A DNA stretch of 64,000 bases, from contig JARUPZ010000013.1 of assembly GCA_031213475.1 (NCBI GenBank), positions 1-64,000 on the forward strand, written 5' to 3'. Positions 1 to 64,000 of this stretch are shown piece after piece. This DNA comes from Nereocystis luetkeana. Lineage: Eukaryota; Sar; Phaeophyceae; Laminariales; Laminariaceae. Position 1 is the first letter of the stretch. Every line of letters starts with the position of its first letter. A model generated the notes under the pieces. That model was given only the letters and a program-made list of their open reading frames with translations, was not told the DNA's origin and did no database searches. Both the position numbers and the translations under genes were made by a program.

Positions 1-3000
1 CTAACCCTAACCCTAACCCTAACCCTAACCCTAACCCTAACCCTAACCCTAACCCTAACCCTAACCCTAACCCTAACCCTAACCCTAACCCTAACCCTAA
101 CCCTAACCCTAACCCTAACCCTAACCCTAACCCTAACCCTAACCCTAACCCTAACCCTAACCCTAACCCTAACCCTAACCCTAACCCTAACCCTAACCCT
201 AACCCTAACCCTAACCCTAACCCTAACCCTAACCCTAACCCTAACCCTAACCCTAACCCTAACCCTAACCCTAACCCTAACCCTAACCCTAACCCTAACC
301 CTAACCCTAACCCTAACCCTAACCCTAACCCTAACCCTAACCCTAACCCTAACCCTAACCCTAACCCTAACCCTAACCCTAACCCTAACCCTAACCCTAA
401 CCCTAACCCTAACCCTAACCCTAACCCTAACCCTAACCCTAACCCTAACCCTAACCCTAACCCTAACCCTAACCCTAACCCTAACCCTAACCCTAACCCT
501 AACCCTAACCCTAACCCTAACCCTAACCCTAACCCTAACCCTAACCCTAACCCTAACCCTAACCCTAACCCTAACCCTAACCCTAACCCTAACCCTAACC
601 CTAACCCTAACCCTAACCCTAACCCTAACCCTAACCCTAACCCTAACCCTAACCCTAACCCTAACCCTAACCCTAACCCTAACCCTAACCCTAACCCTAA
701 CCCTAACCCTAACCCTAACCCTAACCCTAACCCTAACCCTAACCCTAACCCTAACCCTAACCCTAACCCTAACCCTAACCCTAACCCTAACCCTAACCCT
801 AACCCTAACCCTAACCCTAACCCTAACCCTAACCCTAACCCTAACCCTAACCCTAACCCTAACCCTAACCCTAACCCTAACCCTAACCCTAACCCTAACC
901 CTAACCCTAACCCTAACCCTAACCCTAACCCTAACCCTAACCCTAACCCTAACCCTAACCCTAACCCTAACCCTAACCCTAACCCTAACCCTAACCCTAA
1001 CCCTAACCCTAACCCTAACCCTAACCCTAACCCTAACCCTAACCCTAACCCTAACCCTAACCCTAACCCTAACCCTAACCCTAACCCTAACCCTAACCCT
1101 AACCCTAACCCTAACCCTAACCCTAACCCTAACCCTAACCCTAACCCTAACCCTAACCCTAACCCTAACCCTAACCCTAACCCTAACCCTAACCCTAACC
1201 CTAACCCTAACCCTAACCCTAACCCTAACCCTAACCCTAACCCTAACCCTAACCCTAACCCTAACCCTAACCCTAACCCTAACCCTAACCCTAACCCTAA
1301 CCCTAACCCTAACCCTAACCCTAACCCTAACCCTAACCCTAACCCTAACCCTAACCCTAACCCTAACCCTAACCCTAACCCTAACCCTAACCCTAACCCT
1401 AACCCTAACCCTAACCCTAACCCTAACCCTAACCCTAACCCTAACCCTAACCCTAACCCTAACCCTAACCCTAACCCTAACCCTAACCCTAACCCTAACC
1501 CTAACCCTAACCCTAACCCTAACCCTAACCCTAACCCTAACCCTAACCCTAACCCTAACCCTAACCCTAACCCTAACCCTAACCCTAACCCTAACCCTAA
1601 CCCTAACCCTAACCCTAACCCTAACCCTAACCCTAACCCTAACCCTAACCCTAACCCTAACCCTAACCCTAACCCTAACCCTAACCCTAACCCTAACCCT
1701 AACCCTAACCCTAACCCTAACCCTAACCCTAACCCTAACCCTAACCCTAACCCTAACCCTAACCCTAACCCTAACCCTAACCCTAACCCTAACCCTAACC
1801 CTAACCCTAACCCTAACCCTAACCCTAACCCTAACCCTAACCCTAACCCTAACCCTAACCCTAACCCTAACCCTAACCCTAACCCTAACCCTAACCCTAA
1901 CCCTAACCCTAACCCTAACCCTAACCCTAACCCTAACCCTAACCCTAACCCTAACCCTAACCCTAACCCTAACCCTAACCCTAACCCTAACCCTAACCCT
2001 AACCCTAACCCTAACCCTAACCCTAACCCTAACCCTAACCCTAACCCTAACCCTAACCCTAACCCTAACCCTAACCCTAACCCTAACCCTAACCCTAACC
2101 CTAACCCTAACCCTAACCCTAACCCTAACCCTAACCCTAACCCTAACCCTAACCCTAACCCTAACCCTAACCCTAACCCTAACCCTAACCCTAACCCTAA
2201 CCCTAACCCTAACCCTAACCCTAACCCTAACCCTAACCCTAACCCTAACCCTAACCCTAACCCTAACCCTAACCCTAACCCTAACCCTAACCCTAACCCT
2301 AACCCTAACCCTAACCCTAACCCTAACCCTAACCCTAACCCTAACCCTAACCCTAACCCTAACCCTAACCCTAACCCTAACCCTAACCCTAACCCTAACC
2401 CTAACCCTAACCCTAACCCTAACCCTAACCCTAACCCTAACCCTAACCCTAACCCTAACCCTAACCCTAACCCTAACCCTAACCCTAACCCTAACCCTAA
2501 CCCTAACCCTAACCCTAACCCTAACCCTAACCCTAACCCTAACCCTAACCCTAACCCTAACCCTAACCCTAACCCTAACCCTAACCCTAACCCTAACCCT
2601 AACCCTAACCCTAACCCTAACCCTAACCCTAACCCTAACCCTAACCCTAACCCTAACCCTAACCCTAACCCTAACCCTAACCCTAACCCTAACCCTAACC
2701 CTAACCCTAACCCTAACCCTAACCCTAACCCTAACCCTAACCCTAACCCTAACCCTAACCCTAACCCTAACCCTAACCCTAACCCTAACCCTAACCCTAA
2801 CCCTAACCCTAACCCTAACCCTAACCCTAACCCTAACCCTAACCCTAACCCTAACCCTAACCCTAACCCTAACCCTAACCCTAACCCTAACCCTAACCCT
2901 AACCCTAACCCTAACCCTAACCCTAACCCTAACCCTAACCCTAACCCTAACCCTAACCCTAACCCTAACCCTAACCCTAACCCTAACCCTAACCCTAACC

Positions 3001-3584
3001 CTAACCCTAACCCTAACCCTAACCCTAACCCTAACCCTAACCCTAACCCTAACCCTAACCCTAACCCTAACCCTAACCCTAACCCTAACCCTAACCCTAA
3101 CCCTAACCCTAACCCTAACCCTAACCCTAACCCTAACCCTAACCCTAACCCTAACCCTAACCCTAACCCTAACCCTAACCCTAACCCTAACCCTAACCCT
3201 AACCCTAACCCTAACCCTAACCCTAACCCTAACCCTAACCCTAACCCTAACCCTAACCCTAACCCTAACCCTAACCCTAACCCTAACCCTAACCCTAACC
3301 CTAACCCTAACCCTAACCCTAACCCTAACCCTAACCCTAACCCTAACCCTAACCCTAACCCTAACCCTAACCCTAACCCTAACCCTAACCCTAACCCTAA
3401 CCCTAACCCTAACCCTAACCCTAACCCTAACCCTAACCCTAACCCTAACCCTAACCCTAACCCTAACCCTAACCCTAACCCTAACCCTAACCCTAACCCT
3501 AACCCTAACCCCTAACCCCTAACCCTAACCCTAACCCTAACCCTAACCCTAACCCTAACCCTAACCCTAACCCTAACCCTAACC
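1..3584. repeat. Telomere, CCCTAA/TTAGGG array at the left chromosome end
   Basis: About 597 head-to-tail hexamers run from the first base to 3584, where the array breaks into unique sequence (aacctcaggtgaag). The C-rich strand reads 5' to 3' from the window edge, which is the expected orientation for a left chromosome end. The only variants I see are two adjacent CCCCTAA heptamers at 3509-3522, near the inner edge, where older telomere units usually accumulate mutations. The length is the assembled length and may under- or over-represent the native telomere. Confidence 0.98.
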
Positions 3585-3627
3585 TCAGGTGAAGAGCCTA
3601 AAACAAATATGGTGAACCTCTCTCTCG

Positions 3628-4398
3628 TTGAACGGCCAGAGCGACAGCAGTGCAGCAAACAAAGAAGCCAACACTGCCGTCTGTATTCGACATGATTCAT
3701 CCCTCCCAGTCTCGCGGCGCACGGCGCCCTGTGCGAGAGGTGCTGCCCGCGGCCACTGCTGTGCTCCTGTGTGCCGTGCTGTTATACGTACTGCTATGCT
3801 GTTGCGAGATGTGAGCTGCGTGCTTGCTATGGGCTGTGTGCTGGCCGTGTTGCGTGTGGCACATGCATCCAAAAATTATAGGGGTTTCCATACAGAAGGC
3901 TTTATTGGGGTAGGAGGCAGGGGAAAATACCACGACCGAGAAAAACCGAGTCGGGTTTCCGGTTTCCGGTTACTTGTCCAACCGAAAAACCGAAAAATTA
4001 AAGTCTGTTTTCGGTTCGAAAGGCCGACGAAAACTGACAGAAAAACGGCTTTCTGTTTTCTGTTCACAACACTGACTGTAATACATAATCGAGGTCTATA
4101 TATGTCGCCTACATGTCATCGAACTTTCGCTGTGAGATATGTGGCTGAATATGCGAAAGCCATAGAGAACGGCAAACCTCAAAATGGGCAGATCTGGCCT
4201 TGGTTTGGCGTGTGTGGGTCCCAAGCACAATCAAATGTTACGTTACCAACCCTGCACAAGTCAAACATCGGTTTCTCGTACCACTGCTGTAGGGCACGTC
4301 GTGCGCCAGTTCGACCGCGGGGGGTAGACCATACGTCAGGGCCGCGACATAGGTTCCCTTCGAGGGTGGTGTGGGTTTGTGTTGTCGTAGGAGCGTAA
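3628..4398 (+). CDS. Possible subtelomeric ORF, no recognised family
   Basis: A 256-codon open frame begins 44 bp inside the telomere; the first codon of the open stretch is TTG. The first internal ATG (3796, residue 57) starts a peptide that looks like a signal sequence: MLLRD, a hydrophobic core, then an AHA-SK cleavage-like site around residue 81. From that ATG the product would be about 200 residues. I recognise no domain. The frame also runs through a hAT-like transposon terminus (3935-4069), which argues against a conserved gene. An open frame this long is somewhat unexpected by chance, but composition could explain it. Confidence 0.2.
   Translation: MNGQSDSSAANKEANTAVCIRHDSSLPVSRRTAPCARGAARGHCCAPVCRAVIRTAMLLRDVSCVLAMGCVLAVLRVAHASKNYRGFHTEGFIGVGGRGKYHDREKPSRVSGFRLLVQPKNRKIKVCFRFERPTKTDRKTAFCFLFTTLTVIHNRGLYMSPTCHRTFAVRYVAEYAKAIENGKPQNGQIWPWFGVCGSQAQSNVTLPTLHKSNIGFSYHCCRARRAPVRPRGVDHTSGPRHRFPSRVVWVCVVVGA
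3935..4069 (-). mobile_element. hAT-like terminus with CCGAAAAACC subterminal repeats
   Basis: Read on the minus strand from 4069, this segment starts CAGTGTTGTGAACAGAAA and then carries repeated CCGAAA / CGGTTT motifs. A closely similar start (CAGGGTTGTGAACCGAAA) with the same interior style lies at 59187 on the plus strand, and a third relative ends at 51673. A CA-G start and subterminal arrays of a short motif are typical of hAT transposons. I cannot find a matching second end or a target duplication here, so only one terminus is called. Confidence 0.4.
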
Positions 4399-4539
4399 AT
4401 ACTTGTACACGTATGCACACCTTTCTAACCCTCAGCGAACCCTCTTGTCCAGTTTTGGACCCAAAATCATACATTGCTGGCCCAGAGTCCACGGAGGCTC
4501 ATTCATATCGGAAAGTTTCATTCCCATTAACTAAAGTTT

Positions 4540-4995
4540 GGAAATAATTGGAGGTATGTATCAAGATACGGACGCGGTTTGTCAATATTCGTGAAATTCT
4601 TCAGAAGCCAAAAAAGAACGGTTTGTTACAATTCACATGTTAGGGCAAAAAATCAGGGAATGTGGCAGATTGAAAAATGCGGTAAAATGAGAACAAACAC
4701 GGAAAATACGGGAAACAAATACCCTCCAATAATCGGAGAGGCTTCTTGTGAAAATCTCCAAAATATTGGAAACGATTAGAAATACGTATCGATATACGGA
4801 GGCGTTCTGTCAATATTCGTGAAATTCTCCAGAAGGAAAAAAAACGTTTTTTTTGTTAAAATTTTCATATTTTGGGGAAAATGATCAGGAAAGTCTGACA
4901 GATTGAAAAATTACGCGAAAATAATATGGAAGATATGAGACATTTTTGTTAAAGGCCTCCGAGAAGAATGACCCGTGAAAAATATGGAAGATTTG
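4540..4995. repeat. Degenerate tandem repeat, period about 228 bp
   Basis: The segment starting at 4540 (gaaataattgg) is repeated from 4768 (gaaacgattag). Both copies share the block gtcaatattcgtgaaattc followed by an A-rich stretch. The copies are clearly diverged. The region is AT-rich with no coding signal. Confidence 0.55.
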
Positions 4996-5170
4996 AAAAA
5001 TCGCGAAAACAATATGGGAGATATGGGAAAGAAAGTCTTCGATGAGAATGACGAAAGGCTTTCCTGATTTTCCCCTAAACACGTATTTTGTCCTATTTTG
5101 GAGAAATTCACGAAAAGTTACCGAACGCCTCCGCATAGTATCTCCATTATTATTTTCTAAATTTAATTTT
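4768..5170. repeat. Imperfect foldback (long inverted repeat)
   Basis: The left arm, about 4775-4895, contains acggaggcgttctgtc, cgtgaaattctcc and ggggaaaatgatcagg. The right arm, about 5049-5150, contains the same blocks in reverse complement. The arms are separated by roughly 150 bp of AT-rich sequence. This looks like the stem of an old foldback or MITE-like element; no target duplication was found. Confidence 0.45.
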
Positions 5171-5188
5171 AAGGAATTGTCGGAAAAC

Positions 5189-5608
5189 GCTCTCCGATAC
5201 AACAATATCAATACATTATCGTGTTTGCGATATTGCAGAGGGACAGTCTGCTTCCAACAACGCGGCGGTGAAGATGAAGCCAATGTTTCGTACAATGCCC
5301 TGTCTGTGACAAGAGCATTGATGTAGGACGTCTCAGTCACAGGATCAAGGGCCAGCCTAAACAAGCGAATCGGTACGTAGCGAAACCACAAACAGAAAAA
5401 GCTCTCCGATACAACAATATCAATACATTATCGTGTTTGCGATATTGCAGAGGGACAGTCTGCTTCCAACAACGCGGCGGTGAAGATGAAGCCAATGTTT
5501 CGTACAATGCCCTGTCTGTGACAAGAGCATTGATGTAGGACGTCTCAGTCACAGGATCAAGGGCCGGCCTAAACAAGCGAATCGGTACGTAGCGAAACCA
5601 CAAACAGA
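5189..5608. repeat. 212-bp tandem duplication, nearly identical copies
   Basis: A 208-bp block at 5189-5396 recurs at 5401-5608 with a 4-bp spacer. I see one difference (gggccagcc versus gggccggcc), so the duplication is recent. It creates a repeated minus-strand open frame that should not be read as a gene. Confidence 0.9.
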
Positions 5609-6107
5609 CGAGCTGTCGACACACCGTCCACAGGAGTACGATCAATGTTTCGAAAGCAACGTGTCTGAGGACCCTCGTAGCCCTCTCACCTTGTGGGGCG
5701 GCCATAGTTCGGGAGGTTCAAACCGCGTTGACCACACGGATAGGCCAGATAGCGACTCGCAAAGTACGTCGCGCCTGATTTGTGATTACATGAAGCTGGC
5801 CTCAGCCTGTCATTGGTCCCAAACCTGACAGTCTCGTTTTGTATCTGTTTTTTTATGTTGTCGATTTACTGCAGTAAAGGATGAGAGGCCCAGACAGCAG
5901 TAGCCCCACCGTGGCCTGAAAACCTAGCAAATCTCTTGTGTGCGCATTATGTTTTATTTCTGCTTTCCGCTAATCAATGTATTTCATTGGCCCATAGCGG
6001 ATGTGACATCAACAGAATGAGCGTAAAAAGTACTTCACATACTAGAGCTTTTGTAAAGCTGTATTTTTCCCTTGTTTCTTAGTTTCACTCCTTAAATATG
6101 TAGTGTG
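5609..6107. other. No gene or repeat seen
   Basis: Between the tandem duplication and the first LINE A fragment I find only short, unconvincing open frames and no repeated structure. Confidence 0.5.
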
Positions 6108-6187
6108 TGTTCTGCATATTAAACCGTTTCTTCACCCCCTCGACATCCAGCCTAGCATAATCAGTGTTTCTGACAATTCTTCGATCC
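6108..6187 (-). mobile_element. LINE family A, 3'-terminal module (minus strand)
   Basis: This about 80-bp segment starts with a GTGTGTGTTCT tract and contains ttaaaccgtttctt, ctcgacatccag and a diverged form of the usual tgccgattcttcaatcc. It matches at least 13 other places in the window. On the LINE A sense strand this is the extreme 3' end, finishing in a short (AC)n tail, so the copy is a 5'-truncated minus-strand insertion. It abuts a plus-strand LINE A fragment head to head. Confidence 0.7.
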
Positions 6188-6526
6188 TAAAATGACCACC
6201 CGGCCTTCGCTCAGTGCTTTCACAACATCCTTGTCAATAAAAGAAGACCCCCAGCAATGGACAGATGCGATAATCAAGGTCCTTCACAAAACGAAGGACT
6301 GAACTGACTGCAACAACTACAGAGGGATTTCGCTTGTTGCCCACGCAGGCAAAGTTTTGTTAAACCTCGTCGCGTCCCGCTTCGGCAAATACTGCGAGGC
6401 CGAGGAACTACTCCCTGAGGAACAGTGTCGCTTCCGCCCCGCACGATCCGCGATTAATATGTTGTTCGTCGTGCGCCAGTTGCAAGAGCTCGGACGACAG
6501 AGGAAAATCCCCTTGTACGTGTTTTC
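6188..6526 (+). pseudogene. LINE family A reverse transcriptase, 5' part of a split copy
   Basis: Translated, this contains the RT core blocks [15 protein letters not shown] and [18 protein letters not shown], matching the second LINE A copy at about 40900-41230. There are frame breaks near the start and a short deletion relative to that copy. The fragment stops at 6526, exactly where an LTR retrotransposon begins, and the same coding sequence resumes at 14839. It is a dead copy interrupted within the RT domain. Confidence 0.85.
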
Positions 6527-6965
6527 TGTTGTGGTTCGGTTGACCGTTTCAGGAGTTATGATGACATAGAGGCGTTTTCATATTGTAGCTCCGTTCCGGA
6601 CGGAAGGTTTCATCCCCCTTCCGTCTCACTCAGTTCCCGCGACCATCGCTTCGGTCACGGAACAAGCAATCACTTACCATCTAGCCATCTCCAGTTGGAG
6701 CCTCTTCACAGAATAACCACAAGCTCGCCCTACTCTCCTGGAGACCTAGGAGCGCACCTCTCGACTCGGTCGGACTCAAGTTCTGCTCTGTCACTGCGGT
6801 TGGTCATTTATGTCTCGTCTTTGTGTGCTCCTTTTGGGTTATGCACCTCTGAGTGGTAACCTGTGGTCCACAGCTGCCACTCCTACCAACTGTTAGAGAA
6901 CTCTACATGTGTTGCCTTGTGACAATGACTTAAGACTTCAGCCCAGGCAGCCAGTATCCGATTCA
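6527..6965 (+). repeat. 5' LTR (439 bp)
   Basis: Direct repeat of 14400-14838, with TG...CA ends. It differs from the right copy at 9 positions (for example TGTTGTGG versus TGTTACGG at the start). It should carry the element's promoter and polyadenylation signals, but I cannot point to a defined TATA box. Confidence 0.93.
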
Positions 6966-6980
6966 TGGTGTTCAGTCCCT
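6966..6980 (+). promoter_or_regulatory. Primer-binding site candidate
   Basis: TGGTGTTCAGTCCC starts immediately after the 5' LTR. A leading TGG is expected because it pairs with the CCA end of the priming tRNA. I cannot say which tRNA it matches. Confidence 0.6.
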
Positions 6981-8514
6981 GTACATGCTGCACGCTTACT
7001 ACGCGGGTTTGCATTTTCCGTGCCGGAACGAGCGGCGGCCTTCGCGCCTCCGACCTGTTCCTTTTGATTTTATTTTTTATCTTGAGTAACTTCTTTTGGT
7101 AGCTGCGGGTGGCAGCGTTTTATTGTTTTTTTTGTGTGCTGCACCTCTCCTTTCCTTTGCCTCTACGGGGGATACACGCGCTGATAGCGCTCTTCCTGCA
7201 AGCAACTCTGACCCACCGCTGACCACATGCAACCATGGATCACGTGGAAACTCAACCCCACTGGTACCTACTACGGGGTAGGCTGTATCACGGATACAGC
7301 AGCAGCAGTACTGTGCGTCCCGCGCGTACGATAACACCCATGACTCTCAACGGGTGCTCATTATTTAGAGGGTCTGTACTCAATTAATTATTTTATTTCG
7401 GCGGGGAATGCCTGAGTACCAGGTATAATTAATGATGCATGACACAACCAGGAAGCGACTTACTCCCTGGCGCGTGTCCACATCGTTGATTCTCACTCTG
7501 GTACCCTCAGTTTGCGTGCTTGGCTCGACGTGTATTGAACAAATGGCGCAGGTGGGAGTCTTAAAGCTGGCAGCGCACTTGTCAGACCCCCATCACCTCT
7601 TCCACACAGCAGCCAAAATAAAGAATGAATGAAAAATAAGCGTAAGCCTGACGATGATGCGAGGTTTGAGAGCGCGAGTGTCCAAGTGCGCTCGCTTATG
7701 AGACTCTCAGGCACGTGTTCCACAAGCCAGCTGCTGTCACGTACGTCGTTACTGCCGTCGCTTGCCTGTCACGTGCTTGTGTGCTGCCCTTACCACGTGC
7801 GTGTATGTTGCCGCTGCCGTCGCCGCTTCGCCACGCTTCGTTGCTGCTGTTATTCGTGAAAAAAAAATGCCTCACGGCTAACGCAATACATGTCGCCACG
7901 CTTCGTTGCTGCTGTTATCTGTGAAATAAAAATGCCTCACGGCTAACGCAACACACAAATTTAAGGCACGTCCTTTTCCATCCCCCTTTCTTAGTTATTG
8001 TTCTTGCAAGTCACAGGTCGATACGCATCCATGCAAGCCACGTTTTTCTTTTTCATTTGTCTTGGTAATAACGTTATAACTGTGAGTCAGATCATTTTAT
8101 TAGACTACAGTAGGCAAAATTACGTACGTACGAGTATACACTGTGTTATTGCATGTCGACCTCTCTATCTCTCTCTTCAGTAGGTTCACGGTACCGCTGC
8201 TGTACTGCTATGTCACTGCTGTACTGCGATTTGGCCACCACAACCGCTGCTGTACTGCGATTTTGCTGCTGTACTGCGATTTTGCTACCGCCCGACTGAC
8301 TACTGCTGTGCCGTGATTTCGCGCCACTGCCTTAGAACGGGTATGCGTGGTTTTCTCGCTGATCCTATGCTAATTTCCTGTACTGCTGTACCGCGGTGTG
8401 TCTGTTAACGGTATGTCCTTTCGTCTTCTGCACGTTTGCCGCTGTTGTTATTCTTTTACTATGATCATTATTTATTTTTTGTTCACTTTTGATTTTTCGC
8501 CACTGTCGTAATAA
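6981..8514. other. Leader/non-coding interior of the LTR element, first part
   Basis: No gag-like or other credible coding frame is visible. It contains a short tandem duplication (7828-7955) and a TACCAGGTA palindrome at 7417-7425. Codon-sized open frames here are short and in conflicting frames. Confidence 0.55.
7828..7955. repeat. 64-bp tandem duplication
   Basis: The block tcgccacgcttcgttgctg through to acggctaacgcaa occurs at 7828 and again at 7892, with small differences. Confidence 0.85.
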
Positions 8515-10470
8515 CCGGATGGGTCTGCGCTCCAAGGACAACAACGTCCTTTGGAGTCTGCACATTTCCTGAATATAGTACGTTACTGCGGTGCTGTGAT
8601 TTCTCACCACCATTATGTTTTTTACGGGATGGGTCTGCGCTCGACGGACAACCACGTCCTTTGAGCCCGCACCTTTCCTGAATACATTTACGTTGCTTCT
8701 GTGCTGTGATTTCTCACCACTAATGTATTACTGGATGGGTCTGCGCTGGAAGGACAACCACGCCTTTCGAGTCTGCGCCTTTCCTAGTTACTTTCCTGGA
8801 CTACTGTGCCGTGATTTCACGCCACTGTAGTACGGTTATGCGTGGATTTCTCGCTGATCCTACGCTAATTTCCTCACTGTTGTCGTAATAAATGGGTCTG
8901 CACTTGAACGACATCCAAGTCTATTGAGTCTGCGCCTGTCCTGGTTACATTACTGTACTACTGTGCCGTGATTTTACGCCACTGTCGTATTAACCGGATG
9001 GGTCTGCGCTCGAAGGACAACCACGTCTTTTGAGTCTGCGCCTTTCCTGGATGCATTACGGTACTGCTGTGCCGTTATGGTCTTGAACCGAGCCTCCACA
9101 AGGTCTGCCCCTATCCTACCTACTAATTAGCATGCGTTCTGTTTTATTGGAGATGGGTCTGTGCCTTGTGCGGACGTGGTTACGGTCTCTGATCCGAGCC
9201 TCCATAGGGTCTGTGCCTCTCCTACCTGTATTCGTCAAATATAGTATAGAAGAGATAGGTATGTGCCTCGTGGGAGCGGTGTTGTCTCTTCACCCGTCGT
9301 GGAAGACAGAGACGAAGTTCCACGAGGTCTGTGCCTGTCCTACCTTCACGGTCTGTTAGTATGCTGTCTACAATTTTACTTCGCTTATTTTGTGGGCGTA
9401 TAGCTGCTGAGCGTATCCAGTGTATGCACTTGCCACCTGGAATACAATTAGTTGTCGATCCGCTTATTCATTACAGGTGTGAGTCGCGCGCAACATCTTA
9501 CTCTGCTTCAGTTGGTTATACTGATTTTCACGCTTGTGTCGGTGCTGATATCTGCACTTATCTCATTAAGCTGCTCTGCTGCTGGTTGTACTGATTTTCC
9601 CGCTTTTATTGGAGTTGATATTTGTAGTATTTTCTATGTTCCGCCATCGCAACATGTTCCTGCAACGAAGGGCGAGCGGGAGACAGGAACGGCCGGATGC
9701 ATTATGATTTTCCTATATCACCTTGTTGGCGCATGCATAACATATATATGGGTTTGTCTGAGCCTGAGAGGACCATTGTTGCCGTCTCCATCCGGCAGAG
9801 AGATAACAACGAGGTCTCTCTGGAATACTAATATGTTCGGCTGATCTGTACCGCCGATTTCAACATGCTGTGCGGGCAGCAGGAGATTAACACACTCTCG
9901 TATACCGCGTACATGTATATATGTGCTTACCGGCTGCTATTTTGCTGACGTCCCGTGTTTCACTGCTGCTGTACTCGTCCTATATCTTATCTTGACATTC
10001 GCTTATCATTTGCCCGTCTGCGTATCGGCTGCTCTCGCCGTACGCCACTCGTCAAACCCGCGACGCTTTGCTCTGCGTCGCTGGGAACGCAGCACATTTT
10101 GTTGTATGTTTTGTGTTCGTTGTGTTCGCTTCATTTCTCGGATAGAGAGTGGATGCCCAGATTGGTTGGGTCTGCGCCTATTGGGACCGTTGCTGCTGCC
10201 TCCCATGCTGAAGGGAGACGGCAACCAGGCCCCTCTAGGCCTGTACCTTAGCCACGGGGCTTATACCTGTTTTCTTTTCTTTTGGTTTCTTTTTATTCGC
10301 CTTCTTTTGTTTGTCTGCTCGTTTGTTTCTTTCTTTTGACGGGGTGAATGAACAGAATGGTCGGGTCTGTACCTATTGGGACCTTTGTTGCTGTCGCCCA
10401 TGCTGAAGGGAGACAGCAACCAGGCCCCTCTAGGTCCGAGCCTTGCCACGGGGCTTGCTGCCTGTTTTTA
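8515..10470. repeat. Degenerate tandem array inside the LTR element
   Basis: Units of roughly 100-150 bp share GGATGGGTCTGCGCTC, then a CAACCACGTC-type block and GAGTCTGCGCCTTTCC. Clear units start near 8516, 8628, 8733, 8887 and 8995; more diverged relatives run through 9100-9350. A better preserved pair starts at 10164 and 10359 (195 bp apart), sharing a block around catgctgaagggagac. The array fills the place where gag and pol would normally sit. Confidence 0.65.
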
Positions 10471-10978
10471 TTTAGTTATTTGTCGTTCGTCCGTTTTGTG
10501 GCTCTCATGTTTGATCTTGTTGTTTATTCTGTTCGCTATAGTGGATAGTTCGGTCGTTTGTTTGCTTGTGTGTTTCTTGCAAACCCGCATGCCCGTGCAC
10601 CCGACTGCGCTGGCTATGACCTTTACTGACACCCGTACTCCGTCGCATGTGTCCAGCAGTTTACCTGCGTCCCGTGTTCGCTGTGTATGTTCGTGTTCAT
10701 CGTAGTTATTTTTTTCCTTACCGCTTTGTTGTTTTCTCTTTAATTTTTGGCCGTGAAAAGGACACATCAAGGAGGATCTTGCCCTGACATGTATGTGTCT
10801 TTTTGCCTTTGCTTGACTGTTAGGCTCTCCAGTTCTCTTCCTCCCCTTCGCCTCGTTTTTCTCTTCCATTCTCGTTGACGGGGGGAGGGCGACGCGTTCG
10901 TCGGAAGCCTGCGACGGCATGAAGTCACCGAGATCAACCGAGCGGCTCAGGTATCACCAACCCGGATCAGCCTTGCCC

Positions 10979-11149
10979 CTGTTTCCGATAGGAATCGCTC
11001 TACGAAAGACTTTTGATAGCGATCTCAGACCGTAGAATCAGGTGTACGATTACAGAGACCGCTACTGGCGAATACGCTACAGCAACCAGGATCGGGAGGA
11101 GCTAACCCGCCGCGAGATGGAGCAGTTGAAGACGTGGAGCGATTATTGA
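10979..11149 (+). pseudogene. Degenerate copy of the pol C-terminal module (YDYRDRYWR)
   Basis: In one frame this reads from LFPIGIALRK to VYDYRDRYWRIRY, then EELTRREMEQL and a stop, but a TAG interrupts it before the conserved part. Thirty nucleotides around VYDYRDRYWR are identical to the copy downstream of the integrase (13330-13485). The pattern (a KDFGGG-like start, then a YWRVRY-E-EL core) resembles the small Tudor/chromo-like module found at the ends of some algal retrotransposon polyproteins, which is my recollection of the family rather than a search. It may be the remnant of a lost upstream gag-RT polyprotein. Confidence 0.55.
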
Positions 11150-11161
11150 GCATCACGCCCA

Positions 11162-13324
11162 GTGGACCCTCGCTTTCCCGTGCGCCGTTTCTTCTCTTGT
11201 TTTGCTTTGCTGTTACGCCGTTCCATCGCTATTCCGTGCCCCGTGGCCTCTCTACCTCCCTTGCCCGTGCGCAGCTCCCATGTCCCGGTGTCTTGCTCGT
11301 CCACAGCTTGCTGCACCGCTCCCTTGCTCCGACGCGGTGCGTTCCCTCGCTCCGGGGTCTTGCCTGTCCGCCGCTCGCTGCGCCGCTCCCTCGCTCCGAC
11401 GCCGTGCGTTAGCCCGTTCCAGTGTCTTGTTCGCCCGCCGCCCGCTGTGTCGTTCCCCCGCGACGACGCCGTGCGTTCCCTCGCTCCGGCGTCTTGCTCG
11501 TCCGTCGTTCGCTCGCTCGGAAGCCGTGTCCGTGCTCTGCTCTATCGCCCCGATGCCTTGATCGTACTGCCCAACGACCAGATCTTGAAGGAGTCGACCA
11601 GCCGCTATATGGAGCTGTTGAAAGAGGTGCTTTCAGCAGGGGGGCAGGTTCCGCTGTCGTCGGGTAGGAGGACGCCGGTCATCCACCGGGCGGTCGAGGT
11701 ACTCACCAATCCGGCATCCCTCGCGAGAAGGCAACGGAACGACGCTCATCTGGGTCAGGTTAGCAAGCGTCTGCGGGAGGATAGCAATGCGAACGCCGCG
11801 GAAGTAGATGAGACTGGGTATAGTCTAGACGAGAACGATGTAATCAGGTTTGCCGACGGAAAAGGTAGGAACCTGCCAGCCATACCCGAATCCATGGTTG
11901 CCGATGTACTCGCGTTGGTACACACTCTACATGGTCACTCTGGAGTAGGAGCCACGTTAGCGCTAGTCTTAGAGCACTCTCACTGGCCTTCAGTCATTCG
12001 CGACACGCGACAATACGTGTTGTCATGCGGGTGCAGGAGACGTAAACGACCCAACAGCAGACGCGTCGCAATGTTTCCCGGACGCGCACTAGAACCGTGG
12101 GATGAACTACAAATGGATATCCTGAAAATAGACACGCCTTCCCTTTCAGGTAACAAGTACGTTCTGCTGGTAGTAGATCGAGCCACCAAGTTCCCTTTCG
12201 GTATCCCTCTAAAAACTAAGCAAGCAATAGGCGTAGCACGAGCGCTTACCGAGCTGTGCCTAACGTTCGGTGTACCCAAGACAGTACGTTGCGACGGCGG
12301 CAGAGAGTTCAGAGCAGAAGTAGTGACACACTTATGCCGTTGGATGAATGCGGACATAAAGTTCGGCCCAGCCGACCACCCGCGAGGACAGGGTTCTGTA
12401 GAGAGACTAGGAGGTTGGTTGCAGGAGCTGTTGGCAGAGCTATGTAGATCGTGGCCCGAGAGGTGGGACGAGTACGTATCACCGGCAATATGGATCAAAC
12501 GCACTCTACCAGACGTGTCACTGCCTTCTAACATGACACCTTTCGAGTTGTTGTTCGGTCGCAAGCCTCGCACGTCTTTAGACTCTTTGGTACCCCTGTC
12601 AGAAGAGACAGATCAGAGCGGCGGCCTTGACAACTTCGTGGAGCGCCGCAGACAGAACCTCCGAGAAGTCCGCCTGGCGCTCGAGAAGCGCGGCAACCAA
12701 AGAGTAACGGCGCGGTCCCGAGCCAACGCTGCCATCTCGAGACCATCAGCCGGAGTTATCGCTGAGAAGGGTAGCCTCGTGCTGGTGCGCGAGTCCGATA
12801 GCAGCAAACACCGCGACAGCAGAGGGAAGAAGCTGCAGCACGACCAATACACAGGCTCTTGGAGGGTCACGGAAGTATTACAGACAGGCCTAAGCGTACA
12901 AGTAACGATGCGAGGCAGAAAACAACGTACCCGAAATGTATCCACCGCAGATGTGAAGCCGTACCACCTCAGACCTGTGACACTAAGACACTCGATAGCA
13001 GACGAGTTTGCACACTATGCGTGGGGCGCGGATTTCAAACTGCCAGTTGAAGGAGTCAATTCGTCAGTGTTAGACTCGCTCGTGAGCTGCCGCAGATCGA
13101 CAACTGCCTCCGGCACCACTAGATGGGAGTACAAGGGGAGATCGAGAGAGGGAGTAGAGACAGGATGGCGAACTGAGAATGACGTGTTACAGAGTTTTAC
13201 ACCCTTGCAGTTGGACGGTTTCATCGCACTCTGGCACTTGTACAACCCCGACCCGACTAAAGACACGACCCCAGTCTCAGTCACCCCTCGTACGACCGCC
13301 CTTCGGGTTGCCGCGAAGCCTTGA
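11162..13324 (+). CDS. Retrotransposon integrase (DD35E), LTR element
   Basis: This 720-codon frame encodes an rve-type integrase that would insert the element's cDNA into the chromosome. The first codon is GTG, and residues 1 to about 125 cover a 67-bp tandem repeat, so the true start is probably later, perhaps near Met150. A zinc-binding-like region follows at residues 254-291 (H254, H259, C289, C291); the cysteines are spaced C-x-C instead of the usual C-x2-C. The catalytic core has D319 (in MDILKID), D378 (in RCDGGREF) and E414 (in GSVERLGG), with 35 residues between the last two. A C-terminal DNA-binding-like tail extends to 13324. No RT or RNase H precedes it. Only the integrase frame has stayed open, which suggests recent constraint or recent insertion. 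Confidence 0.9.
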   Translation: MDPRFPVRRFFSCFALLLRRSIAIPCPVASLPPLPVRSSHVPVSCSSTACCTAPLLRRGAFPRSGVLPVRRSLRRSLAPTPCVSPFQCLVRPPPAVSFPRDDAVRSLAPASCSSVVRSLGSRVRALLYRPDALIVLPNDQILKESTSRYMELLKEVLSAGGQVPLSSGRRTPVIHRAVEVLTNPASLARRQRNDAHLGQVSKRLREDSNANAAEVDETGYSLDENDVIRFADGKGRNLPAIPESMVADVLALVHTLHGHSGVGATLALVLEHSHWPSVIRDTRQYVLSCGCRRRKRPNSRRVAMFPGRALEPWDELQMDILKIDTPSLSGNKYVLLVVDRATKFPFGIPLKTKQAIGVARALTELCLTFGVPKTVRCDGGREFRAEVVTHLCRWMNADIKFGPADHPRGQGSVERLGGWLQELLAELCRSWPERWDEYVSPAIWIKRTLPDVSLPSNMTPFELLFGRKPRTSLDSLVPLSEETDQSGGLDNFVERRRQNLREVRLALEKRGNQRVTARSRANAAISRPSAGVIAEKGSLVLVRESDSSKHRDSRGKKLQHDQYTGSWRVTEVLQTGLSVQVTMRGRKQRTRNVSTADVKPYHLRPVTLRHSIADEFAHYAWGADFKLPVEGVNSSVLDSLVSCRRSTTASGTTRWEYKGRSREGVETGWRTENDVLQSFTPLQLDGFIALWHLYNPDPTKDTTPVSVTPRTTALRVAAKP
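11287..11525. repeat. 67-bp tandem repeat (about 3.5 units)
   Basis: Units start at 11287, 11354, 11421 and 11488, each with a GTCTTG start and a GCGTTCCCTCGCTCC-type end. The period is not a multiple of three, so the frame shifts between units. The N-terminal part of the overlapping integrase frame is therefore unlikely to be conserved protein. Confidence 0.85.
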
Positions 13325-13329
13325 CGCTG

Positions 13330-13485
13330 TTTCCGATAGGGTTTACCATCTGGAAAGACTTTGGCGGTGGGTTGCGACTGCAGAGGCAAGTGTACGATTA
13401 CAGAGACCGCTACTGGCGAGTGCGCTACACCGATAACAACTGGGAAGAACTGACCCGTCGCGAGATGGAACGGTTGCAGGACTGA
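13330..13485 (+). other. Pol C-terminal module in a shifted frame
   Basis: Just after the integrase stop, the -1 frame reads IGFTIWKDFGGG, then VYDYRDRYWRVRY and WEELTRREMERLQD, then stops. This is a compact basic/acidic module typical of the tail of some retrotransposon polyproteins. It lacks its own ATG and overlaps no other frame, so it is either reached by a frameshift near the integrase end or is a decayed continuation. A degenerate second copy lies at 10979-11149, upstream of the integrase. Confidence 0.6.
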
Positions 13486-13605
13486 AACGATCCACGCTCT
13501 GCATAGACGAAGATCTGCTCCTTCATCCGGCAATTCCGGCGAGGATCCTCCCCTGCGAAGACATTCCCCTGCGAAGATCTTCCCCTGCAAACATCTCTCT
13601 AATTC

Positions 13606-13993
13606 ATCTAGTGTTTCTGCTTGCTTTTGGTGTGTCGTGTTTCAACCGAAGAGGCCGTGTTGGTTCTTTTCCGTTCAGTTCTCTTGGTTATCGATTTTAT
13701 TTATCTAGTGTTTTTGCTTGCTTTTGGTGTGTCGTGTTTCAACCGAAGAGGCCGTGTTGGTTCTTTTCCGTTTAGTTCTCTTGGTTTTCGATTTTATTTA
13801 TCTAGTGTTTCTGCTTGCTTTTGGTGTGTCGTGTTTCAACCGAAGAGGCCGTGTTGGTTCTTTTCCGTTTAGTTCTCGTGGTTTTCGATTTTATTTATCT
13901 AGTGTTTCTGCTTGCTTTTGGTGTGTCGTGTATCAACCGAAGAGGTCGTGTTGGTTCTTTTCCGTTTAGTTCTCGTGGTTTTCGATTTTAGTT
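13606..13993. repeat. 97-bp tandem repeat, four units
   Basis: Units start at 13606, 13703, 13800 and 13897. Each begins atctagtgtttctgcttgc and contains gtttcaaccgaagagg. They are nearly identical and lie in the 3' untranslated part of the LTR element. Confidence 0.93.
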
Positions 13994-14388
13994 TTGCGTT
14001 TGCTTTTCGCCTTGCCTTGTAGGCTAGCTTATGGTTTTAACCGAGGAGGCGGAGTTGTCTTCTCTGTTGTGTTCGATTTTCGATGAATTGTTGTTGACGC
14101 AATAGAAGCGATTTATGCTCAGGCGTTAGGGGACACTGCGCTTATTTCATCGCTGAATGAGCGTGGGGGGACTTTAGCCATGTAATAGTGGTTGGGCAAC
14201 AAAACACGCAGTGAAAAAGCAAGGGTGGGGGTTTTTCTCAGGGTTTTCCCACTGATGGCCTTCGCGATTTCGGTTTGGTTGTTTATCCCTGAGGCCGTTA
14301 TTTGTGTTAAAGGGCTTTGCGGCTCTTTAAACTTGGTTATAGTCACAAGATTGCGATAGCATTATGCTCATTCTGTCATTCGCATTAT

Positions 14389-14399
14389 GCTAGGGGGCA
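14389..14399 (+). promoter_or_regulatory. Polypurine tract candidate
   Basis: GCTAGGGGGCA directly abuts the right LTR (TGTT at 14400), the position where plus-strand DNA synthesis is primed. Confidence 0.65.
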
Positions 14400-14838
14400 T
14401 GTTACGGTTCGGTTGACCGTTTCAGGAGTTATGATGACATAGAGGCGTTTTCATATTGTAGCTCCGTTCCGGACGGAAGGTTTCATCCCCCTTCCGTCTC
14501 ACTCAGTTCCCGCGACCATCGCTTCGGTCACGGAACAAGCAATCACTTACCATCTAACCATCTCCAGTTGGAGCCTCTTCACAGAATAACCACAAGCTCG
14601 CCCTACTCTCCTGGAGACCTAGGAGCGCACCTCTCGACTCGGTCGGACTCAAGTTCTGCTCTGTCCCTGCGGTTGGTCATTTATGTCTCGTCTTTGTGTT
14701 CTCCTTTTGGGCTATGCACCTCTGAGTGGTAACCTGTGGTCCACAGCTGCCACTCCTACCAACTGTTAGAGAACCCTACATGTGTTGCCTTGTGACAATG
14801 ACTTAAGACCTCAGCCCAGGCAGCCAGCATCCGATTCA
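14400..14838 (+). repeat. 3' LTR (439 bp)
   Basis: Same length and ends as 6527-6965. It is followed by the target duplication TTTC and then the interrupted LINE A coding sequence. Confidence 0.93.
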
Positions 14839-14842
14839 TTTC

Positions 14843-16070
14843 ATCGATCTGCAGAAAGCGTACGACTCCGTCGAGCGAGGGCTGTTATGGAAGGTACTCA
14901 CACGCTTTGGCGTACCAACCAAGATGCTGAGAATTCTTCGTAACTTCTGCGATGGCATGCGTGCTCGCGTGCGTACTGATGACTTCGAGCACACGGGATG
15001 GTTTGCTGTCGTGCAGGGGCTGCGGCAAGGCTGTGTACTATCACCGTTACTCTTCAACGTATTCTCCGCTGCTGCGCTACACGTCGTACTAGTACGCTTC
15101 AGCCAAGACGAAGCCATCGTAAGGGGTCTGTTCCCACTCAGTGTTGCCGAAGTTGTTCGAACAGAGAAGCAGGAGCCGTGGGCGTGTGTGCGAAGGGTTG
15201 TATGGGGCATGTTGTACGCCGATGATGCCGTAATCGTCTCGACGTCGGCTAAAGGGCCCGCGAAAAGGATGACGGTCATCGTGACTCTCTTCGAAGCAGC
15301 AGTCCTCACGGTGTCGGGAACGAAGAGAGACAATGCTCCTACAAACACCAGAGCAGACACCCCTCGCACCACCGCTCGTCATCGAAGCGGCAGGCCAGAG
15401 AATACGCAGACTACCCAGTTCTTATACCTAGGCGGCACTATCCACGCAAACGCTGACCTCTCCCTCGAAATCGACCGACGGGTCCGCCTCATGCGAGCAT
15501 GCCTCAAACGGTTCGGCCCGAAGAAGTATGATAGGACGACCGGCCCCCTTAGCCTTCAAGTCCGAATGCTGAAGGCCGAGGTGATTCAGACCCTGCTGTA
15601 CGGGTGTGTGACGTGGACCCTCAGAGCGGAACACTTTGCCAAGCTTTGAACGGCTCACCACCAAGTCCTGTTGCAAGTCATTGGCTTCCAGGGCCGACTT
15701 CGCCCTGACCATGCCACCCTCTCGTACGCGAAGGCCCTCGAGATGACACGTTCCGAGAGCATCGAAACGACCATTCCTAAACATCGCCTCTTCCTTGCGG
15801 GGGGCGTGGCACGGCAAAGCAAGGAGCGATTACCCAGTCGGGTAGTGCTCGGGACGATAGCTAGTGGGGAGAACCCGAGACCAGGCGGACAGTGTAAGAC
15901 TTGGCATAGATGCACAGTCGAAGACCTCAGGGAGTTTCGAGGCACCGAAGGGTCAACGGAAGTTTCCCCCTTCGTGTTTGGAGTTGAGACCGCGTTGAGG
16001 TCTACTGCAGCCCAACAGGCGGGGACGTAGTACCGGGGGATCTTTGGAGCCGGCGAACGGTTCATGGTGA
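14843..16070 (+). pseudogene. LINE family A reverse transcriptase, 3' part of the split copy
   Basis: The frame resumes with [21 protein letters not shown] and continues through [15 protein letters not shown] and the catalytic [11 protein letters not shown] (YADD at 15215-15226). FLYLGGTIH and [10 protein letters not shown] follow, blocks typical of RTE-like LINE polyproteins. A TGA at 15647-15649 interrupts it, after which the same frame continues (HHQVLLQVIGFQGR) to about 16030. The other LINE A copy has the same TGA. With the 5' part at 6188-6526 it forms one gene split by the LTR element. Confidence 0.88.
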
Positions 16071-17176
16071 GGTGGCATCAGGTTGAGGCTGACATGACAA
16101 CGCAGCGCCGCGCGTCCGCCGTGGATGGTGTCAAAGGGAATGGGGATGGAGGAGGCAACAGGAGAAGTGGCAGAAAACCCGGCCAAGGGAATGCGGAGAG
16201 GAGGGGGAACATGACGAGTAGAAGGGAAACTGCGGTAGACGAAAGTAGGAAGGGGATGGCAGACAAGGTAGCAAGGCACCAGGTCGACCAGGAAGTAGAG
16301 CATGACCACATGACCATACTACTAGTGCCACCAACTAGTGCAGCTGGTTCGAACGTGGTCTTCCCTTGTCTTCTGTTTTTGTTTTGTTTTTTCCTTTCTT
16401 CCCCTGATTCTCGGTCATTTGTATTTCCCATTTTTCCCTTTTTTGTTTGATAAGCCGTGTTGAAAGAGTCGTGTGCCGTGGTTGGATGACGAACCTGCTC
16501 TGCTCGTTTCGTACTGTCTGAAGCCAAGTGGCTGGGCATAGCTGACGAACGCAGGGCGGAGACGGCAATCTGAGTAGCAAAATGTGTCAGTCGGATTAGC
16601 AGGGAGAACCTCGCTATAATACTCGTACTACGAACTGCTGCCGCCGCCTGGAGGGTGTTTTGGGCTGTGGTCTGCTGTTATTTTCCTTGGTAATGTTTTA
16701 CTTCGTTCTTTGTCTTAGTCTGTCTACAAGCAGGGGTGTTTTTGTTATTTTTTCCTTATTTTCCAGCTCGTTCTTTTGACGTGTTCGCCACCTCGCCTGC
16801 GGGGGGGGTGGGGACGACATATTGTTCTATTAATAGTTCGCTTTCATTTGTTCTTTTTCACGTCCTCTTTGGATTCGTCTTTTTGGTTTTTGTTTCGTCT
16901 TTTAGATAGTTTCCTTTCGTATACATATATTTCATACAATGTGTATGTCGTGCCTGTCGTATCTAGTATGATGGACATGGCATTGCATTGCCCACTCCTG
17001 CTGTGCTTACTGCATACCTGGTACCTGGTACGTGGCAACCTAGTATTTCTGTTGCGTAGCTTTGTGACCAGATCCCTTGTATCTCTTGAAGGATTAAATA
17101 ATCGCCACGGACACTGGTTGCGCTGGATGTCGAAAGTTAGAAAGAACGGTTCAATGGGAAGAACACACACACCGAG
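16071..17176 (+). mobile_element. LINE family A 3' untranslated region and 3' end
   Basis: About 1.1 kb follows the coding part in the same order as in the copy ending at 43560. It includes a purine-rich stretch, a ggttcgaacgtggtc block, a tgacgaacgcagggcgg block, a GC-rich cctcgcctgcgggggg block, T-rich stretches and the conserved terminal module. It ends gaagaacacacacac. Two overlapping TACCTGGTA palindromes at 17015-17030 form a 14-bp insertion relative to the copies at 20761 and 43414. Confidence 0.75.
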
Positions 17177-17242
17177 ATACAAGTTGTGTGGTCACCCTAA
17201 CCCAAACCTACAGCAGTAGATATTGTCACGCGGTCACAAATC

Positions 17243-19085
17243 TGTGTGTGTGTTCTTCACATTAAACCGTTGTTTCTACCAGTCGACATCCAGCACAACC
17301 AGTGTCCGTGCCGATGCTTCAATCTCTTCTTTCCCATGGCGTGGGGGTGGAATGTAGATGCGGAGTAGGAAGCATGGCGTATACATACATAGTAGGTAAA
17401 ATATCTCGCTAAATGGTGGGGGTGCATATTCAAGTGAGTACACGCAGGGGAGGAGAATTGGTTCAATGAAGTTAGTGGTATTCGATGAGCTATGTCAGCT
17501 TTTTGATTTTGAATGAATAACGCACTGCACATGGTCAGAAGGCAAATAAAAACAAAATTCTAGAAGAGCTACAACTTCTGTGGTCACAAAGCTACGCCAC
17601 AGAGATACTACGTTGCCACGTACCAGGTATGCAGTAAGCGCAGCAGTGGGCAATGCAATGCCATGTCATCATTCTATTAATATATACGACAGGCACGACA
17701 TACACATTCTATGAAAAAGAGAAACAAAAAGAAACATTCAAAGAGAAAACAAAACAAAGCAGTCAAATAAAAAGAGAAAAAAGAGAAAGAAAAAAAAAGT
17801 TAGAGGGAAAAAAAAAAAAAAAAAAAATGTCGTGCCCCCCTCCCCGCCGGCGAGTTGGCCAACACTTGAAAAAGGACGAGCTCTGAAAAAATGAAAAAAT
17901 AACAATAACATCATTGCTTGTAAACAAAGTAAGACTAAGAACCGAGGGAAAAAAAATAACAAAATAAAAAGAACAAAGGGAAAATAACAGGCAGACCAAA
18001 GCCCAAAGCACCCTCCAGGTGGCGGCAGCAGTCCGGGGTACGAGTAGTATAGCCAGGTTCCCCCTGCTAATCCGCCTGGTACCTTGCTATCCAGACTGCC
18101 GTCTCCGCCTCAGGTTCCCCCTGCTAATCCGCCTGGTACCTTGGTACCCAGACTGCCGTCTCCGCCTTGCGTTCGTCACCTACCCTCAGCCCCTTGGCGT
18201 CAGATAATATGAAACGAGCAGAGCAGGATTGTCATCCAACCACGACACACGACTCCTTCAGTACGGGTTATCAATCAGAAAATGTAGAGAAAGAAATAAA
18301 AAAAAATCACGGAGAATCAGCGCAAAAAAGAAAAAAACAAACCAGAAAGAGAAGACAAGGGAAGACCACGTTCGAACCAGCTGCACCAGTTGGTGGCACT
18401 CTTAATAGTAGTATGGTTATGTTCTACTTCCTAGTCTATTGTTGAGAGCGCCTTGCAGCGTGGGTAGGCACAATTCGATGCGAGTCGAGGAGGGAAGAAA
18501 AGGCTGAAATCTTCTCGCGATAAAAATGAAGGCACGTACCGTCGCGGGAAGGGGGGAGAAGAGCCTGCTATGTGACCCCGGATCTGAGTTACGAGTTGGA
18601 AGGAGAGAGAGAGAACATGTGCGAAGATAATTAATGGGATGAGCAAACAAAAACAAAAAAAGGCGGCCTGGTGCCTTGCTACCCTGTCTGCCATGTCCTT
18701 CCTACTTTTGTCTACCGCAGTTTCCCTTCTACTCCTCCGGTTCCCCCCGCTCTCCGCATTCCCTTCGTCGGGTTTCTGCCACTTCCCCTGTTTCCCCCTC
18801 CACCCCCATTCCCTTTGACACCATCCACGGTGGATGCGCGGCGCTGCCTACTCATCTCAGCCTCAGCCTCGTGCCACCTGAAGCGTTGGGCTGCTTGAAG
18901 GATCCCCCGGTACCACGTCCCCGCCTTCTTGGCTGCTGTGGATCACAACGTGTTCTCAACTCCAAACACCAAGGGGGCAACTTCCGTTGACCCTTCGGTG
19001 GCACGGAACTCCCTGAGGACTTCGACTACGCATCTATGCGAAGTCTTACACTGTCCGCCTGGTCTCGGGTTCTCCGCACTACAGC
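17243..19085 (-). mobile_element. LINE family A copy, 5'-truncated, with insertions
   Basis: The 3' module (17243-17330) is followed by the untranslated region and by the tail of the coding region (about 18870-19080, minus strand). Two blocks interrupt it: 17329-17561, of unknown origin, and a SINE at 18437-18658. A tandem duplication of 57 bp (18054-18167) lies within the untranslated region. The coding part includes only the extreme C-terminus and is not functional. Confidence 0.75.
18437..18658 (+). mobile_element. SINE copy, body only, A-rich tail
   Basis: It begins attgttgagagcgcc, carries cttctcgcgataaaaatg, and ends gggatgagcaaac followed by an A-rich tail. It interrupts a LINE A copy. 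It matches 19990-20262 in the same orientation, and 25540-25890 and 32300-32428 in the opposite one. The tRNA-like head seen at 25790-25885 is missing, so this copy is 5'-truncated. Confidence 0.7.
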
Positions 19086-19210
19086 AGTGTGTAGATACTA
19101 CATACCTGGTATACCTGGTAGTTAGGGTTGCAGTAAGCACTGCAGTAGACAATGCAATCATGCCATCATCCCGGATATGTCAGGCACGACATATAGTTAT
19201 TCTATGAAAC
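19086..19210 (-). mobile_element. LINE family A 3' UTR fragment
   Basis: It contains the gatactac, gcagtaagcactgcagtagacaatgcaat and caggcacgacata blocks of the LINE A 3' region. Two TACCTGGTA palindromes (19103-19111, 19112-19120) sit at the place where other copies have none. Confidence 0.55.
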
Positions 19211-19359
19211 GCTATTTCATCTTGTTGTTTGATATGCCTGCCACATTCACTACGGCTATAGGCATGACAGCGTCGATTTCGATTGTTTTCCTTGGTTTTT
19301 CTCGTTCGATTTGTTATCTGTGTTATACATCGTTTTGTTAGCGTATTTGGTTCTATCTC

Positions 19360-19445
19360 CTTCATACTGTGTGGATGTAGTGCCCGTCATCTTCGGTACG
19401 ATGGAATGACGATGCCCTTGCCCACTCTTCTTACTGCATCACCAT
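19360..19445 (+). mobile_element. Diverged LINE A 3' UTR fragment
   Basis: It carries gtagtgcccgtcatcttcgg, tgcccttgcccactc and cttactgcatcacc, a diverged plus-strand match to the segment around 16945-17015. Confidence 0.4.
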
Positions 19446-19482
19446 TATATTTCTTATTGAAAATAACTTCTGAGGCGTTCGT

Positions 19483-19592
19483 ATTACGGAGGACCATCAT
19501 AGTTGATAGGACTTATGATGTATATACAAACCTATATATTACCCCATTTGTACCAAAAAGTTTTAGTCTTATTAACTACGGTCCCCCGTAAT
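19483..19592. mobile_element. Small MITE-like inverted repeat (110 bp)
   Basis: The left end attacggaggacc...catagttgatagga is matched in reverse complement by the right end tattaactacggtcccccgtaat. The imperfect stem is about 25 bp with an AT-rich centre. The superfamily is not assignable. Confidence 0.5.
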
Positions 19593-19627
19593 GGATGTCT
19601 GACCAGGATATTGTACCTCTTTCGGAT

Positions 19628-19715
19628 GTATGAAGGATTGAAATAATCGACATGGACACTGGTTATACTGGATGTGTACGTGTAAAACAAATGGTTGAAT
19701 GTGAAAAACAAACTT
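19628..19715 (+). mobile_element. LINE family A 3'-terminal module
   Basis: It reads ggattgaaataatcgacatg, gacactggttatactggatg and ggttgaatgtgaaaaacaaac, a diverged plus-strand copy of the terminal module, 5'-truncated. Confidence 0.6.
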
Positions 19716-19804
19716 ACATACAGATAAGTCCTGGTGTGTCGTGCTTACATCGATACGTTATTTCTCCCGGTCGATGTCCCATGACAACGAGTCTGTGCCG
19801 CTTA

Positions 19805-19896
19805 TTAAATTTCGGGACCAGTCCCGTTTTGGGAACAAACTCTTAAGAACCTCAATTGCTTATCCCCACAACGGGGCTGCGGTCCTAAAGGGTTAA
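19805..19896. mobile_element. piggyBac-like MITE, TTAA-flanked (diverged copy)
   Basis: TTAA at 19805-19808 and 19893-19896 encloses ends related to the clearer copy at 40733-40839: ggaccagtcccgttttggg on the left, and gctgcggtcctaaaggg next to TTAA on the right. The left tip has drifted. No coding capacity. Confidence 0.6.
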
Positions 19897-19989
19897 TAGA
19901 GAGGTGTAAGTTATTGTGTTAATTAGACTACGCCGCCGGGATACTACATTGTTATGCAGTAAAGAGATCAAGCAATGCAATGCCATATT

Positions 19990-20262
19990 GAACATTTTAC
20001 TTTATTTACAAAAATAAAAAATAAAAATGATTCAATTGTTGAGAGCGCCTTGGTGCGTGGGTAGGCACAATTCCATGCGAGTCGAGGAGGGAAGAAAAAG
20101 CTGAAATCTTCTCGCGATAAAAATGAAGGCACGTACCGTAGCGGGAAGGGGGTAGAAGAGCCTGCTATGTGACCCCGGATCAGAGTTACGAGTTGGAAGG
20201 AGATAGAGAAGAACATGTGCGAAGATAATGAATGGGATGAGAAAATGGAAAAAAGAAAACAT
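19990..20262 (+). mobile_element. SINE copy, 5'-truncated
   Basis: It starts in ttttactttatttaca, continues through attgttgagagcgccttgg and the ctcgcgataaaaatgaagg block, and ends near gggatgagaaaatgg. It is nearly identical to 18437-18658. Confidence 0.7.
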
Positions 20263-20454
20263 CTCACTGGACACGACAGCCACGACACAAAGATCTTAAT
20301 GAAATAAATACGTGTCACAAAAAAAAAGAAAATAAACGAGATCCAAACGTGGAAAAAAGGGGGGGAAAATGAAAAACTGCGGCGGCATTCGAAACTTACC
20401 AGGTATGAGCTAAGAAAATGGCAGCAGTACACAACCCAATAGGAACACTACTGT

Positions 20455-20905
20455 AGAGCCTTGGTTCTTTGTCTTACTCTGTTCACAAGCAATGGTGTTT
20501 TTTTCCCTTTTTTTTTCCGGCTCGTTCTGTTTCAAGTTTTGGCGACCTCGACTGCGGGGGGGGGGGCACGACAGATAGTTTCTTCTGCTTTTTTCTTCCA
20601 TTTTTTATTTTCTTTCGATTCGTCTACTTTTTTTTTGTTTTCTCTTTGATTATTTTTTTCCGTTTCTCTATTTCATAGAATTCGCATGTCGTGCCTGTCG
20701 TATCTATTAACAGTATGATGACATCGCATTGCATTGTCCACTGCTGTGCTTGCTGCATACGTGGCAAGGTAGTATCACTGTGGCGTAGCTTTGTGACCAC
20801 ATAACTTGTATATCTTCTGGGATTGAAGAATCGGCACGGACACTGGTTGTGCTGGATGTCGACGGGTAGAAGGAACGGTTTAATGTGAAGACCACACACG
20901 TACAG
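20455..20905 (+). mobile_element. LINE family A 3' end, 5'-truncated
   Basis: It runs from ggttctttgtcttactctg to the terminal ggtttaatgtgaagaccacac. It has no TACCWGGTA palindrome at the gcatacgtggc position (20761), so it serves as an empty-site comparator for the copies at 17015 and 17621. Confidence 0.75.
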
Positions 20906-20937
20906 AACCAAGATAAATGCCAAACCGATGCACGAAA

Positions 20938-21055
20938 AAGAACCCTCCAGGTACCCGCAGCTGTATGTATGTGGTTCGAGTAGGCTAGGCAGATTCTCCT
21001 TACTTGTCGGTCTTTTGCCTCCCATCTCCATATCCCGTCTCCGCCCTGCTTCTAA
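20938..21055 (-). mobile_element. LINE family A 3' UTR fragment
   Basis: Blocks gaaccctccagg, ggttcgagtaggctagg and cccgtctccgccctgc match the minus-strand 3' region seen at 18015-18170. Confidence 0.45.
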
Positions 21056-21239
21056 TAATGAACAATGTCTCGGCCCACAGGAGACGTGCGTGACAATGCG
21101 GTAAACACAACACGCAAGTCATTTGCCCTCCTCGTCACCTGACGCTTTTCATTAGCAAGCCAAAAACGAACAAATGTAAAAGTATAGTAAGGGAATCATC
21201 GAGGGTCAAGCGCAAAAGGCAGGTTTTTACACGAATCTT

Positions 21240-21580
21240 GCGTCGTACGGCAGCACCCATCATACCATGGCAACTCCACGGCATCCCATGGTGTGGCATT
21301 GGACTTCATGGCACGCCCTAGGGGGTGCTGCAGCATGTCACGGGTGGCAACCGCCACGGTACTCCATGACAACCCCACGGAATGGCATGGCAACCTCCAA
21401 GGTACCCCAATATACACGGCACGTACAGTAGGTTGGGGTTAGGGCTAGGGTTGGGGTTTGGGTTAGGGCTCCATGGTATGCCGTGGTCCGTGGAGGGTTC
21501 GGTGGTATACCATGAAAGATGGCGTGGAAGGTTTTGCTGCTGGTGGTGCCACGGCATGCCACGGCATGTCGTGAAAAAGG
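21240..21580. repeat. CATGGCA-type low-complexity tract
   Basis: The motifs ccatggca, ccacggca, catggtat and gccacggcatgcc recur many times on both strands. They flank a degenerate telomere-like tract at 21433-21469. No gene is visible; the open frames follow the repeat. Confidence 0.55.
21433..21469 (+). repeat. Interstitial degenerate telomere tract
   Basis: About six units read TTGGGG, TTAGGG, CTAGGG, TTGGGG, TTTGGG, TTAGGG. The G-rich strand is the plus strand here, opposite to the terminal array. Confidence 0.75.
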
Positions 21581-21684
21581 ACACCACTGTACATCCACAA
21601 GACGAGAGAACCCAAAGCAAAACCACGCTTCGAGCCATCTGACAGTTCGCAGCACGTGTAGCATAGACATGTTGTACTCACCAA

Positions 21685-22115
21685 ACGATATGGTGCCTCG
21701 TTACCTTGCTTGCCGTCTGCTTCTTACTTTCTTCCACCACAGTTTCCGTTCTACACCTTCTGTTTTCGAAGCCTTCTCGCATTGCCTTGGCCGGGCTTTG
21801 TTCCACCCCTCCTGATGTCCCCCCCCCCGCCATTCCCATACGCCGATCCAGATGCCCTACGAATCTAGTCAGGTTTGCCTGATCCTCTTGCCACCTCCTA
21901 TTGAACCATTGTGCTGCTTCAAGGACCCCCGGTACCACGCCCCTACCTGTGTTTCTGCTCTTCACAACAGCGCTGTCTCTAAACACCAAAAGGGATCCGT
22001 CGACCCTTCGGTGCCTCGGAAGTCAATGTACTTGACTCTAGCATCTCCCCGAAGTCATCAAACTGTCTGCCAGGTGTCGGGGTCTCGCCGCCAGCCATCT
22101 CCCCGAAAATTGCTC
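21685..22115 (-). pseudogene. LINE family A C-terminal region, diverged fragment
   Basis: The segment matches the region around 15950-16250 in reverse: ggaccccc, caccacgccc, aaacaccaaaaggg and gacccttcggtg are recognisable. It is more diverged than other copies and has no open frame. Confidence 0.6.
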
Positions 22116-23111
22116 AACTGGGTACGCAAGAAATATTTTTTGGGCCAGGTTTCGTCCAAGACATTGGGGACACACACGACGAAAATCTCAATTTTGAACA
22201 TTTATCGTCGAGAAGGTTGCACAGACACATCGTTACCTGTAGGTGTATTCAGTATGCCCCTCCCTGTGTCGACAAAACCTCATTTGAAAATTCTCCGAGG
22301 GTGTGCATTATCTTCATCGTTATACCGTAATCGCTAGGGTTGGGCCCTGGTCCAATATGTACTGGCAGTACCACTGTGCTGCCTGTGAATGGGCTGCCAG
22401 AGTGCTCATATTTGGATTGTTTACATACCTCGTACGTCCTACAATGACGCTTCATTAAATTCACGGCGAATAGAGTAGAGAGGACACGCACAACAGCTAA
22501 ATTTTAATACTAAAGAGGGGAGAGGGGTAAACATGGAGGAAACCGTGAGCACGATGGACGAAGTCGCCTCAACCACTGATTGCTTGGGATGTGTGGATCC
22601 TGACGGTGCACCTGGAGCCGAGCCCTTGGTGGAGTAGAGGCCTGCCACCGTTGCTGCTACGGCTGCTGCTGCTGCTCTTGATGTGGAAGTTGTATCAGCT
22701 CCCAGTCGAGAAGGGGGTCGGGACAGGCGGAAGCAGTCGCAGCAGGAGAAGGACATCGTTTAGGATAATCTTAGTAAACATCATGTCTGGATCCTCATGT
22801 TTGGAATAATGTACTATAAATGGCCACTATTCGACCTAAATGACAAACCACCACCCCGGGGTTCATGCCTCTCGTGTCGAAGAAGACGGACTAGAACCAT
22901 ATGAATGATATGCCTGATTAGGTTCATCCTGAACTATCAGTAGTTCGGTTTCTTCCACCTCTAGCGCTGAATCAACGACACATAACCCACTGCTCTCACT
23001 CCCTCTACGTTTCTCTCCTCTCCCGGACAAACTTTAGCACACCCCCCTCTTTCCTCTTCTCACGAACCGAAAGCAACTAAAACAAACAGACTAAGTACAG
23101 CAGTATTAATA
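22116..23111. other. No gene seen
   Basis: Unique-looking sequence with short open frames on both strands and a GCT-rich stretch near 22650-22680. I find no motif or repeat to support a feature. Confidence 0.45.
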
Positions 23112-23165
23112 GTTGTTGTTGTTGTTGTTGTTGTTGTTGTTGCTCCCACATTAACTCTCTGACGA
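23112..23165 (-). repeat. (GTT)n tract, probable tail of a very short LINE B copy
   Basis: GTT is repeated about ten times (23112-23142), followed by ccacattaactct. On the minus strand this is gagttaatgtgg leading into an (AAC)n tail, the same junction as the LINE B 3' end at 36795-36831. Confidence 0.5.
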
Positions 23166-25276
23166 AGGAGTCCGGGGTCACACAAAAAAAAGGTGCTGGA
23201 GCCCTAGAAAGATCCGAAAAACGAAAAAAAACGAAAATTCGGCTGCCCCAAAATACACGAGACGAAGAAAGCGCACACGAGCTAAAACCAATGTGCAAAC
23301 TGAACTAACATGGCCACGGGTATACCCTCTCAACTATAACATAGAGTACCCCCGTTCCCACCACTAACCAACTCGTCGCTGCTGACTACAGCGAATGCTG
23401 TCTGAAGTGCCGCCTGCACCGTACGAAACGCACGGTAGTCGTGAAAACGAAAGAACACACCTGCCTGCTATCTGGAGTGCTGTCAGAGTGAAGACTCGCG
23501 GATATGCAGTGAAAAAAGGAGCAGTCGAACCTTACTACAACACGAATATCAACGATCGCTATCTCTTCCTGGATTGTCTGACACAAAAAGGTGCAGCACG
23601 GTTATGATACCACGTCCCTGATAATTGCGTAGCTTATTCCCCATCAAGGGTATACAACTCGTTAAACTACAAAGACCAGTGACGACGTTAATAACAAGTA
23701 CCGGTAGATACTATTCTGCCTCGTGAAAAACAACACCAGGAAAAAACAAACTATGACCGCTTCTCTCGTGATGATGGCGTGCGCGCAGATCATGAGTCTC
23801 CGTGCACCGTCTTCCTGTCGCTCTTCATGGCCGCCTCATCGCCTTGACCCAATCCACCCGCTCCTTTGCGCGTGCACTCGTTGCCATTCCCTTCCAGTCG
23901 ATTTCCTTTCTCCGTCATCCTGAAAAACAAAATGCTCCTCGCACTTGCGGTACTGATCTGAAAATTAAACAATTTCGCGCAGGGGGAGGTCAATCCGTCT
24001 CTTCCCCGCACGTCGACGCTCAGTCTCCCTCCTCCCTCGTCGTCGAATCCAGCCTCCTACCGGCGCAATAGACTGTGCCGTAGTGTGGCCTGTGGTGGCG
24101 CCTGCCTCCGCGTACGGACACCTCGATTGAGCATTGCTGCTCTGCCGCAGCTGCCTAAAAAAGACGCGCGAATCGTAGGTCGCCGTGCCGTGCCTGACGC
24201 ACCACATACGACCCAACTCTACTGCCGCCTGAGCCTCGCGGCCACAGGCAGCAGCAAGAAGGTATCACTCCTTGAGGGTGAGTCCGGCCTTACACCCGCC
24301 AGAAAGACCTACCCCACTCGCTGTAAGCCTGATAGGGCATGCCTCGCAGCATTCCTTGCCGAGGCAGCGAGGGTAACGGAGTACCTGGTATTGTTTTTTT
24401 AGTTGTGACCGCTCATGAGTGACGTTTCCAACTTCGTGACAAGTAAGGTGCTATCCAGACACAATGAGTGACCATTTGTATGCAGCATCTACCATGATCT
24501 TTGCACACGTTGTAATATCTATGTAAGACAGGGTATGCCCCTCCTTTTTTTCAGTATCAACATTTTCATTTCATTGTTTCGTCCAGCCCTCGAGCCTGAA
24601 ATAGTCAGCAGTCAAATCCGTACACGGGTAATTGCCGCCGTGTTGTAGTACCCATGCATCCGGGTTTCGTTGGGTCATGTTGGCAGTATCGTACGTATCT
24701 GGAATAGAAACAGTCGTATACGTACGAGTAAAATGTGTCCTATTCGTATTATTGTTTATGGTCGAGTAAGTTGTCATGGCGACACCATCCGGTCATCATG
24801 AGATGACGCCTCTCTCAACAATACGAACATTTTTTTGCTTCAAGTCAACAGATAGAAATGTTGATCCATGACGGAGGAAAACTACTCCTTCGCACAAGGG
24901 GTATAGACGATAAACTTGTTTCGTGGCGTATCGTGAAATATTCTCAGCAGAGTCGCTGTAAAAACTAGGTCGGCTCGCATACGCACAACTCTGGAGGTCG
25001 TACGAGTTCCATTACACACCAAGTACCAGTCAGTTCGGGCCTCGATAGTCGGGGTATCGGCAGATACTCGATATAGTTTCCAACTTTATGTACTCCAGGT
25101 ACTCAGTGCTCGTCAGCGGGAACCTCGCAGGTATTCCGTGATTTCACACGAGCTCAGTGTTTTCTTGATTCCGGAGAAGGGGAGAGAGAAGGTTGTGTTA
25201 ACTTTGGTCTGGAAGAGGAGAAGAGAGAGAGGGAGATCGGTGGTTTGTGTGAGGTTGGCTCAACGCTACAAACAGT
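23166..25276. other. No gene seen
   Basis: Only short open frames are present (the longest is about 105 codons at 24085-24402). One TACCTGGTA palindrome lies at 24382-24390. I see no repeat family or conserved motif. Confidence 0.45.
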
Positions 25277-27080
25277 GTGTGTGTTGTTCACTTTAAATTG
25301 TTCTTCCTACCCGTCGACATCCAGCACAACCAGTGTCCGTGGCGATTCTTCAATCCTAGAAGAGATAAAAGTTATGTGCCCAGAAAGCTACGCCACTACG
25401 TTGCCATGTATGCAGTAAACACACCAGTGGACAATGCAATGCCATGCCATCATACTGGCACGGCACTATGAAATAGACACGCGAAAGGAAACAATCAAAG
25501 ACAAAACGAAAACAAACAACACAAATCCAAATATATATATATATATAATTTTGCTCATCCCATTTATTATCTTCGCACATCTTCTTCTCTCTCTCCTTTC
25601 AACTCGTAACTCAGATCCGGGGTTACATGTCAGCCTCTTCTACCCCCTTCCCGCTACGGTACGTGCCTTCGGTTTTATCGCGAGAAGATTTCAGCCTTTT
25701 CTTCCCTCGTCGACTCACATCGAATTGTGCCTACCCACGCTGCAAGGCGCTCTCAACAATTGAATCCATTACTTTTGTTTACGCAAATAAAGTCAAATGC
25801 CCGACCCACCTGGGGCTCGAACGTAAGACTCAAACACAAGTAGAATTCGAGCTTAACCACTTGAACCACCGGGGCGAAAGGAACCAATGCAAAACAGACA
25901 TATGTATATATACGAAGTATAGAACAAGCAAAATGTCGTGCCCCCCACGTAGGCGATGTGGCAAACACTTGAAAAGAACAAGCCGGGAAAAAATGAGGAA
26001 AGAGCAAAAGCACCACTACTACCTGTAAACCGAGTTGGACAAAGAACCAAGGGGAAAAAAACAAAGGGGAAATGGCAGGCGAACCAAAGCATAAAGCACG
26101 CTCCAGGAAGCGGAAGCAGTTTGTGGTACGAGTAGTATAGCCAGGTTCTCCCTGCTAGTCCGCTTGGTATCTTGCTACCCTGACTGCCGTCTCCGCCCTG
26201 AGTTCGTCAACTATGCGAAGCCCCGTGGCGTCAGACAATACGAAACAAGCAAAGGAGGCTCGTCATCCACCCACGGCACACGATTCCTCCAATACGGCTT
26301 ATCAATCGATAAACGAAGAGAAAGAACAAATATAAAAAATCACGGAGAATCAGCGCAAGAAAGAAAACAAAAATGGAAAAAAAAGAGATGACAAGGGAAG
26401 ACCACCTTCGAACCAGTTGCACCAGTTGGTGGCACTATATAGTAGTATGGTGATATTCTACTTCCTACGCGGCCTGGTGCCTACCTACCCTCCCTCCTAC
26501 GTTCGTCCACCGCAGTTTCCCTTATGCTCCTCCTGTTCACCCCCCTCTCCGCATTACCTTGGTCGGGTTTTCTGCCACTTCTCTTGTTGCCCTCCTTCCC
26601 CCCCCCCCATTCTCATCCACGGCGGATGCGCGGCGCTGCCTACTAATCTCAGCCCCAACCTCGTGCCATCTCAACATGAGCCGTTCGGCTGCTTGACGGA
26701 TGCCCCTGTACCACTTCGCCGCATTGTTTTTGTTTCAGTGGATCAGAACGCGATCCCAACTCCAAACAACAAGGGCGCAACTTCCGTTGACCCTTCGGTG
26801 GCTCGGAACACCCTAAATAAGGTCTTCGACAACGCATCTATACCAAGTCTTAAACTGTCCACCTGGTGTCCGGTTCTCCTCACCAGCCATCGCCCTCATT
26901 ATTACCCCCAGGCGGCGGGGTAATATCTTTTTGCTTTGCCGTGCCATGCCTCCCCCTAAGAAGAGCCGCCTATCAGAAATGGTCGTTTTGATGCTCTCGA
27001 TAAGAGTCATCTTGGGGGCTTTCTCGTACGAGAGGGTGGCATGGTCAGTACCAAGTCGGCGCTGGGAGCCAATGACTCGT
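25277..27080 (-). mobile_element. LINE family A copy, 5'-truncated, carrying a SINE
   Basis: The 3' module (25277-25365) leads into the untranslated region, a SINE insertion (about 25540-25890), more untranslated sequence (25925-26465), and the C-terminal coding part (26465 to about 27080). The coding part is recognisable as ESIKTTISDRRLFLGGGMAR and PGGQFKTWYRCVVEDL. It lacks the RT catalytic core. At 25400 it has no palindrome insertion, giving another empty site. Confidence 0.75.
25540..25890 (-). mobile_element. tRNA-derived SINE, most complete copy
   Basis: On the minus strand the element starts with a tRNA-like head, with A-box-like TGGTTCAAGTGG (25857-25868) and B-box-like GTTCGAGCCCC (25812-25822). 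A body shared with three other copies follows, ending in gggatgagcaaaa and an AT-rich tail. RNA polymerase III would use the two boxes. The head folds poorly as a mature tRNA, so it is not called as a tRNA gene. It is inserted in LINE A 3' sequence. Confidence 0.65.
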
Positions 27081-28930
27081 AGAGAGGAAGGGTATGAAGT
27101 AGTCTAGAACGAAGGTCAGAGTGGCCATCACGAAAATGGATTTTGCCTGTCGTCGTCTGGACAAGAGGCTTGAACCCCGAGGTGGGAGATGGTCGTTGTG
27201 GTCGAATAGGTCGGTCATTTTCCGGTAGGTGGGCACCTCATTGGGAGGAAGTAGTCAAAATCGAGTCTACCCCGCGAAAACGTGGCCAGCATCGGCTGGC
27301 GCCCGGCATTGATCAATGAGATAGTGTCTTGGGGCCTTCCCGGTCATAAAAGATAGCCGATGTTGGCCACACAGGCATCGGGTATTATACCCGCTTTAGG
27401 CCACTCCTCTAAGAAGTATTTAAACATTCATAGATAGATACACGCGTACGCTGGTGTTACACTTCTTATCTTTGGTGTGTGCTTCAGATTGATGTGATGT
27501 GTACTCTGTTGTTTTTGAAGGTCAAAGAAGGTCACACGGCATTTCGTCTGCAGCACCGTGCGTTGAGGTGGTCACAGGTTTGGTACGGAAATATATTTTC
27601 GTGCAGAACATTTAGAGCAGTCAAGGGGGCGGGCGGTGGTGCTGCAGTAAATTCTCTTTGCTCGCCCACCGTGACGTAACAATCCAAGCCTATTAAGAGT
27701 GACGCTCTGCAGATCCAAGTGGAGACCCGTGGTACCTACACCCAAAAGAGAATATAATACTTCTGACATAATAGACAATGTGGCACGCTCATTTCCTATG
27801 GCGCATTTTCTTTTTACCTGACTTTCATGAACACAAAGACGCTTGTGGCGCGCGTTTTGTCACGTGGTTTTAAAATGAACCTGACTTTTGCACGATCGAA
27901 TCGAGTACACCTGATTTTGGCACTTGACCAAAACTAAAACCGCTCAGGGTGAAGGATGACGTGGACTTGCGTTCAGACTTTCCTATTATTCCCAGCAAGA
28001 TTCGACTTTCGTGCAGTTGACGGCCGCGTGTTCCACCACCTTCAGCCCGGACCTGCCCTTCCCGCTCCTCCGATGTTGATCGTCTCTGCCGTCCACGGCG
28101 CCACCTAGCTCGAGGTTGCGTGTCTTCGGTTCCGTGTGCTGCGTGTTGGGATTTCATCTATCGACCTGCTCCCTTCGCCCTCGCCTCCCGTACGGTTGTT
28201 TGTACCTGTAGCCGTCAACGCTTCGGCGAGCGGGCGCCCGCCTCGCGCATCCTCCTCACCGTCATGCCGCGTGGGGTTGGCAGGTCGCCTTTGTTCATGT
28301 TTTCTAGAGATAAGTGCAAACTCTACGTCCCTGCCCCCCCACCTCTTCCTCCCTGCCCGTTGAGTTTGCCGAAGCTACTTCCTCGCCACCGAAAAAAAAA
28401 GAAGGTAAACGACTGCTGGTTCGAGAAGATGTTGCGTCTTGTCGCCCTTAGCCATGGCGGCGAGTCAGTGTCAGTCCTGGTCTGCTCGTGTGATCGTACA
28501 GACATCCTTTACTACCTGAGCTCTGTGCCACGACCATTGCCCAGAGCATTTTGTTCTCAGGGTTAATCCTTTCCTTGCGACTAAAACCCGACCCTGACAC
28601 CAACTACAGTTGGGAAAACAACGTCCGCAAAAAATGAATAGCCGTCTACTTCACGTACAGTACCGGCCCGCTAGTAAGAAACTACACAATCGGCCGGAGT
28701 CTGGGTTTCTTACTTTCCTGGGGGCATGAGCATCATCTTCTCAAATGCTTCTTTCTTATTTCCCTGGGAAAATCACCATGAGTCTCTTAAAAGCGCCTTC
28801 CGTATTTTTGCCAGCAACGTTCAATGTTGATTCCTTCCTCAATTTTGAATACGTCTCTTCTCTTCTGAAGTTAGTCTCAGTATCATAGCCGATACACCCC
28901 CATCTACGCCCGAATGACCCCGATAAACCA
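27081..28930. other. No gene seen
   Basis: Open frames reach 148 codons (28120-28566, plus) but overlap competing frames and show no motif. Nothing repeated or structured was recognised. Confidence 0.4.
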
Positions 28931-28935
28931 TGATG

Positions 28936-30455
28936 CTACTCGTGGTCTTGCAGGCGCACGTTAGGCGTGCGCTTCCTACCCCCTGCGCGAATCGTTCCGA
29001 CGTCGCTTATCTCGTTCGGGCTACCCCCTCCCCCCACCGGCGAACTCTCGATCGTACTACCGACCCCCCATCCTTCCGACTCTTCCTCCTCCTCCTCTTC
29101 CTCCTCCTCCTCCTCCTCCTCCTCCTCCTCCTCCTCCTCCTCCTCCTCCTCCTCCTCCTCCTCCTCCTCCTCCTCCTCCTCCTCCTCCTCCTCCTCCTCT
29201 TCCTCTTGCTCCTCCTCTTCCTCCTCCTCCTCCTCCTCCTCCTCTTCCTCCTCCTCCTCCTCCTTCTCCTCCTCCTCATCCTCCTCCTCCTCCTCCTCCT
29301 CCTCCTCCTCCTCCTCCTCCTCCTCCTCCTCCTCCTCCTCCTCCTCCTCCTCCTCCCCCTCCTCCCCCTCGTCCTCCTCCTCCCCCTCCTCCTCCTCCCC
29401 TCCCTCCTCCTCCTCCTCCTCCTCCTCCTCCTCATCCTTCTCCTCCTCCTCCTCCACCTCCACCTCCTCCTCCTCCTCCTCGACCTCCTCCTCCTCCTCC
29501 TCCTCCTCGTCCTCCTCCTCTTCCTCGTCCTCGAACTCGCTCTCGTCCTCGCTCTCGCTGACCTTTACAAAGTCTTTATCGGCGCAGCGCGATAGCAGAA
29601 CCCACGATCCCCCTGCCGCGACGCCATCCACCGCGTACTTCGCCAGCGGAAGTTTCATGCTACGTGTGCTGCCGTCGTCTGGAGAAACCCCCTAAAATCG
29701 TAGAGGTGGCTTGTGCGTGCTCGGGCCTTCCGTGGGATGACCCCCCTGAACCAACCCATCCCGAGCCGAAGCAGTATCTCTTGGTTAACAAGATTCTGAG
29801 AAAGGGCGGCAGGTGCTGAGCATACAAAATAATAACCGTCATGGGCTTCAAACAGTAGTAAGTCCTCGTCGTCAGCAATGTCGTCGTCCATGTCCAGCGC
29901 AGCCTCCTCATCAACCTCTTGCTCCGTCTCACTCTCACTCTCCTCCTCGTCGTGAACCTGGCGGGTTCTCCTCATCCGCGGGAGCAGGCGAGATCGGTAG
30001 CACGTCCTCCAGCGGTTCCGGTGTAGTATCAACCTCCATGAAGAAGTACGTGCCCCGCTCTACGCCTTACAGATTTATGAGGTCGTCTTCGCTGACATCT
30101 GCCGTCATCGCCAGCTCCGTCTTCTCGAAGAGGCGCCTGCGGTACGCAGTGTCGCTATCGATCTTCTTCGCAGCCTCTCCGGTCCATTGCGTGATCAAGA
30201 TCCGACGATCAGACGCCGTTAGCTTATTGCACTCCCACTTTTCTAGGTCTGTGACTACCCCATCTTTCGCTCTCGTCTTCAAAAGTTGGAACTGGTCCGT
30301 GATCAACGCTCCCTTGCGCCTCAGCTTGCCCAACTGAGCCTTGACGCGGAGTAAGGCCGCAACGTTCATGGGCAACAGCGCTTCCTGCTTGGCTCTGGCC
30401 CCACGCGGGCGCAGCTGCGGAGGTGCACGCGCCGAGCAGGAGTTCTACCACAGGC
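28936..30455 (-). pseudogene. Broken acidic-tailed gene, family not named
   Basis: Three minus-strand open segments form one decayed gene. The first (30455 to 30067) contains VKAQLGKLRRKGALITDQF, WECNKLTASDRRILITQWTG and AKKIDSDTAYRRRLFEKTE, then hits a TAA. Past it the same frame continues with GTYFFMEVDTTPEPLEDV. After a frameshift an acidic stretch leads to DGYYFVCSAPAALSQ and LGMGWFRGVIPRKA. A further frameshift at a run of five Gs near 29696 joins to RSMKLPLAKYAVD and GSWVLLSR, followed by poly-glutamate encoded by the AGG/CCT repeat. The architecture resembles hypothetical proteins associated with transposons in algal genomes, which is recollection only. It has at least one stop and two frameshifts; sequencing error in homopolymers could account for some. 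Confidence 0.6.
29081..29545. repeat. CCT/AGG trinucleotide microsatellite, about 460 bp
   Basis: Almost pure TCC/CCT units with rare interruptions. On the minus strand one frame reads glutamate with scattered aspartate, so the expansion kept that frame open. The other frames give poly-Ser, poly-Leu or poly-Arg ORFs that are artefacts. Confidence 0.97.
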
Positions 30456-30924
30456 ACTCGTTTTGTTTGTGGGGCTGTCAAAAGCGTGTATCCCCCGTTC
30501 GTTCTGGCATGATTTAGTTTTTTGAAATATTTGTCATCCAAGCCACAGTTGATTCGTACCTGGGCACTGACAACACTGAGAAACAGCCAGTGTACAGTAG
30601 TACAGAAAAACGACAGAATATACTGCACTGTACCCCACATATCTAGGGGCACGATGGACCGCCAGGGGAAGGGTTGCTGTTTTTTTAGTTGCGGCAGATG
30701 CCGAGGCTGGGCCGTTTCTTAATTTTGTCTCAAATTTGAGGCTGATTTCCTTACTGAGACGTTTCTTACTATCGGGTCGGTACTGTATTCGCAGAGCCTT
30801 TGACAAATCCTCAGCAACGGCGTCTCGCAGCATAGAACACACCCACGTCATAATACCTTAAGTGCACTATTAACCAAGGGAAATATCTAGCAACCCCAAG
30901 GACAAGCCGAGCGAAACTAACGCT

Positions 30925-31145
30925 GTGTGTGTTCAAAATATTAAGCCGTTCTTTCTACCCGTCGACATCAGCACAACCAATGTCCGTGCGGATTCTTCAA
31001 TCCTATTAATAGAAGAGATATATACATGTTCTGGGGAGTTGTTTTGTGCCCACATAACTCGTACCAGGTATATCTCTGGGACTGAGCAATCGACCCGTGA
31101 CACTTGTTGAGCTGAATGTCGACGAGTGGAACGAACGGTTTGGGA
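30925..31145. mobile_element. Two LINE A terminal modules in inverted orientation (foldback)
   Basis: A minus-strand module (30925-31020: gtgtgtgttc, gccgttctttctacccgtcg, gattcttcaatcc) is followed 55 bp later by a plus-strand module (31075-31145: ctgagcaatcgac, gaatgtcgacgagtgg, acgaacggtt). The pair could fold into a hairpin of about 70 bp. Between them, TACCAGGTA (31062-31070) is an exact 7-bp insertion relative to the copy at 20800. Confidence 0.65.
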
Positions 31146-31149
31146 ACCC

Positions 31150-31215
31150 TGGTGGCTTGACAGGTGGTTCGCGTGCCCTCCAAGATCAATTCCTAGGGTT
31201 CGAGTCCCACCGACT
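31150..31215 (+). mobile_element. tRNA-like SINE head
   Basis: The B box GGTTCGAGTCC (31197-31207) is a perfect match to the polymerase III consensus. It follows an A-box-like TGGTTCGCGTG about 30 bp upstream. The pairing needed for a mature tRNA is incomplete, so this is more likely the head of a SINE than a tRNA gene. Confidence 0.45.
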
Positions 31216-32030
31216 GCATTCTCTTCTATACATACGTTTTCATGAGTCGAAATTGATCACCGGAAAGCGCGAGAGCGTGAGTCAGCAACATGAGAAATAA
31301 CCCGACGGCCAATCAGTGGGAACGCCGAAATTTTTGCGCGATGTTAAATTACTTCGCGTACCGGGGATGGGCAGGGACGACGCCTGTAATCACGGCTTTT
31401 GCCCAGAAGATGGCGAGGTGAAAAACCTCTGGTATGCCGCAAAACCTGGAAAGTAATAGTGATGAAACAAAGAAGTAAATATGCGAAAAACCCATTCACC
31501 AACAATACGAGCAGCAGGTGCGCCACCAACTAAGGCATGCATACAATTTTTTAGAACACCTGAAGAGGGGCAAAACAAAATATGGAGAGGAAAACAAAAA
31601 CCACTACAATGCAAAAGGGTCTTTAACGCAGATGGAACAGTTTGTGGAACATAGTAGAATGGGCAGCTGCTACCTACTCTTAATACGTGGTACTGGTTTG
31701 TACATCTACAGTAGTAGTATTGTGACCGTAGATGGATAGCAGGATATAACAACAAGTTCGGAAAACGTAACGAACGAAACAAACTATCTCACAATGAAAG
31801 GGAATACAAAACTACCAGGCACGTCGTAGTAGGAATAATATACCAAACTAAGCTCGGAGGAGAGACGCTCCGACCGAAAGGCGAAGACCAGCTGTGGAGA
31901 GGAAAAAGAGGGGAATACCCCGAGAAGAAAAGATGGGGGAGCAAAAGAAACCAAATACGCCGATCATATATGTCATACTCCGAACGAACAGAAACCCAAA
32001 ACAGGAAAACGAGGCAAGTCAGGACAAATG
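31216..32030. other. No gene seen
   Basis: Short open frames only. The longest (31390-31782, minus, 130 codons) shows no motif. Confidence 0.4.
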
Positions 32031-32034
32031 GACC

Positions 32035-32140
32035 GTTACAGCAGTACTGCTGGAATTTCGAAGAATCGGCGCGGCCTCTGCCTGTGTTGGATGTCGACGG
32101 GAAAAATGAATGGTTGAATGTGGACAACACCTACGTACAC
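32035..32140 (+). mobile_element. LINE family A 3'-terminal module
   Basis: It contains cgaagaatcggcgcgg, tgttggatgtcgacggg and tggttgaatgtggacaacacc, a diverged and truncated terminal module. Confidence 0.55.
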
Positions 32141-32299
32141 ATTCGGTTGAAAATGTCAGATAGTGCAGTTTCATCCTTCTAAGCGTGCTCAGCTCCATAT
32201 TGATGTAAATATTAACACACGTCTCGTTATTAATACTAATAGTACCGTTTTGTTTACCGACTGGTGTTTTTGCGCCGTGCTCACTTTGTTTATTTTATC

Positions 32300-32428
32300 T
32301 CTTTTTTTTTGTTTTTTTTTTGCTCATCCCATTTATTATCTTCGCCCATCTTCTTCTCTCTCTCCTTCCAACTCGTAACTCAGATCCGGGGTCACATAGC
32401 AGGCTCTTCTCCCCCCTTCCCGCTACGG
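32300..32428 (-). mobile_element. SINE copy cut by LINE B
   Basis: The tail side (A-rich on the minus strand), gctcatcccatttattatc and the actcagatccggggtcac block match the other SINE copies. The match stops at cgctacgg (32428), where LINE B sequence begins. Confidence 0.65.
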
Positions 32429-35400
32429 CCACTACCTGGTATTGATCGTAAGTACCTCCCTCGGTCGCTCCCCGGCCGGGGTGGAGCTCCGGCCTGCGGC
32501 TCTCCCAACACGTGCTAGAGCTCCCAGTGGAGCGCGGCCTTGACCTTACTTGCGCGTCTAACTAGCGTTCGAGCATGGTCGAGCCGGCGGTGATGGCCAG
32601 CGATATGGTGGAATTTTTCCTCGCGGTTTTTTTCCACGCGGCAGTATTGCCTGCGGTAGCCGTGTCGTATCACCGTCGCGGAAAGCGTGGAACTCGTAGC
32701 GAACGGAGAAGAGAGGCTAGGATCCACGTGAGTAGGCACCCCATTCGACGTCATCGAGGAGATGATGCGCGTCGAGGCGCGTTGGGATTGCTGCCCCCAG
32801 CACGTCGGAATCTCGGCACGAACCGGGCCGGGCGAAAAAACACGGAACGGAAGAAACCCACCGCCTGGGAAAAGCGGAGGGTAGAGGAGAAAAAACACGC
32901 AGCATGGAAGAAGAGGAGGCAAGGTCGGAAAAGTCGCAGAGAAGCTCGAAGGTTACGCTCAGATGCTAGGGCTAGGTACAGAGCTGGGGAACTCGTCGAG
33001 GGTACGTTCAATGTTCGCACACTCGCCTTCAACGGAAACAATGGCATCGGCCACAGCGAGGTCATCATGAAGGTATGCCAGGAACTAGGATGCGATGTCG
33101 TAGGTCTCCAAGAGACTAGGCGAGACGGGCATAGCACGTTCACAGCAGCTGGATACACGATTTTTTGCTCTGGAGCAGACGGCAGCAAATACGAGAGGAA
33201 GGGCACCCATGGTGTAGGACTAGCTGTCAGGGAGCCTATTGTCGCAGGTGTGGGCAAGGATGGTCTCGAGGTGGAGTGCGTTAGTGCCAGACTGGTGAAA
33301 GTTCGCATTCACCTTGAGGGCAAATCAAATGCTGTTTCTTTTGTTGTCGGCTATGCGCCGATACTGGATGCACCCGTTCGCGAGAAAGATCACTTCTGGA
33401 ACGAACTGAACAAAGTCGTCTCGGGGGTCCCAAGTGGGGCTCACCTACTTGTGCTCTTGGATGCAAATGCTCGCACCGGCAAGCGAGAGAGCGGATGTGC
33501 CGGCAGTACGGTGATGGGTAAATACGGGCGCGATGAATTGAACAACAACGGAGAGTGACTACTCCTCCTCGCAGATGACAACAGGCTTGCGCTCCTCGAC
33601 ACGTTCTTTGCCACACCTTCTCGCGGAGTGTCGTACACTTTCCAATCTCCAAACTCCGGGAAGGGTCAGTGTAGGCTAGACTACATCCTTACTCGGCACG
33701 TCGATCGACGCCTGGTCCGCAACATGACACTACGGAAACCCTCAGAGGATCGGCATGAATCTGCCCACAACCTCGTGGTCTGCAATATTCGCCTCTTCGG
33801 TCCGTTCGCGCCGAATCGGAGGGTAAACGCAGGCAGCGGAAAACGAGCTATTGATCTACAACGGTTGATGGCAGACCCCGGTCTCCGAGCGGACATCAAT
33901 AGGGAGATAACCAAACTTACCCCCCCACCGCCTGGTACAATTGGGAGTGTCGATGATAAGGAAACTGCTCTAGTGGACACTGTGCTGTCGACTGCTGCTA
34001 AACTAGCACCTCATACCAGTCGACAACAAGGACCGCTGGGCTGGTGTACGCCCGAAGAGGTAAACGCAGAGGTGCACTCACGATGGCAGGAGAAGGAAAA
34101 GGTGAGGACGCAACTACGTGCTAACCCGGAAGACAAAAACAAGCGAAAAGCTGTGAACATTGCCACTAAACAGCTCAAACGTGCGAGGACGGACGGAGTG
34201 CAGAAATTCTTCGAGGAATACGTCCGTCAACTCGAAAGGCGTATCCAAGAAGGCGATCAGTTTGGCTCCTACAAGCACCTTAAGGGGATGAATGTGGAAG
34301 GAAAGAGGACATTCCATTCGCAGTACATCAGGAACGAGGAAGGTAGATTACTACGAGACATAGACCTAATCCGGGAACGATGGGTAAGGTGGTTCCATAA
34401 GCTGCTAAACACCAAGTCATCGACCCTCGACCGGGCTATCGTCGATGAGCTCAAGGTCTGGCCTTCGTGCAGTCCGCTGGACGACGTCACGTCTAGATAC
34501 GAGGTGGAGCACGCGATCAGGGCGATGGCGAACCGCAAGGCGGTTGGGCCTGATGGTCTCCCAGCTGAACTTCTGAAGGTCCTGGCCGACGAGGGAGACT
34601 CGGACACCTTGGGAAGCTTCTACGAGATTATCGTCGCTGTGTGGAGGGGAGGGGTCGTGCCGCAGCAATGGAAGGATGCAACGATTAAGGTGCTGCACAA
34701 GAAGAAAGAAAGGACGGAGTGTGGTAACTATCGTGGCATTTCCCTTGTCGCGCATGCCGGCAAAGTACTCCTCAAAGTCATCACACGCCGACTCAGCGAC
34801 TATTGCGAACGGGAAGGCGTCCTTCCAGAGGAGCAGTGTGGCTTTAGGCCCGAACGATCGACGGTCGACATGATATTCGTGGTGAGACGCTTGCAGGAAT
34901 TGGCGAGGAAGAAGGACACTCCGCTGTTCATGTGCTTTGTCGACCTCACCAAAGCCTATGACTCCGTCGACCGAGCCCTCCTGTGGGCTGTCTTGGCTCG
35001 CTTTGGGGTGCCACCTACAATGCTCAACGTTATCAACCAATTCCACGACGGCATGCGAGCATGCGTGCGGCTGGATGACGGCGAGTGCTCAGATATGTTC
35101 GACGTGAAACAGGGCCTACGGCAAGTGTGTGTGCTCGCGCCATTGTTGTTCAACATGTTTTTTACAGCGGTGCTGCGTGTGGCGAAGAAACGTTTCGCTG
35201 CTGATAAAGCCATCACGGACAGCTTGGTGCAACTCCAACAAAAGCAGGAGAAGAAGAAACATAAGAGGGGGAAGGCACGGGTCGGGCACGCCGACGGACA
35301 GGGGAATGATAAAGAGGCCCAGACACTGTGGGCTATGCTCTATGCTGACGATGCAGGCATAGTATCGAGATCACCCAACGGCCTGGAGAGGATAATGACG

Positions 35401-36833
35401 GTGATCGTGTCTGCATGTGCCGCTTTCGGCCTGACGGTCTCGGAGGCCAACACGGAGATAATGTGTCTGCAAACGAAAGATGGGGGGAACGTGCCGTTCA
35501 CCGTCACCGCCGCAGGCCAAGTGTACAAACAAACGACCGAGTTTGTGTATCTGGGCGGTGGGCTATCAGCGCAGATTGGACGGGCAGAAGTGTCGAGGTA
35601 ACGCGTCGACTCCAGAGGGCATGGGCATGCTTCGGACGGTATAAGATGGAAATTTATGACCGCCCGGGTGTGCGCCTACGACTGAAGGTGCGAATACTGA
35701 GATCCGAGGTGATCGAAACGTTGCTCTACGGTTGCGTTACTTCGAGCCCGAGCAAGACTGAGCACGGTAGGCCACGGGAGGTCCACCACAAGATGCTCCT
35801 CCGATGCATCGGGTGGCGAAAACGAAAGCGCGAAGACCACATTCTATCCTATGCTAGCGCGCTTCTCAGGACAAAATCTGAAAGCGTTGAGACGACGGTA
35901 TGCAGACGTAGGCTCTTGTTTGAGGGCTTTGTGACACGCATGGGAGAGGAGCGTCTGTCGAAGAGGGTGCTGTTTGGGGAGATGGTTGGGGGTAAGGGTT
36001 ACCCCGGAGGACAGGAGTGGGACTGGATGAGATACCTTGAGGAGGACCTCAAGGAGTTCCGCATCAAGCTCGAAGGGTGGCGCGAGGCAGCACAGAAAGC
36101 CGGCAGATGGTTCCGACGGGTCGAGGAAGGGACGGAGGCCTTCACGCGGAAATGACATACAGATGAGAAGGAGGCATCGGCAGAACGGCATAGAATAGCT
36201 GCAACAACGACCACAGCCGTTGACGCCAACGCGAGTGTGCAGAATGGCAGGAAAGAGGGGGGGGGCGAAAGGAGGACGAGGGGGAATGGCGGGGGGGGGG
36301 GGGAGGCGGTCTGCCCAACAGCGTGAAGCCTGGTTATGGCCATCATCGTCATGATGCACTCCCTTCTTTGGGACCCAAGTAACTAGCATGGTACCATCTT
36401 GGCAACTTTGCGTGTCTGTATGCTCCAGTGCCTGCCTTTCGTATTTTCTTTCCCCCCCGCCCATGATTATCGCTTTTTTGTCCCTTCTAGTTTTTTTCAT
36501 TTTTCTTTCATTCCCGTTTGTACCTCTTTGTGTCTGTGTCCGTTTTGCCTTTTTCTCGCGTTTTGCTGTCTGCGTCTGTTTTTGTTTGTTTTGTTTTGTT
36601 TTTGCTCTGCTTCATCTTCTTATTTAGGTTTTTGTCTGCTATTAATAGTCTCCTTTTTGCTTCCCTGGTGTCCGCAGTGGTGGAGTGCGTATGCTTGTTT
36701 TTTTGTTTTTGCCTCTGTTTTTACTTGAGGTATTTCTTCCACTCCAGAGTTATTGGAGCCTGTCCTGCGACCACGGGCTGCATTGAATTGTGAGTTAATG
36801 TGAGAACAACAACAACAACAACAACAACAACTA
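32429..36833 (+). mobile_element. LINE family B, near full length, RTE-like, (AAC)9 tail
   Basis: The element runs from its junction with the truncated SINE at about 32429 to an (AAC)9 tail at 36805-36831. It contains one long coding region (32575-36155) with APE endonuclease and RT, then a 3' region of about 650 bp. A single polyprotein without a separate gag ORF, together with a short tandem-repeat tail, is typical of the RTE clade. Truncated copies of the same 3' end with (AAC)n tails occur at 60465-60600 and 62946-63125. The 5' boundary is approximate. Confidence 0.8.
32575..36155 (+). pseudogene. LINE B polyprotein: APE endonuclease plus reverse transcriptase
   Basis: The ATG at 32575 opens a basic N-terminal region, followed by an APE-type endonuclease: FNVRTL, LQETRRDGH, VVGYAP, VLLDANARTG. 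The usual final SDH is SAH here, so the catalytic Asp appears lost. A TGA at 33556-33558 follows NNNGE, and the same frame continues to 35601. RT blocks follow in order: [76 protein letters not shown] and the catalytic LYADDAGIVS (YADD at 35341-35352). A frameshift near 35590 moves the C-terminal part (LLYGCVTSS, LLRCIGWRKRKREDH) to another frame, which ends at 36155. The enzyme would nick target DNA and copy its own RNA there, but this copy is inactive. Confidence 0.9.
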
Positions 36834-36834
36834 G

Positions 36835-37388
36835 GTACAACAGGCACGACATACGCAATATATGAAATAGTGAAACGAAAAAAAACAATCAAAGAGAAAA
36901 CAAAAACAAGGTAGACAAATCGAAAGAGAAAAAAAAACAATGAAAGTAAAATCTAGGAAAAACAATATGTCGTGCCCCCCCCCCGCAGGCGAGGTGGCCA
37001 ACACTTAAAAAAGAACGAGCTGGAGAAAAGAAATAAAAAAAATATAATAAGAAAAAACACCACTGCTTGCAAACAGAGTAAGACAAGAGCCAAGGAAAAA
37101 AAATAAAGGAGAAATAACTGGCAGACCAAAGCCCAAAGCACCTTCCAGGTGGCGGCAGCAGCTTGTGGTACGATAATTATAGCAAGGTTTTCCCTGCTAA
37201 TCCGCCTGGTACCTTGCTACCCAGACTGCCGTCTCCGCCCTGCGTTCGTGAACTGTGCCCAGCCCCTTGGCGTCAGACAATACGAAACGAGCAGAGCAGG
37301 TTCGTCATCCAACAACGCCACACGGCTCCTTCAGTGCGGCGTATCAATCAGAAAAGGAAAAGAAAAAAATATATGAACATCACGGAGA
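36835..37388 (-). mobile_element. LINE family A 3' UTR fragment
   Basis: From caggcacgacatacgc through cccccgcaggcgaggtggcc and ccttccaggtggcggcagcag to ttatcaatcagaaaagg, this matches 43060-43350 and 42850-43050 in reverse. LINE B lies directly to its left, so LINE B probably inserted into or beside it. Confidence 0.7.
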
Positions 37389-37460
37389 GAATATCTTTAG
37401 GATTGATGAATCTGGACGGACACAGGTTGTTGTTCTGGCGTAGGTATAATGTGAAACCAC
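37389..37460 (+). mobile_element. LINE family A 3'-terminal module, opposite orientation to its neighbour
   Basis: It reads ttaggattgatgaatctgg, cggacacaggttg and ggtataatgtgaaaccac, a diverged terminal module in plus orientation immediately after a minus-strand fragment. Confidence 0.5.
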
Positions 37461-38089
37461 TCACGCAAACAGGCGTAATTTATTGGCAATAATGGGACAG
37501 GCACAAAATGTACGCCAGCCACAAAATGTGCAGTCAAAGCGAAATATTATGCAATTATGCCATGTATGCGCTCGTATGAAGCTTGTAATAGCCCGTTTTC
37601 CATAAAACTATTGACACACCTCGTGTACAAGAAACAGATACTTACATAGACCATTAACCGGTTCGATATTATTGAGTCAGGGGTGAAGATTAGATTTCGC
37701 CACTCAAACCCTCTCCCGCTCAGCCACTTAACCGGGCGCCACCGTCAACTGCCAATCCTTCTTGCTGCTCCAAACTCTGCCTGCAATTCGGTGAGTCGCG
37801 CCAACCCTGAGTAAATTTCGCGGCGTGCGCACTTGACGTTGACCCGTTTAGAACTGGAAAAACGGCACACTAGGCCTGTTAACGCTCTGTTGAATATATC
37901 CAGAGTTACGATAAATCGCCTTTCCCCTACACAGCGAATATCTACGAGATAGCGGTTTGTGCATTCGAGTGCCCAATAGCCCGTGGGATCTCAGGGCAGT
38001 CTACTGTGCTCGGGGTCGTGTACGTCTCACTTTTTGAGTCATCTGCATGTTATGTCTCGATGTCTATTTGGCGAGTTGTGTGGCTACAT
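37461..38089. other. No gene seen
   Basis: It contains one tRNA-like A box (see 37660-37745) and otherwise nothing recognisable. Confidence 0.4.
37660..37745 (-). mobile_element. Weak tRNA-like segment
   Basis: On the minus strand TGGCTGAGCGGG (37725-37736) is a perfect polymerase III A box preceded by GGCGCCCGGTTAAG. No good B box follows. It could be a decayed SINE head of a Ser/Leu-tRNA type. Confidence 0.3.
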
Positions 38090-38175
38090 AACGTGTATCG
38101 CTTTGGCGCTGAATAATCCGCACGGACACTTAATAGTTGTGCTTGATGTCGCTACGTAGAAATTACGATTTTATC
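38090..38175 (+). mobile_element. LINE family A 3'-terminal module, diverged
   Basis: It has gctgaataatccgcacggac, gttgtgcttgatgtcg and gtagaaattacg in the order of the terminal module. Confidence 0.45.
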
Positions 38176-39023
38176 TGACAAAAAGACACACACCAGGTAC
38201 ACCATCGCTACAGATTGCCTCCTGAAAGTGATAACAGGCATATGCTTCCGCGTACCCAATTGCCAAGGTCTGAGGTTACTAGAGCGAGGACTTCTCTTAC
38301 ACCTCTTCCTTCCCCATGCATGTTTCCATTTCCCTGTCACATATGCCCGATATGAACTAGTTATTACGTCTCCTTTCCTTCGACGATTCATGACGTTGGA
38401 AGGGCATTTTTCCTCGAGTTGCGGCAACGAAGGCGAAACTCGACACATTTTACTTGTGTACCATATGCACTGCGGCACGGCGGCCGTAGAGGATTCGTTG
38501 CTGATTTTGATGGGACAATCTTCATGAGTTGGCTCAAGCGCTTCGGGTCATGTAATCGCGGGGTTTTCGTCTCGGTTGGTGCTGATATCGCATTCCAGGA
38601 TTATGTAGCAACAACGGCGGACATATACTGTGTCCTTGCAGCGGACAGACAGAGATGTGCACGATAAGCAAATAATACGATGGGTTGTTCCATCGCCGGC
38701 GTCCCCGGTGGCAGTAGTAGGTGATCCGCGAACTCATCACAATGAAGTTCGTGGCGTCAGAGTGTCACCGAGCGTACATCCGCATAATACGCAGAATAAC
38801 ACACTGTCGACCACTGTTTTTCAGAGATGGGTTCTCGACACCGGCGACAGTGTGTACGCTGAGTGATGAGTCTACGCAACCTTCTCGACATGATGTTTTG
38901 GAAGCAAATATTATCGTTTCCTATGCCCCCTACGGTTTGGAGAAAACTGGATCTGAAATTCGGCCGAGAAAGGTGTTTTGGTTGGGTGTTCTACGGTACT
39001 GTTGGTATAAAGGTGCTGTTTCT
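38176..39023. other. No gene seen
   Basis: Several overlapping open frames of about 70-108 codons lie on both strands with no recognisable motif. Confidence 0.4.
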
Positions 39024-39748
39024 TAGGGGCATTTCTAACGACACATATTTAGCAAATTATTTGCCAAAATAGCAAGTTTATGGAAATGTGGACTTGCCAA
39101 AATAGCAAAAAACTTGCCAAAGTTTTTTTGGGATATTTCCGTTCTGCTTTGTTGACAAGTTCATGGGAAGTGATATTTGCTATTTATTTGCTATTTTAGC
39201 CCAATAACGCTCACGCAAGGTTGTACGAACCAGACCACCCCACGACGCCCCACGCCAGACTCGCTCTAACGTGTGAAGTACAGGGAGTTACGAGGATACC
39301 AGGTGGCATTGATCACAGCGATGATAGGGCTGGCGACACTGGCCGTGAGCCGTGGGTGGATGGGACATGGGTACCGTTTTGTGCGGGGGCTACAACAGGA
39401 TCACAAACAGCAGCCGTCCTAGCTTTTCCCACCCGTCCCAGCTTTTCCCAGGGGATTTTGGCCTGGTTGGAAAAACTGCTGACCCCTGAAGCACGTTGGC
39501 TGCGCCTGGGGTCCTTTCTGCGGTAGCATTTACTCCATAGACCGCGTCGGCGTGCCGTCGGCTACCTCCTGCTGCTGCTGTAAGGGGGTTGACGAAATTT
39601 CTGAGGGCGTTATGTTGTGAATACTTGCCAAATATTGTCACATATGCAGTGTTTCCCGATAGAAGGTTTTGGCAACTGTATGGAAAGTATGACTTGCCAA
39701 AATAGCAAGTTTTTTTGTTTTTCATTATGTCGTTAGAAACGACCCTTA
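39024..39748. mobile_element. TIR element with CTTGCCAAAATAGCAAG subterminal repeats
   Basis: The left end TAGGGGCATTTCTAACGACA and the reverse complement of the right end TAAGGGTCGTTTCTAACGACA match at most positions. Inside both ends the palindromic motif CTTGCCAAAATAGCAAG, or part of it, recurs: near 39058 and 39088 on the left, 39600 and 39690 on the right. The TAGGG-type start and subterminal motif array suggest hAT. No 8-bp target duplication remains and there is no transposase, so it is non-autonomous and probably old. Confidence 0.7.
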
Positions 39749-39984
39749 CAGGCACATTGATTCGCAAGAAGTCCGCGAGCGTCAGTTTGGATAATTCGAT
39801 TGAAATAATAAACCCTATCCGAGAAAACATTATAGGGACGTACCGAGGGGGAAAAGGACGAAGCTTCCTCGTTACCACGGCCTAGGGACACCGTCGCCAC
39901 GCAGTTGAAACCGCGTACGAGATACCAGGTACGAGTTGAGCTTAAATCCAAACGTGACGATAAGAGGGGACGGAAGCAACTGCC

Positions 39985-40075
39985 TGTGTGTTCTTCATGT
40001 TAAACCTTTGTTTATACGCGTCCTCTACGGCCCAACCAGTGCCCGTTTCGATTATTCAATCCTAGAGAGATACTC
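39985..40075 (-). mobile_element. LINE family A 3'-terminal module
   Basis: It has ctgtgtgttcttcatg, ttaaacctttgttt and cgattattcaatcctagag, a minus-strand truncated copy. Confidence 0.6.
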
Positions 40076-40229
40076 TCTGTCGTTACTACTACCAGCAGCA
40101 CCAGCGGCAGCAACGACAGCAGGCGCAACACGGGGCAACAGGCGCGACAAGGTGGCATCAATCAGTGAGTGCAAAAAAAGAAAACATTGTACTCAACTCG
40201 GAAGGTCACCGCACACACGATGAACACCA

Positions 40230-40460
40230 GTACGCAGTGTGGGTGTTCTTCACATATGAAACCTTTATTTCTACCGGTCGACATCCAGCACAACCAATGT
40301 CCGTGTTGATTCTTCCATCTTACAACAAATACAAGTTTGGTGGTCACAAAACTTCGCCATACAAGTTTTGCGGTCACAAAACTTCGCCATAGAGACACTA
40401 CTGTAGGTTGCCACATACCTGGTACCTGGTATGCAGTGGTAACCACAGCAGTGGGCATTA
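40230..40460 (-). mobile_element. LINE family A 3' end, about 230 bp, head to head with the next copy
   Basis: The terminal module (gtgttcttcacatatgaaac, ccggtcgacatccag) is followed by a 30-bp tandem duplication (40331-40360, 40361-40390). Then comes ggttgccac with two palindrome units (40416-40431). It abuts the plus-strand LINE A that starts near 40462. Confidence 0.65.
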
Positions 40461-40461
40461 A

Positions 40462-42477
40462 ACAACAACCAAAGAGGCTTTTACGACCACCTTAAGAGTA
40501 CGGTAGGATTGGAAGGGACTAAAACAACGAGCGAACAGTTCCATTAGGGACGAGGATGGCACGATCTTTCGGGATAAGGTGCGAATTCGTGAACGATGGG
40601 CGGGGTTTTACCACAAACTCCTAAACACGAAGTCGCTGAAACTCGATTCCACGATCATCGACCTCTTGCCACCGCGACCGCCTAAACTGTCGCTTGAAGA
40701 TGAACCATCCATAGACGAGATGACGGAAGCACTTAACCCCTTTAGAACTCCAGTCCCGTTTTGGGGACAAGGCACTCAAATTCCAAGTAAGTTGTCCCCA
40801 ATTGTCCCCGAGAAGGGACTGCGGTTCTAAAAGGGTTAAGGGGATGTCGAATTGGAAAGCTGTCGGGCCAGATGGTCTCCCGGTCGAACTCCTAAAACTC
40901 GACCACCCGGCATTCGCCCAGCGCTTTCACAACATCCTTGTCAATGTTTGGTTAACAGGAGAAGTTCCTCAGCAATGGAAAGATGCGATCATCAAGGTCC
41001 TTCACAAAAAGAAGGATCGAACTGACTGCAACTATAGAGGGATTTCGCTTGTTGCCCACGCAGGCAAAGTGTTGTTGAAAATCGTCGCGTCCCGCCTCAG
41101 CAACTACTGCGAGACCGAGGAACTACTCCCCGAGAAACAGTGCGGCTGCCGCCCCGCACGATCAACGATTGATATGTTGTTCGTCGTGGGCCGGCTGCAA
41201 GAGCTCGGACGACAGAGGAAAATCCCCTTATCATACGTGTGCTTCATAGATCTGCAGAAAGCGTACGACTCTGTCGACCGAGAGCTGTTATGGAAGGTAC
41301 TCACACGCTTTGGCGTACCAACCAAGATGCTGAGAATTATCCGTAATTTCCACGATGGCATGCGGGCTCGCGTGCGTACTGATGACGCGAGTTCTCGGAA
41401 TGGTTTGATGTCACGCAGGGGCTGCGGCAAGGCTGTGTACTATCACCGTTACTGTTCAACGTGTTCTTCGCTGCTGCGTTACACGTCGTACTAGTACGCT
41501 TCAGCCAAGACGAAGCCATTGTAAGGGATTTGGTCCAACTCTGTGAAGCTGGAGTAGTTCGAACAGGGAAGGAGGAGCCATTGGCGTGCGTGCGAAGGTC
41601 TGTATGGGGCATGTTGTACGCCGACGATGAAGGAATTGTGTCGAAGTCGGCTAAAGGGCTCGCAAAAATGATGACAGTCATCGTGACTGTCTTCGAAGCA
41701 GCAGGCCTCACGGTGTCGGAAACGAAGAGTGAGACAATGGTCCTACAAACACCAGACCGGACAACCCTCGCACCACCGCTCGTCATCGAAGCGGCAGGTC
41801 AGAGGTATAAGCAGACGACCCAGTTCTTATACCTAGGCGGCGTTATCCACGAAAACGCTGCGCTCTCGCTCGAAATCGACCGACGGATCCGCCTCTTGCG
41901 AGCATGCCTCAAACGGTTCGGCCCGGAGTTGTATGATAGGACGACCGCCCCCCTTAGCCTTAAAGTCCGAATGCTGAAGGCCGAGGTGATTGAGACCCTG
42001 TTGTATGGGTGTGTGACGTGGACCCTCAGAGCGGAACACTTTGCCAAGCTTTGAACGGCTCACCACCAAGTCCTGCTGCGAGTCATTGGCTTCCAGCGCC
42101 GACTTCATACTGACCATGCCACCCTCTCGTGCGCGAAGCCCTCAAGATGACACGTTGCGAGAGCATCAAAACGACCATTCCTAAACATCGCCTCTTCCTT
42201 GCGGGGGGCGTGGCACGGCAAAGCAAGGAGCGATTACCCAGTCGGGTAATGTTCGGGACGATAATTAGTGGGGAGAACCCGAGACCAGGCGGACAGTGTA
42301 AGACTTGGCATAGATGCATAGTCGAAGACCTTAAGGAGTTCCGAGCCACCGAAGGGTCAACGGAAGTTGCCCCCTTGGTGTTTGGAGTTGAGACGGCGTT
42401 GTGGTCCACTGCAGCCAAAAAGGCGGGGAAGTGGTACCAGGGGATCCTTGATCAGCCGAACGGTTCATGGTGAGGTG
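40462..42477 (+). pseudogene. LINE family A reverse transcriptase, longest copy
   Basis: The coding region starts inside the linker before RT (RGFYDHLK, RERWAGFYHKLLNTKS) and continues through [46 protein letters not shown] and [15 protein letters not shown]. The catalytic MLYADDEGIVS (YADD at 41617-41628), FLYLGGVIH and [10 protein letters not shown] follow. Damage includes an early frameshift, a MITE insertion (40733-40835), a frameshift near 41390, a TGA at 42052-42054 and a frameshift near 42137. The N-terminal endonuclease is missing, so the insertion is 5'-truncated. RT motifs are about two-thirds identical by eye to LINE B. Confidence 0.88.
40733..40839. mobile_element. piggyBac-like MITE inserted in the LINE A RT gene
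   Basis: TTAA at 40733-40736 and 40836-40839 flanks a 99-bp insert whose ends are inverted repeats: CCCCTTTAGAACTCCAGTCC on the left, and CCCTTTTAGAACCGCAGTCC on the right read in reverse. TTAA target sites and CCC starts are diagnostic of piggyBac transposons. Removing the insert and one TTAA joins the RT frame exactly (ATEAL-type context, then [12 protein letters not shown]), so the insertion broke a previously continuous frame. A diverged sibling is at 19805-19896. Confidence 0.85.
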
Positions 42478-43560
42478 GCACGAGGCTGAGGCTGAGAGGA
42501 GTAGGCAGCGCCGCGCATCCGCCGTGGATGGTGCCCAAGGGAACGGGGGGGGAGGGGGCAACAGGAGAAGTGGCAGAAAGCCCGACCGAGGGAATGCGGA
42601 GAGGGGGGGGAACAGGAGGGGTAGAAGGGAAACAGCGGTAGACGAAAGTAGGAAGGAGATGGAAGACAGGGTAGCAAGGCACCAAGTCGACTAGGAAGTA
42701 GAATATGACCATACTACTAGTGCTACCAACTGGTGCAGCTGGTTCGAACGTGGTCTTCCCTCGTCTTCTCTTCTTGTTTTTGTTTTTTTTCTTTCGTGCG
42801 CTGACTCTCCGTGATTTTCATATTATTTTTTTCTCTTCCTCTTCCTTTTCTGATTGATAAGCCGTACTGAAGGAGCTGTGTGGCGTGGTTGGATGACGAA
42901 CCTGCTCTGCTCGTTTCGTATTGTCTGACGCCAAGGGGCTGGGCATAGTTGACGAACGCAGGGCGGAGACGACAGTCTGGGTAGCAAGGTACCAGGCGGA
43001 TTAGCAGGGAAAACCTGGCTATACTCGTACCACAAGCTGCTGCCGCCACCTGGAAGGTGCTTTGGGCTTTGGTCTGCCTGTTATTTCCCCTTTGTTATTT
43101 TTCCTTGGTTCTTTGTCTTACTCTGTTTGCAAGCAGTGGTGTTTTTTTGTTTTTTTTTTCTTCTTTTTTTTCTCTAGCTTGTGCTTTTTCAAGTGTTGGC
43201 CACCTCGCCTGCGGGGGGGGGGCACGACAGATTGTTTCTCCTAGATTTTGCTTTCATTGTTTTTTTTTATCTCTTTTGATTTGTCCACCTTGTATTTGTT
43301 TTCTCTTTGATTGTTTCTTTTCGTTTCACTATTTCATAGATTGCGTATGTCGTGCCTGTCGTATCTAGTATTATGATATGGCTTTGCATTGCCCACTGCA
43401 GTGCACCCTGCATACGTGGCAACGTAGTATCTCTGTGACGTAGCTTCGTGACCACATAACTTGTATCTTGTATCTCTTCTACCATTGTAGAATCGGCACG
43501 GACACTGGTTGTGCTGGATTTTGACGGGTAGAAAGAAGGGTTCAATGTGAAGAACACACA
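42478..43560 (+). mobile_element. LINE family A 3' untranslated region and 3' end
   Basis: Same order of blocks as 16071-17176, ending gtgaagaacacacacac. At 43414 the sequence is gcatacgtggc with no palindrome, another empty site. Runs of G and T near 43215 and 43145 are part of the family. Confidence 0.75.
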
Positions 43561-43569
43561 CACATGCAA

Positions 43570-44590
43570 TAACACCATTCTGGATCCGACAGGCACGACA
43601 TAGACATTGTAGTAATGAGAAAAACGAACAGAAACAAAGGAATAAGAAACGAAGATTCGAGAAGAGGAATCCAACGAGGAAAACCAGAAATGAAAAAAAA
43701 GGAGAGACAAACTACTGTCGTGCCCCCCCCCCGCAGGCGATGTGGCAGACACTTGAAAACAACTACCAGGTACTACGGGGGGGCAGAGGTAATAGTACCT
43801 ATGGTAGACACAAAAACCTATAAATTTCCTTTTTTTTGCCAACAATGCTTGGTCCTATTATCTATGGTCCAAAATAATATAATAATATAAGAAAAACACC
43901 GCTACTTGTAAACAGAGTAGAACAAAGAACGAAGGGAAAATAACTAGCAAACCAAAACACAACGCACCTTCTAGGTATAGCGGCAGCAGTTTGTGGATCG
44001 AGTGGCATAGCCAGGTTGCCCCTGCTATTCCGCCTGGTACCTTGCTGCCCTGACTACCGTCTCTGTCCCGCGTTCGTCAACTACGCCCAGCCCTTTTGCG
44101 TCAGACAATACGAAACAAGCAAAGCAGGCTAGTCAACCACCCACGTCACACGATCCCTTCAATAGGGCTTATCAATCGAAAGAAGGAAGATAAATGAATT
44201 GAATGAAAATCCAGAGAATCAGCGCAAGAAATACAAAAAGAAAAGACCAAGGAAGACCACGATCGAACCAGCGGCACCAGTTGGTACGAGTAGTATTCAT
44301 GTCCTACTTGGTAGTCGGCCTATTGATAGTGCGTTCCTAGCCTGTCTGCCATCTCCTTCGTACTTTCGTCCACCGCAGTTTCCCTTCTACTCCTCATGTT
44401 CCCCTTTCTCTCTGCATTCCCTTTGTCGGGTATTCAACCACTCTTCCTGTTTCCGCCTCACCCCGCACTATTCCCTTGAGACACCGCCCACGGCGGATGC
44501 GCGGAGCTACCTACTCATCTCAGCCTCAGCCTCGTGCCACCCCACCATGAACGGCTCGCCTGCTTCGGTGGGCGGAGTTGGATCCGACGC
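43570..44590 (-). mobile_element. LINE family A copy, 3' UTR plus C-terminal tail
   Basis: Starting at the caggcacgacata block, the untranslated region runs to about 44330, then the tail of the coding region (44340-44580) in reverse. A block at 43757-43890 interrupts the family sequence; it begins with TACCAGGTA and ends in AT-rich sequence. The terminal module itself is missing. Confidence 0.65.
43757..43890. other. Unclassified insertion in a LINE A copy
   Basis: Flanking family sequence (acttgaaaac and aaaaacaccgctacttg) is separated by about 130 bp absent from other copies. It contains TACCAGGTA at 43764-43772 and a weak inverted pair (gtacctatggtag and ctattatctatgg). It could be a small MITE. 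Confidence 0.4.
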
Positions 44591-45048
44591 CATTTCGTCG
44601 TGCACTATACGACGGGGACATGAAGAATCGCACGAAAAACGGCACACGCAAGAAATATATATATATTGTATGACCACAAAACGAAGCTGTGTCGTGCCTC
44701 GTGCCCCTCGTTGGAAATACGGCAAAATTTACACAAATCGCAGGAAAAAACAAACATGAGATGTGAAAACACTAGAAAATGCAAAGGGAAAATCTTGGCT
44801 AACCGAAGCACAAACAAAAACAAAAAACAGGCTGCTGCAGGAGTTCGTATTAATAGTGCAACGAGCAAGGAGAAATCCTATCGAGCACATAGTTGAAGGT
44901 TCTTGCCTTCATAACCTGCTGCCGTGCTCCTACACTCCCACCGACACGTTCCCGCAAACATGGACAGACCAAAATCAACGACCATGAACATTACCAAAAT
45001 CAACGACAAATATATAATGAAGTGCCTCGTGACTACGGTAGTACGCGG
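44591..45048. other. No gene seen
   Basis: AT-rich sequence with only short frames. Confidence 0.4.
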
Positions 45049-45194
45049 CATTAATTTAGGCCTAATCTTCTAAGACGAGCACAGCAACCCGTACGTCGGA
45101 CTGGGAAATCGAGCGTAGCGAGGTATTCAGACGGCCGCAGGCCGAAAATAATTCGACTCAGTCGCGCGAATTTCAATCGTCTTAATCCATATTT

Positions 45195-45320
45195 TGCGTC
45201 TTAGCGCGTCTTGGACTCGTCTTAGCGCGTCTTAGACTCGTCTTAGCGCGCCTTAGACACGTCTTGGCACGTCTTAGATTCGTCTTGCCACGTCTTAGGC
45301 TCGTCTATAGGCACGTCTAA
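45195..45320 (+). repeat. Left subterminal CGTCTTAG array
   Basis: About ten to twelve units alternate as CGTCTTAGCG and CGTCTTAGACT-like forms, giving a 10/11-bp rhythm close to one DNA turn. It is matched in inverted orientation at 46775-46970. Confidence 0.85.
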
Positions 45321-46774
45321 GCTCTTGGCAGTACTAAAGCAAGAATTATGTCGAAAACTAACAGTTAGCTACTTCAACGAGGCACGAGTACAGCAATATA
45401 CAGCACAACAACGTAGAGCGCCAGTAAAAACGGTAATAATCCAAGTATCATCAAGCTACCGGTACCTGATAAGTGCGATTATTTTGTGTCATTTATGATG
45501 GACGAACAGCATTATGACGTACCTGGTACTTCTACGTACTAAATAGTAGTTCCTTGATTGTTGGCATTTGACATCACGCACAGCAGTACATAATTGATAC
45601 CTAGTACCAGGTAGTACCTGGTATATTCGAATATCTATCCCAGGCACGACGTATCTGTGTATTTGTTTGTACATTAATTCGTACATACGTGCCCATATTC
45701 GAAGTGAAAGCTCCGAAATCGCATTGCGAATAGAAGGCACCAGGTACCTGTTTTTTTTGCGTCGTTTGTTTTCCACGAGGACGAATATCGTACACACCGT
45801 CAGCAGCCGTGGATACCAACAAACTCAGATATATATTTCTCCACGTATTAATAGTGTTAACTGTAGTATTAATAATATTAATAGCAACCTACGAAGCCAC
45901 CAACGGAAAACAGAGAGTCTTGAGAGATAACTGCAGCATTTAGTGTTTGTCCTAAACGATGTCGTTCAAAAAACGACACGTTGCTACCGGTGGTAGTGAT
46001 GCATCCGCGGTGTAAGCATACCACCAACGGATTTTGCGCAAACCACTAATAATATTATAACAAAAGTAACTGCCCTGCCCACAGAACACAGAAAGAGAGC
46101 AGTTGTTTTGTCCCATGTTGGGCGTCCCAAGTATGTCACCTACCTATAGTATTATACTGATGTACCACACGGTTTGGGTTTCCTTTTGTTTCCGAGGTTT
46201 TCTTCTTTCATTTCGGGAAAGTTATGAGTGATCCATGTTGAAGATCATGCCGCACATTGTCGGATGGCTAGAGAAATAATAATAACACTACACAGTGATC
46301 GTCGGATGGCAAGCATAATAATAGTAATAATATAAAAAAAACGAGAAAACGAACAGCAGAATAGTCTATAAATAGACGCCCTAAAGCATGCAACTCTTGT
46401 TTGCAATAATATATATTACGACGTTAAGAACCAACAAAACTTGAAACAAAATAGAAGTAGCAGTAGTCCTATGGTAGTAGTATGTCGAAGAAATAGTAGT
46501 GGAGCTTCACCATCACACCAATCTGCCAAGTGGCGAGACGATAGAGGACATGTTTTATTTTGCGTTTTTTTAAAGATAATAATGCCATCCTCGAAAATAC
46601 GGAGAACCGGGTTCGATGTCTCGTTGTCCCCGGTGAAAGGAAAAAACGCATGGAGGCCCGAGAAAAGAAGGTTCGAGAGAAGCAAGTTGGAGTAGTCGAT
46701 TCATTTAATTTGTCGTCCCCGCTTTGTTTCCACCCATTTCCACAGCTCGTTGTGGTCGTGTCGACCCACTAAGA

Positions 46775-46970
46775 CGCCTCGACCGGCGCCTGGTGCATTG
46801 TAAGACGAATGTAAGACGTGCTAAGACAAATCTAAACGTGCCAAGACGAATCTAAGACGCGCCAAGACGAATCTAAGACGTGCCAAGACGAATGTAAGAC
46901 GTGCCAAGACGTGATATCGCGAGTAAGATGGGCCTCTCTCTGAGAAACGGATTAAGACGTATTTTAAGAC
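46775..46970 (-). repeat. Right subterminal CGTCTTAG array
   Basis: Units of CTAAGACG, CCAAGACG and TAAGACG recur about a dozen times as the inverted counterpart of the left array. Confidence 0.85.
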
Positions 46971-46999
46971 ACGTCTAGAAGGTTGGGCCTACATTAATT

Positions 47000-48869
47000 G
47001 ACGCAAAGTATATCACGCGAAACAAACCGCAGACCAACCCGAAATGTGGACAGCGGCATGGTTTTCTTGGCCAAGTATTAATAGATACAGTATTCAACGA
47101 AGCAAACAGGTGTCAGCGTTCGCTCGTCCACTTCTGTTGGTGACGAGTTGGTCAAAACACGTTCTGGTATGTTTTACCTGTACACATGTAGCAAACTCAG
47201 CGTTCAGTGTTCATGCCCGTTCGTCGTCTTGAAGAATGCTGGTGCAAGCTATGAGTTCACTAAACTACGCCAGAGAAGATCTACAAGTACGTGCTGCTGT
47301 ATGTTGTGCGTTGTAAAACAGTTGAAGCGAAAGAGGCACCTAAACACCATATGTCGTACAGGATACCAGGTATGGCAACTACAACAGAACATCAAACAGG
47401 TCACAATCGACGGGAACCCGAAGATGAACATGAAACGAGGGGCGGGGGGGGGGTACATATTCTTATCAGGCAACCGCCTAATTTCGTTCCTCGGCGAGGG
47501 GTTGCCTGTGTTCGACTGAGGCCTCACAGCGACTCTTGCTACTTTAATCCAAATAAAAAAGTATTAGACTATGATACGAGCATACACTCTATTATTATGT
47601 ATCATACTACACTACTAACTGGAATCATAGATGGTCTGGAACCGCTACTGCTACGGAAACTATTTTTGCATGGAGACCCTCTCTCGGTTTTGTTGTTCCC
47701 GGGACGCGCTTAATTCGTACAGTAATTCCATGTACGGGTGTGAACACAACAATATCGTCTTCCTGGACCCACCACGTTACCTTCTTCTACCCTCCATTTT
47801 TATTCGCTCTTTCTTTCGGTATCCACAAAATAATAACAAAATAGCAAGGCGTGGTCTCATAATTTGGCTTGTTTTACGAAGCTGGGTGTGATTATCCGAT
47901 CGCGCGTTTTACGAGGTGCGTAGTAGTTTTTCGGAGTAGTCCAGAATTGCCACAGGTCTGTAGGTAGGTGAAGAAAAAGCCACATATGCACATCTATAAT
48001 ATGCAAAAGAGAAGTAGGCATGCTGCCCTCCGGCGGCCGAGGGTTCGTTCTCGCCCTTTTGGCTGCGGGGCAAGGAAGGGGGCCGCGGGTTTTTTACGAC
48101 GCATCGATCCCGGCTGAGCACCGTGGCTGTGCTCGGTGCATTGAACGTCGCTGGCTCCAAAAAACAAGGGGTTGCTTTCCGCCTCGCCGAGCCGAGTAAC
48201 GTTTTTTCGTCCATTTTCGTGAATAGCCAGCCACCAATAGGATAGTTTATTCCCATTGCTCGCCACCCGCTGTTGTACATATGTTTTCAACTCGACCAAA
48301 ACAAGATACAGCAGAAGCAGGAGCAGAGCAGCAGCAACAACAACATGGAGGATCAGGATAACACATAGGTCGGCGGTCGTATCTTTTGCACCAAGCTATC
48401 GCACGGGTGTACAGAGGCAGCAGGCAATCCCAACGGAGAAGAGCAACAGAGGCCGGCCCATGCTGCCTTCGGTCTCGCTGTACTGTGTCTCGGTGACGGA
48501 CCTACAAAGTAACAGGACCCACTTTGCTCGACTGCCTGGCCGATGCCCTATTTGTAGGACGAAAGTGGCACACTTGTGTGATATATGATGGATACGACAC
48601 CCACTTGCAACAACGAAGAAATTTGCCTGCGTTGAAAATATTAATAATCTAAAAATCGCCCAGTTTTTTACCCTCCACTTTTTTGTTTTTTATCAATATC
48701 ACCGGACACAGCAGCAGCAGTACACACGTCTTTGGAGCGTCCTGTATGTTTCTCCTGGCCCTTTGGCATACACCACGCACCTGGCTCCCTTGGTCCGTCT
48801 GCCTGGGGCAAATTGGTACGAGGTACTTACGACAGTGGTAATTGCATAATATGTACCATACCTGGTACC
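47000..48869. other. No gene seen
   Basis: Open frames reach 140 codons (47291-47713, plus) without any motif. One TACCAGGTA lies at 47364 and one TACCTGGTA at 48859. Confidence 0.4.
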
Positions 48870-48913
48870 TTGCAAGTTGTCCAGTCGCACTTTGCAAGTT
48901 GTCCAGTCGCACT
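48870..48913. repeat. 22-bp tandem duplication
   Basis: The block ttgcaagttgtccagtcgca plus two bases occurs twice in a row. Confidence 0.9.
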
Positions 48914-49010
48914 CTCAGCAGCACGTAATCGCACCGGACAAGAGCCACATAGCCTCATTCTGCCGCCCGTCTCCCTCCATCCCTTCTGTCTCGGTGTGCA
49001 TCCTGCGAAG

Positions 49011-49198
49011 TCGTAGTAGTAGTTGTTGTAGTAGTACGTAGTACAGTGATAGTAGTAGTAGGAGCAGCAGCAGCAGTAGCAATGGTAGTACTAATAGTTT
49101 TAGTAGCAGTAGTGGTACAGCAGCAGGGCAACAGTAGTAGTAGGTAGTAGTAATAGTTGGCGTTTTAGTAGTGGTGGCAGTAGTAGTAGTGTAGGAGT
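49011..49198. repeat. Degenerate AGT/GCA trinucleotide tract
   Basis: Runs of agtagtagt and agcagcagc with many interruptions. The Leu/Thr-rich and Tyr-rich minus-strand frames here are products of the repeat. Confidence 0.9.
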
Positions 49199-50825
49199 GA
49201 TGCCCTTGCCACGAGTCTGTTGTCGTATTGTATAAACATAAGTGTATACCTGGTACTGTTTTTGACCGTAAATAATTCCAACGGAGACCCAAAAATTCCA
49301 TGACGAGTCCAGAGATGTTTTTTTCATGTTGCCCTTAATCGTATGTAGAATGGTGTACAGTACCAGGTATTGAGTACAGTGGTAATGATTATCCCAGCGG
49401 AGTAGCTGCCTATCGGTGTTGATAATTAATGATGATGCTCGAGTTCCACTACGACTGCTGCTGTTGCCACGAGCCAACTGCGGTTGGCGTGAGTATTTGT
49501 TGGATAGACGTTCGAAACTCTTCATGTGAAAAATAATGCATACCTGGTATAACATTTTCACTACTCGTACTGTGCATCAACCGTACCTACACCTGTACAT
49601 GACTGAATACAGAGTAGATGCTGCCTCCTATAATTATATACCTGGTACGTAGCGATGTTTTAGGTTATTTGGCCTTTCCGTACTTACGACTCTGTTTCAG
49701 ACACGCATGTATATACGTATAGGTACAGCACTGTAGCCCAATCTTGTTACGCTTGACATCCGACAACATGCAGCGTGAGCTTCAACACCGATCAATAAAA
49801 AAACCCCTGAAAGATACACGGGGAACCCATGCACAAGGTACATCTACGTTATATGTCTACTTCCTTTTATGCTCTTATCTACAACACTCTATGTGTTGTC
49901 TTTGCTCCGTCATACATATTTTAATGTGTACTAGATACTTTATATTCTCATATCCTAAGCCGCAGCTAAGCTCCATCCCCACGCCGTCGTTGTGGGTCTG
50001 TCACCCCCCCCTCTGCTCCTTCTCGATTTCCGACGACCCCTAAGCTGGAATCTAAATAGCGACATCCTCCTCGAAATCGTGACCTGTGTAGTCACCGAGA
50101 CTATTTTGAAGAAAGGATCATAACCTCGAGAGTCATGACCTGAAGGAATAATGCATGTGTCGAGGCTCTGTCTCAGTGAAAAGACAGATGGCAGAGGTGG
50201 CACCGAAGTGTCTGTGAAGATCACTTGTGATGAAAAAGATGGGGTGAAATTGGCGCTTCATTGGCCCTTATAGAAGGAATCTTGCTCTCTGATATCAAGA
50301 GAAGAGGGAAGAGTGGAGGTGAGGAGAGGAAAGGAAAGGAATGGTCGAGGTGGGCGCTGCCATCACCTGATCACGAGACAATGCCCATGCTACGGGCAGG
50401 TTTATTCTTCAGCAGCCCGTCAAGGTTCCGTGAACCGTTCCTAGCAATGTCCCTGCAACGTTCTATGTAGCGTACTCGTAACGTCCTATGGAACATTACC
50501 TGCTACCTATTGTGGTGGACTAGCTACCCTGCGTTACGATCAGTATGATAGAGATAAGTTGAATACAGTGCGTCGGCAAGAAAGATCAAACTCAAGTTTT
50601 GCCGCATATCGTATTCCTCCGCATCTATCCTACGATACTCTTAGTAAGCTCGTGTGAAGTTGCACATCACAAAATATATGGATGTCAACGTCGCCTTAGC
50701 AAGTTAAGTGCTGAGCGAGCGGTAATACTTTACCAACCTGATTTTCGAGACAATTCGGAACTTATTCCGAATATTTCCAGATTATGCTCCCGAGTGTGGC
50801 CGCGCCCCAGATGGCGAATAGCGTA
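49199..50825. other. No gene seen
   Basis: It contains four TACCWGGTA palindromes (49247, 49361, 49541, 49639). The open frames are at most about 150 codons and overlap each other. Confidence 0.4.
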
Positions 50826-51010
50826 AACCGGTCGTGAAGCAGGAATCTTCCGGTACAGCTTTTGAGTGTGCTGAAACCACTGTTTGTTGGGCACCGGAAC
50901 CGCTTTCGGTTTTTCAACCGGTTTTTGGGAGTGGTGTTTAGGACCGATAAACGGCCGTTTCAGTAATCGACCGGGCATAACCGGTTCGGATATTTCCGGT
51001 CTGTTGTTAC
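50826..51010. repeat. CCGGTT/CCGGAA-rich segment, possible transposon interior
   Basis: aaccggt, ttccggt, caccggaaccg, aaccggtttttggg and aaccggttcgg recur at short spacing. The style matches the subterminal zones at 3935-4069 and 59187-59330. Confidence 0.4.
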
Positions 51011-51544
51011 GTCCCGGACCCCCAATACCATAACATTTCAGCACATTCGCAGTTCAGAGCAGTAGACAGCACTGTTCACAGTAGTACAGGCGCACAGTAG
51101 TAAACTTAACCCTTTGCTGTTTGTATCGGGTTAAGTTCGGCGATGATTTCAACGTTGATATTTGGAGAAGAACTGAACCTCGAGCAATTATCTCTTCTGC
51201 GTGTTTAGTGGTTTTGAAGGCCCTAGTCCATGTTGTCTTGGGAACAAACAAGCAGGCTCCGCTTACCGTCCTGCTACACATACATGCCTTTTTTCGTTAT
51301 TGGTGCTCCGCCTGCTCGCCTGTGACCTGAACGCCAATGATGAAAGACTCTAGCTGAACGGCACAACAGCATATATATATATATCATTTTCTCATGTGAT
51401 TTGGGTTGTGCGCTTTGCAGTGCTTGTGAGCCTGTTTTTTGGTACTGTGCCAATGTGTCCGCCGACGAGCACTCGGAAATTATACGTTGTTTTCCCGTAA
51501 GGGTGCCAACATGACTTGAACAATCCATTTGTGGGAAAAAGTTC

Positions 51545-51673
51545 TTGGTTTGCGTTTCGGTAGTTTGAGTCTAATAACCGAAGACATTGTTCGGCCGGTT
51601 ATCCAATAACGAACCGAACACAAAATGGGCTTCGATGCCCAATACTGGCTAAAAGATGTTCACAACACAGAGA
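51545..51673 (-). mobile_element. hAT-like terminus, same family as 3935-4069
   Basis: Read from the minus strand, a TGTTGTGAAC start at about 51673 leads into cgaaccg, ccggttat and ccgaac motifs. With the segment at 50826 it could be one old element of about 0.85 kb; no left terminus was found. Confidence 0.35.
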
Positions 51674-53015
51674 CGCTACGCCCTTTTGCCTTGAAATCCA
51701 CTACCTAGTATACTCGATATTGTTGTCCTGTATACCAGGTATTTCGTTTCAGTACGGGCTGGTTCCAGCGACACCCGAGACTTAACATCTTCGCACTTTC
51801 GCTCTTTCGTTCTGAGAGTTGGAAATCGAAGTCTGGCATTGTTGTGCATCATGACAACATGAAGAAACTGACCCCTCTGTTTTTATTTTTTCTGATTTGT
51901 TTCTTGAGACACATCTTTTTGTTTTTCAATAGTTTTTCGTCAACATTTTCCGCCCTTTATTCACGAAAAAAAAAAAAACTCTCTAAAAAGACCAGACGTC
52001 CGTTTTTTCACAATGCCATGACGTACAACCATGCCAAGTTTTGTTTTCCAACTCTCAACAACCCAAACCGCAAACGTTATTCCCTTCAACAAGAAATTTA
52101 TCCCTAGATGTTTGTCGAAAAGCTCGGAACGCTCGGTATGCATTGTTCTTGTACTTTGGCAGGCGTCAAATTGCATTGCCTTGCACGCTTCGCGCAACAC
52201 AACAAGTGTCCCAGACGTCTTCCCCTTGTCGATAGGGTACTCCTGTTCCTTTCCCGTCAGGTTAGTCGGCTTGCTCAATCGAAGCAATGATGGCTGCCCG
52301 TAGTGGCGAACATGTGTGGAATATTATACGGCCGGCACTGCAGCTATCACTTGAGTTGAGGCTGCACGAAAAGGTATTACGTACATACCCTTATCTTACC
52401 TCTGTATGCTGCGTCAAAAATTGGCCTCGGAAGGCGTGTTTATCTTCGCAGAACATCAAAAGTGTTTTCCAATCATCTCAACCGACGAGTGGAGTTTTGA
52501 TGTAAAGCGATCTCGTCCAGCTTTCGACCCGAACAGTATCAGTCTGAGCAACTTGCTTTTCTTAGTTCAGGCGCAACGCTATATATGATGGACATATCAC
52601 ATTCAATCATTACGTACTTCGTCAAATCCTCTGGCGTGTACCGTTTGTCAGCCGTTCAGGTGGCACCGGGCCTTGACAAGGTACCTTTTGATAGATCGGT
52701 TGACGGCAAAGTAAACAAATGAGGGTATCTACAGGTGTCGAGTCACTTGTACGTTCAAGTAGTATCGCAGTCGGGCTCTGCTTTCTGGCCCTCCCTATTT
52801 TTAGCCAGCCCCCGGATGTACCTTTTTCTGGCGGAAAGGTTCAATGCACACCTCCCTTTGTCTACTCATGCTGGGCTCCAGGTATCTTTGGCTTACACTG
52901 AAGCTCAGTTGACTCCTTACCTGGCAAGACTGGAATACGGCCACAGGGCCGTCAGAACAAGGTGGACCTACTTGTAAACCAAAAATCACGATTTCTAAGC
53001 GAGCTCACGCTTTGC
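51674..53015. other. No gene seen
   Basis: Short frames only. One TACCAGGTA at 51734-51742. Confidence 0.4.
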
Positions 53016-53038
53016 GGGGGGGGGGGGGGGGGGGGGGG
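53016..53038 (+). repeat. Poly(G) run, 23 bases
   Basis: An uninterrupted G tract between gctttgc and ttgacttg. The length may be unreliable in sequencing. Confidence 0.85.
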
Positions 53039-56000
53039 TTGACTTGTCATAGGGTACCGCACGGTCCAAGAGAACCCAGTGAGAAGCTGCGTTGTTGGCT
53101 AACACAAGTTTTCAAGTTGGGGTATAGCCCCCTATTGGTGGGTACAGCTTGACCCATTTGTATGTATCCTGCGTAGCCACAGAGAGGTGAACCTGGAACC
53201 ATGCAGCCAATATCAGGTACGATAGGGCGATTAGCAAACAGAGGAAAGGCCAGCAACCCTTCATGTTTGTACAATATTTTTGGTAGCTTATGTTGGCTCG
53301 AAACGCGTATGTACACCTATTTTTGGTTTGTCATCGTTGGGTTATATCACCGGAAGCGAACCATTCAAAGGTGATCCGACAAGGGCGCCGTTGCTTTGCG
53401 GGGCGACGCCCAATGCTTGTGTGTACAATATACTATAATACATTGTTGTTAGCAGGAGTAAATGCTTGTGTTAATAGTATCTAAAGAGTAGTATTTCCCA
53501 AAACCCGAGACTCTCACAAACACAGCAATATAATCCTCGATGTATGCCTGTTTTCGACAACCGTTTGGAATCCTCGTAGGTTGGGAGAGACTGCGGAACA
53601 TAAAGCCGGCCCTCAACCTTCCGTAATCGTGAGCATCTAGTTAACGACGAAGTCTTGCGCCCCAGCGATCTATGGTAGCCATGTTTATCGTCCAGTGTAT
53701 ACCCCAATTTTTCGTCAGACGAGACAATGCTATCCACGATGAAACCTTAAAGTCAAACGCGTTCCTGTGTTTCTGGTGGCTCACTATTCTCTGGGGCAGC
53801 TCCATCACGTCGGGGGGTGAGGTCTTGAGGGATAGGGCGTGACCCCTGTTTTTGTGGGCATAACGTTCACATGGAACAACCCTAGTACATCACACTTATA
53901 CCAAGCAAGAGTAATCCCCTTACCTGTTTCGTTTCCCTGCACATCTAAGGTAGTGCAGGCGCAATGAAAGAAGAGTGTCCGGCGCACGCACGGGTGGGTT
54001 GGGCCGAGCCGGAGTCAGTTCATAGACGGGCCCTCATGATGATGTAAATGCCCCTCAAAGGGTATATATAAATCGTCGTCGTACATAAAAAGAAAATGAA
54101 ATCATTCCCAAATACCGTCAGCCATGTATCTCTGCACCGAGTAAGGGAGACCACTGGGCAGCACCCCTGGGCTCTACTTGGCGAAAAGGATAACAATATA
54201 TAGCTAATTAATACCTGGTATGGTGGTAAGACAATATCACCTGACGCCTGGAAACTATTTTTAATCCTCAAAGACGATAAGTCAAGACGATCTATACCTA
54301 GAACCACAATCATAAACCTCTATTATTTGCTTGAAAATTCTAACCCAAAACGTCGGTATCTCAGATATAAGATGCATACGAACAGGAAAAATTGCAAGGA
54401 AAACAAGACAGTCCCAAGCTCAACCTCAGTGTATACCTCTCAACACCATAGTTACATTTCGTGTTTCGTTGTAACTAAAAATCATAAATCACGGGAGGGA
54501 TAGAAATACACCCGCTCCTCGAAACTCAAAATTTTGTTAATCAAAGCAAAAATAAAACCTGAGATCACAAAGAAATGCGAAGTCAGCTCGTCAGACTCTC
54601 AAGAGATGGGAATATAACGGCACAAAACTCGACAATAGTTGACCGGAGAAAACCTATCGGCAATATTCCAGGTAAAATTCACCACCTCGAAGGTCATAAA
54701 GAGAAGATCAACTCCTCAAGTATCACCCAATAAACTATTTTATCAAATATCAGAAACCTCAACACCACCCCCTGATAATCATGAATTTTCTGTTGTATTC
54801 TGTCTCTCTATCGTGGGTCATTTCAAGAAAGTATTGGGTTCGATGATACCTCCTTCGCCGGACAGGAGATCTCATCTATCTCATCTATCTAGTAATCCCC
54901 CCGCGCTGAGTTGACTAGCGTATCACATACTACTCTGCGCGTTGTTAATACCTGTGAATGATCGGGGTGGGTGGGATGTTCTAATACTAATCTGACTGTC
55001 CGATAGGGTAGGATGGTCACACGACATGTTGCCACCAACTCTACTACAGAAGTGTAGGGAGCGAGAAGAAGTGGCCTCGTTGCTATACAAAGTTCGAGAT
55101 GTTTTATCTCGTCGATGTCCATCGTTTGTGCCAAGTTCTACCTTGTCGTTTGGAACACAATTTAACTCTTATTGCATTCTGTCTGGCTTCGTGTATCGTT
55201 CGATGTAAGCATCTGGTTGGGTTAGGCATCGCCTTCCGGCGTGTGACCCCGCCTGTACTTCGTTTTGCCTCTTTCGCTTGAACGTGTACTTGACCACTGG
55301 TCAAGGGCAGTGTTGTCTCTTCCAAGATTCTTCACCACTGACTCAGTCCTTTCCTGCACACGCTGCAAAGGCTTTTTCGAAATATGGGGACAGTGGTAGC
55401 TCGCTAGCGACCGTGTAGCTCTGGTCACGTTTCCTGTAGCTACCGTGCACTTGCCCACTAGAGATGGCCCCGATGTATAACGTCGCAACTGATTCTGTCT
55501 TTCTGGCACCAATTTCCAACGGCCGTGCCGGCAAGGGATTTGCTGATCGAGTATCTGACTCGAAAGGATTGCATCATGATGTGGTTCGGTAGCCCTGTCA
55601 TCCGCAGACACAGTTGCAGGTTCGCCGTCAACGGGCTGCGGAGAGAGAGACGGCCCCGACCACCTTCGGCGGCAATAACAGGCAACCGGTGTCAGGTGGC
55701 TATGTCCCACTCAATCACCTGTGCGGTAGAGATGCACGCCAGATACGTACAAAACGCGATGATCGCTGGGAGGTCTCGGGTCTGCTAGCACCAGCACTGC
55801 CCCGCTAGAAACCCGACGTATCTTAGCAAAACTGAAAGTTGAAGATCGGCATCCTGAGAGCTGAGAGGGAAAACATGTGTGACCCTATTATAAAAAAAAT
55901 AGGGCGACTCGTACCCATCAAATATTAAGCAAACATGACATAAACCCATACCTCGCATCAGAGATAAACACTCAGCCAGAGAGCTGGCAACTTGTGCGTG

Positions 56001-59000
56001 CGGCCACATGTCATTTAGAAGAGTTTTGAGGGTGTTCTCCAACACCGGTTCGATCTGATATACCCCAACCCCGACCTGCTTATGTTATTCAGAAATACAG
56101 GTAGGGTACGAACCTACCAACGGACTCGAGCCCGGCGGGTGGGGTCCCATTCTTGTCCGTTTCCGTTTTCTTTCCTAGCTATTTCCAACTCACAGACAAA
56201 ACCTCGTCGACTGACCTCTGTCACGTACTCGCTCGCGCACGAAGACCCCTCTGCGCACGCATCGTCGCACGCATGGCTCACGCCGGGGAAAGATAATTCA
56301 TGCACCATCTTACTGGTTTTTCCCAACGGGAACATACGGAATAAACGACAGGTCCCGCAGCAGTTGGTAGCCAACCGCGAAACCCGGCCGTAACATCAAA
56401 ACCAAACACTTCAAGCTGGTGAGCAAACGCGCGTTTCTGTACCTTCCCGGGACTCCCCTCCATCATCGCGACAACAGGCAACTGCTCTGTATACCGTGGC
56501 ACCGGTATTGATCTACCTGCCCGAGCGCCGTACTTCCAGCAGAAATTCAACCGTGCAGCATCATCTTTCTGACAATTGGTACAAACCGCAAATCGCACCA
56601 CGTGGCTGGCCTTTGCCGCCCTGTCCAGGGATGCACCCCCCTGAAGGTGGCTGCCGCTAGCGTCGTTTGCTTCGAAATAATGCACGAAACACAAACGGAC
56701 CGTGGACGCCGGTGAACGTTCGAAAACATTTGAACATTTGCGCGCTACAATGCCATGGATGCACGTCATTGCGCGATAGTACCCAAAACGTTTGTAGTCG
56801 CTACCCCATAGTAGGGAAGTCGAGCTCGTACGCTTTCATCTTTCAGCGAAGGCACCACCAATCGTTGATGTAATATCATCCGAACTCGACCCCCGTACGC
56901 ACCTTTTCGCAGCCACTAGAGGCACCTCGACCGACTTGACGGTGGTGAGCTGAAACAAAGAGAAGCGGCGAAAGGACATCCGAATGGGCCTTACATTCCG
57001 CGAACTGTTGCACTATTTGTCCTGCTATGATTGGTGATTGGTGGTGGGGAACAAAACGCACAGGCCTAGACTCTGGTGGCTTGCGAGTCGTTTCTCGCTG
57101 CCTACGACGGCCGGCTGGCGCTCCGGACGCCCTCACAGAGCCAATCATGAACATCCCTCAGATGTGTTCTGTGAAGAGGTTTGGCCCTGCGCAAGTCAAG
57201 CCCAAACGTATAGTTGGGGGTTGTTTTTAGTCTTGATTTGCGTAACCCAAAGTTCGACCATTTCGACACTGAAGTACCTCAGTTGAGAACATGCGCGATG
57301 GCAGTCTTGAGCGAAATACAAGCTGTGGTGATGAACCTCTACCAAGTCTCCCTCGCTCTCCGGTGAGCACGAACCAGACTAAGATCTAAACTCAGCGCGT
57401 TAAGATAGCTCTGGTTCTTCTGTTGCGAATTCGTATCTAGAGGTTTGAGATACCGAAAAGCCGAGAATCAGGGTATGTTTTGGAGCCAGCGCCCTTGTCT
57501 ACTGGCCATCTCGTCTCAGGCCGCTCTCAACGATGCCGCCGCTATGCGGATGATGGTTTTTCGTGACGACCCAGAGATGAAACCCGTGCCCTCGTCCTCC
57601 GCCATCGGGATCCACTTCAACGATAACATAAAGTCGTCCTCCACTCGCTACTCAAGCAACTGTAATCGCAACGCGCGAGGACGCGGACAAAATCAGCCAC
57701 TGCCGACTGAATCTTCACTTCTATGAGCACCTGTGCACGCCGCAACGCATCCGGATTTCGCGCGCAGAACTGTCGAAGGAGGTGCATGGACACCGAGAAA
57801 CAGTGTACACTATCTAGTATGGCGGACGACGTTCATCAATTGACAGCAGTGAATTTAATAGCTAATTGGCGCATCGACAGCATCGCCAGCATCTTGCCAC
57901 ACATTGAGCGCACTCTTTAACGGAAACCCAAGCGGCCATTCATTCGGTAGTCATCTTAAGAACATCCCCCTGGGGCACTACGCCTCGGGGGTGCAAAACT
58001 GGACTTCCTCGACCGGCGATATACTAGAAAGTGAACTCTTGCCCCTTTCAAACACAAAAGCTCCACAGCAGGAAGCGGTCATAGCTATCCCTGCGAGTCG
58101 ATCCGATGAACCTATCGACGACCGCCATGCCTCTTTAGAAGATGTTCACCACTCGGGTGAGGTGACGCTCACGCAATAGGGCGCGTCAGCCCCCGCTTCC
58201 GACACGTAAATATTACCTGACTGAGCGTTTCCATATCGATATTGTCTGAGTTCGGTCTTTTCTGGTAATCAGGGGACGAGTTTGCGCTCACGACGCACAC
58301 TTCAACGCCAGCCAACAAGCACGTCATACCCCATGTATGATATTACGGCAGTCGCTCTAATCCCTGAGCGATACTTCACAATGTCTCCTCATCCACATAT
58401 AAATTTTTCCCACTAACGTAAAACATCCGTGCTTGGTTTGAAAATATCAATATTCCTCGCGCCCAATTCAAGGATTTGCCAGGTCGGTCCAGGGGTGTTT
58501 ACTCGAAAACATTGAAGGGGTGCGTTTACGGAGTGTCTGGGGCCCGTTTTCGAGGATAATAGTGGGGCGTTCACCGCCACGGAAGCCTTTGATCATAGTA
58601 CAAATACAGTATTACGGTAAGGTCCTGGGCGGCCGCCTTGTCAATGAATTCACGATCTACAACTCAAGTCGGAGCAATGAATACACGAAATATAATTTTG
58701 GCGGAATACGACGTAAGATATTGGTATTCAATAGGTACAGAGTATTTACGGCGGCTGGGGACGTCCCGTGGCATCCTACCCAACACACCAACACACATAC
58801 ATGGAAAGCACACAAATCATCGAGCTTCCAACAATGTGTAAAGGTAGGCCCTAGTCTTCAAGGCACGCCGCTGGCGCTTTCAGGCAGAAAAATATGAGAT
58901 AAGGCACAAATATACGCAAATCCCTGACTTGCGGTAATTTGCCTCAGATATGCCTTTCTATTAGAGGCATTTGCCTTCAAAAATGCCAGAGACGTGATGA

Positions 59001-59186
59001 AAATATTTTCGGCGGCCCACGACAACCCTATTCAATCTTCGAGTAGTTTGGTTTCAAGTGCTGGAAACATAAAAAATGCCTCAAACCTGTTCAGTGTCGC
59101 GAGGAAAATTCCCATGCAGAAATCAAGTAACTAGTTTCAAGATGAGGGGAAAGCCTGAAACAATGCACGCAAAAGTACCATACGTA
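53039..59186. other. Gene-poor unique sequence
   Basis: The longest open frames are 163 codons (56278-56769, minus) and 162 codons (55222-55710, minus). About two such frames are expected by chance in a window this size, and neither shows a recognised motif. One TACCTGGTA at 54212-54220. Spliced host genes with short exons cannot be excluded by eye. Confidence 0.4.
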
Positions 59187-59330
59187 CAGGGTTGTGAACC
59201 GAAATCGATAAATATCGATCGGTTTTTCTATTTTTCACAAAAAAAGTCTGTCAGAAAAACCAAACCGAAAGCGAACTTTTCTCAGTCGATTTCTCGGCCG
59301 GTTTCTCGTCCAAACGAGCTAAATTATCAG
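59187..59330 (+). mobile_element. hAT-like terminus with CCGAAA/CGGTTT motifs
   Basis: It starts CAGGGTTGTGAACCGAAA and continues with atcgatcggtttttc, aaccaaaccgaaag and ggccggtttctcg. It matches the minus-strand start at 4069 in 16 of 18 positions. A second end was not found. Confidence 0.45.
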
Positions 59331-60100
59331 TGTTTAGACAGGTCCGGTGTGCATGTGACATAACGTGACATCATGGTATTGTGTCAAGTGACCTCTCTGC
59401 CGTACCTGCGCCTTGCCGCGTCACACGGTACTGGCCGACATACGCCATACTGGTTCGTCAGACGTGCTTTTATTCTGCAGCAAACAATACCTACAGATAC
59501 CTAAGCAGTTGCTATCCTAAAAAACTTTTCTCGAGTAGGATAGTGAGAGGGCACTTGGCTCGGTTGTTCACGTAAGTGAGGATAGTGCGGGGGTACTTGG
59601 CTGGGATGTCCTAACGTAGATGACAAAGTGTGTCGTTACGTAGTTACGCAGTGCGTCTTTTGAAAGCACAAGTTGGAAGCATACAACTAACGCCACGACG
59701 AATCTACGTTGCTCAAGGGGTGGGTGTGAGCACGAACACGCTTGCCAGCACTGTGTGGCTGCCCTAAACAAACCATGTCCCCATTCCCCTGATTTTGGGA
59801 GTTCCAGACAGGCAGCATTATTTCGCATGTTGTCTCAAATGCCTGTAAGCGTAGCTGACTCGTGCATGGCAAAGTTTAGGCAAGATGGGCATGCGAAAAC
59901 AGTATAGTTCATGCACGCCTGTTACAGAACCAGAAACATGAGTCCAGTCGTTTTTCAGGCATGCCTTGAAGGCTAGGGTCTATGTAGAGGCCTGCAGACA
60001 TGCAGCGACAGGCAGGGAAACTACGTAAGATATAGTGTTTCGTCCAATGTATATCTGCGGGTATAGCATACACGGAGACACATGCACTGCCTTAAAAAAC

Positions 60101-60199
60101 AAAGATTTTGCGCTCTTAACAGCGCTGTGATACGTCGTCCGATTTGTATTACATGAGAGTTGGGTGCGGAGCGCAGAACTCAGAGAGCGCAAAATCTTT
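60101..60199. repeat. Perfect 16-bp inverted repeat with 67-bp loop
   Basis: AAAGATTTTGCGCTCT (60101-60116) is the exact reverse complement of AGAGCGCAAAATCTTT (60184-60199). It looks like a MITE remnant of about 100 bp. Confidence 0.75.
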
Positions 60200-60202
60200 T
60201 TT

Positions 60203-60452
60203 AGACCTATCTATGCCAATGGTACATTCTCTTTTTTTCCCACAGCGGCGGTACGAGAAGATTTTCGGCTGTTTTTTTAAAGCCATATATTTGAAAAAAA
60301 ACTTTTGAACTTCGCGTATCCATTGGCATAGGTCTTAGGAACTTTTGTTTTTTTTAGGTGGCCCATAGGAAGCGTGTTCTGACAAATTTTGGCGGGTATC
60401 TTCGAAATTCAAACTTTTTATTGCAACTTCGCTGTACCATTGGCATAGGTCT
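60203..60452. repeat. Inverted repeat with an extra internal copy (MITE-like)
   Basis: AGACCTATCTATGCCAATGG at the left end is matched in reverse at the right end (CCATTGGCATAGGTCT, to 60452). A third copy (ccattggcataggtcttagg) lies near 60321-60340. It directly adjoins the hairpin at 60101-60199. Confidence 0.65.
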
Positions 60453-60464
60453 TAGGGTACCGTA

Positions 60465-60600
60465 TTGTTGTTGTTGTTGTTGTCGCATTAACTCATCGCC
60501 ACAACACATTGCAGTCGGTGGTCGCAGGACAGGCCCTAATACCTCTTGACGAGTGGAAGAAATACCTCGTTAAAACTATCACAAGCAGTTAAGAGTACAC
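60465..60600 (-). mobile_element. LINE family B 3' end, 5'-truncated
   Basis: The minus strand reads cgaggtatttcttccactcg, gcctgtcctgcgaccac, gagttaatgcgac, then an (AAC)n tail (GTT repeats on the plus strand). It matches 36728-36831. Confidence 0.75.
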
Positions 60601-61181
60601 ATGTCATTCCTGAAGCACATGCACATTTCGGACGGAAACACAAAGATATTCGTTTGGGTACCCAGGTATGTATAAAAATCCAACCGCTGTAGATTTCCGG
60701 TCATCACCTAATTTTTCATATTCGCCCCTTCCAGCACGCATGCTATGTTTCGACCACGTCTCCGACGAAAAATAAAACCACTACTCGTAAACAATACGAA
60801 TCAAAGAGGCAATCGATTTTAAGCCTAAATGGTAAAAGTGAACACACCACTCTCGCAAATACGACAAACCCAAAGACACAGATACGAAAACCACAACGGT
60901 TATGGTCCTCGGCGTCGTTCGTGGTGTCTTCTGCTTTCCACAGAAGTTTGGATAGGAGGCCTGGCTACGCAAGAATTCAACTTAATAATACTCCTTCAAA
61001 ATCGACAGCAGTTTTTCCATCGAATTGGGTACATCCACCTTCCGTCTCACTCGCTCAAGCCAAGAATCTTCACTTTCAATCTCGTCAGCATCGTCGGAAA
61101 CCCGCCCGAACTTCGGTAAGTCGCGCCCAAAACGCACGGTGCACGTTGCACGTAGTTGATCCTTCTGGGATGTCCTGCCAA

Positions 61182-61196
61182 CCCTAACCCTAATTA
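61182..61196 (-). repeat. Short interstitial telomere tract
   Basis: ccaaccctaaccctaa holds just over two CCCTAA units. Confidence 0.6.
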
Positions 61197-61900
61197 CGGT
61201 AGAGACCCCACAACTAGATCCCTGGAACCAACAACCCACCCACCCCCCCCTCCTCAAGAAACGTTGGAACAAATGTATGGACCGATAACACGCTCTGCCC
61301 CTTGTCACGTTCGGGTGGGGAGGCTGGTATTTAGGTTGGTTCGTTCCTTCTTGACGATTCTCCACCAATTGGAAATGTGTTTGTCTCATTACGACGATCC
61401 TGCCGTCGTCAGTAGAATGCGGGACGGCTTCGAACGTGGGAAACTCCCCGGCTCCTTAATGCCTGCACACACGCTGCATTGCTGCTTTTTCGTTTGTCTT
61501 CTCTCGAACGTGATAGGATCAGCACACAAGCACGTAATAAAACTTGCTCCCTCGCTTGACGATTCGGCACAATAATCGAAGATATCCATCACTCTGCTCT
61601 ACCTGCCGTTGAAAGGACCAACATGACAACTCCGTATAATAGGCACTCTCGCTTGTAAATAACCTTCCGCGGGCGAGACGCACGTGAGAGCGAAGTCATC
61701 TGAAGCCTGTTGCTACCAACCCCCCCAGTCCTAGGCTACAACGGCAGACACTGTTTAAGCATGTGAGGCGTTTTGTTCTGTTTGTTTACAAGCCTGCCGC
61801 CTTTCGTCCAACTGTTGCTCAGGTACTGCAGCTGCCTTTCGTTCTCACGTCAAATCACTTTTGTCCAAAATATTGAGTCTCTGTGTAAAGTAGATACGTA

Positions 61901-62113
61901 AGAAGAGAAGGGGAGGACGAAGTGAATGCCAAACGCGAGAAACAGGCACTGGAGGCAGGCGACGTGCGTAGTCCGGGATATTGGTGATAAAAACAAGCAA
62001 AAGTCAGAAAGAAAAATAAATTAAAGTAACTGGATAATAAGAGAAGGGGAGGGCGAAGCGAATGCGAAAAGCGAAAAGTACGCACAGGGGGCAGGCGAAG
62101 TAGTCCGGACTAT
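61901..62113. repeat. Direct repeat, about 78 bp, 136 bp apart
   Basis: aagagaaggggagg-cgaag-gaatgc is followed by ggcaggcga and tagtccgg in both copies (61901-61979 and 62037-62113), which have diverged. Confidence 0.7.
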
Positions 62114-62737
62114 TTCAGCAAGCGAGAGCAGTGGTTTCTCAGATTGCAGTAACCTACGTTAGTAATATTCGTACGTAGCATGCGTTTTGACCTGCTAAAT
62201 CGCGCGTTGGTACGCCCCGCAAGCACTGTGGTACTGTGGTACGTTTCTCCCGTCGCCAAAACGTGCTAAGGTTGTGGTTCCGTCACGAGACCCGTTACGT
62301 GTACCCTCTATCGGCCACCTGTGTATTCCTCACCGACAACCCAACCTTAAGTTGTTTTTTTAGAGTTGGTCATTCGACCATCCCATGACTGATGAGCTTC
62401 CCGTCGACTATTGCGTTGGTTGGGTTTCAGCTTAAATGCGAGGCAGGACCGAGACATCTTTCCATTACTAGACGAAAGGCGAACACCAGGGAGTTGAAAG
62501 GACGTCAGGATGACATTGTGGTGTACATCCCAACAGGGGTTGTTCGCTTAGTAATTCCAAATTATTGTTTGCAATCTGGCAGCTAGGATCTTCAGGGGTG
62601 TTTTGACATGAATTTCGTAGCGCGGTCTGCACTTCGTAATCGTCGTTCGCAATCGAGAATATTCCTGATTCGAATTAAACGCGGCGCCGCCAGCCGCGTC
62701 TATGGCAATGTTTCGGCCGTTTTGGCTGCGGTTTGCG

Positions 62738-62777
62738 GTCAGGGTTAGGGTTAGAGTCGAGGGTTGGGTTGGGTCTT
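62738..62777 (+). repeat. Short interstitial telomere-like tract
   Basis: cagggttagggttag followed by gagggttgggttggg, degenerate TTAGGG units on the plus strand. Confidence 0.6.
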
Positions 62778-62945
62778 CGCATGTACCTTGGCTCTCGACC
62801 TCAAACTGTGGGTAGTATTGACGATTGAACCATCCTTTGGGTTTGAACTACTCTCGTACGCCGGCCCACTGATACCACCAGCACGTCAAACACAGGGTCC
62901 AGACGGGTCCTGGACATTGCTGCCTGGCCTGCGTAATTCCCGGTA

Positions 62946-63125
62946 TACCCCTTGTTGTTGTTGTTCTCACATTAACTCACAATACAATGCAGTCCGTGGT
63001 CGCAGGACAGCCTCCAATAACTCTGGAGTGGAAGAAAAACCTCGGTAGTAAAACAGGCAAAAACAAAAAACAAGTATACGCACTCCACCGCTGCGGACAC
63101 CAGGAAGCAAATAGGATACACTCAT
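62946..63125 (-). mobile_element. LINE family B 3' end, 5'-truncated
   Basis: The plus strand starts with (GTT)n and then catta-actcacaatacaatg, caggacagcctccaataac and ggagtggaagaaaaacctcgg. On the minus strand this is the LINE B 3' end as at 36650-36831, including cttcctggtgtccgcag. Confidence 0.8.
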
Positions 63126-64000
63126 GATGCTCGAAAATGTTCGACCTACTGATCGGCGCTCGAGACAGCGGGACGCGCACAGAGAAGCTTGTATATGTAT
63201 GATTAATATATCAGTGCGTCTGTTCCTCAGTTTTACCCCGCACCATTTTCCATCTGCGAGGTTTGTCCTCCTACTGGTGCCGGTATATACCGGGACACAC
63301 CATCCGGCCGGTAAAGGAAAAGCAGTGTAATTATGTTCTAATTTGTTTTGAGGCATCCCTATTCACGGGAAAACGCCTGCCGCTCTGAGTACTACGCCGA
63401 CTTTTACTAGATCCGTCTACAGAGCACATCACGGTTAACCTTTATCCTGCATAAATCTACCCCCGACTCTTGGCTCTGGCAAACGTTTTCATGCAGTAGG
63501 AAGGGTGTATACCACCGGGCAGGGGATCGTCGGCCGTACTCGTACGTGATCTGTGTCTGGAGGTCTCCCTTGGAACGTGCTACATATGACAGCAGCTCGA
63601 GTGTATAGTACAGTAGCCTTATCCTTTCCTTCAACGAAGATTCGCACGTATTGCGGGTTTCACACATCCAAAGGTCATACCAGTCGAAGAAAAAAACTGA
63701 AGTTGGATAATTCAAGGAATGTGTGTCTATTCTTGGGAAATATTCATAATTGCTTTTTCAGACGTTGAACGTAGCTTGCCACGAGTGGTATTTTGTAGAA
63801 GTGTATTTCATACCTGATACAATGTTCCCGCTTCGGGGTAGGTTAAATCCCGGAGGGGTCACAGGGCGAAATGAGAGCTACGGGTACCACACGCATATAA
63901 CTGTTCTTGGCGGAGACGTGAGCCATGTGCGTGTTGCTCGAAGAAATTAGTAATAATATTCAGCAGGAGCTGAGGCCTACCCTTGCGGTGGTGAATACTA
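63126..64000. other. No gene seen
   Basis: Short open frames only; nothing structured was recognised up to the window edge. Confidence 0.4.

Follow-up and report, generated by a model that had tools for sequence, protein, structure and literature searches.

The 64,000-base stretch analyzed here (the window: bases 1-64000 of contig C13, in a genome of 465,085,209 bases and 1,987 contigs) raises the question of why one short palindrome, TACCWGGTA, recurs along it, and what could have put it there. The preliminary description had counted at least 25 copies where chance would give about 0.5 in 64 kb, and had taken them for scars left by the excision of a transposon that targets TA. Both figures hold: there are 25 copies, 24 of them at the positions first reported and the remaining one at 51733 instead of 51734, and 100 dinucleotide-preserving shuffles give an expectation of 0.50 with a maximum of 3. 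In our assessment, TACCWGGTA is probably the excision footprint of a TA-targeting cut-and-paste element of the Tc1/mariner/pogo type with a 5-nt CCWGG tip. The original interpretation is supported in part: the enrichment, the insertion at TA, the A or T at the center and the presence of sibling inserts agree with it, and a source element with CCWGG ends did not turn up in about 0.31 Mb. If the units are indeed excision scars, the genome would hold a countable record of excision, with one scar type per 2.55 kb and several element families recorded at once, and a single assembly could yield the rates, the target rules and the age of its DNA-transposon activity. Should no source element exist, the insertions would be the product of a new mechanism.

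Abundance and distribution of the palindrome

Among odd palindromic 9-mers, TACCWGGTA ranks first both in the window (25 copies, runner-up 4) and in the 273 kb sampled (105 copies, runner-up 20). It occurs 182,395 times in the whole genome, or about once per 2.55 kb, against 1,744 occurrences of the reversed word (the kind of control used for the genome counts, of different composition); the enrichment on which the excision reading depends is therefore genome-wide. The spread is near-even, with a mean of 3.8 and a variance of 4.2 per 10 kb over 22 stretches. The window starts in a (CCCTAA)n telomere, which most counts exclude by trimming or masking; three loci (L004, L005 and L008) were excluded from the sample counts because they overlap with other loci. 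Of 1,721 candidate places for the EsV-1-7 domain, a mark of brown algae, 150 were scored and all of them matched, whereas none of 14 control genomes had a match; the host is accordingly taken to be a brown alga.

Most copies in the window were located by motif match. One unit of TACCAGGTA lies at 7417..7425, and TACCAGGTA recurs at 20397..20405, 39923..39931, 43764..43772, 47364..47372, 49361..49369 and 51733..51741, while TACCTGGTA is found at 24382..24390, 32433..32441, 48859..48867, 49247..49255, 49541..49549, 49639..49647 and 54212..54220. Two adjacent units, TACCTGGTA TACCTGGTA, occupy 19103..19120, and at 45605..45623 TACCAGGTA and TACCTGGTA are separated by one base. The remaining copies are those for which other repeat copies can be brought into comparison.

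Insertion at TA and the preferred target

The inserted part was cut from each run of units, and repeat copies were aligned gap-free across the site, a copy being scored as empty where it aligned across the joined flanks and as filled where it aligned across the intact site. Of 117 TACCWGGTA runs, 10 were alignable; every one of the 10 had an empty copy (38 empty copies in total), and one also had a filled copy. Random 7-bp cuts gave a different picture: 693 of 2,965 were alignable, and a filled copy was found for 684 of these and an empty one for 31. So did other TAN5TA sites, of which 200 of 1,038 were alignable, a filled copy being found for 187 and an empty one for 21. The excess of empty copies at TACCWGGTA runs is significant against both (Fisher, 1.5e-13 vs random cuts and 1.2e-9 vs TAN5TA). 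In all 10 alignable runs out of the 117, TA stands on both sides of the remnant and a single TA stands in the empty site. In these runs, the TACCWGGTA units are clean 7-bp insertions at TA with duplication of the TA, as had been proposed; since empty copies are present, the heptamer is not a shared feature of all homologous sites.

The individual cases described earlier bear this out. The unit at 17621..17629 (TACCAGGTA, within a repeat) is single and has nine empty copies, and the doubled unit TACCTGGTACCTGGTA at 17015..17030, also within a repeat, has seven empty copies and one filled copy. A further doubled TACCTGGTACCTGGTA within a repeat, at 40416..40431, was identified by motif match and repeat copies, and the copies near 20761, 43414 and 25400 carry no unit, so that the reported series of no, one and two units at one position is confirmed. 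At 31062..31070, TACCAGGTA is a 7-bp insertion relative to several repeat copies by motif match and alignment; against the copy near 20800 the CCAGGTA insertion is as described, with an additional 1-base gap a few bases off. Finally, TACCTGGTA at 45520..45528 lies in a repeat of about 1.8 kb, compared by length only: the window copy measures 116 bp, and among 39 other copies listed, 15 measure 105, five 112 and one 119 bp, the other 18 having other lengths or being partial (40 of 156 candidates were scored). These lengths fit 7-bp steps in part and prove nothing.

The insertion target is RTAY, favoring a second TA 7 bp away. Of 125 units, 87 have R before the first TA and Y after the second (by pair, A_C 31, G_T 21, A_T 18 and G_C 17), a share that doubled units raise slightly, compared with 38% of all TA. 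When each run is counted once, position -1 is R in 82% of 234 flanks, compared with 60% before any TA. The preference around TA is thus palindromic, as in a footprint. A second TA at -7 occurs in 60 of the 234 flanks (0.26), against 0.08 around RTAY generally; the corresponding shares for -8 are 0.14 and 0.12. For the sibling motifs treated below, the values with TA at -7 are 0.11 and 0.09.

Most runs in the sample are single (89 of 97), the other eight being doubled, and the pair pattern of a doubled unit totals 32,496 in the genome against 381 for its control. An existing scar offers a TA, the 7-bp spacing and a G before the TA, which can explain the doubles, and the suggestion that doubled units arose by insertion at the TA of an existing footprint is compatible with what we see. 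Counted by eye, 58 doubles were present among the 100 pair-pattern matches listed, all on contig C1. Their centers are equal in 39 (AA 22, TT 17) and mixed in 19 (AT 14, TA 5); the excess of equal centers over the halves predicted by independent repair (p 0.012 for these 58 doubles) counts against a footprint with independent repair, and some doubles may therefore be duplications. The mixed-center doubles need separate events or later change. Nine viral contigs also carry a doubled TACCWGGTA unit, one double each.

Proposed excision, sibling inserts and the search for a source

These properties are accounted for most simply by excision by TA-targeting transposases, from a source element that we infer. 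A Tc1/mariner/pogo-type element, autonomous or a MITE, would insert at RTAY and duplicate the TA. On excision, the five terminal nucleotides of each tip (CCAGG or CCTGG) would remain on the flanks as 3' overhangs. Four of their five bases would pair, leaving an A.A or T.T mismatch in the middle, and mismatch repair would then fix the center as A or T to give TA-CCWGG-TA. The center of the unit, predicted earlier to be fixed in this way, is A or T in 125 cases and C or G in 9. The scar, being a good target itself, would in some cases be hit again and appear doubled, and scars would accumulate and decay over a long time, as the share of mismatched copies suggests.

The same genome contains further inserts that resemble footprints: CTACWGTAG, CTATTAATAG and TACCGGTA. 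CTACWGTAG occurs 28,313 times genome-wide against 3,124 for its control, and the first 20 sites have differing flanks when judged by eye. Two repeat copies in locus L032 carry CTACAGTAG and CTACTGTAG at a spot where locus L009 has CTAG, and in the window CTACTGTAG at 40398..40406 differs from two repeat copies by an inserted CTGTA of 5 bp; the other occurrences in the window are motif matches only (CTACAGTAG at 8105..8113 and 31706..31714, CTACTGTAG at 20448..20456). CTATTAATAG occurs 22,282 times against 267 for its control. It forms 6-bp inserts relative to repeat copies at window position 31003..31012 (compared with a copy in L024) and at L020:5137; at 16827..16836 the sole alignable copy has other letters, and 36639..36648 is a motif match only. 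TACCGGTA has 12 empty copies at one site, L021:5415. In the insertion test, 3 of 23 CTACWGTAG, 2 of 11 CTATTAATAG and 3 of 13 TACCGGTA sites were alignable, and one site of each had an empty copy. The remnant is 5 nt long in TACCWGGTA, 3 in CTACWGTAG and 4 in CTATTAATAG, which places TACCWGGTA outside the approximate 2-4 nt of the footprints with which it was compared.

For one sibling there is a candidate source. The sample contains a MITE of about 105 bp that is flanked by TA and whose ends read TTACGGGGGACC; a copy of it lies at 19482..19593 in the window, and the 102-bp insertion at L003:814-941 relative to an emptier copy is this MITE; C precedes the TA in 16 of 36 matches to its ends, some of which look like chance. 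A TT tip contributing two bases per side would yield TA-TT-AA-TA, and CTATTAATAG fits the TT tip of the MITE, its proposed source, a link made by sequence and not through a shared site.

For TACCWGGTA itself, about 0.31 Mb containing 117 runs, less than 0.1% of the genome, showed no family of elements with TA-CCWGG ends, and 95 half-sites yielded only two look-alike pairs, a tandem in one case and a shared repeat in the other. Genome-wide, the DDE_3 transposase domain has no match (three of 14 controls matched) and neither has Transposase_1, for which no control genome matched either. The pogo domain DDE_1 is matched 28 times, in 15 cases uninterrupted by a stop, and none of the matches was tied to CCWGG ends. 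Two pogo loci, read over 2.7-2.8 kb, showed no convincing TA-flanked terminal repeat, the best pair agreeing at 13 of 20 bases (L035) and L036 having none; this negative is weak because an autonomous Ectocarpus element is longer, one autonomous family being 4.4 kb according to passages of a transposon survey (PMC12477816). The same passages give 17 Mariner-Tc1 families with 11,912 copies, mostly non-autonomous.

Several candidates were set aside. Among possible scars, ACTCSGAGT clusters in tandem-like contexts, a single stretch of L030 holding 10 of the 20 sites and a single stretch of L018 four, and TACTCGTA has 37 sites, of which the seven alignable are all filled and none empty; TACCATGGTA and TACCTAGGTA, expected from blunt filling of 3-nt tips, do not occur in the sample. 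Among possible sources, a TACCTGG...CCAGGTA arrangement of 26-28 bp appears in 7 of the 100 pair-pattern matches listed (by eye), and the case that was read, L032:6670, belongs to a SINE-like repeat to which stretches of L009 and of the window are similar. A 29-bp form with 15 bases between TACCTGG and CCAGGTA (L007:2208) has no second copy among the sample pairs.

Alternative explanations and known systems

An unlikely alternative, although the one that fares best, is that a transposase or another TA-cutting enzyme together with a repair partner inserts the 7-bp CCWGGTA itself at TA, at about 180,000 places, without any larger element ever having existed. Some 180,000 scars and yet no filled site in about 0.31 Mb would be expected on this account, the second TA is preferred at a distance of 7 bp, one unit length, and doubled units are frequent. 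We know of no enzyme that places CCWGG between duplicated TAs, however, and excision predicts both the A or T center and the sibling scars, among them one that matches the tip of a MITE flanked by TA.

It is rather improbable that the units stem from break repair in which no transposon took part, a host or viral nuclease cutting at TA and end joining adding a fixed palindromic filler. A nuclease and a template could suffice for a target preference and a short fixed insert, but a fixed 5-nt filler with an A or T center is, to our knowledge, not a usual product of end joining, and the at least three different TA-duplicating fillers would require as many templates.

A palindrome that binds a protein or forms a structure, spread or kept by selection, would also be expected to be palindromic, high in copy number and spread near-evenly, as this one is. 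It is nevertheless very unlikely, given the exact insertion with TA duplication and the pattern of decay. One-mismatch copies in the sample number 131 against 58.5 expected from a motif-masked background, with an excess at every one of the nine positions (which, in a palindrome, give five independent values), so that no core position is spared; since decayed copies are in excess throughout, a spreading binding site is disfavored. With up to one mismatch, the genome holds 367,383 copies against 66,255 for the control, and the ratio of the one-mismatch excess to exact copies is about 0.6 by the sample and genome-wide counts alike. We take this to reflect a build-up over a long time with decay that reaches every core position, a reading drawn from one ratio based on 125 sites and one background model. 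Slippage of a tandem repeat or an artefact of assembly, which would fit the existence of doubled units and the excess of equal centers among them, is hardly credible when single units make up 89 of 97 runs, some of them with empty copies, and 19 of the 58 listed doubles have mixed centers.

Short palindromes or words can be very frequent in other settings, as with HIP1, DNA-uptake words and the PstI palindromes of Neurospora mitochondria. TACCWGGTA differs from these in being an exact, TA-duplicating insertion in a nuclear genome. In the one literature collection searched, the motif as a word was found in no paper, and titles and abstract openings among the matches listed mention no scars of this kind from a brown alga; the main text of the Ectocarpus survey (PMC12477816) contains neither "footprint" nor "palindrom", nor "excision" as a whole word.

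By analogy, TACCWGGTA would work like a Tc1/mariner footprint, the preferred reading, although membership in that class is not established because a search of a limited portion of the genome yielded no source and the remnant exceeds the lengths given for the systems below. As described in passages of PMC8151067, Sleeping Beauty targets and duplicates TA and leaves a tip-derived 3-nt CAG remnant through 3' overhangs and end joining. The TA target and its duplication are common to both, and the sibling CTACWGTAG shares the Sleeping Beauty layout; here, by contrast, the remnant CCWGG has 5 nt, and 182,395 copies stand without a source found in about 0.31 Mb. The 5' ITR of the mariner Mos1 begins CCAGGTG, and its overhang has three bases (PMC3419177, in part); CCAGG is therefore a real tip of a TA transposon, whereas the overhang proposed here is 5 nt and Transposase_1 is without a match here, the controls being silent too. 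Passer, a pogo element, inserts at the TA in the palindrome AAGTACTT and leaves footprints of 0-4 bp, as excerpts of PMC9976928 have it. This target fits RTAY, and DDE_1 matches are present in this genome, but the footprints are shorter than the 5 nt seen here and we found no link between a pogo gene and CCWGG ends. For IS630, a preference for CTAG is given by a title in the reference list of PMC2170065. IS630 is bacterial, and the DDE_3 domain is without a match in this genome; two of the sibling inserts described above sit at CTAG.

Repeats around the palindrome copies

Six copies of TACCWGGTA, the palindrome that we read as an excision footprint, lie within window positions 46992-50109, a segment that has a counterpart at 88% identity on another contig of the same genome (C3:420935-424055; the count of six applies to the window copy only). 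Window 45200-46993 is occupied by a repeat, roughly 1.8 kb long, whose two ends are inverted relative to each other (query 1-107 versus 1604-1712) and whose first part matches at least 26 other places over 618-975 bases each. A SINE-like repeat with a variable core was found at window 48780-48915 and at two comparison loci elsewhere in the genome (L032:6116-6300 and 6621-6780; L009:2691-2800), and at the position where the L009 copy reads CTAG, two L032 copies read CTACAGTAG and CTACTGTAG.

Other candidate insertions

The 8-mer TACTCGTA occurs about 5-fold above expectation, with 37 sites in the sample (the window and the loci read, ~0.31 Mb); as an insertion it was rejected when repeat copies in this sample were aligned and scored as empty or filled. 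A piggyBac-like element with inverted repeats (window 40724-40850; L021:8428-8816) carries CAGTCCCGTTTTGGGGACAA close to its ends and is apparently flanked by TTAA. Relative to L032, locus L019 carries two 395-bp inverted-repeat inserts (2372-2792 and 4138-4558), with apparent 4-bp duplications, CAAG and TAAT.

Retrotransposon frames and the contig end

A retrotransposon integrase frame spans window 11150-13324, with integrase core (rve) and Integrase_H2C2 domains, and the frames at 32566-36155, which encode endonuclease and reverse transcriptase domains, are those of a non-LTR retrotransposon type. Several frames are open across the low-complexity stretch at 28927-29695 (poly-L, poly-S, poly-P, poly-E and poly-R). 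The window forms one end of contig C13, and a long (CCCTAA)n telomere array runs from position 1 to about 3582.
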